A DNA stretch of 64,000 bases, taken from assembly GCF_963675165.1 (NCBI RefSeq), contig NC_087383.1:1312001-1376000 (forward strand). The letters are read 5' to 3'. The notes beneath the pieces are model-generated. The model was not told the DNA's origin, made no database searches, and worked only from the letters and a program-made list of their open reading frames with translations. Position numbers and translations under genes: made by a program. The DNA comes from Halichondria panicea. Taxonomy: Eukaryota > Porifera > Demospongiae > Suberitida > Halichondriidae. Positions 1 to 64,000 of this stretch are shown here, piece after piece (positions within the stretch are counted from its first letter, which is position 1; each line of letters opens with the position of its first letter).

Positions 1-93
1 TCAACCAAGCAATTAATAAGAAGAGGAAGTAGACGTGGGGACAAGGTTAGAATAACATGTCATATTTATTGCTTTGTACCCCTCAGTGCTTAC

Positions 94-620
94 CTGCGTA
101 GAGTGAGGTTGAGAGAAACGGATCCCTTTCCTATCTGCGTCTCTAGTGGTCCTGTGTGTGTGTGTTTGTGGGGGGGGGGGGGTATATTATGATTAAAGGC
201 GACGCTCTTGATCACCCAAAGTTGTTTTGAGTATATTTAGTGTTGCTAAACCAGTCCGTACCTTTGAGTCCAATTTTATTCCTCTCCATGGATTGTATGA
301 CGCCCTCAGGCACTGTCACTCGTCCGTCAGGAGTCTTGACCGGGCTCACGTCCACAGGCTCCCAGGTTATGGGGGCATCTGCTGCCTCAAACACCTTGAC
401 AACAGCCCTAGAGATCTCAGGACCGATACCATCACCTTCGATGAGAGTAACACACTGTGAAAAAACAATAAATTGTGTCCATGGTATTAAATCGTGATGT
501 AGATCTATACACAGAGTGCCTAGTAGGCCTACATTGGCTTCAACTTACTTGTGTACTGCTTGCTCTAGCCAGTGAGCTTCTTGAGGAGAGACACACTCGT
601 CGTAAAACTGGAGAGAACAT
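94..620 (-). CDS. IDH3A: IDH3A, NAD-dependent isocitrate dehydrogenase alpha subunit (5' part, partial)
   Basis: Catalytic alpha subunit of the mitochondrial NAD-linked isocitrate dehydrogenase, which oxidises isocitrate to 2-oxoglutarate in the TCA cycle. Three exons are readable on the minus strand: 620-549 (24 codons), 454-262 and 151-94, all with GT-AG borders and matching phases (0, 1, 2). Exon 1 starts MFSPVLRRVCLSSRSSLARA, rich in Arg/Ser without acids, a typical mitochondrial presequence. Exon 2 carries the family's nucleotide-binding start, VTLIEGDGIGPEIS, and ends MERNKIGLK; exon 3 continues GPLETQIGKGSVSLNLTLRR, the same order as vertebrate IDH3A. The remainder lies left of the window. 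It is divergently paired with ALDH7A1, with start codons 60-100 bp apart. The family call is secure; alpha rather than beta/gamma is by remembered similarity. Confidence 0.9.
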
Positions 621-716
621 ATTTTGCTAGCCGGCCAGCTGTCGGAAGGTGGTTGAGAGAGCCAAAGACACAAGTGCTGGATGACCATAACCAGTTCTGA
701 CCCTTGTGCAAGGACA
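621..716. promoter_or_regulatory. Compact bidirectional promoter IDH3A / ALDH7A1
   Basis: Only 60 bp separate the IDH3A ATG (620, minus) from the first possible ALDH7A1 ATG (681), or 96 bp if the ATG at 717 is used. The interval must hold both 5' leaders and the core promoter. It contains the GC-rich near-palindrome GCCGGCCAGC and no obvious TATA box. A copy of its IDH3A half lies inverted in ALDH7A1 intron 10. Confidence 0.6.
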
Positions 717-3700
717 ATGCTGACACTGAAAGCTTGCTGCTCTAGAAACTGGTTGCAACACTCCAAACTTCTGTTCAGAGCCATGAGTGGTGGTGCAGAC
801 TTGCTCATAAACGAGCCTAAGTACAGTTGGCTGAAAGAGCTGGGCCTGCAAGCTGAAAACCCTGGAGTCTTTGATGGGACATGGCACGCCAATGGACCGG
901 TAAGTTTATATCTAGTCTACCTTGAATAACCTGATCCTTTCTTTTCAACTCATAGATGGTGACGTCCATTTGCCCTGCTAATGCAAGGCCCATAGCTCGT
1001 GTTCAAGAGGTTAGTGTAAATGGTACACTATTGCGTCTAATTGATACATACTTTTTCCTAAGGGCTCAATTGACGAGTACAATGCTGCTGTGGACAAAGG
1101 CAACGAAGCGTGGAAAACTTGGAGAGAGGTATGTATGTCTTTTATCTATCGGTAGGTGTATGTCAAAAATTACCTCTCTCTTTACAAAACAGAATATTTA
1201 ACATGCTTACTGACATGATTGGGGTTGCATTCCGGGATTGCCTAATCCTAATTAACAGTTACCAGTCATGATCCGGCTCTAGTTTACTTTTAACGCTCCC
1301 ACCCCACTCCCTTGGCTGCAGATTCCGGCCCCCCAGAGAGGTGAGGTGGTGAGACAGATTGGAGATGCTCTGCGTCAGAAGAAGAAGCTCCTTGGCGACT
1401 TGCTCTCCCTGGAGGTGGGCAAGATTGCCGTGGAGGGTGCTGGGGAGGTTCAAGAGTACATTGACATGTGTGATTATGCCGTGGGGCTCTCTAGAATGCT
1501 CGGGGGGAGGGTGTTCCCATCAGAGAGTGAGTGGCCTCTCATTTCTTATCATAATTATGTATAATTTTTTCTCCCCTCAGGACCTGGTCATAGTCTAATG
1601 GAGATGTGGAATCCAGTAGGCATTGCTGGAGTCATCACGGCCTTCAATTTCCCCGTGGCAGTGTTTGGATGGAATCAGTGTCTTGCCCTCGTCTGTGGGG
1701 ACTGTGTTCTTTGGTGAGTGGGTGTGAGTGAGGCCATACTTGGGATTCTGTAGCTGTTTGGTAGCACTACAATATGGTTGCTTACATGTAGATCAGTGAT
1801 TGCTTTCGGGCCCAAATTTTCCATACTCTCGGAGCTAACTTTGAGAGACCATACATGTAACTTGAGTTAGGAACGTCCAATTCAAAACTATGTAGCTCTT
1901 TGAAATTACTGTATGTACAAATTGAATATGGTGTGTGCATATTTTGTAAGTGTATAGCTAACGTACAGTTGCTTTGAAACTAGTCTACATGTATGATTAC
2001 AGTAGGTTACGTACATTGTGTTCTCTGAGGGTATTAAGCCGTACGTATCATCCCTACAGGAAGGGCGCCCCCTCCACCCCTCTTGTGTCAGTGGCCATCA
2101 CTAAGATCGTACAGAGTGTTCTGTCGACCAACTCCCTACCCCCTGCGATATGCACCACTGTGTGTGGGGGGTCTGAGATCGGACGAGCAATGTCAGTGGA
2201 CAAGAGAGTCCCTCTGGTCTCATTCACAGGAAGTACCAAGGTGAGGGGTGGGAGATATGAATATGCAAAAGGTTATTCAAATTTCCGAGAGGAAAGGTAT
2301 ATAAATCCATAGCTCATTTTGGGAGCCAAATGCTTATTCACCAGCTAAATTAATGGCTGTCAAAGAACGAGCAATGTTGAGTGAACATTTTTTGATGTTA
2401 CTATCTGCAGGTTGGGCAACAAGTGGGCGTGGCAATACAGCAACGGTTTGGCAAGCACATCCTAGAGTTGGGTGGCAACAATGCGATCGTGGTGAACGAA
2501 GATGCTGACATTGAGATGGTGGTGAGGTCTGTACTCTTTGCCAGCGTGGGTACCACTGGACAACGCTGCACCACCACTAGGAGGCTGGTAGGTGGGGCTT
2601 AGTAGGCAAAGTCTTTATAATAGCCATCTTTTGTTACCATTTGAACATCCTCTGTCTGTGAAAACGAGTATCGTCTTGTATGCATACATACTTTATTTTA
2701 TGCTGTGTATGTGTAAATTCTGTCCCTCAGATACTTCACGAGAGTGTCCATGATGTCATAGTGGAGAGACTGAAGAAAGCGTATGCTCAAGTGCCCATTG
2801 GTGATCCCCTCGATGGTGAGTCACATGATTTGTTATGTGCAACCAGGTATTGATCACATGACATGCTGCAGATGGTGTGCTCTACGGGCCTGTACACACG
2901 GAGAGATCTGTGACAATGTTTGAAGAGGCTGTGCAGGAAGCTCAGAAACAAGGAGGCACTATCGTCTATGGTGGGAAGGTGCGATACAAACTAATACAAT
3001 ACACCTATTCAGTTAGCATCCTATAATACGTACATGTACATGCCATAAATTGAAATTCTCTACAAATTATTCTAAATAGATAATTATTTTTGCAAATTCA
3101 CAAGTTGAAATCGAAACCTATGTCACCCATACCTTTGCAAATATTTGATTGTAAATGTTATAATTCTAATCCCGTGCAGCGTATCGACAGAGAAGGGTTC
3201 TATGTGGAGCCTACCATTGTGACTGGACTAGCTCATGATGCTGATATTGTGCAGAAAGAGACTTTTGTTCCCATTCTCTACGTGCTCAAGTTCAAGGTGA
3301 ATGGTAGCCAATCCTTTCCCCTTAATAAATTAATAATGGTAGTAAAAGGTAATTGCCTGTAAGTAAAAAAGTAGATTACATCAACCACCTTCCGACAGCT
3401 GGCCAGCTAGCAAAATGATATTTTCTCCAGTTTTGTAACAGACACTGGAAGTCACGTTACTCTCCGCATACATCTGATACACTGTATGCTTACGTTCCAT
3501 AACCTCTTTAGAGTATCGAACGTAGGCATAGAAAGCTCTTTTGCTGTTTAAGTAAACTATAAAGAGTCAACTGCCCCCTACACTTTTTCATTATGTACAC
3601 TCATGTTATGTTGTGGCTTACTCCACTTCACAGGATTTCGAGGAAGCTATCTCCTGGAACAATGAGGTGGAGCAGGGTCTAACAAGCAGTGTCTTCACTG

Positions 3701-4010
3701 GCAGTCTAGACAAAGTGTTCAAGTGGCTGGGACCCAGTGGCTCAGACTGTGGCATCGTTAACGTCAATATCCCCACGAGTGGGGCGGAGATTGGAGGGGC
3801 CTTCGGAGGGGAGAAGGCCACAGGGGGTGGGCGGGAGTCTGGGAGTGATGCGTGGAAGGGCTATATGAGACGCTCCACATGGTACGTGTTGTGTGTGGTC
3901 CTATTTTTGTGACATGCAATGCTGTTATTGACATGTTCTCTTCTCTCTCTTCCAGCACTATCAACTACAGCAAAGAGCTACCATTAGCACAAGGGCTTAA
4001 ATTTGAATAG
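681..4010 (+). CDS. ALDH7A1: ALDH7A1 / antiquitin, alpha-aminoadipic semialdehyde dehydrogenase
   Basis: Oxidises alpha-aminoadipic semialdehyde to alpha-aminoadipate in lysine catabolism (NAD-dependent; mitochondrial and cytosolic). Twelve exons: 681-899, 956-1009, 1063-1128, 1322-1526, 1581-1713, 2060-2240, 2411-2587, 2731-2815, 2872-2978, 3180-3296, 3634-3881 and 3956-4010 (TAG). All junctions are GT-AG and in phase. From the ATG at 717 the protein is 536 aa, close to the human length of about 539. Visible motifs are [23 protein letters not shown] (general base Glu, about residue 293), GTTGQRCTT (nucleophile Cys, about 327), [19 protein letters not shown] and the C-terminus [10 protein letters not shown]. 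The ATG at 717 gives a presequence-like leader ([20 protein letters not shown]); the downstream Met in AMSGGADLL may be a cytosolic start, as in vertebrates. The 681 start adds 12 residues and is less likely. Confidence 0.96.
3384..3440 (+). repeat. Inverted copy of the IDH3A promoter and first codons inside ALDH7A1 intron 10
   Basis: About 57 bp matches, with a few substitutions and one small indel, the reverse complement of about 603-660, i.e. the shared promoter plus the IDH3A start. The copied start reads ATGATATTTTCTCCAGTTTTG and then hits a stop at once, so it does not code. Next to it (3445-3535) is a different repeat containing GGAAGTCACGTTACT, also present near 12510 and 25213. Confidence 0.75.
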
Positions 4011-4131
4011 ACTCTTGAACCTTAATTTGACTATGGTTAATTGTTATTGAATGATATTTGTTTTTCTGAATGAACTCTTGAATGAATTAATTATAATGGT
4101 TAAATAATATATAATTATATGCGCATTCTTG

Positions 4132-4164
4132 AATAAATTTAAAGTAACGTAATTGTTAATAAAA
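4132..4164 (+). terminator. Possible polyadenylation signals of ALDH7A1
   Basis: AATAAA occurs at about 4132 and again at about 4159, 120-150 nt after the ALDH7A1 stop. The second lies over the SFR1 stop codon (4156-4158, minus), so the two convergent transcripts probably overlap at their 3' ends. Confidence 0.4.
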
Positions 4165-5396
4165 CGATTCATCTTCTACTGAATAATGAATGAGATCATG
4201 GTCAATATGTAGATAGTCTAGTAGTTGTTGCATGGTAGGGGGTGGTTGGTGGGTGGAGCTCTCTAGCAGACTCTGGGCAACTTCCTGGGACACCTCTCTC
4301 CACTGTTGAGTCAGCACATCCAATCCTTGATGCTCAGGCTGCATGAGGGAAGAGAAACACAATACAATAAGTTACAGCCAGCTCTTGTATAAGCACAATC
4401 ATGCAAAAAGCTGCAGCAATGAATCTGCAAGTATACAAAATAAATATTCTGCTTTTTGACAAGTAGCTAGGTACAGCTATAGGTACATGTATGTACAGTG
4501 GAACCCCTCTATAACGGACACCTTTGGGGAACAATGTTTTGGCCTTTATACAGAGGTGGCCTTTGTTGAGAGGTTGTTTTGTACACAAACTGTTCATTTG
4601 GGACCTGGGTGCCTGGCCGTTATATAGCAACTGGCCTTTATTCAGAGGTGATTGTTGACAGAGGTTCCTACTGTATGTATAATGAATAGCCTGATAAAAG
4701 AGTGTTCTAGAGTAGATCAATCTCACGTACCTTGGTGCGATACATCTTCACCATTCTCAGTTTCCTTAGTTCTTCTTTGCGCTCTTTCAGTCGAGTCAGC
4801 AAGGTAGCCTTCTTCTCTGATAAGCGCCCCAGCTCTGTACTCGAGCTACCGTCTTCACCACTGAAGTCAAGTGAGCCCTTCACAGTATCCATGGCTGCAT
4901 CAAGTTTGGGTCTCTTCTCTCGTCTGTCTTTGATGAGGGGTGATACGAATCGTGATTGTGATCTCTTAGGACCTCGTTTGGATGCCCCAGGAGTTGACCC
5001 TGCAGCGCAGGCATTGGGTTGCATAGTTGACGGTGGAGCAGACAGTACTGAGTGATGGAATAAAACTAGAAACAAATACCGATGCAAAACAAAAATTGAC
5101 AATTCATACATCAAGTCATTATGTAGCTCAGTTCAGAAAATTTATATGTGTATATACTGACCACACTGATGGCCTCCATCCTTGAGCCAGTAGATTTTGA
5201 TTTGATTTTTGCCTACAGAAAGAGTCCTCCCGCCCAGTCTTCCTCTCTCCACCAACACCTTCAGTGATTCTGACAAGCCATCTTTGAGCTCCTCTTTCTC
5301 CCACCAGACCTTTAGCTCTTCTTCTTGGAGAATGGGGCATTTGACCTCTCTAAAATGCTCCAGCAGCTTGCTTTCCAATGGTCCAGGTGCTGCCAT
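4156..5396 (-). CDS. SFR1: SFR1, SWI5-dependent recombination repair protein 1
   Basis: Partner of SWI5; the complex stimulates RAD51 strand exchange in homologous recombination (nuclear). Three exons on the minus strand: 5396-5162, 5065-4731 and 4338-4156 (TAA), with phases 1 and 0 matching; 250 aa, near the human length. The C-terminal half is diagnostic: a Lys/Glu/Leu coiled coil ending LRKLRMVKMYRTK, then LTQQWREVSQEVAQSLLE and LLDYLHIDHDLIHY. The middle is low-complexity and basic (KRGPKRSQSRF). Residues 1-78 look like a compact helical/winged-helix unit (LLEHFREVKCPILQEEELK ... IKIYWLKDGG) that I do not recall from vertebrate SFR1. It converges on ALDH7A1 with 145 bp between stops. Intron 2 carries a MITE. 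A decayed partial copy lies at 17.5-18.7 kb. Confidence 0.88.
4494..4675 (+). mobile_element. MITE, TACAGTGGAACC family, in SFR1 intron 2
   Basis: Terminal inverted repeats begin TACAGTGGAACCCCTCTATA and end GAGGTTCCTACTGTA, with TA at both ends as expected of Tc1/mariner-type insertion. The interior repeats 'ggcctttat' motifs. There is no coding capacity. A second copy, in opposite orientation, is at 5542-5711. Confidence 0.8.
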
Positions 5397-5541
5397 GTTT
5401 GAGGCTATGTTGCTTTGGCAAAGGTTGATGAACTAAGTAAGAAGTTACTGTTTTGCTGCATGCTAGCCTCTGGCCTCGATCCCACGCCCAGGCCTAGGGT
5501 TTTGGGAAAAGGTCGTGTATGGAGGGCAACACAATCAAAAC

Positions 5542-5711
5542 TACAGTGGAACAACCTCCCCTAATAAAGGCCAATTATAACTGCCAGGCACCAGGCACCC
5601 AGGTCCCAAATGAACACAAAACAACCTCTCAACAAAGGCCACCTCTGTATAAAGGCCAAAAGGCAAAACATTGTTCCCCAAAGGTGTCCGTTATAGAGGG
5701 ATTCCACTGTA
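5542..5711 (-). mobile_element. MITE, TACAGTGGAACC family, upstream of SFR1
   Basis: Starts TACAGTGGAACAACCTCCCC and ends with the complementary GTTATAGAGGGATTCCACTGTA. The internal sequence matches the 4494 element in reverse orientation. It lies about 150 bp upstream of the SFR1 start codon and could supply or disturb promoter sequence. Confidence 0.8.
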
Positions 5712-8700
5712 GTAGCATAGTAATTGGAATGTAATGTTTGCTGTCTCTCCAAATATGCAGCCATCATCAATTAATTTTTGCAAACAATATTATCATCTTT
5801 ACTTTGTTGTCTAGACAGAATTAAGAATCTGCATGTGCACTCGATAGATGCCATAATGAATGGGATACGCCAAACATGGTAACCATGCAGTAATTTTAGT
5901 GGTTCCTATCGTGCCTGCAGTGCATGTATGTAGACTACTTCTAGACCCAATACCCCACTACTATAGCGGTGACACCACCACCCTTTCATTGTACATCTAC
6001 GATCTGAGTAGAGGACTTATCACACAGATAGGCTAGATCAGACCAGTATCTTAAATATCATGCAATTCTGGCAATCTTTTCCATTAGTCAATTCTATAAT
6101 TATAGCTATACCTATCATCAGAGTAGATATTAAACCATGACATTCGGATCCTATAGCTATAGTGAAAACAAAGGCATGAGTATATTGATGCATGCAGTCA
6201 CAATGTAGGAAGCTACCTTATCTATTCAGAGGTTAGGAGAAGGAATGAACATCTGTCTATAGTATTATTACAACAAAACCATAATTATTTCAACTGATGC
6301 ACACACGATGATAAAAGAAGCAGTATATATACATAAACAGGTAGGTGATTGCGTTTGCCTCAAAAGTTACTTTTCTTTTTGGCTTTGTCCTTGTTGGTGG
6401 TCATCCCTGTAACATTCTGCATGTGCATGCATGGTGTGTGGTGCATATATAAACATAGAGTTGAGTTGAATCAGTGTGAGCAATGGTAATCCGGGCATTT
6501 CACAGCAATCCAAAATGCATCATACTATGGGTACTATATCTAGACTCCCTCCCTCCTCAACACATGCAGATGCAAATTAAGACCTTACATATCCTTCCTA
6601 TATAAAGTATGCCTAGCTAGTTTGGTATTCTTGTAAGCAGTAAAGTCTCTCAATAGGTCCTCGTCCATTACTAAGGGGCAGCGCACACACACGTACCTTA
6701 CAAACATGCAGTGTTGAGCCTGCAGCTGCATGCACAAGTACAGGGGGAACAGAGATATGACAGTGTATTGCACCAATTAAAGCTGCATGTGACAATCAGT
6801 ATAACATAACTAAACAGCTGATGTATCAAATGGTGCATGACAACCAGTGGTCAATTGACATAACGGATCATACTGATAACAGTAGCGATGGTCAATAAGC
6901 GCATGCGCATTGCGTATTGCGTACGTCAGCAAATCCATTTCAGGCACATGGCAAGAATATCTGTGTATCTACCACATCTAACCTAGAACCAACGCTTTTG
7001 ACCATCTAAACAAACTGTAAGTGCCAACAATAAGCTAGTGTCTGTATTGTACAATGGTGTTTCGTTTTGTAGAGTGTTCTATTCAGTGTCAATGGGTGTA
7101 AACACAGCAATTAGTGTACCAACGAATACATCGCGTGTGGGTGTAGGAAATATAAATCTGTATTTATAGCAAGTTGTTAACCAGTGGCGTCGCCATGGCA
7201 GGGTTTCATCTAGGATTTTAAATTGGGGAGGGGAGGGGGAGCTTGAAAAATTGTAGTTTATTGCTTCACATATCAGGAGCCCATAATTACTCCGTGCGTG
7301 TGCAGCGGTAGAGTGATTGGTGTATGTATGTGTGCGTGTGGACACAAAAATGAGCTGTTAGACATGTTCATGGACTGCTTTATACTGCTAAGAAGCCTCC
7401 TAGTATGCATGTTCTGGGGCTAGGATAAGCAAAGCAACAACCACAATAAATACATATACCTGTAGCTATATATAGCTAATGTGCTAGTTTACGCTTCTTA
7501 GCTTTTGCTCGCTTTTATTTGACAAAGAAGCTTAATCTGCCTCTACAGTAAAAACTGGATTATTGGCGCTTACTTGATGATAAGCATAGCTTTATTTTAT
7601 GCAGGTTTTTTGTACTCGAATTGAAGCGCTTTCCAATTATGCGAAGGAAATTAGTGAAAATTTAGATCAGCTATCTATGAGCTAGCTAGCTTGTACAGTG
7701 CAGGATAGCTATATAGCTGGTGATATCCATCTGGAAGGACGCTCTGGGCATGCTGTTACTTTAAAATAAATAAATAAATAAATATCACTGATCATGCTGA
7801 GAGAATGTGAAACGTATAGATGAGGTCAGACTTGGACCCTGTTTGTTCCAGCTCCTGGTCAATATGTCTGTATACCATAATAGTATATGATATAGATCCA
7901 GTTAGGGTTGCCTGCTTGCTTACTTTCTAGCTAGTATAACCGTATAGCGGGTATATTTCGAGTGTATGGCCTTCGCTGTTTTCGCGAACATTTGTATGTA
8001 TGCGCTAAGTCCACGAAAATTAAATCGGCAAAATCTTTTCCAACAGTCAGTTATATGGTATATGTATACGACCATAAATAATAATTTTAAGGCTCCGAAA
8101 ATGTGTGTGATATTTATTTATGCAATGAAGTTATTTCCTTGATTAAACACAGCGATTTCAATAGGACTATACAGGCCTCGACTAAAATGCTGATTTAATT
8201 GTGCGATAAAAAATAAATTTGCGAAATGGATGCCACTTGCATAAATAGCAGTAGTTAGTACTATCACACACTGTGTGCGTACATGTGTGTGCGTGTGTGT
8301 GTGCGCGTGTGCGTGTGTGAATATTTCAGGCCTAGGCACTAGTATAATTGTTCCTTAATAGCAATGCTGCGCATGAAGCTCCATGCAGCTAATCTATACA
8401 GCAGGAACTAACACATATGAATATAGTATCTATGGATTAAATATTGGAAAAGTGGTGTTATATCTTCAGCTACATAATTATATCAATCAAATAATTAACT
8501 CACTCTATAGACTTTTAACTAGTGGTAACAATCTGTCTGATTCTGTAAATACGTATACACATCTCTTGTAAGCTGCTTCCCTGACTAAGTGTATATAAAG
8601 CAACCCACTAAATAAACACATGGATTGCATCATGTGACTTTGTACCTCTTTCACTTAGTGGTCACGACATTTACACATTCTTCCATTAGTATTCAAGCAT

Positions 8701-9028
8701 GATATGTGTGTATCAAACATATTATCATGTCTTGTGCATGGAACTTAAGCCGGACGCTCCCTTTACCTCATTCACTTAGTTCATGACACATACAGTATGT
8801 GTCATGAACTATCACATTGAATCAGAATAGCGCTTGCACAAACTAATAATTATGTGCACCCCATCCATACTAGACAACGTACATATAAAAGCAAACGTAT
8901 ATATTACTTTGCGAGCATCAAACATTAGTGAAAGGCCCTTGACCACTATCTATACTACCAGGCCAATAAACTGCTTGCGGCACTCATGCCATGTATATAC
9001 TCCATAACAATAATTATAATATTAACAG

Positions 9029-12000
9029 GTACGTGCACCAAAGAAAGAATGCTGCGTAGTGCAATTAGAACAACCAACAGAGCAATGGTTGCTAAAAGTG
9101 AGTCACATCAATTTATGTGCACTTAAAGCTATCAAACTGCTATACATTTTAATATGCACAGGTGCCATCACAATGCACCAAATAAAGATCAGGGCAGGTA
9201 AGTCACTATACGCATAATTATATACCTATGTTACAAGGAAGGTATTCGATATAATGGTTCATGAGCTATATCTGTTTTAATGAAAACACCTCGGGTGCTG
9301 ATGCCTCGGTGGATGTGTCAAAGTTACATAACACAAGTGCTGCAAGCTGTGCTGTGCTAATGCCTCTCGCCATGTTTTGCTTTCGCTCAAAATTATTGTT
9401 ATAGAAGAGGTAATTATAGTTTTCTTTGTTATTATTATGTTGTATATTAAATTATTATTGAATACAATTGTTGACAATGAACTCCACACATTATAGGAGA
9501 GGAACTTAATGGAAACAGAAGCCTAGCTATCTGATGGGTTGATAAATGGGCTCAAGTGGCATATACGGCACCGGATGTAGGTGTGGAGGGGAGGGGTTTA
9601 GGTTAGCAAAGGTAAATTTAGGGCGTTTCCACATATCCACTGCACATCCACTGCCGTATAAGCCAAATGATCCAAATGATTTTCAAGGATAGAGGCAACT
9701 GCATGTTATTGTAGATGTACAATGTAAAAGTTTAAGTTTGCATTTCCTGTTAATGAACACAAAAGTTTAGAGAAATAGTTGTGTATCTACGTGGTATAGC
9801 ATTGTAGTGTTTCGTGGTTCACTAGGACCTCATGAAAAGAAGAAGAAATTATATTCTGTCTCAGAATCTCACACAGAGATTGAATGCGTATGCGCAGAAG
9901 TATATCCGCATAGGTTAAAGTTCGCAATGGCTGCTGCTCTCTGGCAGTACAGCTTTGCAACTCTTTTCTGACTCTTGTAGCTAACAAAAAGCTAGCGCTT
10001 TAGTGCAAGGCTAACTCATAAGTTGAATTGAAACTTTATGCGGACAGATTATGCTACGAAAGATTCTGAAGAGTCTGTAACAGCCTTCACTGCATGTAAG
10101 TAAAATTAGCCATAACTGGAGAACAAAGCTTTATAGTTTGCAAATCCAGGAATAAAAAAATCCAAGAGAACGTGGCTATAGAAGCCTATAGAAACTGTTA
10201 GTTTTCGTCGCATTGCAACCGTTGAGCAGTTACAGCTGGAATACACACACAGACAGACACAGTCAGCTTTATCTTGTGCGGCTACGCCTCGAGGCATAAT
10301 GAAGTTAGCTATGTGCTAATACACACAGTCACGATAATTATCGTGATGAATTTTTGCATTTTGCTGCATGCATGTAAGTATATATATAATCACAGGGAAA
10401 CTCAAAGAGTGGGAAATAATCGATCATGATTGTTGCTAAAAAAGGATGCCAAAAGTACCAAGTATAAAATGAATGGCTGCTGCATCAGTAGAGCCTTGCA
10501 GCTACCAATAGCTAGCGTTCTAGTGCAGAGCTAACTACTAAGTATAGAGTAGGAACACTCTGTGTAGACAAATTTTGCTACGCACTCTTCTGAAAAGGCT
10601 GCAATAGCATTCCAAGTAAGCAAACTAGGCATAACTCGAGAACGAAGCAGCATTATTTGCAAGTCCACAAAGAAAGTGACTAGAAGCCTATAGAAACTTT
10701 TGCTTGCACTCCATTGATCCTCCATTGAGCAGCTGTAGCAGTCTAGACGCACACACTACCATATATCTCGTTTGCGCATGCGCACACCGAGGCGGCATAA
10801 TTAAAGCTTGGAAATGGTTAACTCACCGGTGTACGTTATTACTCGAGGCACGTGAGCGGCCACGGGTATAGTAGCCTGTTGGTTTGTTACCCGATTGGCA
10901 GTTTGTTTGTGTGTGACATCTGAGTCTGCTCATGCACCTGGCTACCATAACACTGCGTTAACAGCATGGATAGCCTTCACACAACAAGTAATTCTGATGT
11001 TAAAGCTTGTTGTCGAATAAAAACGAGAAAAAGCTAAGAAGCTTGAACTTGCACGTACGTACGTCGGCAGTAATTGGGTGTGCCGTTGTAGACCATAAGT
11101 ACTTGGGGGTCCTAAACTCCCAACTGGTCGTATGTTATGAGGCAACCTTCAAACTCACGTCACGTAGACAGAAATAGCCCGACTGTGCCTGACGGAAAGT
11201 CGGGTTTCAAGCCTATGTCAGGATTTGTCTTTGCTGCAACTATAGTTGCAGCCCAAATCAGATTGCAGCATTTCTAATGTGGTCGGTATCACGTCCGGTT
11301 GCGCAACCGCAAGCAAGGTAAAAATTGGTTAACACCCACTTCAGAATAATAGCTGTTATCATCGTGTTAAATAATGCAGCAAGACATCCTGACATAATAG
11401 GCTTGAAAATCCGACCTCCCGTCAGGGATGGCCGGGCCATGCCCAACTCTATGTCGGCAGCTAGCTAACTACAAGCGGCCTTTATTTGAGGTACACTACG
11501 TATTTACAGTTGTAGTGATCCCGTACCAGAAACAATGGAACAGGGTCACTAAAGTAGAAAGCTAGAATTATGATTGTTGCTGTTGCTTCCCCACCCCCGC
11601 AGGAGCCATACATTATTTCATGCAGGCTGCCTTTGTTGTGATCCTAGTTCACAATGCATGTACTATATACTAAAACTCCAATCTCAGCATGCCTCTTACT
11701 CCTGTTACTTGCTTGCTTAGCCAGCATTTATTGTATAACACTCTTTTGGTTGTATACACCTGTAGATCATGTGAACAGCCGAGGGTTAGCACGATGCCGT
11801 GCTACAAGTACGGTGACACCGGTACCAAGTAAGTCATGCGCATGTGCACATGATCATACCATGCAATAGTGTGCTATAATTTATGTCACTGACACTTATG
11901 CAGCATGCACAGGGACTACTGCAGTGGTACCACTCTATCCAAGAAATATAGGTAAGTCATGCATTCATGCATATGCACATAAACTATACCGATAATAGTG

Positions 12001-12225
12001 TTTCACTTTTTGTGTTGCCTGATGTGCAGCTGGGCCTATTATTACAGAGGCTCCAAAAATATACCTCGTAGTGGCAGCTGGTAAGTCAGTATCACCATGG
12101 CCGGCCATGTCTGTTTCACAACATCAATCTATATATACATACTACATACAGTCATAGCTGTTGGTGTTGCGGTTGCCGCAGGGGTATTCCTCTACAAGTC
12201 ATCTGGAGGCAGAGACAGGATCTAG
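9029..12225 (+). CDS. Microexon gene 1: small basic single-pass membrane protein (unknown family)
   Basis: Not a family I recognise. Proposed exons: 9029-9097 (ATG at 9049), 9162-9197, 11790-11828, 11913-11951, 12030-12080 and 12152-12225 (TAG). After the first exon every internal exon is a multiple of 3 (36, 39, 39, 51 nt) and every junction is phase 1; donors read gtgagtca or gtaagtca/t and most acceptors end in cag. The product is about 95 aa. Its N-terminal part is basic with no Asp/Glu (starts MLRSAIRTTNRAMVAK), the middle is Pro-containing (PLYPRNI, GPIITEAP), and the last exon encodes a hydrophobic Gly/Ala/Val helix (IAVGVAVAAGVFLY) and a short tail, KSSGGRDRI. Support comes mainly from exon-by-exon similarity to gene 2 and gene 3. 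The third exon (11790) overlaps a repeat end and is least certain; exons may be missed in the 2.6-kb second intron. Confidence 0.6.
9880..10300 (+). repeat. Diverged copy of the dispersed 'gctctagtgcaaagctaact' element
   Basis: In the large intron of microexon gene 1. Shares the ordered motifs 'agcgctttagtgcaaggctaactc', 'gccataactggagaacaaagc', 'gcctatagaaact' and a terminal 'cgaggcataatgaa' with copies at 10.46, 23.66, 28.09, 30.38 and 37.13 kb. No coding frame is seen. Confidence 0.65.
10463..10802 (+). repeat. Dispersed non-coding element, best copy (about 340 bp)
   Basis: Runs from 'aatgaatggctgctgcatcag' to 'gcgcatgcgcacaccgaggcggcataat'. Related copies: 9.88, 23.66-23.97 (end piece 24.38-24.51), 28.09-28.31, 30.38-30.60 kb and, reversed, 37.13-37.31 kb. 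No tRNA-like promoter boxes or target duplications are visible to me, so the class (SINE, MITE or other) is open. Confidence 0.65.
11188..11426. mobile_element. MITE-like inverted-repeat element
   Basis: Imperfect terminal inverted repeats of about 40 bp: left CCTGACGGAAAGTCGGGTTT continuing 'caagcctatgtcaggat', right 'atcctgacataataggcttg' continuing to CCCGTCAGG. Non-coding, in the intron of microexon gene 1. Confidence 0.7.
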
Positions 12226-12886
12226 GGAGAACTTAAACTAATTTCCTAGTCCGACAAAGAAAACTATGCACTAGCCAAATTCTATTGTGCACTTGAGTAC
12301 TATAGCCATTTGTTCACACAGGTTCAGAACAGTTAATTACCATTCATCAAGACAATTAAGAGTTCATAATAGAAGAGAGAGAGAATCGAACTCTATAACC
12401 GTGCATCAGATGTATATAGGTAAAGTAACGTGACTTTGGTAAATAATATTATTGCTGCCTCGAGGCAAGTAGCGGTTCCGGGCGTTTGGATTGATCAGTT
12501 AACAAGCAGGAAGTCACGCTACTTTCTGGTGCAAGGTAATGCTACGTTCGATACTGACTCTTTATTAGCAAGTTGCATGGCTTGAATCATTAAGTACAAT
12601 GAATAATTTCAGCAGCACTTAAGCGGTCGACATAATTTGTACATCGCTAGATAATACAGAATCCGCGTAGTAAGACACCCCATCCCCTCATCTGCTCCTG
12701 GTACTAGATATGTTTGAATTGTTAGCATCATTGAGCATTGTTAGCATCGTTTACTACTAGTATAGAGAGCAGCTATAATCATTTGCAGTATGTTAGCTTA
12801 GCTAGAATAGCTAATTTTCTTTGTATATCTTCACCGTGAACACACATTCCTCTGTAAAACATTATGAGTCATGACCAATCTCCTCT

Positions 12887-13009
12887 GAGAGAGGGCATGC
12901 AACAGCAAAAGAGCAGAGTTCAAACATGGGCGGATAAATGTGTGAATTTGCATGAGTGCAAGAACTCTGCTCGCTACGTGTGCTAGATAGTGAGTTGCAT
13001 GCCCTCTCT
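12887..13009. mobile_element. MITE, GGGCATGCAAC family, copy 1
   Basis: Left end 'gagagagggcatgcaac', right end 'gttgcatgccctctc'; the inner arms also pair ('agcagagtt' / 'aactctgct'). Copy 2 is at 13235-13397 and a half copy lies at about 30187-30213. Confidence 0.7.
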
Positions 13010-13234
13010 TCTTTTATACGCCCTTGGTATATACTGTAAGAGCTAAGTATGGTTTGAGATAGTGTTGTTAGCGGTGGTTCTAAAGGTAGGAAGCTACTCT
13101 TTAGTGACACATTCAGTATGGTATTTGTGGGGTTCTTGTGGCTATGCAACATAAAGCCTTAGTAATGAAACCACATAAGGATAACGTACACCTGCAAGCA
13201 CAGACTTGTATGGGGTCGTGGCCAGGGCTGATAA

Positions 13235-13397
13235 AGAGAAGAGGGCATGCAACAGCTTGCGAGCAAAAACTGTAAGTGGAATTTAAGTACAGTAATGAGA
13301 TTTCTGATTTTGTGTAAAGTACATGTGCAGATTAGCTATTAAATGCAGTTTTTACTCGCACGTTGGACTAGTAGTGAGTTGCATTCCCTCTTCTTCT
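13235..13397. mobile_element. MITE, GGGCATGCAAC family, copy 2
   Basis: Left end 'agaagagggcatgcaac', right end 'gttgcattccctcttctt'; inner arms 'gcgagcaaaaactg' / 'cagtttttactcgc' pair. Non-coding. Confidence 0.7.
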
Positions 13398-13924
13398 CCT
13401 TGCTTGTATGCATGGATACTAGAGTAAGTCGCCGAACTCTGTCAGACATTAAATTGCGTCAGGTAAAGTTAGTTAGCTCTAGCAGTGTAGTTTGCCAAAA
13501 ACGGGGGTCGGTACGTTCTGCGATATTTTTTCCAAGTGATCACTGTTCCAACTGAAAGTGACCTGGCCTATCCTAGTTATAGTTATTTAATACATGGCCA
13601 TCTGTTAGAGTGTGAAATTAGTTTGGATCAATCTTGTTTTGTTCTGCATTAACAACGTGCATTACAAAACTTTTTACCTGACGCACTTTGATGTCTGATG
13701 GAGTTCAGTGACTTACTCTAGTGCTAATATGGGCCCTTTGCGATCCTTCCCAACACATGAATAAGTTTACTTCCAACTGAGGCTGCATGCATAGCCACTA
13801 TCTAGACCCGCAGGAAGATTGCAAGAAAAGAAGTCACTGTATGTATCTACAGGTTAAACATGCAACCTGTCCTTGGTCAAAAGGTCAGTCAATACAGCAC
13901 CCATATTAACATGTTAATAACAAG

Positions 13925-14110
13925 CAGGAGCAGGAAAACTGTACCCAAGAAAATGTTCATCAAATAACTATGTAAGTCCTAATTAAAGTTGGTATAGTCT
14001 ACGTTACATACTTGTGATTCATCTGACATTGAAGTGACTCACCTATATGGAATAGTGTGTCTGTTGGTAATTGGTTGGGAATCTCATTCTTCATGCTTGA
14101 TCTTTAGGGC
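13925..14110 (+). pseudogene. Relic of microexon gene 3 (first exon and 3' flank only)
   Basis: 13925-13980 matches the first exon and donor of microexon gene 3 (26960-27012), but the frame reads Met-Phe-Ile-Lys-stop because the 'aaaatactat' of gene 3 is 'aaataactat' here. Within about 60 bp (from about 14030) the sequence switches to similarity with the 3' flank of gene 3 (37725-37800: 'ggaatagtgtgtctgttggt'). All internal exons are absent, so block A kept only the two edges of this gene. Confidence 0.65.
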
Positions 14111-14225
14111 CTTAATAGGTGTACTACAGTTTATTACATAATGTGGGAGGAAGCCATCACACATGCCACATGACCAGCCTTAAAAGTGAAGCCATTGTTT
14201 AATACAAGATGTTCATAGACTGATA

Positions 14226-14328
14226 TAGCCTCGGTCCCAGGCCGATTTTTTTTTAATAGAACGAAGTTGAAAAATACGTAGGCGACCTAGCGTTCAATTG
14301 GAGATGGATCGGCCTGGGATCGAGGCTA
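14226..14328. mobile_element. MITE, TAGCCTCG family
   Basis: Ends TAGCCTCGGTCCCAGGCCGA and TCGGCCTGGGATCGAGGCTA, starting and ending in TA. Contains the internal motif 'gacctagcgttcaattg' shared with the 16106 and 19204 copies. Confidence 0.85.
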
Positions 14329-15575
14329 AGACTGATAGAGCACATTCACCCCGTGCATTGTGCATTGAGCTTCATCGCACAGCAGCAAACAGATTACGGT
14401 AATGACCTTATGTATCAGAAATCAGAAATTAATGATCGTGAGCCGCCTAGAGATCAATTTGTTTTTTGCTGCCTTCAATTATCGCCTATAAGTTTCAACT
14501 GTAAGTAGCCTATTACTTTTCAACCATGCACTGTCTCATTGAGCAGAAGCAGTCCATGAAAGTGTATATAGTTTGCTCAAACAGCAATCACTCATTCTCT
14601 ACACCTGCTGACGGGGTAATATGGGCCGAAATATGGATGAATAATATCATAATTATTGTACACACAAAGTTCACTGGATGGCCATTCAGATTGAATTGCG
14701 AGAAAGTGTAAAATTGTGCATGCATGCCCTCCAATAAGCATAGCAATAAGCAATGACTGTTTGGAGGTAACTAAATCTTAGAGGTTCGCGGTTATCGAAC
14801 CCTTTTCAACAACTGTACACAGGTAACTCGAGTCTTGTTTGGAGAGGTTCGCCCTTTCGGAATCACTTATTGTAGAACTGCATATGAAACCCAAAAGTAT
14901 TGTGGAAACTGCACTCACCTTGCACTTGTTTCGAAGAAGACACTATCAATAAACTTGTCAGGACTGGGAGCCAAGTAAAAAAATAATAAGGGTCGACTCT
15001 TCTGCACTGGAGAGAGAATTGAAGTTTGTTTGGATGCCTGTACTACATGTATACCATTTTGCAGATCTAGATTTGCTGACTCTGCAGTTTTGATTGTACT
15101 TTGCAGATTGATTTACTCATAGATATAAGAAGAGCCTATACAGTTTTGATTATCTGCAAAATTTGCAGATTGATTGCTATAATATTAAGCCTGCAGTTTT
15201 GATATGCATTTTACAGATTGACTTGTACACTCCACAGTTTTAGTTTTCGTCACATTACAGGAATACACTGACACACACCATAGACAGTAGCATACACACA
15301 TGCAGACACTTTACCATATTCCTGCGGTTATGCCTACGAAGCATAATAAAAAGCAAATCTGCTAAAGAGTTATAGATAAACCAAGATACATGTACTGTAC
15401 ACTCCGACAGTATCTTAGTGACAATCAACAAACAGAACACGACATTTAGCACTACCATGCTTGAACTAGATTCTACACACATTTTTTTGAATAAGAAACA
15501 AGGTAGTTTTCACAACGTATATGGGTTGAAAAAATAATAATATGTAGGCCTAGATCTGTTCCAATTTTCGTTGTT

Positions 15576-16554
15576 CTAGGTAACAGAATTTGATAGTTCA
15601 TCGTGAAAGTTTTCGTAGGCTGGATTGTCTAATTCTCTTTCTGTGAATCCATGATTGTATTCATCCACACTGTTACCTGTGCAGCCATAAAACAACATCA
15701 ATGACACGAATCTAAAGTCTATTTGTGTTGAGTTCGACCTTCATAAAGTTGTCATAACTTTGTCATACTTCACTGAAATTCAAAGTTTCATGAATCCAAT
15801 AGTATATACCATTGGATTCCTTGTTAAAAAGCGCTTCTATCTATATACTGTAGAGCTGATAAGCTCCAACCACTAAAAGTTAGCATTTTCCATGTAGAAG
15901 TCCCAGGCATACTTGTCCACCACATAAAGCATAAATGAAGCCATAATTGACCACATACCTTCCGGGGGGGGGGGGCGAACTCAACGCAAATAGACTTTAG
16001 TTTCAAACATGGGCTGGCATGTACTCTTCGGTACTGCACAACTTCATACTGTGTACCACACATCATCAAGCTGCTTACTGAACTTTGTGATCACATAATT
16101 ACCATTAGCCTCGTTCTCGGGCCGAGTTGTTTCCAAATAATGTTAGGTCGCCCAACTAGAACGCAGAGCTATTTTTGTGATTACGGCCGCTTTACAGAGA
16201 AATATCTACACGTATACGTTCAGTTTTACTAGTCATTGGAATTTGCCAAAAGAGCGAATTCCAACCACGCCCAGGTACAATCTTCCACAGGCCTAGTTGA
16301 CGACCTAGCGTTATTTTAGAGACAATTCGGCCTGGGGACGAGGCCAAATGATCACGTGATACACGATTGTATTTGGTATCTACAAAGATTATTTATCCTA
16401 GTGGCACTGTGTGCCAGTTTGTACTCAATATATATACTTTAATAATCATAGCTATACAATTTCTTACTATGTATCTCTTTCTGTTTACGTCGTTTGATAC
16501 AGGTGATGAGTCCCCCCATCACCATAGCAGCCTCACCAGATGATAGACTAGTAG
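15576..16554 (-). CDS. 3' end of a membrane-protein gene with an NPAY tail (two exons, block C)
   Basis: Unrecognised gene. Exon 16554-16468 (87 nt, phase 1 to phase 1) encodes ...SSGEAAMVMGGLITCIKRRK..., a short hydrophobic stretch followed by a basic stop-transfer-like cluster. Exon 15676-15576 encodes a 32-residue acidic tail with ERELDNPAYENFHDEL and a TAG stop. NPAY fits an NPxY sorting/phosphotyrosine motif. GT-AG borders and phases agree. No upstream exon of the same gene is recognisable; PMS1 pseudo-exons come next. The block D copy carries a frameshift, so this is the intact version. It may still be only a gene fragment. Confidence 0.4.
15713..16001. mobile_element. MITE-like element with 23-bp inverted repeats
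   Basis: Left end AAAGTCTATTTGTGTTGAGT continuing TCG, right end CGAACTCAACGCAAATAGAC continuing TTT. It lies inside block C and is absent from block D, so it inserted after the duplication. Contains a run of about 13 G. Confidence 0.8.
16106..16345. mobile_element. MITE, TAGCCTCG family, long version
   Basis: Ends TAGCCTCGTTCTCGGGCCGA and TCGGCCTGGGGACGAGGC. Internal 'gacctagcgtta' and 'ttaggtcgccc' motifs. Specific to block C. Confidence 0.75.
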
Positions 16555-16739
16555 CTTCAGGCGTGTACCATGCAGGAAGTGGTCTCATTACTTACCACAT
16601 ACTTATTGTCAGCTATATGCTCTAGAGAATTAGCATACCAATCTCATTAGCAAATATGGGCTCATATACTACATGCATGTACATGTACTTACATGCATGT
16701 AATTGTATACATGCGTGTATTTTAAGCTGCTCAATGTAC

Positions 16740-17510
16740 AAATTAAGAAAAAGCTCATTCATCAATATTGCAAATAACCTGAAAACAATCTTGAGAGTCC
16801 ACAGAGCTAGTGTCTTTTAATAATGTTCTATTAAGGCACTGTTCATCTTGAGCTCTTGTTACTTCCGACGTTTCCGACAAACTATAGACAAAAGTGACTC
16901 TTTGTCAGTGTACAAAAACATATCAGGAGCATTTGAGATTATCATTATGATACCGTTCCCATAGTAGCTTGTTTCGTCTGGCAATCTTCTCCACCTCAAA
17001 TCTTGCGTCTAGGGAGGGGATATTTTGACTGCTCCTAGCAACCACCGGATGTTCTTGACGAGTGAGGAATCTGTCTAGCGAGGGAGTGGAGTGATCTTTA
17101 GGTTTCTTGGCAGGTCTCTCTCCCTCACAGATTGAACCAGCTGCCCTCTTGACAGGGCGAGAATGCAACAGCACTGGGTTGTCCTTCCTCTAAAAGATGG
17201 TAATAGTTTTAGTACTAGGACGTAGCACATACTTTGCGTGTTTGCCTTACAGAACAGAAGTTGGATGAAGTATAGTTGGGTCACTTCTATCTTTTGAAGT
17301 GGTATTGACAATCTTTACTGGCTATAAAAGAAATGGTAATGCATAAAATTAATGGGTGTTCAAATTATCAGCAGCTGTTAAATGTACTACGTCACAGCCG
17401 CCTAATTAGATATCTGCATTTGTACTTTTATGATGCAGGTTACCTCGATTGGAGTGTTGTTACTGTCTGTGATTGCACTCCCTCTACTCCAAGACAGAAT
17501 AGAAGCTGAA
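16740..17510 (-). pseudogene. PMS1 3'-part pseudogene in block C
   Basis: Copies of PMS1 exon 10 (about 16885-16790), exon 8 (about 17190-16955, open: [20 protein letters not shown]...), exon 7 (about 17320-17250, two nt longer than the original) and exon 6 (about 17505-17445). The sequence equivalent to exon 9 is deleted, leaving exons 8 and 10 almost adjacent. Without exons 1-5 it cannot make an ATPase. Confidence 0.75.
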
Positions 17511-17524
17511 AAACAAAATCAAAT

Positions 17525-18692
17525 TATAGGGTCTCGTCTGGCTGCCCCAGGGGTCGACCCTGCAGTGACTGTGGGTGGCATAGTTGATTATGGAGCAGAC
17601 GGTATACTGGGTGATTGAAATAATTATAAAATAAATACCGATGCAAAACCTTAAATACATCAATGTCATCATTAGACTGGAAACCACGCCCCTTTCTTTA
17701 GGGAAAGAGACTGGCCAGGTGCAGAGGAGGCTGGAACCACTTGACCTTAGCTAATTAAGGTCACTAATTGGATTTATCCAAACTTCTCTTGCACCATAAG
17801 GTCAAGTGGTTCCAGCCTCCTCGGCCTCTGGGCCAGGTGACTATCAACGACTCGTCTTCATTGCGTACTGAATTTTGCGGAAGTGGTTCAGGGAAAAGGG
17901 TGTGGTCACCAGTGTTGCGGTTTAGTATACTTTGGCTAGATCTACTGCTGTCAGTACTCTAGCAAGCTAGCTAGCTAGCTCAGCCACCTACCAAACTTCA
18001 TTTCAATCACAGGTCAACTGCTGCAAAACTATGTCCAAGTCTGGAGCTAGCTGTCACCTGGATGTACCTAGTTCTTGTCCTGTCTGTGGCAATGATACCG
18101 CTGTAAAATAGAAACTCAAATGTTGCTGGCAATAGGGCAAAGCAAAGGGACTTTCCATAAACCAGTTGGCAGAGAGACAAATATATCTCTGCATCTCTGC
18201 TACTTCTGTCTGTTATTTTTGCAGTGGCCTTGTAGCCATCCAGGTTATAGCAACTTTAGAATTGCTTCATTGGAGAAGTACTGATAGACAACTTATATCC
18301 AAACAGCAAGTAGACATAAAATTTATACTGCAACTGTACATTAATACTCACAATTATAATAAAAATTTATGCTTAGTGTGCAATGTTGTGGTTTAGATAT
18401 CTCCCACGCATTCATGCACACACTACATTCCAAGCATTCCGTTGGGACAAGTAGTTGATAGTCACCTGGCCAGTCTCTTTCCCTAAAGAAAGGGGCGTGG
18501 TTTCCAGTCAATGTCATCATGTAGCTCAGCAAATTTATATGGTATACACTGATCACACTGATGGCCTCCATCCTTGAGCCAGTAGACCTCTATCCACCAA
18601 TACCTTCAGTGATTCTGACAGGCCATCTTTGAGCTCCTCTTTCTCCCACCAGACCTTTAGCTCCTCTTCCTGCTTCCAAAGGTGCTGCCATG
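17525..18692 (-). pseudogene. SFR1 pseudogene fragment (exons 1 and 2, interrupted)
   Basis: 17525-17640 matches part of SFR1 exon 2 (the GASKRGPKRSQ region) and its acceptor; 18515-18692 matches exon 1, but an internal deletion and stops break the frame soon after MAAP. An 835-bp inverted-repeat element sits in what was intron 1. The diagnostic C-terminal exon is absent. Confidence 0.8.
17675..18509. mobile_element. Fold-back element inserted in the SFR1 pseudogene, with target duplication
   Basis: Left terminus GACTGGAAACCACGCCCCTT continuing 'tctttagggaaagagactggccaggtg'; the right terminus is its reverse complement, ending at 18509. An 11-bp direct repeat AATGTCATCAT flanks it (17662-17672 and 18510-18520). 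The paralogous intact SFR1 intron (about 5115-5130, 'acatcaagtcattatgtagc') is the empty site. A second inverted repeat (GGAGGCTGGAACCACTTGAC at 17727 vs 17800-17822) is nested inside. No transposase reading frame is seen. Confidence 0.85.
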
Positions 18693-18693
18693 T

Positions 18694-18746
18694 TAGCCTC
18701 GATTCCAGGCCGCATTATTTTAATTATCTGCCTGGAATCGAGGCTA
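18694..18746. mobile_element. MITE, TAGCCTCG family, short version
   Basis: TAGCCTCGATTCCAGGC ... GCCTGGAATCGAGGCTA, 53 bp and almost only termini. A degenerate single end follows at about 18761. Confidence 0.8.
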
Positions 18747-19203
18747 TGTTGCTGAACGGTAGCCTCGAATCCACGCCGATTCCAGTGAAAGTAGGGAAAA
18801 GGTCGTGTATAGAGGAAGAAGCTGTTGCAGCCAGAGTTTGCGTGCAGTTGTCGGGGAACAGCTAATCAGCAACACAAATCAGAGTGCATATAGCATGCAT
18901 GCACCAGCCGGAGTATTTGCTTGATCTCCCCAGCCACCAATAATTAGTTTTTGCAAACAGTATTATCACTTATTACTTTTTTAGTCTAGAAGATCTGCAT
19001 GTACACTTGAAAGATGCATGGGCTGTACATCAAACATGGCAAACCATGCAATTGTAATAGACTATACTTTTTAGACCCAATACCCCACCAGTCTACAATA
19101 ACATAGCGGTGACACTACCACCCCTTCGTTGTACATCTACGATCTGAGTCGAGGACTTGTTACTGTGGCACAGATGGGCTAGCCGGATCAGACCAGAGTA
19201 GTA

Positions 19204-19277
19204 TAGCCTCGATCCCAGGCCGATCCGTCTCCAACCTAGCGTTCAATTGAAGACAGATCGGCCTGGGATCGAGGCTA
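19204..19277. mobile_element. MITE, TAGCCTCG family
   Basis: TAGCCTCGATCCCAGGCCGA ... TCGGCCTGGGATCGAGGCTA with internal 'cctagcgttcaattga'. Near-perfect ends suggest recent activity. Confidence 0.85.
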
Positions 19278-20434
19278 ACCAGAGTATAACAATTCTGGCA
19301 ATCTTTTATACGGTCAATTCTATAATAGCTACCTAGGCCTATAATTAGTAGCTATTAAAACCATGGCATTTGATCCTATAGCTAGTGATAACAAATATGT
19401 CAGTACATGCAAGCATGGCATGAGTATAAATTATTATCACACACTGAAATAAGTTATATTGATGCATACAGTCACAATAATAATAATTATTAAGGAAGCT
19501 ACTTTATCTATTCAGAGGTTAGGAGAAGGAATGAAAATCTGTCTATAGTATTATTACAACAAAACCATAATTATTTCAACTGCACACATGATGATAAAAG
19601 AAGCAGTATATATACATAAACAGGTAGCTCTATTTTGCCTCGAAACAGGATTTTTTCTTCCTGGCTTTGCAACACTCTGTGCATGTGTGTGCATAGTGTG
19701 TGGTGTAAATCAGTATAATGTATATAAACAAGTTGAGATGTAATCATGTCAGCAACCCAAAACGCATGGATATATAGACCCACACACAAGCGCAGATTAA
19801 GACCTCACCATATGAAGTATGTCTACAGGGGCGTAAGCAAATTTAAAATGGTCAGGCCAACTTACACTTAAAGGTCAACTGTTTTTTCTAGCCTTGGAAC
19901 CTTCGCATTCATTCCACACACGTACCTTATGAACAGGAGGGGGGAAGTAGATAGTGTCATGCTCCTCAACATGCATGCATACGCATCCTGCTTTGGGACT
20001 GCTGTCTGCTAGCATGTTGTACAGTCATGCATGTTGTACCATGAAAGACAGCCGGAGACCCTGTATATGTGTGTGAGTGCGTGCGTGAAAGAGACTTTTA
20101 AGCATGCAGCTTTGAAGTAATCGTGCAATCAGAAATGTAAACTGGATTGTTAGAAACTAAACCTCATGGAATTTACATGAATAATGGACCAAGTGGTATA
20201 CCGAGGAGAAAAGATAAAGACCACATTGTCTATACCACAAGATTTTTGAGGTGAGGAACATCTAGATAAGATATACAAGTAGCTATAATGGATATAAATT
20301 ATGAAACCGCGAGTGCTGTATATGAAATAATTATACCTGTATATAGGCAAGCCTGTGATTACACATGAGGCTGTGTGTGTGTGTGTTGTAACTCTGAACA
20401 TATAGACAAGCACAAGTATCAACTTGTGGACATG

Positions 20435-20610
20435 ATAACCTCCACCTCCCAAGAGCATCCACTGAGCTACTCAGGAAAAGTATACCTGTTTTCAAAGAGC
20501 TTTAAAGTATACAACACGCTTCCATACGAGCTCATGCAAGAGAATCATAACAGTGCAGCATTTTAAAAGAATAGTGTACACAAACTATTAACTCCAACTA
20601 TATAAAACTC
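20435..20610 (+). mobile_element. LINE reverse-transcriptase C-terminal remnant
   Basis: A frame reads SYSGKVYLFSKSFKVYNTLP then YELMQENHNSAAFKR, resembling the extreme C-terminus of non-LTR retrotransposon RT proteins (the 'W/Y-N-x-LP ... SFK' pattern). A related broken copy is at 28505-28665. Only the end survives. Confidence 0.5.
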
Positions 20611-22683
20611 CCTATAATATTATGTATTTTTGTATGTTTTTTGCATTGTTTACTTGCGTTTACAGAACCTGCATGAAACCCACACTACTGTGGATGCAGC
20701 ATTTCCAACCCATGCATTCAAATAAAAAGTTATCTATCTACGCATGCGCATATAGCCACACTCACACCCACACCAGCCACATGGACTATCTCTGTATACA
20801 TGAACTGATTGACGTAATTGATCTATAGCTATACATACAAGTAGAATCAAGAGATTAATCTACCACTGGGCTTCTGATCACCACACAACAAATTGTAAGA
20901 GCCAGCATACAAGTATGCTACCCAAATTATCTATAAGACCATGTATGACCCCTGTAGTAGAAAGTGGCGTCTGTATTGTTCAGGACGCTGTTTCATTTCG
21001 TGGATATTAATTTTGGTGTCTAGTTACAGCCAGTATACTACATTATCGATGCCTGCTAGTGTTTTCATTCAGTGTCAATGAGTGCACGTAAACACAGCAA
21101 TTAGTGTACCCACGAATAGATTGGGTGTGGGTGTATAAAACATGACCGTATAATTTATAGCCAAGCTGTTAGCCAAGCTGTTAACCCGCGCCGCCGCCAT
21201 GGGTTATAGTAATCGGTTGGTTTGTCGGTTTGTGTGTGATATATCTGAGTCTATATATTCACCTGGATGCTATAGCGTGTTTATAGCATGGACAGTCTCC
21301 GAACAAGTTATTAGTTTTAATAGGGTAAGATTTAATATGTTCTGGGGCTACGATACGTATAAAGAAGCAACAAACTCATAATTCTAGCTTTCTACTTTAG
21401 TGACCCTTTTCCATCGTTCCTGGTACGAGATCACGTCAGTTGTAAATACGTACCTCAAATAAAGGTCACGTGTAGCTAGCCATGCAGCCAACGTGCACTT
21501 CAAGCTTCTTAGCTTTTATCAAAACAAGAGACTACTATAAGCCGCTGTCAGCAGCCTGGCTTCAGGTTAACAAACCAATTAAGGGACTACTATAACCCGC
21601 TGGCCGTGGGTTAATTACGGTACAACGGGTATATTTCGATGTATAAAACTTCACCGTCAAACATTTGCATGCTATAGTACACAAAAAATTAAATCCAAGA
21701 AATCCTTGCTGACGATCAGTTTATACCTCGAAATATACCCGCTATACGATATGTATGCGATCATAAATATTATGCATTTGGCCAATTTTAAGGAAACGTT
21801 GTGATATTTCACAATGAAGTTAAACCCATTTCCCCACTATAGCTGTTATATGACGGTTGCGCTTTAAAAAATTGCTGCATGTGCACGCTGTGTTTGAGCT
21901 ATGCACACACTGTAGGTACCTGCACATGCGCCTTGAGCTGCTCTTCCACATGGTATTTTTAATATGCTGCCTCAAGGTACGCTTTGTTCATTATTGTCGA
22001 AAGAAAAGAAACCTTTTGATATAGCTACAAGATCTTAGTAGTACAATCTCAGCGACGTTCTAGGGAAGCTAGACAGTGAGAATATCGATACCTTGTTGAG
22101 TGAGAGGACAGTGACTGGGATCATTGCTATAGATAGGAGCTATACGGTCAAAAAAGAACCCTGAATAGCCTGAGGAAGAACATCCTAAGGTGGACCAAGT
22201 TGCTGGATCTGGTGAGTTTAGAGTAGCATCTGTAGTCTTGATAGCCTCAGTATAGGTTTGCTTAGGCTTGCTTAGGCTGGTTAATTCAGCAGTGGACATC
22301 ATGAGCCACCATTGAACTTGTAAACCTGTGTGTAGGTGAAAAAAACATTTCCCGGGAAAAGAGCGTCTGCCGATAGGACCTCACATACAAGTTTCTGAAG
22401 ATCCTGATTGAATCATGTCGCGAGAACATTGGGAACACTTATATAGTGTCTTTAGTCAATTTGTGCCTTCATACAATATTGTTTGTGTACATAATTGTGA
22501 AGATTTGTAAACAATTGCTAATTAGTGGGGGTGGTAAGTTGCTAGGTAACGATGATGGTATCATGATACTATCTACTACCAGGCCAATAAATTGCTTATA
22601 CCGTATTCGAGCATCAAACATAATTATGCGAACGTTACGAGGGTTGATCCTCTACTAGTAAATCTTACCAGAACGCAATACAC

Positions 22684-22862
22684 TATAGCGGGTAATTTTC
22701 GGGGGGCAAAACATTCGTGGTTGAACAATATTTAGTCACTTCGTATAATATTTTCGTGTTTGCTGCTTGCACTGCAGGTAAAGGTAGCTTCATTCATGGT
22801 AAACTATTCGTGCTCAGAGATTCAACAACAACTATTTTGCCCCACGAAAATTACCAGCTATA
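22684..22862. mobile_element. MITE, TATAGCGGGTAATTTTCG family
   Basis: Left TATAGCGGGTAATTTTCGGG, right 'ccccacgaaaattaccagctata', with TA at both ends. Related ends recur at about 7940, 21615, 21725, 33845, 34350 and 44645-44856. Confidence 0.75.
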
Positions 22863-22988
22863 CAGTAGTTGATTGCAAAAGGGTAAAATTTTCTGCTGAT
22901 TTGGTTCATTTGCAAAGGTTTTTCACCAACATATTCTAGTAATACGGTATAATATACTCTATAACAATAAGCATTATTACCACAACAG

Positions 22989-24964
22989 GTGCCAAAGCAA
23001 GAAATGCTACCCACTAAAATTATAACAGCAGCTGGCAGAGCTGTGATTGCCAACAGTGAGTCACCATCAATTCATGTGCACCTATAGCTATCAATAGCGT
23101 CAGGAGTGCAGCTTGTTTAGATGCATGTTCACCTCGTACTCATATATATGCATGAAAGTTACGACACTTACGCGTACGTACATTTTAATACGCACAGGTT
23201 CTAGAATTATAAAGAGTATGAGGCCATCAGGTAAGTCATTATACACACCATGTTACAAGAGATTTCGATATTATACTATCGATTTCAGGCACATTTTGTG
23301 TTCATGTGCACCTATAGCTATCAATAGTGTCAGGAGTGCAGCTTGTTTAGATGCATGTTCACCTCGCACTCATATATATGCATGAAAGTTACGACACTTA
23401 TGCGTATGTACACGTACATTTTAATACGCACAGGTTCTAGAATTATAAAGAGTATGAGGCCATCAGGTAAGTCATTATACACACCAAATTGTCTATATTT
23501 CTATATTATACTATCGATTTCAGGCACATTTTTTGAAAGCACCACGTGTGCTGATGCCTCGGTGTGGATGTGTCAAAACTACATAACATAAAGCTAGCTA
23601 TTGCTAATACATGCACACATGATACCATGATGCATGCAAGCATAATCACGGGGAAACTCAAAGAGTGGGGAATGATCGACCTGTTAAAAAATATGTCAGA
23701 AGTTCAAAGTCTAAAATTAATGGCTGCTGCATCAGTAGAGCTCTGCAGCTACCAATATAGCTATAGCGTTCTAGTGCAAAGCTAACTACTAAGTAGAATA
23801 TAGCAACACTCCATGGACAAGTTTTGCTACGTACTCTTCTGAAAAGGCTGCAATGGCATTCCAAGTACACAAAACTAGGTATAACTCGAGGACAAAGCAT
23901 TACTTTGCAAATCTACGAATCAAAATCAAGTAACTAGAAGCCTATAGAAACTCTTATACCTACACTTCATTACTCGAGGCCGTACCATGGCCAGCGGGTA
24001 TAGTAGTCGTCTGGTCTGTTTGTTTGTGACTGGTGAATCTACTCACCTAGCTGGGTGCCATGGCGCTGCGTTTACAGCACGAATAGCCTCCACACAACAG
24101 GTTATTAGTTTTAAAAGTGGCAGATTTCGATGTTAAAGCTTCGTTCTTGTATAAAAGCGAGCAAAAGCTAAGAAGCTTGAACTTGCACGTTGCCTAGAGT
24201 AGGAGCAGAGACAAGCTCTACATGCGACCTTTATTCAAGGTAGATCACATATTTTCAGCTGAAGTGATCCTTTACCGGTCTCTACTAAAAGTAGCATTGT
24301 ATACATGCATGTATATAGGTTGCTACTTCTTTGCTCCTCTGCTTTTTATAGATCTATTTATTCAGCCGAGGGTTAGCACTTCAGTGCTCTAGTTGATCCT
24401 TGAGCAGCTGTTACAGTAGCTGTATACACAGACACACACACACAGACACACACATAAACACACTACCGTACATATTGCTTGCGCATGCGCACTAAGGCAT
24501 AATGAACACTTGGAAAGGTGGAAAGGGTTAACTCACTGGTGTATGTTATTTTAACACAGGTCCAGTGATACGACCATCGGTACCAAGTAAGTCACGTGCA
24601 TATAATCATACCATGCAATAGTGTACTATTTTATCTTATGTCACGACACTTATGTAATATGCACAGGGCCTACAGTGCTACCAATACCCTACCCTAGCAG
24701 AATTGGTAAGTCATGCATGCACAAAAATGATACCTAATAGTGTGTTACTTTTTTCTGTACATGTACACATTAACTTGATGTGCAGGGCCTATCATTGTAG
24801 AGGTCCCAGAAAACCTCTTAGGAGCCGGTAAGTCAGTATCACTATGGCCGTGTCTGTGTTCATCTACATGCAAATCTATACATACAGTTCTACTAGCAGT
24901 TGGCCTTGCTATTTTCACAGGAATCATTGTGTACAAATCTCGCAACAGAGATGACAATATCTAG
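22989..24964 (+). CDS. Microexon gene 2: small basic single-pass membrane protein (paralogue of gene 1)
   Basis: Unrecognised family. Exons: 22989-23055 (ATG 23004), 23198-23230, 23434-23466 (an exact tandem copy of the previous exon), 24560-24586, 24667-24705, 24786-24827 and 24888-24964 (TAG). Lengths 33, 33, 27, 39 and 42 nt and uniform phase 1 keep the frame open whichever internal exon is skipped. Product about 100 aa: N-terminus MLPTKIITAAGRAVIAN, repeated SRIIKSMRPSG units, a Pro-rich stretch (RPTVLPIPYPSRIGP), then the TM helix LLAVGLAIFTGIIVY and tail KSRNRDDNI. No acidic residue occurs before the late PIIVEVPEN segment. The arginine-rich N-terminus could be a mitochondrial presequence; this is inference. 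Paralogy to gene 1 is clear in the first exon, the PLYP/PIPYP exon, the GPII exon and the TM exon. Confidence 0.65.
23071..23530 (+). repeat. Tandem duplication (about 230 bp x 2) carrying one microexon
   Basis: 23071-23300 and 23301-23530 are near-identical, including the 33-nt exon and its conserved splice sites. The first copy differs mainly by 'atgttacaagagatttcg' just after the exon. Confidence 0.85.
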
Positions 24965-26985
24965 GACAATGTAGTGTTATTATCATGTTAAACTGCTGCT
25001 TGCACTGACAAAGTAAACCAAATACATGTATGGTTTCCTACCAAGAGATTCACTTTGTGGTCAAGTAGCCAAATCTTATTGTGCACTTGAATGCTCTAGT
25101 AATTTTTTTACACAGGCACGCGTGATCAATTAATGACAATTTGGCAATAATATTATTGCTGTCTCGAGGCAAGTAGCGGTTTCGGGCGTTCGGAACGGTC
25201 AGTTAACAAGCAGGAAGTCACGTTACTTTCCAAATACATCTGATGTAAGGTAATGCTTCGTTTGATACTCTCTCTCTTGTATTATGGACTCGGGTATAGT
25301 ACAAAAAGGAAGCAAGTTGCATGGCTATTTACGCAGAAGCCCGCCACTAACCCTAAAGGTGTACGTAAGGTCCAAAAGCTATGACTGCATGATGAGTAAC
25401 TAGGCATGCCTAATGTTTTAATCCACCTCAGCCAAAACTTGATAGATTCTATGTACAGCCCCCCCCCCCAAACTTGGAATCCTGACAGCACCATAATTCC
25501 CTTTTCCAGCTATATAGCTACCTTGAGGCGGCATGGCAACCAATAAACTTCAAAAGTTGCTGTGCACACTGTGTTGTAAGTACTAGTACACGCGCACTGA
25601 GCTGCTCTTTTACGTGGTCATTTTAATATGCTTACTTAATCAGGATCGTCAAAAGAAAAGTGACAGTTTGATAATAGCTATAAGATATTCGTAGTACGGT
25701 TCTAGAGCTGCTATAGACAGTAAGAATATCGATGCTTATGGCCTCATTGAGCCAAGGTCCAAAGGATAGTGAATGGGATCATAGCTAGATAGAAAGCTAC
25801 CTTTTCAAAAGTACAACTTTAAAAAAGAGCCAGAAAAGACAGAGGAAGAAGCTCTTGAAATGGACCATGGTCCTGGACCTGGTAAGTAACAAGTATATCA
25901 TTTGTAGTCTTCAGTATAGCTTTGCATAGGCTATGTTTGTGTACATAATTGTGAATGTTTGAAAACAATTGCTATTAGTAGGTTGGTCAGTTGCCAGGTA
26001 GCGATGATTGGGCTACCCGTAGGAAACAGTTACAAGTGATTTCAATCTATGGTTCATGAGATATGGATTCTAAAGAAAATATTCCATAGGTAGGAAAGGG
26101 TTAAAGCATTCCTAAATAAGAAAAGGAGAGTAAGGATTTGAGGTATTGGTCACCAGGTAAGTGATTAGACAACATTGTATAAACAGCTGACTGCAATCAT
26201 TAACCTTAATCAATACCCGCAAACCTAAATTGTCACTGCGGCACCACTACGTGACATGTGTACACTTATCAAAGATCGACCCAAGCGAGATAGCAGACCT
26301 TTGAGGTGTTTTTAAAGGTAAGCAGCTGTAAAAACTGTCTGTTAAAGGGTTAGTGATGAGATCACATAATGTGCACCTGCACAGACTATGTATGGATAGC
26401 TAATAGCAAGATAATAGCTATAATTATATTGGCCCTTTGACCCTTCTCAACACATGCAGAAGTTACTTCCAAACTGAGGCTGCATGTATAGCCACTATAA
26501 CACGCAGGAAGATTGTAAGAAAAAAGGTCACTGTAGCTACAGCATGGAGCCTGCCTATTATCTATGCTTCAACGGTCAAAAGGACAAATTAGGGTCAATA
26601 CAAGACCCATAACATGACATAATTATTGCCCTGTGCGTGCGCAGCAGGGGTAGAGTTATTGGTGTGTGTGTGTGGACATAAAAATGTGCTGTTTGAGTGA
26701 ACTAGACACTTCTGACTGCTAATGAGAAAGTGGCTGAAAATTAATAGGCTACATATTACTTGTAGGTGATCTTTGAAGGCGACCAAAAAAACTGTTTTCT
26801 AATACAGTAGTTGCTTTAGATTCACGATCATTCCCCATGCATAATGTTAAGGTCATTACAGTAAAAAGTTACCGTAATCGCTGTGCGATGAAGCTCAACG
26901 CATAGGGTAAAGGCTCCATAAGCATCTTGTTATAAATGCCATAATGCACATCAGCAGGAAAACTATATCCAAAGAGAAGATAAAA

Positions 26986-29900
26986 ATGTTCATCAAAATA
27001 CTATGTAAGTTCTAATCAATTGTGTGTCTATATAATATTATTCTCTGCATACATGTTAACATCATTCATTATACAGGTGCTACTACAATGTTGCTACAAA
27101 AAAAGCATCTTGGTAAGTCTATCAAGCAAGGCCAGAGCAAGCTTTTGTATGATCTAGCGCTAGCTAGCTAGGTAATAACCAGAGGATGTGCCAAGCACTT
27201 GATCTCAGGGTCACTAATTGGTTTTCTCCTACCTTCTCTTTCAGACTACTTCTAGCCGAGTTTTTAGTGCCTAAGCTTAAAACGTTATTTTTCAGGAGGC
27301 AAAATTTTGCTCAGGAGCAGAGATACAATGCTTTTGTGCTAGCCTTGATACCGTGAGCGGTTTGTTCTTGAGGTCAACACAAAGTTGGCCTGTATCTCAG
27401 TTTCTGAGCAAAATTGGCAAAAATAAAATAACGTACTCGGCTAGAAGTAGTCTGAAAGAGAAAGTAGGAAAACAAGTACTTTGTACCTCCACTGGAGCTC
27501 AAGCAATTAACCTCAGCAAAAAATATGATGTGGGCGGGGCATGGGTGGATAATTATTGCTCAATCAAAGGCTAATTTCTTGGGCTGCACCGTGCCTGTCG
27601 TACTTCCTCTGGGTAATAACATAATGGTGTATAGGTAATGGTCATCATAGTTGAAACAGTATAATGGTGACCAGGTAATGGTGACCAGGTAATGGTGGTC
27701 ATCATTGAAACAGCATAATGGTATCTAGGTAATGGTCGTCATAGTTGAAACAGCATAATGGTATCTAGGTAATGGTCGTCATAGTTGAAACAGCATAATG
27801 GTATCTAGGTAATGGTCGTCATAGTTGAAACAGCATAATGGTGTTCAGGTAATGGTCGTCACAATTAAAACAGCATAACGGTAATTATACAGTATATTGA
27901 AGGGGGGAAAGAGTAGGGGATAGAGGGATCGAAAATAGCATCGGCGGAACAAATGAGAGGATTGCTAATGCACACATCATATCATGATGAACATTTTTGC
28001 ATCAGGCTAATCGCAGGAAAACTCAAAGAGTGGGAAAGAAGAGTGGGGGAAATGATCAATCATGATTGTTGCTAAAAAGGATACCAAAAAGTACAAAGTC
28101 TAAAATTAATGGCTACTGCAGTAGTCAGTCTAGAGCCTTGCAGCTCTTTTCTCACTCTTGCAGCTACCAATAGCTATCGGTCTAGATCAGAGCTAACTAC
28201 TAAGTAGAGTAATAACACTCCATGGACAAGTTTTGCTACACACTCTTCTGAAAGGCTGCAATGGCATTCCAAGTAAGCAAAACTAGGCATAACTGACAAG
28301 CAATGAACAATAGTTTTATATCCGCAAGATAGTGTTGAGTTATAGTATTACCAACCAGCTCTCTTTAGTAGCGTGGGAGTGAGAGAAACATTTGGTTACT
28401 CTGGGCATACCGTTCTGTCGTCGGACGCAATATGTAGATTAGTTTTGCAAGTGACTTATCCACAAGAATGTAACGCCTATTTCATATAGCTTTCAAGAGG
28501 AGACTTTATCCACTGAGCTACTCAGGAAAAGTACCTGTTTTCAAGGAGCTCTAAAGTATAACTCGCTTCCACACGAGCTCAAGAGATAACAACAGTACCA
28601 GCATTCAAGAACAGTGTACACAAACTGTACATGTATAACTGCAACTAAACTAAAAGACTATTTTCTAAGGAATTTTTGTTTGTTTGCGTTTACAGGACAT
28701 GCATGAAAACCCACACTGTGGATCAGAGGAGGTACGACATGCAGGATCAATTGTCTAATTATAAGACTTGATTAGCTGACTCAGCATTAATAAACCTACT
28801 AGGCCTACATGTGAACGGAATGTCTTAATCAAGCCAATCGATCCTGCATGTCGTAGTACCTCTGACTGTGGATGCAGCATCCCTGCCCAAATACAGGCAG
28901 GGCAGTTTCTATTTTACAAACTATCTATCAATTCTAAGACAACTAGAGCACTTAAGTGCTAACCCTCGGCTGTTGACATGAATAAATAGATCTATAATAA
29001 CCAAGAGTGTTCAGTTAAGTTATAGTTCAGTAAAGACGGTAAAGGATCACTTCAGCTGCAAATAATTATGCAGATGTACCTCGAATAAAGGTCGCGTTGC
29101 CAACGTGCTTCTTTCTGCCATTGCTAAAACTAATAACTTGTTGTGTGAAGGCTATCCATGCTGTAAACGCAGTGCTATGGTAGCCAGGTAGGCAGACTCA
29201 CAAATTATAAACAGACAAACAAACAAACAAGTCCAATCGACTACTATATCCCCACCCGCTGGCTGCGGGTAACAATTCTATTTAGTGCGCATTAAATTGT
29301 GGGCAGTTCTATTTTTAAATTGTGGGTTATTAACTGCATAGCTAACACATGGTTAACAGTACAGTCAAGGAGCATGAAGTCAAATAAGTACGTAATTAGG
29401 ATGTGGTCAAAATCTGTGTATGCGCCCCTTGAACAAACAAGGGCCTTACACCAAACCAGTCTAAAGTTGCCCGCAATCAGTACATGTACCTATCAATTGT
29501 TTAATATCACATGCACATACAGGTGCCATTATAATGATGCAAACAAAGCGTCTCAAAGGACCAGGTATCTATAGCATGTCACACTTGCATGCATTTTACT
29601 TAACATGTACAGGTGCCGCGCAAACAAGATTCAAGGAATTCAGTAAGTCAGTACAATTAAGTATGTACACCTAGCTACTAATATAGCTAGCCTCAAGACC
29701 AGGTAACTCTCGAAGCTAACTAATAGTGTGTCCATGAAAATACATGTTAATGTACACACAGGTGCTTTGGTGTGGCAAACAATGCATCTCAAGGGGTTAG
29801 GTAAGTCAGCACGTGCAGTATGAATAGCATGTCTATGTTCACTTTTGTATACTAACACTGATGCATTATTATACAGGCGTTATAGTGGTGCGAAGAAAAT

Positions 29901-32900
29901 ACCTCGTCCTGTCGGCTGCATTGGGTAGGACAGTATCAATATATCACTATAATTATATAAAAAATGATGGTCGTGCCAAGCCAACTTAATTACAATTACA
30001 TGCTTCACTGATGCCCACGCGCGGGTCTCAAAAACCAACACCCATCCACTCCCTACCTTTAATATTTGTTACCACAATTTATCAGTGCGGTTTAGGGAAG
30101 CCTAAAAATGTCTGATGCTCTAACTAGCAAGCAGAAAATATTACCGACGAAATGTCTCAATATTGCTAGCTACGTGTACTGATAGTGGAGTTGCATGCCC
30201 TCTCTTCTTTTAGAAAATGCTTGTCACAAATGGTGCAATCTGATTGGTTACTGAGAGGTCCTTTATTTCACTGAGAGACCTCAGTAGAGGTCCATTATAT
30301 GTACTTGCCTATGGAAATTTATGTTGAAGTCATAGTAACCATGATGCAGTGCATCATTAAAAATTAAAAGTGTTTGTGTTCTGCAGTGCTGCTTTTATCT
30401 CACTCTTGCAACTACCAATAGCTAGTGCTCTAGTGCAGAGCTAATTACTAAGTAGAATAGCAACTTTCTATTAGCAGTTCTTGCTATGCATGATTCTCAA
30501 GAGACGGAAATGGCCTCAATGTGAGTTTTTTTTATGTAGACTTAGCCAGAGCGAAGCTTTAACGTTGCTTGAGACTTGTAGAAACTATTGGTTGCAAAGT
30601 CTTCTTTGTGTTAATATAGCTTAGCTTGCTAGCGCTATTCTAAATCAGTTATAGGCCTCATCCAACGGTCACTATGGGATTATGAGACCCTCAGGCCCTT
30701 AGTAGCACCCTCGCTGCGCTACAGCCTCGGGCCCTCGGGGTCTCATAATCCCATAGAGACCTTGGATTCAGTCTATAACTATTATTTATAAGCCCTTGAT
30801 AATACCTTGTAGTTTTTTGTACAGAGATTAAAGGAAAAACTGTGCTAACAAATGCCATAGACTAGGATCCAGAGGACACGCCGTTAAGATCACGTGGCTG
30901 CTACGTCTTGATTGAAGGCAAGAAAGACAAAAAAGTCGTTAAAAATGCATTCCAATGACAACATTCAACTGGTGGCAAGTAAGCGCCATAAAGAGACAAG
31001 TTTAGAGCATAAAACTCCGTGAATTTGTTGTTGGCTAGTAGCTAGAGTTTTACAAGTAGAGATTAGATTTGTTGTAAGAACCACGGCTCAGATGTTGGCA
31101 GTGATCCTATCCTGAATGCAGGCACAGAATACTTATTAAAACAGAATTACACTAATATCTCAAAGTCTAAGTGGTTGAAAAGCTTTCACATCAGTATAAG
31201 CCCAGCAATCAAGCGTGATCAATATTCATGTACAAAGTTAATGAGATTCATGATCCTTTTGGCTAGTCATGTGACCGTGTCGTACTCCTCTGACCATAAT
31301 CTACAACAACTTCTGTAGCTGTGGTTTGCATTTGTTTGGTGTAGGTTTGTTACAGCTGTTTGCATAGACCTTGCAAAATACTAATACAGCCTAAATTCCT
31401 TATCATTACCACAAAATTACCATACAATGTTGCTATGCAAACAACATGTAGTCTTGAGCTTCCAGAACTTGTACATACTAAATGGTACATGTACTTTTTC
31501 TACAGTGGTTTTCCTTACCTTTGCAGGCTATACTGCAAGAGCACTGCAACCACAATGTAGTAAATAATAGTATTTTGGTTGGCTTCTGTTATGTGTTAGT
31601 AACAAGCCATTGTTATGGCCTGCAAAAGCAAACTGTAACTGGTTTTTGGTTTTTTTTGGTTTTGGTTTTTTTTTGTGGCAATTTTAAAACTGCCAAATTA
31701 GTGGACCTAATTGCTGTAGTAGCCTAAGACGTCAAATTAAAAATCGCTAAATTCTGCCAAATAATTATAAATAGCCGCTAAATGTTCCAGGTGTCTCACA
31801 TTTTGTCTGACTGAAGTGATGGTAGCTCTGATGGTAGCTCTGATGGTAGCTCAGCTAACTTGTTGCTTGGTTCATTGTGGCAAAATGATATGAGCTAAAA
31901 CTTGTATGTATAGCTATAGGGAGCGGAGGGCCTGTATTTACTAGGCTCAAAATGGGATATTTCCGAAAGCAGCTTGTTGACCTCAAGCATTATATAGAAG
32001 GAGTGCTGTGAAAGTAGAGTAGTAACCCCTTGAGTTGTGTGAAAAGTCTGCAATAGCCAGTATTTTACCCATCATTGATTTTTGTGATGTGTGGGTGGAC
32101 TAAAATAACACAGACAGGTAATCACTACATTGTGGTTGCAGTGCTCTTCCTGCAAAGGTATGGAAAACCACTGTAAATCATTACCACAAAATCACCATAC
32201 AATGTTGCTATGCAAACAACATGTAGTCTTGAGCTTCCAGAACTTGTACAGGGTTTTGCAAAATCCTTGCAACAGGGCTAAACAGACACTGCAAAGACTT
32301 CCATATATGGAAGTCTTTGCAGTGTCTGTTTAGCCCTGTTGCAAGGATTTTGCAAAACCCTGTACATACATGTAGTGTTTGGTAATTCAACAGCTACTAT
32401 AATCACATGATGTTGGGTGTGTCATGTAACTATAAATACATTCATAGTAGTTGTAGGGATTCCTTTTAACCAAGCATTTCCCCCAGGGCAGTATATTAAT
32501 GACCGTGGCATGGTATATGGTCAGGAGTGCATGAATTGGAGCACCAACTCCCACGCACATTCCATTCTACACTTTGCTCTGATGTATTAGTTTCCTATAG
32601 CAAAATGTAAAAGGGTGGTAGAGTCAATGGGACATTCACGTATTCACATATAGTTCTGTAAATGATGAAGAACATAACATACTATCTTGTAGAGATTTAC
32701 TAAACATAATTATCTATTATACTCGTGCTATTACACAGTTTATCAAAACACATGCGTATACACATGCAGTCACTAAGTGCATTGTAGTTTGTAGGACGAT
32801 ACATCAACGGAGATTTGAAACACTAGGCAGTCGTCTTTGAGATACTGATAGTTCTTGGTAGCATTGAATCTAAGCTCTTCATGAGAAATGAAACCCTAGC

Positions 32901-35900
32901 TGGTCTTCACTATAAGGGTCTGCTTCAATATTGACTTGTGATGATGGTTGTTGTCTTCCAACTGATTTAGTAGTTAAATTGTAACCGTTCCTTTGAAGGG
33001 GAACTCTAAAGCATCAAATTGCCCATCACTTGCCATGTATACAAACACTGAGATGTGAGTACCTGTGCCCTCATCAACACCGTGGACATCCACAACAACG
33101 GACATTTTATGTCCTCCATTATGAGAATAGAAATGTGGACTCTCGTAAATATTAATCTTTCTAGTATATTCTGTCAGCTTAAATGTAAATGGTGCATGCA
33201 ATGTTGTTTTTTGTCTCATTATCTTTACTTGTACACTTGACGTTGTTGAGCGAACATTTATAAGCTGAGCTGGTGTGAAGGTTTTAGTTCCCATGCATAT
33301 CTCCGACAGTTTGGGCAGTCTCTGTTCTTTCTTATACTGGTCGATACAGCTTCTACATAGATTTTCCCACAGCCCCCGTCCCCATGTTGTTGAGGGTTCC
33401 TGGCCACACACAGGCAAATCAGACACTTGAGGTCATCAGAGGGCTCCTCCACAAACTGGTAGTCATAGCCTCCAGAGCTGGACTTAGCACTAGATCTAGA
33501 CTTTTTCAAATTTTTTGGCAGTCTATACGATATTAATTATGACATCATCACTGTTTATGCTATAATCTTTGATTTTTCCCTTAGGGGAAAGCCGTCTACT
33601 GGGACACTTGGGTTGGTGTTGTTGTGGTAACTCAGTGGGCTACTGTAATCTGTTAGGTTCACATTACAACATTGCTACAGCTGTTTGCATAGACCTACTA
33701 AATCCTTATCATTACCACAAAACCACCATACAATGTTGCTATGCTAACAACATGTAGCCTGAGCAATGATGGCTTCCAGAACTTGTATGAATGTACTGTA
33801 CTTTTTGAAGTCTAACATTTTCACAAAAATGGGTAATCTGCGAGATCCTCGAAAATTACCAGCTATAAGGTGGTATCAATGGTAGATGCTCTTATCTACT
33901 CTTGGTGGTATGGAAACTCACATACAAATTATGGTGAGGATTTGAAGTGGAGAATGGGCTGGGACTAGCTTGCATATCCAGCAGATATACCTGTATAGCT
34001 ACTAATATGTCCACTGCATGTATGGAAGCAGTGTGAACAGGATGCAAGTCTCAGCATAAAGCGTTAATTGGTAGATCCCCACTGTTCATACTCATGAACA
34101 GTGGGGATCTCCCATAGTCTAGTTCTAATTGTTTGCATAGCAACATTGTATGGTGGTTTGTGGTAATGCAGTGAGTGATTTAGTACTTTGCAAGGTCTGT
34201 GCAAACAGCTGTACTAAATGGTACATGTACTTTTTCTAAATTCCTTATCATTACCACAAAATCACCATGCAAACAACATGTAGTCTTGAGCTTCCAGAAC
34301 TTGTACATACTAAATGGTACATGTACTTTTTGAGGGCTAGCTAAACTGCGAGATAAAATTAGACCCTTGAACAAAATTACCCGCTATAAGGTGGTATCAA
34401 TGGTAGATGCTCTTAACTACTCTTACGTGGTGGTATGGAAACTCAAATGGATTTGAAGTGGAGAATGGACTGCATGGGACTAGCTTGCATATACCAGCAG
34501 ATATACCTGTATAGCTACTAATCTGTCCACTGCATGTATGGAAAGCAGTGTGAAGGCTGAACAGCATGCAAGTCTCAGCATAAAGCGTTATTGGTAGGTC
34601 CTCACTGTTCTATGAGTTCCCCATACAAGTAGGTTGAGGGAATGCTCCAGACCTACACGTATTACTAGAATATTTTGCTGGTGAAAAACCTTTGCGAATG
34701 AGCCAAATCAGCAGAAAATGTAACCCTTTGCGATCTAACTATTGCGTTCTGGAAAGGATTATGTGTACAACCCTCGACCTTGCAAAGTTCGCAAATGTTT
34801 GATGCTCGCAAAACATTCTAGTAATACGGGTAATCCTAGCTCTCTAGATTTTTCCCCTGAGCTATTAGGCTTGCCTCCAGACTATTCCCATAGTCTAGTT
34901 CTAGAAGCCATCATTGCTCTTTATAACTACATGTATACTACATGCATGTACATGTACTATTTGTTTGCATAGCAACATTGTATGGTGGTTTGTGGTAATG
35001 GAGTGGTATTTTGCATTTTGCAAGGTCTGTGCAAACAGCTGTACTATAGATAGAACAGGGGAAGTACACAGTCTTGACTGATATTCATGTACAAAGTTAA
35101 TGAGATTATTGGCTAGTCATGTGACCGTGTCGTACTCCTCTGACCATACAACTGTTTTGTTATAGATAGAGCAGGGTAGTTAGAGCATGGGCCATAGATG
35201 CTACAACCATGGGCCATAGATACTACAACCATGGGTCATAGACAGAGCAGCAGGGTGGTTAGAGCATGGGCCATAGATGCTACAACCATGGGCCATAGAC
35301 AGAGCAGCAGGGTAGTTAGAGCATGGGCCATAGATGCTACAACCATGGGCCATAGATACTACAACCATGGGCCATAGACAGAGCAGCAGGGTGGTTAGAG
35401 CATGGGCCATAGATGCTACAACCATGGGTCATAGATAGAGCAGCAGGGTAGTTAGAGCATGGGCCATAGATGCTACAACCATGGGCCATAGACAGAGCAG
35501 CAGGGTAGTTAGAGCATGGGCCATAGATGCTACAACCATGGGCCATAGATACTACAACCATGGGCCATAGACAGAGCAGCAGGGTGGTTAGAGCATGGGC
35601 CATAGATGCTACAACCATGGGCCATAGACAGAGCAGCAGGGTAGTTAGAGCATGGGCCATAGACAGAGCAGCAGGGTGGTTAGAGCATGGGCCATAGATG
35701 CTACAACCATGGGCCATAGACAGAGCAGCAGGGTAGTTAGAGCATGGGCCATAGATGCTACAACCATGGGTCATAGATAGAGCAGCAGGGTAGTTAGAGC
35801 ATGGGCCATAGATGCTACAACCATGGGCCATAGATACTACAACCATGGGCCATAGATACTACAACCATGGGCCATAGATAGCTACAACCATGGGCCATAG

Positions 35901-37642
35901 ATACTACAACCATGGGCTACAACCATGGGCCATAGATGCTACAACCATGGGCCATAGACAGAGCAGCAGGGTGGTTAGAGCATGGGCCATAGATGCTACA
36001 ACCATGGGCCATAGACAGAGCAGCAGGGTAGTTAGAGCATGGGCCATAGATGCTACAACCATGGGTCATAGATAGAGCAGCAGGGTAGTTAGAGCATGGG
36101 CCATAGATGCTACAACCATGGGCCATAGATACTACAACCATGGGCCATAGATACTACAACCATGGGCTATAACCATGGGCCATAGATGCTACAACCATGG
36201 GCCATAGACACTACAACCATGGGCCATAGACGCTACAACCATGGGCCATAGATACTACAACCATGGGCCATAGATACTACAACCATGGGCCATAGATAGC
36301 TACAACCATGGGCCATAGATACTACAACCATGGGCTACAACCATGGGCCATAGATGCTACAACCATGGGCCATAGATACTACAACCATGGGCCATAGATA
36401 CTAGGCCATGGGCCATAGATGCTACAACCATGGGCCATAGATACTACAACCATGGGCTACAACCATGGGCCATAGATACGGGCCATAGATACTACAACCA
36501 TGGGCCATAGATAGCTACAACCATGGGCCATAGATACTACAACCATGGGCCATAGATAGCTACAACCATGGGCCATAGATACTACAACCATGGGCCATAG
36601 ATGCTACAACCATGGGCCATAGACGCTACAACCATGGGCACTACAACCATGGGCCATAGATAGCTACAACCATGGGCCATAGATGCTACAACCATGGGGC
36701 ATAGATGCTACAACCATGGGCAATAGATGCTACAACCATGGGCCATAGATGCTACAACCATGGGCCATAGATACTACAACCATGGGCTACAACCATGGGC
36801 CATAGACGCTACAACCATGGGCCATAGATACTACAACCATGGGCCATAGATAGCTACAACCATGGGCCATAGATACTACAACCATGGGCCATAGATACTA
36901 CAACCATGGGCCATAGATACTACAACCATGGGCCATAGATAGCTACAACCATGGGCCATAGATGCTACAACCATGGGCCATAGATGCTACAACCATGGGC
37001 CATGGGCCATAGATAGCTACAACCATGGGCCATAGATACTACAACCATGGGCCATAGATAGCTACAACCATGGGCCATAGATACTACAACCATGGCTGCT
37101 CCATGGTTGCAATGCTGAGTACAGCTAAGTGATTCTATAAGCTTCTAGCAATGCTGGCTTTGTTCTCAAGTAAAGGCTAGTTTTGCTTACCAGTACATTG
37201 AATTAGGCCATTGCAGTCTCTAGAAGGTTGCTATTCTACTTAGTAGTTAGCTCTATACTAGAGCGATAGCTATTGGTAGCTGCAAGAAGCTGCAAACTAC
37301 AAACCAGTTAATGCACAGTTCTACGCTCGCGCTCTATGGATATTATTGGCCTCGCGGAAGTTCTCGAAGCATCATGTAGCACTCGCAACACCGTGCATTA
37401 ACTGTTACTAGAATATTTTGCTGGTGGAATTTACCAGTACCAGTTTAGGTTTTACGATTTTATTTTGCGAATTAATCAACCCTTACAAAGTTCGCATATG
37501 TTTAACTAGTAATATATACGGTACATATACATGCATACATGCTATAGCAGCAATAACAGGTGTTGGAGTAGCGGTCATAGCAGGCGTGATCATGACAAAG
37601 AGAAGATCTAACGAAAACAGAGGTTCCTATGGAAAACTCTAA
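26986..37642 (+). CDS. Microexon gene 3: related small membrane protein with a very long last intron
   Basis: Unrecognised family, same design as genes 1 and 2. Proposed exons: 26986-27004 (ATG, 6 codons + 1), 27077-27112, 29523-29564, 29613-29642, 29762-29800, 29877-29924 and 37548-37642 (TAA). Internal lengths 36, 42, 30, 39 and 48 nt, all phase 1. Product about 102 aa: MFIKIL..., several exons that look like copies of one another (each begins Ala after G|GT GC and carries a Gln-Thr/Lys pattern: MMQTKRLKGPG, AAQTRFKEF, VWQTMHLKGLG), then VRRKYLVLSAA, a Gly/Ala/Val/Ile membrane helix (ITGVGVAVIAGVIM) and a basic tail, TKRRSNENRGSYGKL. Joining the last exon requires a 7.6-kb intron containing a satellite and a pseudogene, so that link is the weakest point. 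Confidence 0.5.
27615..27890 (+). repeat. 40-bp minisatellite
   Basis: About six units; the core four are nearly identical, e.g. 'cataatggtatctaggtaat' followed by 'ggtcgtcatagttgaaacag'. Spacing between starts (27714, 27754, 27794, 27834) is 40 bp. Lies in an intron of microexon gene 3. Confidence 0.9.
28505..28665 (+). mobile_element. LINE RT C-terminal remnant, second copy
   Basis: Matches 20455-20610 ('ccactgagctactcaggaaa', 'gcttccacacgagctc') with frame-breaking indels. Confidence 0.5.
28724..28865. mobile_element. MITE-like element, about 140 bp
   Basis: Terminal inverted repeats of about 33 bp: left 'cagaggaggtacgacatgca', right 'tgcatgtcgtagtacctctg', continuing inward as 'ggatcaattg' / 'caatcgatcc'. 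Non-coding. Confidence 0.8.
30650..30782. mobile_element. Inverted-repeat element, about 130 bp
   Basis: 'ctatgggattatgagacc' (30673) pairs with 'ggtctcataatcccatag' (30739), and the outer arms 'ttatag' / 'ctataa' with 'atccaa' / 'ttggat' extend the pairing. The centre is GC-rich. Confidence 0.75.
32245..32366. mobile_element. 122-bp perfect palindrome (fold-back element)
   Basis: Every base from 32245 to 32305 pairs with 32366 back to 32306; the centre is CCATATATGG. Arms contain GGGTTTTGCAAAATCCTTGC and AACAGGGCTAAACAGACACT. One-armed or diverged relatives occur at 39470-39540, 40325-40370, 40975-41050 and 41065-41145, all sharing CTTCCATATATGGAAG at the centre. Confidence 0.95.
32773..33509 (-). 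pseudogene. RING/MATH (TRAF-like) pseudogene
   Basis: Starts MKKSRSSAKSSSGGYDYQFV, then a RING-like CLICLCVARNPQQH ... CGKIY in frame 1, LCRSCIDQYKKEQ in frame 2, and back to frame 1 for DCPNC; a MATH domain follows (APFTFKLTEYTRKINIYESP, HFYSHNGGHKMSVVVDVHGV, ALEFPFKGTV), with further breaks before HEELRFNATKNYQYLKDDCL. The TRAF zinc fingers are absent. No introns. Two nearby frameshifts and in-frame stops argue for a pseudogene rather than sequencing error alone. The MATH segment resembles that of the intact TRAF-like gene at 51.6 kb. Confidence 0.8.
35177..37095 (+). repeat. 1.9-kb satellite of about 22-bp units with higher-order structure
   Basis: Basic unit ACCATGGGCCATAGATACTA + CA. 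In the left 60% a longer repeat alternates in, inserting 'gacagagcagcagggtagtt' + 'agag' between units; the right part is mostly simple 22/24-bp units (gatact, gatgct, gatagct, gacgct variants). It begins abruptly at 'gttatagatagagcag' and ends at 'accatggctgctcc', where a reversed dispersed element starts. Because 22 is not a multiple of 3, long open frames appear on both strands without coding meaning. Confidence 0.95.
37125..37315 (-). repeat. Reversed copy of the dispersed 340-bp element
   Basis: Reverse complement matches 10500-10700 ('gcaagaagctgcaa', 'tagcgatagctattggtagc', 'acttagtagttagctct'). Abuts the right end of the satellite. Confidence 0.6.
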
Positions 37643-37978
37643 CTATATATAGATCTTTGCTGACCGAATGATTCAGTAGTTTGTGATTCCACTGATTGAC
37701 AATATAAATTTAATTATTAATCACAAGTTGACTCACTTATATAAATGGAATAGTGTGTCTGTTGGTCATTGGTTTGGGAATTTCATTCTTTATGACTTGA
37801 CATGACATCTCAGCTAGCTTTAGAGGTCTATAAACTCAGGCTTCCTTGAGCTAGCTTGTTCCTCACATCACATGTCACACTGCACTTCGCACACCACAAG
37901 CACAAATCACACATCACATCACATGACCGCAATACATTCGTTGGTTGCTGTTTGCTGTCTATGGCATGATTCTCTTAC

Positions 37979-38048
37979 AGTAGTCTCATGAATCAGCCGC
38001 CGTTCTTTTGGAACCACCAAAGAACGGCGGCTGATTCATGAGACTACT
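37979..38048. mobile_element. 70-bp hairpin element
   Basis: AGTAGTCTCATGAATCAGCC + GCCGTTCTTTGG pairs across an 8-base loop with its complement. A lone arm ('agtctcatgaatcagccgca') recurs at about 38740. Confidence 0.85.
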
Positions 38049-38516
38049 AGTACTCTTGCAGTAGGGTTTACCACAATCTAGGCTTTCCTTGGTGTTGAAT
38101 GAATTCCTGTGGTTGCTGTTATCATCCCATGCCATCTGTGTGTGGAACCATCAGTCACATGATTTTACCCGATGGTTTGGCATGATTCTTATCTACTCTT
38201 GCAGTAGGGTTTTACCATATGTAGGCAATCTAGGCATTCTATGACTCTGGGTTTTCACCACAGATAAGCCCTTGGTGTTGAATGACATTCGTATGGTTGC
38301 TGTTATCATCTCATGCCATCTGTGTGCGGAACCATCAGTCACATGATTTTACCCGATGGGCATCCATGGCTCTGGGTTTCACGGGCTACCGAGAAGCCCT
38401 TGGTTTCACCATGTGACAGGCTCTGGGAAACTAGTCTGGAGCCACCCATAGAGTAACCAATCGAAGCGCTTCGTCCAAACTTTCACTATTTCCTTGTAGT
38501 GGGAAATCAAATGATA

Positions 38517-39545
38517 CCCATGCCCATATAGACTAGATAACAATACATTCATGTACACAAGTCTTTATTAATATAGATAGATACACACTTTCTGCTTGTT
38601 TATATACTATAATTATACTGTCTGTGCTATACTACCTTACTAGTAAATACAATCATTGCCAGAACACAGATCACAAAAAGGGTCAAATTTTCTGCTGATT
38701 TGGCTCATTCGCAAAGGTATTTCACCCAGTGCTCAGACTTAGTCTCATGAATCAGCCGCACCTTTGGTGTCCTGCTGTCACAACTCATTTTATAGCCTCC
38801 TCTCTCAAATCCTGGCTACGCCCCTGTCACCCGCAAAATATGTTCTTTCTTTTTTACTCCGTGCCTTTGACAAACTCACAGCATACACTATTCACCCCTT
38901 TCTTGTGAAAGTGAAACAATAAAGCACATTGCAAATTATTTACCTCTTCTATAACACTCTGAGCGAAAGCAAAAACAAGGCGAGAGGCATTAGCAAGTGC
39001 ACGCTTGCAACACTCCTACTCGTTTGTGTTGCTTTTTTTCAACTTTGGTTGTCACAACCTGCTTATTACATTGCTGCATGGGATCGGGAGCAGTAAGAAG
39101 GGTCTAGACTGCCAAGTGTTTATTATATCTGGTTCCTTCACATTTCCTCAGACTAGAGAGACTGCACTGTACTGGTGGCCAGTAGGCTTGTGGAATGATA
39201 TTTTCGGGTACATTTGCACTCTCTGTAGACAAGTAGCACCAGTGTACTTTCTTGAAGTGCCTTCTATAAAGATGCAGAAACACAGCCTTCACAATCAATC
39301 GCTTGCTTGAATCATAGACGCTTGCTTGAATCGGCCATCGTAATAATGATAAGCAAATGCAAGAAGCATGACAAGAAGTAGCTCTAAACATAATTATACC
39401 GGTATATACGGTATGTAGTACTGTTGTAAACAGTACTATGGCCTCTCGTGGTATATACGGTATGTAGCAGTACAGGGTTTTGCAAAATCCTTGCAACAGG
39501 GCTAAACAGACATTGCAATGACTTCTATATATGGAAGTCAACTAA
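38517..39545 (+). repeat. Transposon-like repeat segment, copy 1
   Basis: Blocks 38517-38720 and 38815-39400 recur at 42298-42535 and 43190-43870 in the same order. Termini such as 'ggctacgcccctgtcac' resemble hAT-like CAGGGGCG ends. A minus-strand frame of about 60 codons (about 39120-39290) is shared with copy 2 except for a 6-nt indel, but then breaks. No recognisable transposase. Confidence 0.6.
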
Positions 39546-39639
39546 TAATTATTTTGTGTACATGTACATGATATGCAGCATACAGGGATGTATGATTATT
39601 CCCCTCTGGCTCCAATCCACTCAGTCATACGACTGAGTA

Positions 39640-41000
39640 TCCATATAGCCGGTAGGGTATTGAAATAACTGTTGACTTTTTTTTTAATGTTCTGGTGACT
39701 CTTCAAAATCCCCTCTAATTCAAAATCCTGTATGACAGACACCCTGGTATGTGTATAATCATTTGAATTGAAATATGTCCAGAGAGCATCAGCTTATATT
39801 CATAAGTTTGTAAGAACTGTTGCTCTTTTCAATGATACCGGAACAGTTGATAAATGACACCCTCCAAACAGTGGTATTGGCTGATAATTATTGATAAGCT
39901 GCCTTGCCCCTTATAATTATGCCTTATAATTATTGTAACCAAATCTCCTCTGGCAATTTCTTCTGTCAGCTGCTGTCTCATCAACATTTCAGGATGACCA
40001 TTGAAAATTTGCATGTCTTGAAGGTATGCTCCTCTCACTTCTTTGCTTTGCCATATTCTGTCTGGTTATTATTTTGAAGAATGCAAAAACCTCCAAATGG
40101 TACTAAAAACAACTGATAATGATCAGTCAATACACAGCTATGCCAACAGTTAAGTTCTGCACACACCAACATCACAACAATAATTATTTGCCCTGCATCC
40201 ACCTGGTGTACCATCCACCACCTTAATTAAATCTTGTGAATATAAATAAGCTGATGCTCTCACATGCAGGACATCTTTCATTATACATATACCTGGACAT
40301 GTACACTATAATATTATTATAAGTCAGCAGTTGACTTCCATATATGGAAGTCAAGTCAACTGCTGACTTAAAATATTGTGTGTAATATGCAGGGTGTCAT
40401 ACTGCTCATACAGAGGAGGGAATGATTATATCCCTCCTCTAGCTCCAATCCCCCCCCCCCCCCCTAAAATGTGCATTTAGGTACTCAGTTGTATTTGAGT
40501 GTCCATAGCGGTAGGGTATCGAAATAACTGTTGACCTTTTTTTTTATGTTCTGGTGATGTTTCAAATGGTAATGTTTGAAAGTCCCCTCTCTAATTGCAA
40601 TTGTATGACACTCTGGTATGTGTATAATTATTTGAATGGCTTGAATTGAAAGTTGTCCTGTGAGCCTAAAAGAGAGCATCACAAGATCAGGAGGACATCC
40701 TGACAAGATTTAAGGTGGTGCATGGACGGTGTACCAGGTGGAAATGTCGTAAAGTTGGTGACAAGACAATTTGCTTCAACTGTGTGCAGAACTGTTGCTC
40801 TTTTCCATGACACCCTGATAAGCATTTCTGTGGTGCACCACCCACCACCTTAATTAAATCTTGTGAATAAGCTGATGCTCTCTTAAGGCTCCAGGACATC
40901 TTTCAATTCAAAATACAGATACCTGCACATGTACGATAATAAAAGTAATAATAAAATTAATAGTAAAAGTCAGCAGTTGACTTCCATATATGGAAGTCAT
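39640..41000 (+). repeat. Diverged tandem repeat segments
   Basis: 39640-40070, 40480-40930 and 41905-42070 share 'ggtagggtattgaaataact', 'cctggtatgtgtataat' and 'agagagcatcagctt' motifs. One frame in the second copy (40715-40810) is cysteine-rich (RCTRWKCRKVGDKTICFNC), hinting at a decayed zinc-binding transposon protein. A run of 16 C lies at about 40450. Confidence 0.5.
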
Positions 41001-41210
41001 TGCTGTGTCTGCTTAGCCCTGTTACAAGAACTCTGCAAAACCCTGTACCCAAAATATTATAGTCAGCAGTTGACTTCCATATATGGAAGTCTTTGCAGTG
41101 TCTGTTTAGCCCTGTTGCAAGGATTTTGCAAAACCCTGTACTGTATCATCTAGATCTATGGGTCAACCAACTATTGCTGTTGCTGAGTCAGCTCCTGGTG
41201 CAATGTTTTG

Positions 41211-41267
41211 TAGCCTCGATCATATCCCAGGCCTCTTTTCCTAGGCCAGGCCTTGTGAAGGAGGCTA
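41211..41267. mobile_element. MITE, TAGCCTCG family, degenerate
   Basis: TAGCCTCGATCATATCCCAG ... to GGAGGCTA. Lone right ends also occur at about 41820 and 42240. Confidence 0.6.
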
Positions 41268-42297
41268 TTGTGCATGCTGTTGAGCTGCAACATGGAGACT
41301 TTTTCAGCTAGTTGCAAGGAAGCAGCCTTATCTCCTCTCACTCTCAGTGCAGTCTGGGTAGGCATTGTGATTCTTTCATGTACCAAGAGTGCATGAATGT
41401 AGATGTCTACAGTATACATCCTTTTGTTGATTAGAACGAGTTTTTGTATTAACTTTTTCATATTCAGTATTCACTTATTAATATGACAGTTCAAAGGTAA
41501 AAGTGTGAGCAAATTGTAAAAATCAAAAAATTTCGCCTCTGGCGAGGCGGGAGGGGGATGCTCCCTCTCCCATACCCACCCCCTGGGTGGCTCCGCCACC
41601 CTCGTACGGGGCTTTGCCCCTTTCTACTAGCCCCCCCCTTTCATTTTTCCTGGATCCGCCCCTGTGTAGTACTGTTCTAAACATAGTACTATGGCCTCTC
41701 GTGGTATATACGGTATGGTATATACGGTATGTAGTACTGTTCTAAACATAGTACTATGGCCTCTCGTGGTACGTACTACCACTTGGGAATTGTCTGAAGC
41801 TATCACCGTAACGAGTAGGATCGGCCTGGGATCGAGGTACGTAACGAGCAGAAGATGGTTCTTGTTGCAAAGCAAAGAAGTGAGAGGAGCATACCTTCAA
41901 GTCATGCAGATTTTCAATTGAAATGTTGATTTTGGTTGATGAGACAGGAGCTGACAGAATAAATTGCCAGAGGAGATTTGGTTACAATATACACCCTGGT
42001 ATGTGTATAATTGAAAAATGTCCAGAGAGCATCAGCTTATTCACAAGGTGCACCAGGTGGAAATGTCGGGAAGTCGGGAAGTCCACGTTATGCCTAGCAG
42101 TTAATGCATTTCGCATTACATCATTTGTTTGCAAGCAAAAAAATGTCAGAATTTTATCATAAAGCTAATAGCTTTTGTGCTACGGTTGCACTAAAGATCA
42201 AGGCTTCAGTTTAGAGCTAGAGAAATTTCTTACTGAGAGGGGCTGGGATCGAGGCTATTTTTTTCTTGAGGTCCTAGTATAGCAAAGATACCCATGG

Positions 42298-43870
42298 CCA
42301 TGCCCATATAGACTAGATAACAATACATTCATGTACACGTACACAAGTTAAGTATGGTAACAATAGATCATGTACATAATTCTTTTCAGTATTAATATAG
42401 ATAGATACACACTTTCTGCTTGTTTATATACTATAATTATACTGTCTGTGCTATACTACCTTACTAGTAAATACACACATCATTGCCAGAACACATCACA
42501 AAAAGGGTCAAATTTTCTGATTTGGCTCATTTGCAGATATGGCTTAACCAGCAGTACTCTCATTTCTTCAGCCAGATTTCAATCTCAGAGCATGTAACAA
42601 CAAAAATTTTCTGGGGGCGGCACCCGTTGGGGCGCATTTTGTGCTCAATACCAATATCTGCTCCAATATGTCCTTTTTCCCAGAGCCTGTCACATATTTT
42701 GTGGGTGACAGGGGTGTAGCCAGGATTTGAGAGGAGATGCTGGATGAATGGATTGTCTGAATTACCAGTGCGCAGAGCGCACTGGCAGTGCAATAGCCAG
42801 ATTTATGGACTGCAGTGTATAATCTCAATAATTTTTCTTAGCTTATAGTAGCCTGCTCCAATATGGCCTTTTCCAGTGCAATAGCCAGATTTATGGACTG
42901 CAGTGTATAATCTCAATAATTTTTCTTAGCTTATAGTCAACAATTGTAGCCTGCTCCAATATGGCCTTTTCCAGTGCAATAGCCAGATTTATGGACTGCA
43001 GTGTATAATCTCAATAATTTTTCTTAGCTTATAGTCAACAATTGTAGCCTGCTCCAATATGGCCTTTTCCAGTGCAATAGCCAGATTTATGGACTGCAGT
43101 GTATAATCTCAATAATTTTTCTTAGCTTATAGTCAACAATTGTAGCCTGCTCCAATATGGCCTTTTTCCCAGAGCCTGTCATCACATAATTATGTTCTCT
43201 CTTTTCTTTTACTCCGTGCCTTTGACAAACTCACAGTAGTCTCGCACAGCCAGCCCCAGATGTTTTCTATTTGAACGCTAGGTCGATAATCGGGGCTGGT
43301 GCGAGACTAAACTCACAGCATACACTATTCACCCTTTTCTTGTGAAACAATAAAGCACATTGCAAATTATTTACCTCTTCTATAACACTCTGAGCGAAAG
43401 CAAAAACAAGGAGAGGCATTAGCAAGCGCACACTTGCAACACTCGTACTCGTTTATGTTGCTTTTTTTCAACTTTCAATATTGGTTGTCACAACCTGCTT
43501 ATTACATTGCTGCATGGGATCGGGAGCAGTAAGAAGGGTCTAGACTGCCAAGTGTTTATATATCTGGTTCCTTCACATTTCCTCAGACTAGAGAGACTGC
43601 ACTGTACTGGTGGCCAGTAGGCTTGTGGAATGATATTTTCGGGTACACTCTCTGTAGACAAGTAGCACCAGTGTACTTTCTTGAAGTGCCTTCTATAAAG
43701 ATGCAGAAACACAGCCTTCACAATCGCTTGCTTGAATCGCTTGAATCGCTTGAATCGGCCATCGTAATAATGATAAGCAAATTCATTGCATAGCTATAGC
43801 AACAGTGACGTCAACCGTAGTTATAAGCATATTCATTGAAGAAGCATGACAGGAAGTAGCTCTAAACATA
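42298..43870 (+). repeat. Transposon-like repeat segment, copy 2
   Basis: Partner of the 38.5-39.4 kb segment, interrupted by the 98-bp tandem array and an inverted-repeat element with TAGTCTCGCAC ends (43246-43308). Confidence 0.6.
42786..43170 (+). repeat. 98-bp tandem repeat, four units
   Basis: Units start at about 42786, 42874, 42972 and 43070 ('cagtgcaatagccagattta'). The first lacks 10 bp (tcaacaattg), giving 88, 98 and 98 spacing. Internal units are essentially identical, so the array is recent. Confidence 0.9.
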
Positions 43871-43926
43871 GTAGTGTTCTAAACATAGTACAAGCCAGTT
43901 AAACTATGGCCTCTCGTGGTACACAC

Positions 43927-44247
43927 TATAGGGCTGTCCCAATTATAAAAAAATTTGCCTATTATTCAATTTTTATTCCCAGATAATTACCCATTATTCT
44001 CATTGAAAAGCCAACATGAACATGAACCATAAATAGCGTAAGCTTCACTGTGACTAGCCTCGATCCCAGCCCCTCTCACTTTCTCAATTGAGAGCGGCCT
44101 GGAATCGAGGCTAAAGCTTCACGTTAAAACAACTGAACCAATTTTGATCGACATGTGTACTGCACTTACATTAGAATAATGATATTTATGCCTCTGACTC
44201 TACCTAATTTTTTTAGCCTCACCTAGAATAATTGGGACAGCCCTAAC
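43927..44247. mobile_element. Inverted-repeat element with TAGGGCTGTCCCAATTA ends
   Basis: Left TAGGGCTGTCCCAATTATAA, right TAATTGGGACAGCCCTA. A complete TAGCCTCG MITE is nested inside at 44054-44113, so this element is the older one. Confidence 0.85.
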
Positions 44248-44267
44248 TAACTGTCACACACACATAC

Positions 44268-44299
<32 letters not shown>

Positions 44300-44342
44300 A
44301 CCGTATACCTCGCTTGCGCATGCGCACCGAGGCATAATAGTT

Positions 44343-44578
44343 CAGTGGCGTATCCAGCTAGGGCCCTAGGGGCTCAGGGTGCTCAAGCACCCCCCTAAGC
44401 TCGATCAACATTAAATATGGGGCGATCCTAGACGGGCGTCGCCGCCCTCCCTGAAGGAGGACGGGACCCAAGCTTATCTACAGTTTTGTTTTGCCGGTGG
44501 AATTAGTATTTGTAATAATATCGCGTGACCTGAGCACCCTCCTACCAGAAACGCCACTGCAAATGATACTGAACATCA
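44343..44578. mobile_element. hAT-like MITE, CAGTGGCG ends
   Basis: Left CAGTGGCGTATCCAGCTAGG, right 'taccagaaacgccactg'. CAGTGGCG-type termini are common in hAT-like non-autonomous elements. Preceded by a (CA)n tract (44260-44297). Confidence 0.65.
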
Positions 44579-44644
44579 ACTGATAATGATAATAATTATC
44601 AGTCAATATACAGCTATGCCAACAGTTCTGCGCTGCACACACCG

Positions 44645-44856
44645 TATAGCGCGAAATTTTCAAGGCACTTATATTTCGTGGAATGGCTTCTAAAAGCATT
44701 TGATAGCGTTGCATAATGTTTGCAGAATGACTGCTTACCGGAAGCCACGCCTTTAAATATTTATAGCAACATTTTCGTGGACTTATTAATTTTCGTGTAG
44801 GATTGCTAACCCACGAAATTCGCGAAAATTAAGCCCCTCAAAAATTTTGCACTATA
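44645..44856. mobile_element. MITE, TATAGCGGG family, diverged
   Basis: TATAGCGCGAAATTTTCAAG ... CTCAAAAATTTTGCACTATA, with inner arms 'tttcgtgg' / 'ccacgaaa'. Downstream, 44940-45060 is duplicated at 45060-45180. The rest of 45.2-46.4 kb shows no gene, only low-complexity DNA and an inverted repeat at 46147-46199. Confidence 0.65.
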
Positions 44857-46447
44857 TGGTCACATTGCACGAATCACTACAAGTGTTGATATCACATGAC
44901 CACAATGACATTCGTATAGTTGCCGTTATCACATCTGTGGTGAAACCATCAGTCATAATAATTATGGTTTCAGTGACCATAGGCATTTCACCTGTACAGG
45001 GTTTCACCACAGAGAAGCCCTTGGTTTCACTATGTGACAGGCTCTGGGAAAACTAGTCTCCATCAGTCATAATAATTATTATGGTTTCAGTGACCATAGG
45101 CATTTCACCTGTACAGGGTTTCACCACAAAGAAGCCCTTGGTTTCACCATGTGACAGGCTCTGGGAAAACTAGTCTGGAGCCACCCATATAGACTAGAGT
45201 AACCAACTGCTTCATCCAAACTTTTGCTATTCCTAATTGAGTAATCTTGAGGGGCGCTTTTCTCATACTTTTTTCACAGCTTCGAGCTTCCAACACACAT
45301 AACTCGGGTATGAAACTAATTATGTGAACACTAAGCATAATTATAAGCATATCCGTCATTGTGTAGGTGATGCTTAATTTGTACATTAATTTATAATCAC
45401 CAAAATTTTAGCCTGCTCCAAAAGTCCCAGAGCCTATCACAATTATATTATAGACAGTAAGTCTGGTAAAGCCTGAGATCATAAGGGCCAATAAGCTGCT
45501 TGTGGCAAGAATTGTCATGTAATAACTAATTTGTTGCCTAGCATAGAAACCACTTGCTGCATGCATTATGATAGGAAAAAAAAGAATGATTTGGTAGTCT
45601 TGTCCTTTTTTGGTGGCACAATATTGTATAGTAACTGCATCGAGCTGCATATCGTAAATATCCCACAGGAACCACAAATACCGTAGTGAGTTTGATAACA
45701 ATTTAAAGTATTAGGTGGAGGGTGGGCTCAGGTCTCAAAAGGTCACTTTGCCCCAGTGCAATATACACATAATTATTATGGCACTGCTATTCTTTGCATG
45801 ATCTCAGAGGTCAAAAGGCAACAGTGACAATAATACCCACCTTAAATATGCTGACCCTGAAGTTACAGAACCAGACCCACCCCGGCCCCCACCCCCACAA
45901 AAACTTACCCTCCAGAACTCTATTATCTATGATCATATACCCATGTATGCATACACGGAGTGCTGATTCTTGAGTGAGTGGGAGAGTGAAATAAATTCCA
46001 CAATGTCAACTCCACATGCATGCACACCATGAAGGGACGTAACTTGCGAGACTAGGGGGGATGGTGTGACGTTTTGGAGGTTATGATTGTGTCTGCATAT
46101 TTAGGGTAGAATTTTCTGGCGGTTATTATTGTAAGATAACATTCCATACGAATCCAGGTCGATTAAAAACGTATTTTAATCGACCTGGATTCGAGGCTAG
46201 AAACTCACCATCTATATAGTACCGGAGTGTGCATGAATAGTACATGCATGTAGAGAGTAGAATTTAAACGTGGACAAAGTGCTAAAAATATAAATTTCTA
46301 TTTTTAGCACATTCGTCTTTCATGCACATTTTTGCACATTCTGCCCACAATGTGATTCTGATGTTTTGCTGTTGCATTTCCCTCTGGTTAAACGCCTTTA
46401 ATAATATTGCTGAGCCAGGCAAGTGTTTTTCTCAGAGGGGGCGATGT

Positions 46448-48105
46448 GCTTGAACTAGATTCCACACAAATTTTTGCACAATGTATGCATGGGTTGAAAA
46501 ATATAAAGTTTCGTAGCTGCTAGGTAACAGAATTTGATAGTTCATCGTGAAAGTTTTCGTAGGCTGGATTGTCTAATTCTCTTTCTGTGAACCCATGATT
46601 GTATTCATCCACACTGTTACCTGTGCCAGGAGTGCATTGATAATAACATCAATGACATTATAATCTATATAACTACAACATTGGGCATGGGGCATGGCCA
46701 GAATCAATGTAGATTTTATGTGATCACATAGTTACAATGTGATTGTACGAATATTGTATCCACCATAATGGCACCGTACCAGTTTGTACTCCACACGTTT
46801 ATACACCACTTAACTTACTGTGTACCTCTTTCTGTTTATGTCGTTTGATACAGGTGATGAGTCCCCCCATCACATAGCAGCCTCACCAGATGATAGACTA
46901 GTAGCTTCTTTACAGCTGTTGTGCCATGATATTTAGGTGTGTACCAGGAAGTGGTCTCATTACTTACCACATACTATTTACTTATTGTCAGCTATGCTCT
47001 AGAGAATTAACATACCAATCTCATTAGCAAATATGGCATGGGCTCGTATAACTACATGCATGTACATGTACTTACATGTAATTGTATACATACATGTACA
47101 CGCATGTATACAATTACATGTAAGTTATACTTGATGTCTTCGATCCCACTCTAAGCTGCTCAATGTACAAATTAACACAAAAGCTCATTCATCAATATTG
47201 CAAATAACCTGAAAACAATCTTGAGAGTCCACAGAGCTAGTGTCTTTTAATAATGTTTTATTGAGACACTGTTCAACTTGAGCTCTTGTTACTTCCGACG
47301 TTTCGGACAAACTATACAAACAGTAAGTGACATTTTGCGGACAACCATAATGGACTTACGTGTTGTGAATGTTAAAAGCTGCTAAAGTATTTCTCTTCAA
47401 TAACACCAGCCATACATCGTCTCCTTGCCGACAGTGACAGCTGCCAACCACGCGATTCTCAGAACTCACTGGCAACTCTCTGTCAGTGCATAAAAACATA
47501 TCAGGAGTATTTGAGATGATCATTATGATACGCACCGTTTCCATAGTAGCTCGTTTCGTCTGGTAATTTTCTCCACCTCAAATCTTGCGTCTAGGGAGGG
47601 GATATTTTGACTGCTCCTAGTAACCACCGGATGTTCTTGACGAGTGAGAAATCTGTCTAGCGAGGAAGTGGAATGATCTTTAGGTTTTTTGGCAGGTCTC
47701 TCTCCCTCAGAGATTGAACCAGCTGCCCTCTTGACAGGACGAGAATGCAACAGCACTGGGTTGTCCTTCCACTATTGCAAAAAATTTATAATTGTTTTAT
47801 AGCACATACTTTGTGTGTTTAACATACAGAGTAGAATTTAAATGAAGTAGTTGGATCACCCTCTTTTGAAGTAGAAGTATTGACAATCTTTACTGGCTAT
47901 AAAAGAAATGGTAATGCAAATAAAATTAGCAGCTATTAAATGTGCCTACGTGTCACAGGGACCTGAAAATAATTAGCTAGATATCTGCATTTGTACTGCC
48001 ATGATAAAGGTTAGAACAGATTACCTCGATTGGAGTGTTGTTACTGTCTGTGATTGCACTCCCTCTACTCCAAGACAGAAGAGAAGCTGAAAAACAAAAT
48101 GAAAA
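46448..48105 (+). repeat. Segmental duplication block D (source of block C)
   Basis: Contains PMS1 exons 6-10 and the TM/NPAY exon pair. It is judged the source because PMS1 continues intact into exons 1-5 beyond its right edge, whereas block C ends in foreign sequence. Confidence 0.8.
46520..46904 (-). pseudogene. NPAY-tail membrane-protein 3' end, frameshifted copy (block D)
   Basis: Tail exon 46620-46520 is intact (101 nt, ERELDNPAYENF..., TAG). The preceding TM exon, 46904-46819, is 86 nt instead of 87: one base is missing ('atcacatag' against 'atcaccatag' in block C), which turns the helix into Ala-Ala-Met-stop. The donor is excellent (A|GTAAGT). Either this copy is dead or there is a base error here. 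Confidence 0.5.
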
Positions 48106-50138
48106 TCAACAATTAGTTAAAATAATACTTCTACAAAATTAATGTGTACTTTGCTTGTTTTTTATCACACGATCGCCTGCGGACCCTGTTGCTCCGTCAC
48201 ACGACTCAGTGTTGTCTCGCTCCACCACTGCCCCCTCATCCTCGCTGCTACTGCTGAAATCTCTCTCCAATTCGGAAATATCCAACAGACTATAACGGTA
48301 GTCAGGCCCGAGATGTACGTCTGGCTCAGTGGGGGGTATGGGGGTGTGGTCCTCTTGGGAGAGGGTAATAGAGAGTGTGGGCTGCACCTAAAATTATAAT
48401 AATAGTAAAAAAAATATTGTACATACTTTAGAGATAGCTTTGTCATTCTCGTTCACAGTCGCTGTTGCATTAACGGGATTCCCTAGCAACTGGTCTGCTA
48501 TAGTATTAGCAACAGGTGAAGTGTCTCTATGTTGTTGAGGGACATCTATTCCACCATCTTGTATCGAGGAGTCTTTATTATTGATCTTTTCAAAAGGTCG
48601 ACCATCAACTTTGCGGCCAGATTGTTGTTGCTTCGTTGATTTTTTGGGAGAGTCCCTCTCTGGTACAGGTACCCTACACGGGCCGTATGCTTGAGTGAGC
48701 AAGGACGACAGGGTGCTAATTATAAAATCCTGCACAGGGTGAAGGGAACAATTCGGTCAATCAAAATAACATTATGTCATTGAAATTGGACCATTATGGT
48801 TTTATGTCGTACAATGTTGTGAAGAAGAACTTTTGTTTTGTTGGGCTCCAAGTTAACATCTACGTCCTCAGGCAACACGCTTATCATCACCACAGCAACA
48901 GGATGGTGACTGGTTTGGCTTGGAAACGCTTCTAAAAATGCTACACGTACAACCTGAAAATACGTAGGTGAAGGGGGAAACAGCAAAAAGATGAGAAACA
49001 AGTAATTGATTTGGAGTGGCCTAATTTAACAATCTAGCTTATGTATGTGAAGAATTATCGATGGATGAATAGTAATACTGATAAAAAAATGGACAAATTC
49101 ACATTCTCTTACCTTTGAGATAGCTTTGATGTCGACAGGCCGGCCATTCACCAGGATAATCATTCGGTCTGGTCTTGATCTTGTGACCAGTGATAAATCA
49201 GCGGAGGGTTTGGGCACGTACAGCTGTAGCTTCACCATTGGACTAAAGCACTGGTAATTAACAGGCATAAGGTTGTGACTCAGAACCGGACCAAAGATGA
49301 GAGACACGTTCGACTTGTGATCCGAGGCTTGCTCTTTATCCCATATTTTAATTTTGTTATGCTTCAGGGAGAACCTAACTCCAGGAAACGCAAGTCCAAA
49401 TGCGAGTAAGAGTTGCTCAATTTTTCTCAATTCTTCGCTGCAGTGCTTAGTGTTTTTATATGACTTCTTTCTCACAGGAAAGTTCTTGAAAAGATCGCTA
49501 ACGGCAATAGTTGTTCCAACACCCAGTGAGCTCGGTTTCTTGTCGATAACTTGTCCATTGTGGCCTATTGTATAAGTGGTTGCAATTTCGTCCTCTTTGG
49601 TAGCCGTGGTAATACACAGCTGTGCAGTATTGGCAATGGAGGACAATGCCTCTCCTCTGAAGCCATAACTGGTAAGAGAGGAGAGATCTTGGAAAGATCT
49701 GAGCTTGGAGGTGTAATGGGGAGCAGCCATGAGTGGAACATCACTCCTCTTTATTCCAGTACCATTGTCCCGAACTTGGATCAGATCAAGACCATAATTT
49801 TCCTGGAGAAGAGAAGCAAAATACAATAATTTATATCATCCTCACAATTTCGGACCTGAGAAAATAGGGGACGAAATGTAGCCTTACGGTTTCATAAATT
49901 ATTCTAAGCGTATGAAATAACCAAGTGGCGTTTTCAATTTCCGATACATGTACTGGTCTATAGAACATATCTAGATCTAGACTAGATACGTTCTTCCCAC
50001 ATTCACCAGTCTGACATCTACATTGGAGGTCTTTGCATCGAGTGCATTTTCCACTAGCTCCTTGACAACAGAATGAACTGATGTGATGACTTGAGAGCTG
50101 GAGATGAGCTGTATCGTGTCTCCAGTCAGCTTCTGCAT
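47185..50138 (-). CDS. PMS1: PMS1, MutL-homologue mismatch-repair protein (C-terminally short)
   Basis: MutL-family GHKL ATPase; in vertebrates PMS1 dimerises with MLH1. Ten minus-strand exons: 50138-50007, 49802-49113, 48953-48813, 48729-48427, 48387-48150, 48086-48025, 47896-47828, 47771-47536, 47479-47360 and 47311-47185 (TGA); phases match throughout, 705 aa. N-terminal ATPase motifs are complete: [50 protein letters not shown]; the transducer domain follows ([36 protein letters not shown]). The linker is acidic or basic and low-complexity. [20 protein letters not shown] aligns with the start of the human C-terminal domain (about 932 aa total), but the last 140-160 residues, including the FYGVADL and CXHGRP regions, are not found. 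A splice donor at 47208/47207 (CAG|GTTATT) could lead to unseen exons. Start codons of PMS1 and ORC3 are 183 bp apart. Confidence 0.85.
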
Positions 50139-50321
50139 TTCTTTTCATTTCCTGAAGAGTAGACGGGTAAAGATCTTCTTTCCAACAACTATTAAAATTG
50201 GGCATAGATAGAGACAATGGAACTGGAAGAGGAGCAAGTACCGACTTCCATGGTAAAGGGATGCTTTCTCTACAACCCTGGAGCTTTGAGTCAACCACAG
50301 CCAAAAAGAAAGAAGCAAAAT
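50139..50321. promoter_or_regulatory. Bidirectional promoter PMS1 / ORC3
   Basis: 183 bp between the PMS1 ATG (50138, minus) and the ORC3 ATG (50322, plus). It must contain both 5' leaders; no TATA box is evident. A replication gene and a repair gene share it. Confidence 0.6.
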
Positions 50322-53300
50322 ATGAGCTCAAGCAAAAGTAAGAGCATGCATCCCTGCGCTACCACATGGCCTTGTAGTAGATCTATAATGCCGTAGAAAT
50401 GAATAGTACGTGATTTTCTGCATTTTTTCTTTGTTGTAGATCACTTCATGAGGCTGCCCCTTGAGAGCGATAAAGACGCAGACAATCGCCACAAGGTGTT
50501 CGTGTCATGTTGGAGCGTCCTCAAAGAAAAGATTGAGGTAACTATGCGTTACTGTTCCCCCAGCCTCAAGTCATATAAATTAGGAGTAGAGCGTAAATGC
50601 ATTAGTAGCTAGACCTCCTACAGTATATATATACAATGATGCTTTAATGGGTGAACTGTTTTGAAGAATTGGTTGGTGCTAATAATTGAAGTGATGTACA
50701 TTGCACAATTTTAATCTATTATAATGCAATCTCTGCAGGTGGTTATCACTAGGCAACACGATAAAGTGTTTTCCAGCCTATTGGGATTCATTACCACTTC
50801 TGCCAGCCAACTGGACAAGCTCCACCTAGCAAGCATCTCTACGGAGATGTTCCGTCCCCCTAGGCTAGAAATACCAACAGCTGTACTGGTTGCCGGGGTC
50901 AATATGCCGGACCACGATGTTCAGTTTGAGCAGCTGAGGGTCATGATAAGGAACGTTGTTAGTCCACATGTGGTGCTGCTCAAGTCCACCAGCTGCTCAA
51001 CCGGTGAGTCACTCTATGATCAACTGGTTGCTATAGTACCAAAAAAGAGTGAACATTTTTGAACATTTGATTCATTCATAGTTTTGTGAGGAAAAAAGTC
51101 GTTGCAAATTATCGATTTGGACAACAGTGTTAATTTTACTGTTGTTGCATCCACACATGCAGGAATGAAAGCGACGATGAAAGATATCTATCTGCAACTA
51201 TCCAATGGAGATCAAGTAAGTTAAATAAAGTGTACATGCATCCTTGGCCTCATATATACATGTAGGTTAGTACTCACTTGCCGGGTCTCTAACAGTGAAT
51301 TTGTAATGGCTCTAGATATTTGTAAACCATAATTATTATGTCAATAAACAGTATATAATGTCACTCTTTATATATTTTGATAGGCTAGAAGATTATACTG
51401 TCATTGTTACAATGTTTGATAGGCTAAGAAGAGCTACTGTAAATGCATCTTTAGTTTTGAATTATCGATAATGCCGATAGAGATTGAGAGCTACGTATGT
51501 ACTAGCCTTTGTTTTGGTCAGAGTAAAGCATTATCTCCTGCTTTGATCTAAGCATACCATAAATATTCTGAAAGGTCATAAGGTCATCATGTGATTTTAT
51601 TAATTGAATTTGGTGTTCAAAATGTCTAAAGCTGATCGTCCCACTCCAAAGCCTCGTAGACAGACATCTAGTAGCAGTCCCCCCACCACTAGCTACACAC
51701 CTGTCAAAGAGTTGCCAGGCGACCTCACCTGCCCAGTATGTCAGGACATCATCAACCAACCCATGATGCTAGATTGCTGTGGCATGTATATCTGTAAAAT
51801 TTGTGTGGACAAAATAGTGAAATCGCCACTTGCAACTGGAAACCATTGTCCTTACTGCCAAAAGACATTTAACTACCTTCATAATCCAGCCATTCAACGA
51901 AGGGTCAACGCACTGCAGATGTATTGTCCTAATCACCTGCTGGGTTGTCAATGGATTGGGAGATTCGCCCAGATCGAAGATCATGTTGATAAGGCTGATT
52001 TACGTCCGGATAATAACTGCCAGTATCACCTAGTTCCGTGTAGTATTGAGGGATGTGCTGTCAATATACCACGATGCTCGAGACTTCAACACGAGAGAGA
52101 GGAGTGCGATTATCGCCAGTTTGTGTGTCCTTATTGCCAAAAATACAGCTCAACTTACACTGTTACGTGCAGAGAACATTTTCCAACTTGTTTGAAATTT
52201 CCGACGGCCTGTCCCAACGAATGTGGTATTGATCCGTTGCCCCGTGATGCTATTGAACGTCACATGTCCACTGAATGTCCTCTCCAAAATGAGGTGTGCG
52301 AGTATTCCCCCGTGGGTTGCTATGCCAGCAAAAAACGATGTGATATGTCAAGACACACAAAAGAAAATGCTTCTTATCATAATTCGCTACTGCTTAAAGA
52401 GTTTGTGGCATTAAAAGCTACAATGGAGGAAAAGACGAGCGGACTTCAGCAAGAATGCAATAAATTACGAGAGACAAATAAGAAGCTCAGTGCCGAAATA
52501 TGTCTACTTACGGCACAATCGTCAACTGTCAATGAAGAGGTACAAGATAAACTGGAAAATATCAAACGGAAGTATGCGACAAACAAAGAAACGTTAGACC
52601 AACACGATACAGCCCTGGCTAGTTTGAGTGAGACTGTCACTGGACTCGTACAAAACCAAAAAGCAGCAGCTGTAGAAGTTGATTCGTCCATTGAAGCAAG
52701 TCTCCACACGCTCACGGCGAATGTGCAACAAATACGGGAAGATATCCCCAACATCCGACAAGAAGTGGGTGTACAGCACCAGCAAACGACCTCCCTGCAA
52801 GACACTGTGGGGGGTATCAGACAGGACATACAATACATAGAGCAATGGATTTCACCCACACCCCCTTTTGCCTTCACGCTTGGCCGATACGCCGCTCACA
52901 AGAAAAACAAGACAGCGTTTTCAAGCCCCCCATTTTACACGCGAGTTCGAGGCTACAAGATGTGCATACGAGTCGACGCAGAGTCTGCGGGGGGTACCCA
53001 CGTGGGGGTCTATTGTTGTGTTATGCGCGGAGAACATGACAATCATTTAAAGTGGCCGTTTCGAGGGGTGGTTCATATACGGCTTCAAAATCACCTTGGC
53101 AACCACAATCATTTCAATCAAGTGATTCGTTTCGATGAAACTACCAGTGAGAATAGGTCAGCTCGAGTAAAGACGGGGGACAAGAACTATCTCCATGGTT
53201 ACTCGAAGTATATCTCGCACGGTGAACTGTTATTAGATCAGAGACAGACTCGACAGTATTTGAAAGGAGATGCTCTGGACTTTGAAGTCACGAAAGTAGA

Positions 53301-56300
53301 AGAGTTTAACTGATTTTAGTTAGATAATGTGATGCATAATTATAGTTAATTTTGTATCTCATACATGTACATGTACATATGTGTTTCAATTGGATATTAA
53401 TTTATTTTCGCTTTTAGTTATGAATTTGTATATTGGGAATTTTCGAATCATACCGTGTAAACGATATACTTAATATACAGAATGAATCATTTGGCCAAAT
53501 TAATGGGATTGTAAACTTGGTATCATTTCTATGTATAAAGTTCTAATTAACGATCAACCCCACCCCCTCCACAGAGAGCTGGACTGATGAGTGACGCTGA
53601 GGAGAGCCACACCCCTCATTATCAGCGTCCCTTGACTAGACTGCCCCTCTGTTCGATGGACGTCCTCTGTGGGTGGTACCAGACGTCATGTGACACCATG
53701 AGGGATCACATGACCCCCCAAAAGAAATGCCCGGACACTGGTATATATGTACAACTAACCCATTCTATGATTGCCGAGTGTCTAGTGTAGCTATCTATGA
53801 AGTTAAAATTATGGCTGTTCGAAGCTAGCGTTGTTATAGTGTGCACATTATAGAGCATTGTGGTATTATAATTGCTTCGTATTTTGTCCTTACAGATCTG
53901 AGACCCCCTGTGGTGATAATAGTGGAGGACTTTGAAGCCTTCAGTCCAGCTGTCTTACAGGACCTCGTAGCTTCAATCAGGTACACGTACGAGTATACGT
54001 AGCAGCTGCCTGTTTTAAGAAGTTACTGTCAAGTCCATTAATTGTAACAGCCACTGTATTGTAGATTGTGAGACATGAGTGCTTATGTAGTAGTTACAGT
54101 ATACTGTCCTTCAACCATTGGGGCTTATAATTATACAATTTATTTTAAGCAGTGTACTTGTATGTACAGAGCCTATATGGTGTGGTCCCACTGTGTACAC
54201 TGTTTCCATGTTTCCTTATTACTGTCTAGAATGTTTTGCGAGCATCAAACATGATTATGCGAATTTTGCGAGTGCTGCTCGCTTTGCAAAAATTAAATAC
54301 CTATACCAATACTAGTATGACATCACCATCTATGCCAGATAGCAAAAATTAAACCATTATTAAAATATTTTTGTGTGTGAGAATATTTAATTGGGCTATG
54401 AATATAGATTTCTTGACATGTCATTTGAAATCACCAACATAAAACTGGAGTACGAATACTTAAGGCTATAGGTCTCAGCATTCCATGTTGAAAATGAAAA
54501 GCATTATTGACTATTGTATGTACATGTAAACATTGATTCAAAGTTCGTTCAAGCGTGGTAATGTGGTTAGAGACAATAGCAGGTGTTGTATTATTGATGA
54601 CATCTCTACGTGTTTGACATTTATATTCATTCATTCATTCATCACACTATCACATTAATTGGCTAAAAATGTAAACGCTAGCTATCTATTATCTACTAGT
54701 CTAATAATTAAATTTTATTCTATGTCCAATTACTAAATGTTTACTGTGTCCACCTGATCAATGTCACATGACCTAGTGTATCTCCGACGACAAACATTGG
54801 GTCCACATTCTTCCCCCCTTGTGATTTGCTCCCAATTGTCGCTATGGAAACTACCGACGACTGACAGTAGAACTGGCCTATCTGAGTGACCTCTGTCCCC
54901 CTTCCATTGACTCCCCACACTTTAACAGTACCATCATTCGATCCAGTCACGATCTCCCCGCTTGGCGTGCTTGCTAGAGCATTAATGGCCGTTTTGTGAA
55001 CCTTCCTTTTCATGATGACTTGCTTTGCACTCAAGCTCCACACATACAGTACCCCTTCACTATCTGAAATCGCCAAGAACGGTAGATTGTCTAATTTGAG
55101 CATTGCTAGGGGCCAGGCTTTATCTCGATCACTTCCTAAGTCGATATTGAACTTTGTAGCTGTTGACGTCGATGTTGGTAGTCTGGCTGGGCCTGGCTTA
55201 ACATAGGGAATGTCCCAGCGACAGAGCTGATTGTCTAAACCGATGGAATACAAGACTGTTTGGCCTGCATTTTCAAACGCTACCATGTCCATCACCCATC
55301 CTTTGTGTGTTTCCATCCTGGTCCTCACGCGACTGTTGTTAGCAACAGCAGCAATCTGATTGGACCATGAGCCGGCGAGGATGCTATTTCGATCAGGAGT
55401 GAGGACCAGCTTGGATATTGGGTGTGGTCCCATCAGAGCACCGGATGTCACACTTGCAGTACTACTGGGGTACTCGTTCGGGGTGAATTTGTACGTTACC
55501 ATAACACCATCGTCTTTTCCGATTACAATCGTACCTTGTTGGGTTTTCTCTAAGAAGGAGACAAAGCAAACAGAGGTGATGGCTTTATCAGTGGCAGCTA
55601 CTGTGTACAGCTTCTCGGATGATGTTTGTCCGTCTCTACTTGTGATGTGCCAGATGATGAAGTTTCCATCTCTACCAGATGTCACCGCATAACTTTCTTG
55701 GTTGCTAATGAATACAGTGTCGCAGCACATCACCTCTCCAGTGTGGCCTTGCTCTTGGCTAATCCTTGTTAGCTTGTGAGGTTCATCTGATAACTGTGGT
55801 CGCCATAGTCGAATACTTCCGTCCAATGAGGAACTCAGGACTTCGTTGTTAACGGTGGTTGCTATAGAGAGAACTCGATCCGAGTGTCCAATAAGACTGG
55901 TGATTTCATTGGGTAGGAATGGTTTCCACACTCCTATTGTGCCGTCATCACTAGCTGTCATCAGAGTAATTTCTGATAGTTTCACTTTCGGTTTGGCGTC
56001 ATCATCAGCCACGGCGTCTGCCCAGTCGAAGCTTGCACCTGGCGATTTACAGGGAATATTGACTAGACAAGAATTTATTCTTTGTTTATGACAATACATA
56101 GTTGTGATTTCAATTCCTTTGCTTGTCCACACTTTTACAGAGCCGTCAAAACCAGCTGATACAATGCAGTCTCGGTAGAAAGAGACTGAGTTGATAGAAG
56201 ATGTGTGTCCTTTGAGTGTGGTTTTCTCTGTGCCTGTTTTGAGGTCCCATAGTTTGAGAGTAAAATCGTTTGAGCCAGTTACAAGTAAATCAGGATAGTC

Positions 56301-59300
56301 AGTTGAAAAAGCACATGTGTTTATCCAATCTTTGTGGCAGGCATTTAGGACTTGTAGCTGTTTATAAGAGAAAGTATCCCATATAATTAAAGTTTTATCG
56401 TTGCTAGCAGTAACCATTTTTAGCTTGTTACAGGAGAAAGCTATGGAGGTAATTTTTGCCGTGTGTGCATGTAAAATGGCTAACGGGATTATGGTATGAT
56501 CAATTTGTTTAGATGCTTTGGACTTAGACTTTTTAGTTGGGAGTTGAGATGTCACTTTTTTGACCATAAAGGAATTATTGTAATCCTTAGGAGTGTAGGG
56601 CCAAATTATTATTTGAAGATCCTCTGAAGCAGTTGCAAATCCATTCTTGTCCCAAGTAGCGCATGTGATAGGGGATTTATGTCCTAGCAACGGTAAAAAT
56701 TTGTTTGGGCCATTTGCTTCGGTCCAAATTTTCACTGTAGTGTCCATGGAGGCCGACATGAAGTAGGGCTGATGATAGGCAACTCCTACAACAGCTGCTG
56801 TGTGTTGCTTAGCTGCAAATATCTCTCTGCCTGTGTGTGCATTGAACTTTCTAACGTATCCATGGTGATAGCCAGTAATAATACTCTGTGTAGAATGATC
56901 AAATGTCATACAGTGTATAACGCCGTGCTCTGGTGATCCCATTGATCGTACCGGTTTCCCTAGGCTCCCCGACCATACTTTGATGAGTTTGTCACTCGAT
57001 GCCGTTAGCAGGTATTGACCATTAGGTGTGTAGGCTATTGAATTCACCGGGAAGGAGTGTCCCACCAGACTACCCACTGCCACTCCGTACTTTGTTGACC
57101 AGATCTTAACTTCACCGTCTAGAGAGGCTGAAATGAGATGACGCCCTGAGGGAGCGTAGCTGCATGCTTGAACAGAGCTCTTGTGACCCTTAATAACTTT
57201 GATCCTCTTCTGGTTAAGGGTATCCCATATTTTCACAGTAGAGTCCCAGCTTCCCACGGCGATCACCTGACCTTCAGGGTGGAAGCTCACACAGTTTATT
57301 GGTGTATTGTGTTGTCCTGACGTCTTTAGGGTGTTGAGAATTTTCCCGTTCTTTCCGTTCCAAACTTTGATTGTGGTATCCCAGGAGACGGAGGCTATTC
57401 TATCGCCTGAGGCATTGGCGGAGCATCCTTGTACTGGTCTTGAGTGAGCCTTGAGCACAGCTGTACGTATACCTTTCTGCATGTCCCACAGACTCAGTGT
57501 GTTATCTTTAGAGCCAGAGCACACAGAAGAGCTTCCGACAAAACATACGCTTGTGATTGAAGCAGCATGACCGACAAAGGAGTGAATTTCTTTGCTTGTT
57601 TGAATTTCAAATACCTTAACTGCGCAGTTTTTGAACCCAGCCACAAAATACCGGCTATCGTTTGATATTGCAATACACGTTGGTGTACCCCCTTGTCCAG
57701 AAATACTCATGACACAGGGGTTAGTTGTTTCCGGCTTGTTCACACAAGTCATGAGTGGTTGTGGATACTCTTTGATGATACCGAGAGCTGCTTTAGAAAC
57801 GAGTGAAGAAGACGGTTCATTAACGGCTTGCTGGAGTGTCAGTGTCGGGCTGTTCACCAAAACATGGAGGTTTCGTGAGACGAAAGATTTGAATTCCAGT
57901 ACTCTTCCTTGCTGTACGAACCGAGCTAGGTCTTTGCTTTTACCAGGCGGTAGTATAGACGCTGACGGCGTGTAGTCTTCTAGCAGCTGCTGTACTAGGC
58001 CTAATTGACACTTAGTTACCAGGAAGTGAATGTTGCAGAGCATATTCTCAAGTTGCGTCCATTCTCCGGCCATTATTAAGTGGTGTGGTAGTTCACCGAA
58101 TGCTCTGATACTGTTACCCTTGTAGGTACCATCAGATAAAGGGTCTGCCTCGTTTTTGTAGTACCTAGCTAATAGTCGGTGGAATTCCTTCTCTTTAGAA
58201 CTTGCTGCTCCTCGCATGTAACGTTGACGAACTGCTTTTTCAATGTCTTTGTGTGCTAGTGTTAGAATTGACGTGTTTTCTTGTCCACTAGGCTGTAGGA
58301 ATGATTGTAAACTTCTGAGTAGTCTTGAGATCACCATGGGGGGTAGAGTGGACCCCCCGTCGACACTCTGAGCCTCAAAATACATTGCTAGGACGCCTGA
58401 TAGCTCATGTTCCATTAGACCATTTCTCACTAGCGATAGAAGAGACATTGCTGTAGATACAACATCCAATGTGTGTTCCGTTTCTAGCCTCCCTAGAATC
58501 TCTTGAAGTAGATTAGAAATTGATGGAGGCATATTTTTCAGAAAAGTAGTGACCTCTTCGAAAATACCAAACACTCGTAATTCCTCGCATGCTAGATGTA
58601 GATACAGTGGGTTGTTAGCTTCTTTCTTGGTAAGTAGCAGCTTCATCTGGTTGTTGAATGGGCTCTCCTCCAGTGCTTTGCGATGCTTAGCTAGTTTCCT
58701 TCTCACCATCTCTGCTTTGTCCATGATGTCCAGACTACCGATAATGATTTCTTCTGGGGGAGGGTTTCTTTTGCGAAGGTTAGATATGCAAACTCCATTC
58801 TCAACTCCACTGATGAGAACAGTCACACCGTTCGGTATTTTGTCAGGAATCCAGTCCATGGAGCGTCCATTTTGTTTGTCTTCTAGGAGGTCAGACCCGT
58901 CGATTAGTACAACTAGTTTGGATCCCGTGCCGATAACGTTGGTGCTTTCTTGTAGAAACTCTGGCCACTCTTTGGCGAGATCGGAATAGTCTTCAGGAAT
59001 GTCGAAATTGAATCCAAATCGTCTCTTCATCTCGTGGCAGAATCTTGTTAGAATGGACGCCACATTAGTCGAGTCAGGAGCGGCTCCAATGAAGTGAGGG
59101 AGTAGAAGATTGGAGGAGGGGCAAGCTGAAGACTCTATATACTGCTGAGCAATGGCAGCCATGAAAGCAGACTTTCCCGAGCCTGGTTTACCGGCAACTA
59201 TAATCAATTTCCCACTTTCACCGGTTAGCGCCTCTTGGGCTTTCTTCAATAGTGCTCTGCGCCCGACAAAATTTGTCGCTCTGTTTTCGATGAAACCTTC

Positions 59301-62300
59301 GTGGAAACTGTTTGCCTGTGTTAGGGGGTCCTGTCCAGCGTCGTCCTCTGGATAGTCACGTTGAATCGCGTTCCAGATATTATAGAGCACTCGCTGTCCA
59401 AAATCTTCCAAATGACCAACTAGTGGTTTGTCCTCCACCATGCCTAGCCATTGACAAGGGTAGCCATCATACACTTCCAATCCACTGATTCGAATCTGAC
59501 TTTTGAGGTTTTCAATTTTCTGAAGTGCCGAGTGAGATTCGCTTTCAAAGTTCTTTTTCTGAGCTTCGGGTATTTTTTCAAGAGCTATTGGATCTCTGAA
59601 ATAGAAGAAAGCTTTGCCAACTGCCTTGTCTGTATCTCTTAGGGCAGCGTGATTCATCTCAACCTCTGTGATTGAACGTCCAGCCGGAAACTCTTTCAGC
59701 CAATCAAATTCAGCCGAGTCTGGAATCATATACTGGTCTTGTACCCAGCCGTAACGCTGGCCTAGCAACCCGATAAAGTACTGGGACCGTGAGATCTCGC
59801 TCAGACAAATCTCCATAGCTCTATGGCTTCTAGCGTCTTCCTCCGTTACTCCCCATCGAAGATCTACCTCGTAGATATTGATTTGTTTGGAGTGTGCCCG
59901 CGCTCGAAGCTCTGGGAACACAAATCGAGTCAACATGTCTCTTTCGCCGTGCATATCTCTGAAAGTAGAGGAGATAAACACGCGAGCAGTGCGCCATCTT
60001 TTCTGAGTTGTAGCTAGTAGAGATTTTTCTGGAGCTAGTGAGAGAGGACTGTTGCTAACATCGGCTAGAGATGGTGCCTTGATTGAGTCAAGGTTGTAGG
60101 CTTTGTCAATATTTTCAATGTATGTTATCTGACCACTGTCGCCCCTCTCGGCAATAAACCGTAGTATCTGATCAGAGTAGCCAGCTAGGTAGATGTCGTT
60201 AGGGTGGCTGGGTTTGATTGTACTGTTAACACCTCTTGTTTTGCTGCTTAAGTCTACACTTACAAAGAGCAGGTTCGGGTTGACTAGGTGACGGTATTTA
60301 CTTAAGAAATCAATCACATCTTGTCCCTGTTGATCGTCCAATTTCATTTCGTCTGTGAGCACCACGATATTGTCTAGCTGATCTCTGTCTATTAGTTTGT
60401 TTGTGAGAAATTTGATCGGAATAGAACCGTCTTGCCCAGTTACGCCTTCCTGTGTAGCAGTGTCTTTAGCATTAGCCATGTTGTCTAAAATTGTTCCATC
60501 CTTTAGCTGTACTTCTGCAAAATGGTTTCCACCATAAACTATCATTGTGCATTTCTCGCACGAATATTTGCACATTAGGCCGAGCAGAATTCCAACTTCC
60601 ATGACTGTTTTAGGTTTCCCTAGGCCACGGGCGGAGGTACAGGGACGGTCCATATTAGCTCCCACGTTGCACAGGATGAGGGTGGAGCCACTGATTGGTT
60701 TAACATTGTAGCATGTGGCAATCTTGAGTGCACTGTCGAGTGCTGTACGATAACGTTGAAGTAAACCAATGTCTATTTTAGGTAGCTCTTTCGGTGTCTT
60801 TGGTTTCTTTGCTCCTTTTTTAGCCGGCCTTGGTTTTGTAGGTGGTTGTTCCCCTTTAGCAATCTTCTCTAATTCAGAGAGGACCTCGTATGCGGAGAAA
60901 AATTGAAAGGGGAACTGGCGACTATTGACCACCGCCCTCTCATCGTTAAGTTTTCTCACGACCCACTGATGATGTTTAGACGACACTTGAGCTAGTATGA
61001 GGTTCCGTATATTTCTGAGCATGGCCATAAACGGTAGTTTATTGTGATCGATCAAATCTTCCCATGTCTTGGCTTTGTTGCCTTTAGTCGATACTTGCGT
61101 CTCCCATGTTTCGGGTGTGGCTAGCTTCATCCTCTTCCCCGCTCTGTCTTGGTCCCACACACCTGGGAGTCTGCTTCTCCTGAAGTCCTCCGTCTCTGCG
61201 GGGTATCGTTTACCCAGCAAACACATGACATAGTATACAGGCTCCGAGATATGAATCTTACGAACGAGTTGCTTGAGTGTGAAACTTAGTCTTTCAATTT
61301 CTTCGTCACTTTCTTTGTCGCTGTGTACAACTGAATCGTCATCACTGGAGTCATCCGATATGGTTGTTGCTATGGAGACTTGGGGAGTAGGTTTTGATGA
61401 AGCTTGGGGTTTCGATATTTCCTTATTTTCTTTCTCCTTCTTCTTTTTCTTTCGTTTTGATGTGTCTTTGTTGTACTTTCCCAGCTGGTACTCATCAAAA
61501 CTGGTAAATTTGGCAGCCATTACTCTTCTCAAGGCGGTGGGAAGAGAGCCAAAATTAACTGATTTGTCCTGAAATGCCTGGTAGATTTCTGCCACCTCGA
61601 GCCAATCTGAGGGGAGACGAATGGAAGACGAGTAATACTTCTTCAGGAATGGCCGACAGCTGGGTATGTTTGAGGCTAGAGCGAGAAGAAAATTAGCAGT
61701 TGTCCTTATATTTAGATTGCAACGAGTGTATAGAGCCACCTTTAAAACAAACTCTGGATCAAATCTCGCTATCTTCTCTCCCAGTCTAGTGAGGGCTCGT
61801 CTTGTCGTATCACGGGAACTACGGAAGTCAGGTGATGCAAGGAGTGACGTTGCTACGGCATTGATGAGAGTAGTCTTAACCCCAACAGTGTCAATTATGG
61901 GGGGTGGGGGTGATTGAACTGCCGCGTCTAGTTCAGGGGGTAGAAATTTTGGGCCCTCTGGGCTTTGGGGTCGTTGTGCAGAAAAGTCATATTCGGGGGC
62001 ACCCTCTGTCCTCTTTGTGATGGGTTTTACTGTTATCACTGGGCCATCAATTTCGGTAATATTGTCATGTTTTTGTTTTTTAGACGAGGCTTTTGTTGCA
62101 GCTGTCTTAGAATCTGGCTTGTTTTTCAATCCCAATTGTTCCCTCTGTAACAGGCTCTTCCCACTAGCATAACCTGAGGGCTTCAAAGTTCCGTGAGATT
62201 TGCTAGCAAGGTGGGTGGATGCTTTAGGTTTCACAGATGTGAGAGTTGAGGAATGTTGGGCTTTAGTGGTTGTTTTTTGAGTCCCAATATGACTAGTTAA

Positions 62301-62979
62301 AGATGTGTTCATAACTCGTCCTCCTAGCTTCGGAGATGACAAAAGTGGTGAAGTTTTTGTTGGGCCAGTTAGAGATGTGTTGGTTAGTAAGCTTGATCTT
62401 AGGTTAGTCTTAGAGGAGCCTGAACTAGTGAGAGCAGTGTTAGGCCTGCTACTCTGTGCATGGCTCAGTGAGTGAGTGTCCCTCTTAGTTAGTGTAGAAG
62501 GCTCTCTTTTTGGTTGAGAGTAGACCAAGCTGTTTGAGCTGGTGAGCTTCAACTGTTCTGTTAGGCCACCCTGTAACAGGTTACTCGATCGCAAAGAACC
62601 AGAATTCGGTAGAAGTAAGCCTTGGAGAGTTGAGTTTTTCAATGCTGTTGGTTTAGTTTGTATCAATAAGCTTGGCTTTTTATCGTCAGATACACTTGTA
62701 GTCTCAATAAAATGTTCGTCTTGTTTCACTAGAGCTGGATTCTCAATCGAGCAACTTCTTGAGTAGCTTGTACTGTCTGTTCTAGTGAGTCTTGTAGTCG
62801 TAGCTCCTTCATTCGGAGATTTGGTAGCAACCAGTTGTATTGATTTCGACCCAAAAGGGCTGGAGCTCAGTAGTAGACTTGAGGTTGTTGTCTTCTTGGG
62901 GATAAGTAGTGGGTTGCCAAGTCGACTAGTGTTAGCAGGTGCTCTTGTAGCACTGTGGCTAGAAGCAGCCATGGCTGTA

Positions 62980-63028
<49 letters not shown>

Positions 63029-63981
63029 GTGTGTGTTGTGTGTGTGTATGTGTGTATTGAAAGGTGAATTTTAAAAGATACACTGGGTTGACATTATGTG
63101 ATAATGCATGTATACAGCTATCATAGAAATGTTTTTACATTACATATACATGAGGTCATCTCAATATAACCAAGTTATACTGTACACACAATTGTCCTCA
63201 CTGAACATAGAGTCCCTTACCTCGGCAGTTTGTGTGTAGATAGCTGTAATCCGAGTGTTTGACACAGCCCTGATTGCACCACTGGACTGTACACAGCCTA
63301 GCCTCTCTTAGGTGGGAGGGGCAATGCTATGAAGACCGTGAATGCCATTAGCTAGTTATCACATGCTTGTGGGCGACATGTGGTCTTGACAATAGACCAC
63401 TCTAAGTATAAACGTGCATTGTTTCAGCCGTCAACACATTGTGATGGGTTTCAATTAGTTAATTATTCGATTGAATGTAGTGGGAAATAGCTAGTGCAGC
63501 CATCTGTTGGTCCAATACCATGATTTTCTGAAAGCTTAGAGAGAGGCCTTTCAGATGATGTGTTAAAATAATTTTAGCCCTGTATAGCCCATGCTCTTTT
63601 TAAATTATGGCACATTCATTTTTAGAATTTGAGAATACCATCTGAACGGGCTCCTTCTAAGCTTTCAGAAAATCATAAAATCGTTGTATTTGTACATCAG
63701 AACTCTATAGTTTCAGAGCCAATTCTAGACTTTCAAAAATGATAATTAAATAGCGTTGTTGCTATTGTTATGTACCATGCATGCTTTGCATGACTGCACA
63801 CATACATCTATGATCCTGCAGCCCCCACCTCCCCCAGTTCCCCGTGGTGTTGGTTCTGGGCGTTGCCACGTCAGTACGAGCAGTACACTCTTCCCTGTCT
63901 CGAGCCGCCTCCTCTCTACTTTGTCTCGAGGTCTTCCACACTCAACATTCGGCACTCACTCTGCAGCAGATCATTCAGGAG
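50322..63981 (+). CDS. ORC3: ORC3, origin recognition complex subunit 3 (5' part, partial)
   Basis: Subunit of the origin recognition complex that loads the MCM helicase. Seven exons: 50322-50337 (MSSSK), 50440-50537, 50739-51003, 51163-51215, 53575-53740, 53896-53980 and 63822-63981, all GT-AG and in phase. Recognisable conserved pieces: LEIPTAVLVAGVNMPDHDVQ, VSPHVVLLKSTSC, CSMDVLCGWYQTS, PPVVIIVEDFEAFSPAVLQD and QFPVVLVLGVATSVRAVHSS followed by RAASSLLCLEVFH, in the same order as vertebrate ORC3. The gene leaves the window after the last exon. Intron 4 (51216-53574) contains an intronless TRAF-like gene on the same strand; intron 6 (53981-63821, 9.8 kb) contains TEP1 on the opposite strand. 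The tiny first exon is supported by phase and the good donor A|GTAAGA only. Confidence 0.88.
51622..53313 (+). CDS. TRAF-like RING/zinc-finger/MATH protein, intronless, nested in ORC3 intron 4
   Basis: Likely TRAF-family adaptor and E3 ubiquitin ligase. 563 aa from the ATG at 51622. RING at residues 37-79 (CPVCQDIINQPMML ... CKIC ... HCPYC), TRAF-type zinc fingers at about 95-250 (repeats such as CPNHLLGCQWIGRFAQIEDH and CEYSPVGCYASKKRCDMSRH), a long coiled coil at about 265-410, and a C-terminal MATH/TRAF-C domain at about 415-563 (FYTRVRGYKMCIRVDAESAG, LKWPFRGVVHIRL, HGYSKYISHGEL, YLKGDALDFEV). Domain order and length match TRAFs. The lack of introns in an intron-rich region suggests a retrocopy origin that stayed open, or an expanded intronless subfamily. 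It is transcribed in the same direction as its host gene, so independent promoter and poly(A) use is required. Confidence 0.9.
   Translation: MSKADRPTPKPRRQTSSSSPPTTSYTPVKELPGDLTCPVCQDIINQPMMLDCCGMYICKICVDKIVKSPLATGNHCPYCQKTFNYLHNPAIQRRVNALQMYCPNHLLGCQWIGRFAQIEDHVDKADLRPDNNCQYHLVPCSIEGCAVNIPRCSRLQHEREECDYRQFVCPYCQKYSSTYTVTCREHFPTCLKFPTACPNECGIDPLPRDAIERHMSTECPLQNEVCEYSPVGCYASKKRCDMSRHTKENASYHNSLLLKEFVALKATMEEKTSGLQQECNKLRETNKKLSAEICLLTAQSSTVNEEVQDKLENIKRKYATNKETLDQHDTALASLSETVTGLVQNQKAAAVEVDSSIEASLHTLTANVQQIREDIPNIRQEVGVQHQQTTSLQDTVGGIRQDIQYIEQWISPTPPFAFTLGRYAAHKKNKTAFSSPPFYTRVRGYKMCIRVDAESAGGTHVGVYCCVMRGEHDNHLKWPFRGVVHIRLQNHLGNHNHFNQVIRFDETTSENRSARVKTGDKNYLHGYSKYISHGELLLDQRQTRQYLKGDALDFEVTKVEEFN
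53981..54740. other. Gene-free 0.76 kb between ORC3 exon 6 and the TEP1 stop
   Basis: AT-rich ORC3 intron sequence. Contains fragments resembling the 'tttgcgagcatcaaacat' repeat (54235-54300), as at 8910, 22605 and 34795. Nothing else recognised. Confidence 0.6.
54741..62972 (-). CDS. TEP1: TEP1, telomerase protein component 1 (TROVE-NACHT-WD40), single exon
   Basis: Component of telomerase and vault ribonucleoproteins; TROVE binds RNA. One uninterrupted frame, 2743 aa from the ATG at 62972 (MAASSHSATRAP), near the human length of about 2627. Residues 1-330 are Ser/Thr/Lys-rich and disordered. TROVE runs from about 360 to 650 (ALYTRCNLNIRTTANFLLAL, TWEDLIDHNKLPFMAMLRNI), then a vWA-like segment to about 930, DUF4062 from about 995 (RVFISSTFRDMHGERD), NACHT from about 1255 (Walker A GKPGSGKS, Walker B-like KLVVLIDGSDLLED), and WD40 repeats from about 1760 to the end (many VKIWD/VKVW units). 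It lies antisense within ORC3 intron 6. A (CA)n tract begins 6-20 nt upstream of the chosen ATG; a start further upstream would translate it as His-Thr repeats, which I reject. Absence of introns in an 8.2-kb frame is striking. Confidence 0.93.
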   Translation of the reverse strand: MAASSHSATRAPANTSRLGNPLLIPKKTTTSSLLLSSSPFGSKSIQLVATKSPNEGATTTRLTRTDSTSYSRSCSIENPALVKQDEHFIETTSVSDDKKPSLLIQTKPTALKNSTLQGLLLPNSGSLRSSNLLQGGLTEQLKLTSSNSLVYSQPKREPSTLTKRDTHSLSHAQSSRPNTALTSSGSSKTNLRSSLLTNTSLTGPTKTSPLLSSPKLGGRVMNTSLTSHIGTQKTTTKAQHSSTLTSVKPKASTHLASKSHGTLKPSGYASGKSLLQREQLGLKNKPDSKTAATKASSKKQKHDNITEIDGPVITVKPITKRTEGAPEYDFSAQRPQSPEGPKFLPPELDAAVQSPPPPIIDTVGVKTTLINAVATSLLASPDFRSSRDTTRRALTRLGEKIARFDPEFVLKVALYTRCNLNIRTTANFLLALASNIPSCRPFLKKYYSSSIRLPSDWLEVAEIYQAFQDKSVNFGSLPTALRRVMAAKFTSFDEYQLGKYNKDTSKRKKKKKEKENKEISKPQASSKPTPQVSIATTISDDSSDDDSVVHSDKESDEEIERLSFTLKQLVRKIHISEPVYYVMCLLGKRYPAETEDFRRSRLPGVWDQDRAGKRMKLATPETWETQVSTKGNKAKTWEDLIDHNKLPFMAMLRNIRNLILAQVSSKHHQWVVRKLNDERAVVNSRQFPFQFFSAYEVLSELEKIAKGEQPPTKPRPAKKGAKKPKTPKELPKIDIGLLQRYRTALDSALKIATCYNVKPISGSTLILCNVGANMDRPCTSARGLGKPKTVMEVGILLGLMCKYSCEKCTMIVYGGNHFAEVQLKDGTILDNMANAKDTATQEGVTGQDGSIPIKFLTNKLIDRDQLDNIVVLTDEMKLDDQQGQDVIDFLSKYRHLVNPNLLFVSVDLSSKTRGVNSTIKPSHPNDIYLAGYSDQILRFIAERGDSGQITYIENIDKAYNLDSIKAPSLADVSNSPLSLAPEKSLLATTQKRWRTARVFISSTFRDMHGERDMLTRFVFPELRARAHSKQINIYEVDLRWGVTEEDARSHRAMEICLSEISRSQYFIGLLGQRYGWVQDQYMIPDSAEFDWLKEFPAGRSITEVEMNHAALRDTDKAVGKAFFYFRDPIALEKIPEAQKKNFESESHSALQKIENLKSQIRISGLEVYDGYPCQWLGMVEDKPLVGHLEDFGQRVLYNIWNAIQRDYPEDDAGQDPLTQANSFHEGFIENRATNFVGRRALLKKAQEALTGESGKLIIVAGKPGSGKSAFMAAIAQQYIESSACPSSNLLLPHFIGAAPDSTNVASILTRFCHEMKRRFGFNFDIPEDYSDLAKEWPEFLQESTNVIGTGSKLVVLIDGSDLLEDKQNGRSMDWIPDKIPNGVTVLISGVENGVCISNLRKRNPPPEEIIIGSLDIMDKAEMVRRKLAKHRKALEESPFNNQMKLLLTKKEANNPLYLHLACEELRVFGIFEEVTTFLKNMPPSISNLLQEILGRLETEHTLDVVSTAMSLLSLVRNGLMEHELSGVLAMYFEAQSVDGGSTLPPMVISRLLRSLQSFLQPSGQENTSILTLAHKDIEKAVRQRYMRGAASSKEKEFHRLLARYYKNEADPLSDGTYKGNSIRAFGELPHHLIMAGEWTQLENMLCNIHFLVTKCQLGLVQQLLEDYTPSASILPPGKSKDLARFVQQGRVLEFKSFVSRNLHVLVNSPTLTLQQAVNEPSSSLVSKAALGIIKEYPQPLMTCVNKPETTNPCVMSISGQGGTPTCIAISNDSRYFVAGFKNCAVKVFEIQTSKEIHSFVGHAASITSVCFVGSSSVCSGSKDNTLSLWDMQKGIRTAVLKAHSRPVQGCSANASGDRIASVSWDTTIKVWNGKNGKILNTLKTSGQHNTPINCVSFHPEGQVIAVGSWDSTVKIWDTLNQKRIKVIKGHKSSVQACSYAPSGRHLISASLDGEVKIWSTKYGVAVGSLVGHSFPVNSIAYTPNGQYLLTASSDKLIKVWSGSLGKPVRSMGSPEHGVIHCMTFDHSTQSIITGYHHGYVRKFNAHTGREIFAAKQHTAAVVGVAYHQPYFMSASMDTTVKIWTEANGPNKFLPLLGHKSPITCATWDKNGFATASEDLQIIIWPYTPKDYNNSFMVKKVTSQLPTKKSKSKASKQIDHTIIPLAILHAHTAKITSIAFSCNKLKMVTASNDKTLIIWDTFSYKQLQVLNACHKDWINTCAFSTDYPDLLVTGSNDFTLKLWDLKTGTEKTTLKGHTSSINSVSFYRDCIVSAGFDGSVKVWTSKGIEITTMYCHKQRINSCLVNIPCKSPGASFDWADAVADDDAKPKVKLSEITLMTASDDGTIGVWKPFLPNEITSLIGHSDRVLSIATTVNNEVLSSSLDGSIRLWRPQLSDEPHKLTRISQEQGHTGEVMCCDTVFISNQESYAVTSGRDGNFIIWHITSRDGQTSSEKLYTVAATDKAITSVCFVSFLEKTQQGTIVIGKDDGVMVTYKFTPNEYPSSTASVTSGALMGPHPISKLVLTPDRNSILAGSWSNQIAAVANNSRVRTRMETHKGWVMDMVAFENAGQTVLYSIGLDNQLCRWDIPYVKPGPARLPTSTSTATKFNIDLGSDRDKAWPLAMLKLDNLPFLAISDSEGVLYVWSLSAKQVIMKRKVHKTAINALASTPSGEIVTGSNDGTVKVWGVNGRGTEVTQIGQFYCQSSVVSIATIGSKSQGGKNVDPMFVVGDTLGHVTLIRWTQ
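62980..63052 (+). repeat. (GT)n microsatellite in the TEP1 5' leader
   Basis: About 70 bp of nearly pure GT dinucleotides on the plus strand ((CA)n in the TEP1 sense), directly upstream of the ATG. Likely part of the 5' UTR or proximal promoter. Confidence 0.9.
63053..63821. other. TEP1 upstream region within ORC3 intron 6
   Basis: No gene seen. Holds an inverted repeat, 'atgattttctgaaagctta' (63520) against 'taagctttcagaaaatcat' (63659), that would form a hairpin element of about 160 bp, and AT-rich DNA up to the ORC3 exon 7 acceptor. Confidence 0.6.
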
Positions 63982-64000
63982 GTACATATGTGAATGCACA

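What the first reader, a model, noticed from the sequence alone, without database searches (positions are those of the whole stretch)
9029..37642. A family of membrane-protein genes built almost entirely from symmetric phase-1 microexons
Seen: three loci contain 27-51-nt exons, all multiples of three, all with phase-1 borders, joined by introns with nearly identical ends (gtaagtca ... tgcacag). The last exon in each encodes a Gly/Ala/Val-rich membrane helix and a short charged tail. Known: schistosome micro-exon genes (MEGs) use symmetric microexons to vary secreted proteins. Inference: this is an independently built modular family in which any exon can be skipped, duplicated or swapped without frameshift. 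I do not recognise the protein family.
Basis: partly seen in the sequence, partly recalled or inferred. Interest (0 to 1): 0.88.

Follow-up and report, generated by a model that had tools for sequence, protein, structure and literature searches.

The report
Microexon-built small membrane protein genes
A small family of unknown animal genes, three side by side and a fourth on another contig, appears to encode short positively charged membrane proteins from tiny exons that could be left out, copied or swapped without breaking the reading frame, a gene design best known from schistosome worms and aphids.

Summary
Three + strand loci (A 9049-12225, B 23004-24964, C 26986-37642) read as genes with 14 internal exons of 27-51 nt, all multiples of three with phase-1 borders. 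The identical-ends claim is half right: 11 of 17 donors are gtaagtca, but only 3 of 17 acceptors read tgcacag, a word not enriched in the window. Outside the window I found a fourth gene, D (C1:4342689-4343912), and a fragment, E; a relic, F, lies between A and B. The last exons of C and D share the membrane core GVGVAVIAGVIM; its 6 DNA differences are all at third codon positions, and over 17 codons silent change exceeds replacement change (p = 0.011). The models are 80-102 aa, strongly basic, with one C-terminal membrane helix and no accepted family match. Module turnover shows in the DNA: an exon of B is duplicated, exon D3 has 40 nt, D5 and D6 lie 14 nt apart. Decay of the family would leave similar marks. 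Splicing, isoforms, topology and function are untested. It resembles schistosome MEGs and aphid bicycle genes in design; membership in neither is shown. Species not identified.

The parts
9049..9097 (+). A exon 1, start MLRSAIRTTNRAMVAK; donor gtgagtca
   Evidence: aligned with B exon 1, a 1-nt gap lies before the ATG and a 3-nt gap within
9162..9197 (+). A exon 2, 36 nt
11790..11828 (+). A exon 3, 39 nt; 5' border uncertain (repeat just upstream)
11913..11951 (+). A exon 4, 39 nt
12030..12080 (+). A exon 5, 51 nt, start of membrane helix
12152..12225 (+). A last exon, helix and tail YKSSGGRDRI, stop
13953..14100 (+). F, relic of a C-type gene: first exon (13953-13971) with an in-frame stop, then 14035-14100 like the 3' flank of C (37729-37800)
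23004..23055 (+). B exon 1, start MLPTKIITAAGRAVIAN
23198..23230 (+). B exon 2, 33 nt
23434..23466 (+). B exon 3, identical copy of exon 2, in a duplicated block
24560..24586 (+). B exon 4, 27 nt
24667..24705 (+). B exon 5, 39 nt
24786..24827 (+). B exon 6, 42 nt, start of membrane helix
24888..24964 (+). B last exon, helix and tail YKSRNRDDNI, stop
26986..27004 (+). C exon 1, start MFIKIL, words shared with D, E and F
27077..27112 (+). C exon 2, 36 nt
29523..29564 (+). C exon 3, 42 nt, donor gtatctat
29613..29642 (+). C exon 4, 30 nt
29762..29800 (+). C exon 5, 39 nt; its match led to gene D
29877..29924 (+). C exon 6, 48 nt, start of membrane helix
37548..37642 (+). C last exon, helix core GVGVAVIAGVIM and charged tail, stop; 7.6-kb intron before it

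Best explanation
A, B, C and D are real, related protein-coding genes for small (80-102 aa) basic single-pass membrane proteins. Each has a fixed C-terminal anchor spread over the last two exons (in C and D: YLV, then GVGVAVIAGVIM and a lysine) and, before it, a run of 9-17-residue modules, one per exon; 10 of 19 internal exons open with a glycine codon split by the intron. In C, D and E several modules come close to G-A-hydrophobic-Q-T-K-x-L-K-G-(L/P)-G. Because the internal exons are phase 1 to phase 1, leaving one out or duplicating one keeps the anchor in frame. I think the modules are varied, over evolution as the DNA shows and by alternative splicing probably, while the anchor is kept. 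The likeliest role is a membrane-tethered cationic segment whose length and charge are tuned by the number of modules. Shown: exon-like layout, homology of the anchor in A-D, excess of silent change in C/D, exon duplication in B, broken or crowded modules in D. Inferred: splicing as drawn, isoforms, topology, role.
For: Exon models; excess over shuffles; gene D found by a genome search with C DNA, same order of start exon, modules, helix; C/D helix core 12 of 12 residues identical with 6 nucleotide differences, all at third positions; C/D last exon over 17 codons dN 0.148, dS 0.842, Fisher p 0.011, and over four exon pairs dN 0.26, dS 0.68, p 0.0065; one strong hydrophobic stretch per model, at the C-terminus, and 8-12 K/R against 0-2 D/E before it; two identical exons in B in a tandem duplicated block; in the printed blastn alignments of A against B 6 of 6 gaps inside exons 1, 4 and 5 are 3 nt long.
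Against: No transcript data. The 12-codon core was picked because its residues are identical; over 17 codons third positions hold 7 of 12 differences, binomial p 0.066. Fragments E and F, the 40-nt exon D3, the 14-nt gap between D5 and D6 and the repeat at the A3 acceptor show decay in the family. A/B exons are not more conserved than introns, 130 of 189 against 152 of 192 sites, and their silent and replacement changes do not differ significantly, p 0.15. D/E exons are not significantly more conserved than the rest, 89 of 106 against 452 of 589, p 0.13. MAFFT without codon steps places gaps otherwise than blastn: inside A exons 6, 3, 2 and an end gap of 72. Four of six C donors are not gtaagtca, and C needs a 7.6-kb last intron holding a minisatellite and a MATH-domain gene piece.
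Confidence: 0.5

Rival explanations
1. An ordinary small membrane-protein gene family that happens to have many short exons. Splicing is constitutive, the symmetric phases reflect exon duplication in the past, and no isoform diversity is made.
For: Only four complete copies were recognised in the genome; C/D dN/dS is about 0.38 over four exon pairs, which suggests constraint; nothing shows alternative splicing.
Against: D cannot be read with all modules: exon D3 has 40 nt and D5 and D6 are 14 nt apart, so some modules must be skipped if D makes a protein.
Confidence: 0.27
2. A decaying gene cluster: the family coded for proteins until recently, but some or all copies are now pseudogenes.
For: F has an in-frame stop after four codons and has lost its modules; in E I found exons 1-3 only, exon 2 shifted out of frame in its second half; D3 breaks the frame; the A3 acceptor overlaps a repeat; A/B exons diverge at least as fast as introns.
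Against: Last exons of A, B, C and D are all open to a stop at the end; C/D silent change exceeds replacement change.
Confidence: 0.2
3. Chance splice-like words in an A+T-rich, repeat-rich stretch, no gene.
For: TGCACAG is not enriched; 7 of 10 donors also fit phase 2.
Against: Shuffles give at most 1 such exon against 10; an independent locus on another contig repeats the layout and the membrane core.
Confidence: 0.03

Closest known systems
Schistosome micro-exon genes (MEGs)
   Same: Most of the coding region in very small symmetric exons that allow in-frame variation; small proteins, secreted or predicted to be anchored in the plasma membrane; few conserved motifs (start of abstract and passages of PMC4350168; start of abstract and passages of PMC10526429).
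   Different: No comparison with MEG sequences was made. All MEG products are said to have a signal peptide, which is also the most conserved part; A and B show no hydrophobic start and C and D only a short one by hydropathy. The conserved part here is a C-terminal helix.
Aphid bicycle genes
   Same: Many small internal exons almost all of one phase; orphan proteins (start of abstract and passages of PMC9168663).
   Different: Bicycle exons are phase 2, about 17 per gene, many with signal sequence and CYC motif; here phase 1, 4-5 internal exons, at most one cysteine.
Tropoelastin gene (recalled; two searches found no paper on its exons)
   Same: From memory: small in-frame exons with phase-1 borders, a split glycine codon at exon ends, Gly/Ala/Val-rich segments and Lys-bearing segments, exon skipping.
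   Different: From memory: secreted matrix protein, far longer, no membrane anchor.

Membership tests
Schistosome MEG | most of the coding region in very small symmetric exons | tested here: met
   18 of 19 internal exons of A-D are multiples of three, 27-51 nt; D3 has 40 nt. Exon borders are predicted, not seen in RNA.
Schistosome MEG | N-terminal signal peptide | tested here: inconclusive
   hydropathy only: best 10-residue mean near the start is 1.25 (A), 1.75 (B), 1.75 (C), 2.65 (D); no signal-peptide predictor on hand
Schistosome MEG | occurs in platyhelminths | tested here: inconclusive
   species not identified; neighbours (TRAF/MATH, TEP1-like) fit an animal; the first 1,000-10,000 bases of 21 small contigs showed no mitochondrial gene that I could recognise
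Schistosome MEG | alternative splicing makes protein variants | not testable with these tools
   no transcripts
Aphid bicycle genes | internal exons in phase 2 | tested here: not met
   exons as modelled are phase 1; read in phase 2, 3 of 18 hold a stop
Aphid bicycle genes | CYC motif | tested here: not met
   0 of 4 models; 0-1 cysteine each
Any Pfam, NCBIfam or PDB family | profile or sequence match | tested here: not met
   Pfam: best E 0.028 (B), score below the cut-off; first models of A, B, C, revised C and two readings of D, revised A not rerun. NCBIfam: best 0.26, A-D. PDB: none, C and A only.

The most novel reading that the evidence does not exclude
A microexon gene design like that of MEGs and bicycle genes arose again in another animal lineage, for membrane-anchored proteins: a fixed C-terminal anchor, and cationic modules, one per exon, that turn over by exon duplication, exon loss and skipping. 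In the A/B pair the exons change faster than the introns around them, as expected under diversifying selection.
Probability: 0.3. Interest if true: 0.75.

Novelty: new variant of a known kind. Interest (0 to 1): 0.5.

Why it matters
Genes made almost wholly of same-phase microexons are rare and are best known for host-interaction proteins of schistosomes and aphids. A small, compact family with a fixed membrane anchor and visibly turning-over modules would let one test how such genes start, with four copies instead of dozens, and whether the layout is favoured because it tolerates broken modules: exon D3 is a case where, among the readings I tried, only skipping saves the frame.

Tried and rejected
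Signal words as a family tag: a pattern joining GTAAGTCA and TGCACAG over 9 bases has no match in the genome. A first-exon reading of C from 26944 (MHISRK...) was dropped for 26986 (MFIK), because D, E and F share the latter and 26880-26935 matches some 40 places in the genome. A3 from 11766 was dropped for 11790. The long DNA query from D gave 44 matches; one is E, nearly all others cover only about 444-706 of the query, an intron repeat.

Candidate further members: of 84 hits of the module pattern (control 24) and 21 hits of the helix pattern (control 20), 7 places that I judged most likely were fetched besides C1. L015 is a different open frame around the hit; L020 and L021 show no such layout by eye; L016-L019 gave no exon in the scan and were not read. 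The other hits were not fetched; 49 or more of the 84 are one repeated string or close to it. A prokaryote genome scan with C found no relative.

Selection for change in A/B was considered and is only a hint: dN 0.357, dS 0.595, intron distance 0.244; exon against intron Fisher p = 0.026 with a codon alignment that favours exon identity; silent against replacement change p = 0.15. The flank comparison (149 of 171, p = 3e-5) uses flanks that blastn had picked as similar, so it is biased. The helix-only p value printed uses an ungapped count (38 of 69) that the gapped codon alignment does not give (46 of 69); I do not rely on it.

Structure prediction was not run: the spliced proteins are not letter-for-letter window DNA, which the tool requires. 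Mitochondrial targeting of A (MLRSAIRTTNRAM...) was considered from its look only; no predictor was on hand.
Full report
What was claimed and what is there. I rebuilt the three models: A 9049-12225, B 23004-24964, C to 37642. They have 4, 5 and 5 internal exons of 27-51 nt, all multiples of three. In the revised form A3 begins at 11790, because the stretch 11760-11793 is a repeat present on two other contigs, and C begins at ATG 26986, because D, E and the relic F start with the same words while 26880-26935 matches some 40 places in the genome.

More than chance. GTAAGTCA occurs 12 times in the window against 2.8 expected. With an open phase-1 exon and CAG before it, it occurs 10 times on the + strand, never on the - strand; 60 shuffles gave a mean of 0.08 and at most 1. 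Seven of the 10 also fit phase 2. The acceptor word TGCACAG is not enriched. Of 17 introns, 11 have gtaagtca donors, 2 gtgagtca, and 4, all in C, others; 3 acceptors read tgcacag. Elsewhere CA follows GTAAGT in 1 of 32 cases in the rest of the window and in 8 of 42 in 11 other fetched loci, two of which hold E exons. Zero stops in 217 phase-1 codons over 18 exons is not independent, since openness in phase 1 was used to choose them.

Relatives in the genome. A DNA query from C (29500-29960) hit one other place, on contig C1. Reading around it gave gene D: start MFIK, module exons, then a helix exon. The helix core of C and D is identical in 12 residues, and the 6 nucleotide differences in those 36 bases are all at third positions (its p of 0.0014 is too kind, because I picked the core for its identity). 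Over 17 codons of that exon, 7 of 12 differences are at third positions (binomial p 0.066), dN is 0.148 and dS 0.842 (Fisher p 0.011); over four exon pairs dN is 0.26 and dS 0.68 (p 0.0065). This is the best evidence for protein coding. E, on C1 about 26 kb away on the other strand, shows exons 1-3. F, between A and B, keeps a first exon with an in-frame stop and a 3' flank like that of C. Flanks behind A match those between B and C, so the window looks like two copies of a two-gene unit, A+F and B+C (inference). Twelve genome searches led to no further member that I recognised; not every hit was fetched, and the tool warns that matches can be missed.

Anatomy of the proteins. The models are 95, 100, 102 and 80 residues (A, B, C, and one of the possible readings of D). 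Each has one strong hydrophobic stretch, at the C-terminus, and before it 8-12 Lys/Arg and 0-2 Asp/Glu. The helix begins in the next-to-last exon and is completed in the last. A-type and C-type genes share this anchor and differ in the modules before it. Ten of 19 internal exons open with a split glycine codon, none of the four in A. No accepted family match: best Pfam E 0.028, score below the cut-off; NCBIfam 0.26; none in PDB for A and C.

Signs of module turnover. B exons 2 and 3 are identical and start 236 nt apart in a block that is 95% identical. D3 has 40 nt where its match in E has 39; of the three readings of D that I tried, the one with D3 breaks the frame and the two without it stay open. 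D5 and D6 are separated by 14 nt, too short for an intron by general knowledge, so they would be alternatives. These facts fit exon skipping; they also fit a gene in decay.

Rates. A and B are tandem copies. In a codon alignment that favours exon identity, exons match at 130 of 189 sites, introns without splice signals at 152 of 192 (p = 0.026); dN is 0.357, dS 0.595, intron distance 0.244. The codon alignment used exons 1, 4, 5 and 6 of A; exons 2 and 3 of A were left out, because they have no clear partner or border. With free gaps the 3' half gives 111 of 197 against 160 of 206, the 5' part 50 of 85 against 81 of 120. So these exons are not held back more than introns; selection for change is possible, but silent and replacement changes do not differ significantly (p = 0.15), the sample is small, and dS is raised too, which change of protein alone does not explain. 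In D/E the exons are 84% and the rest 77% identical, p = 0.13.

How it likely works. A fixed anchor holds a basic chain whose modules, one per exon, can vary in number. Whether the modules face the cytosol (tail-anchored) or the outside is open: A and B begin without a hydrophobic stretch, C and D with a short one. I put 0.5 on the reading as a working modular family.

Compared with the known. MEGs: very small symmetric exons, all products with signal peptide, secreted or predicted to be anchored in the plasma membrane, apparently restricted to platyhelminths (passages of PMC4350168; passages of PMC10526429). Bicycle genes: internal exons almost all phase 2, about 17 exons, signal sequence and CYC motif in many (passages of PMC9168663). 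The present genes share the design; two bicycle markers are not met, and the MEG markers beyond exon layout could not be settled. My searches of the open-licence library for microexon with sponge and genome (61 papers, 15 listed, 9 of these titles about circular or micro RNAs) and for micro-exon genes with Porifera (none) showed no report of such a family in sponges; I looked there because the gene content reminded me of a sponge, which is a guess. Other animal groups were not searched in the literature beyond.

Verdict. Most likely a real and somewhat unusual small gene family, new variant of a known kind, with splicing and function untested.

Noticed in passing
window 54744-63134, - strand: One open frame of 2797 codons with TROVE, DUF4062 and TEP1/WD40 propeller matches (scanned in two halves): a TEP1-like gene apparently without introns, while the aldehyde dehydrogenase matches in this window lie in separate short frames.
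   Followed up: partly
window 35170-37095: Large 22/57-nt minisatellite (CATGGGCCATAGA...) inside the last intron of C.
   Followed up: no
window 32977-33432, - strand: Piece of a MATH-domain gene inside the same intron; an open frame with zf-TRAF and MATH lies at 51604-53310.
   Followed up: partly
window 15576-17523 and 46520-48104: Several blocks repeated about 30.4-30.9 kb apart at 95-99% identity (D7, D10, D12, D19).
   Followed up: no
window 42848-43166: 98-nt unit repeated 3.3 times with 100% match, so probably very recent.
   Followed up: no
L024 (G000:C37:1-10000) and L031 (G000:C24:1-2500): Two small contigs that look unlike the rest: C37 has 58% G+C and long overlapping open frames, C24 a long repetitive frame; perhaps foreign DNA.
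   Followed up: no
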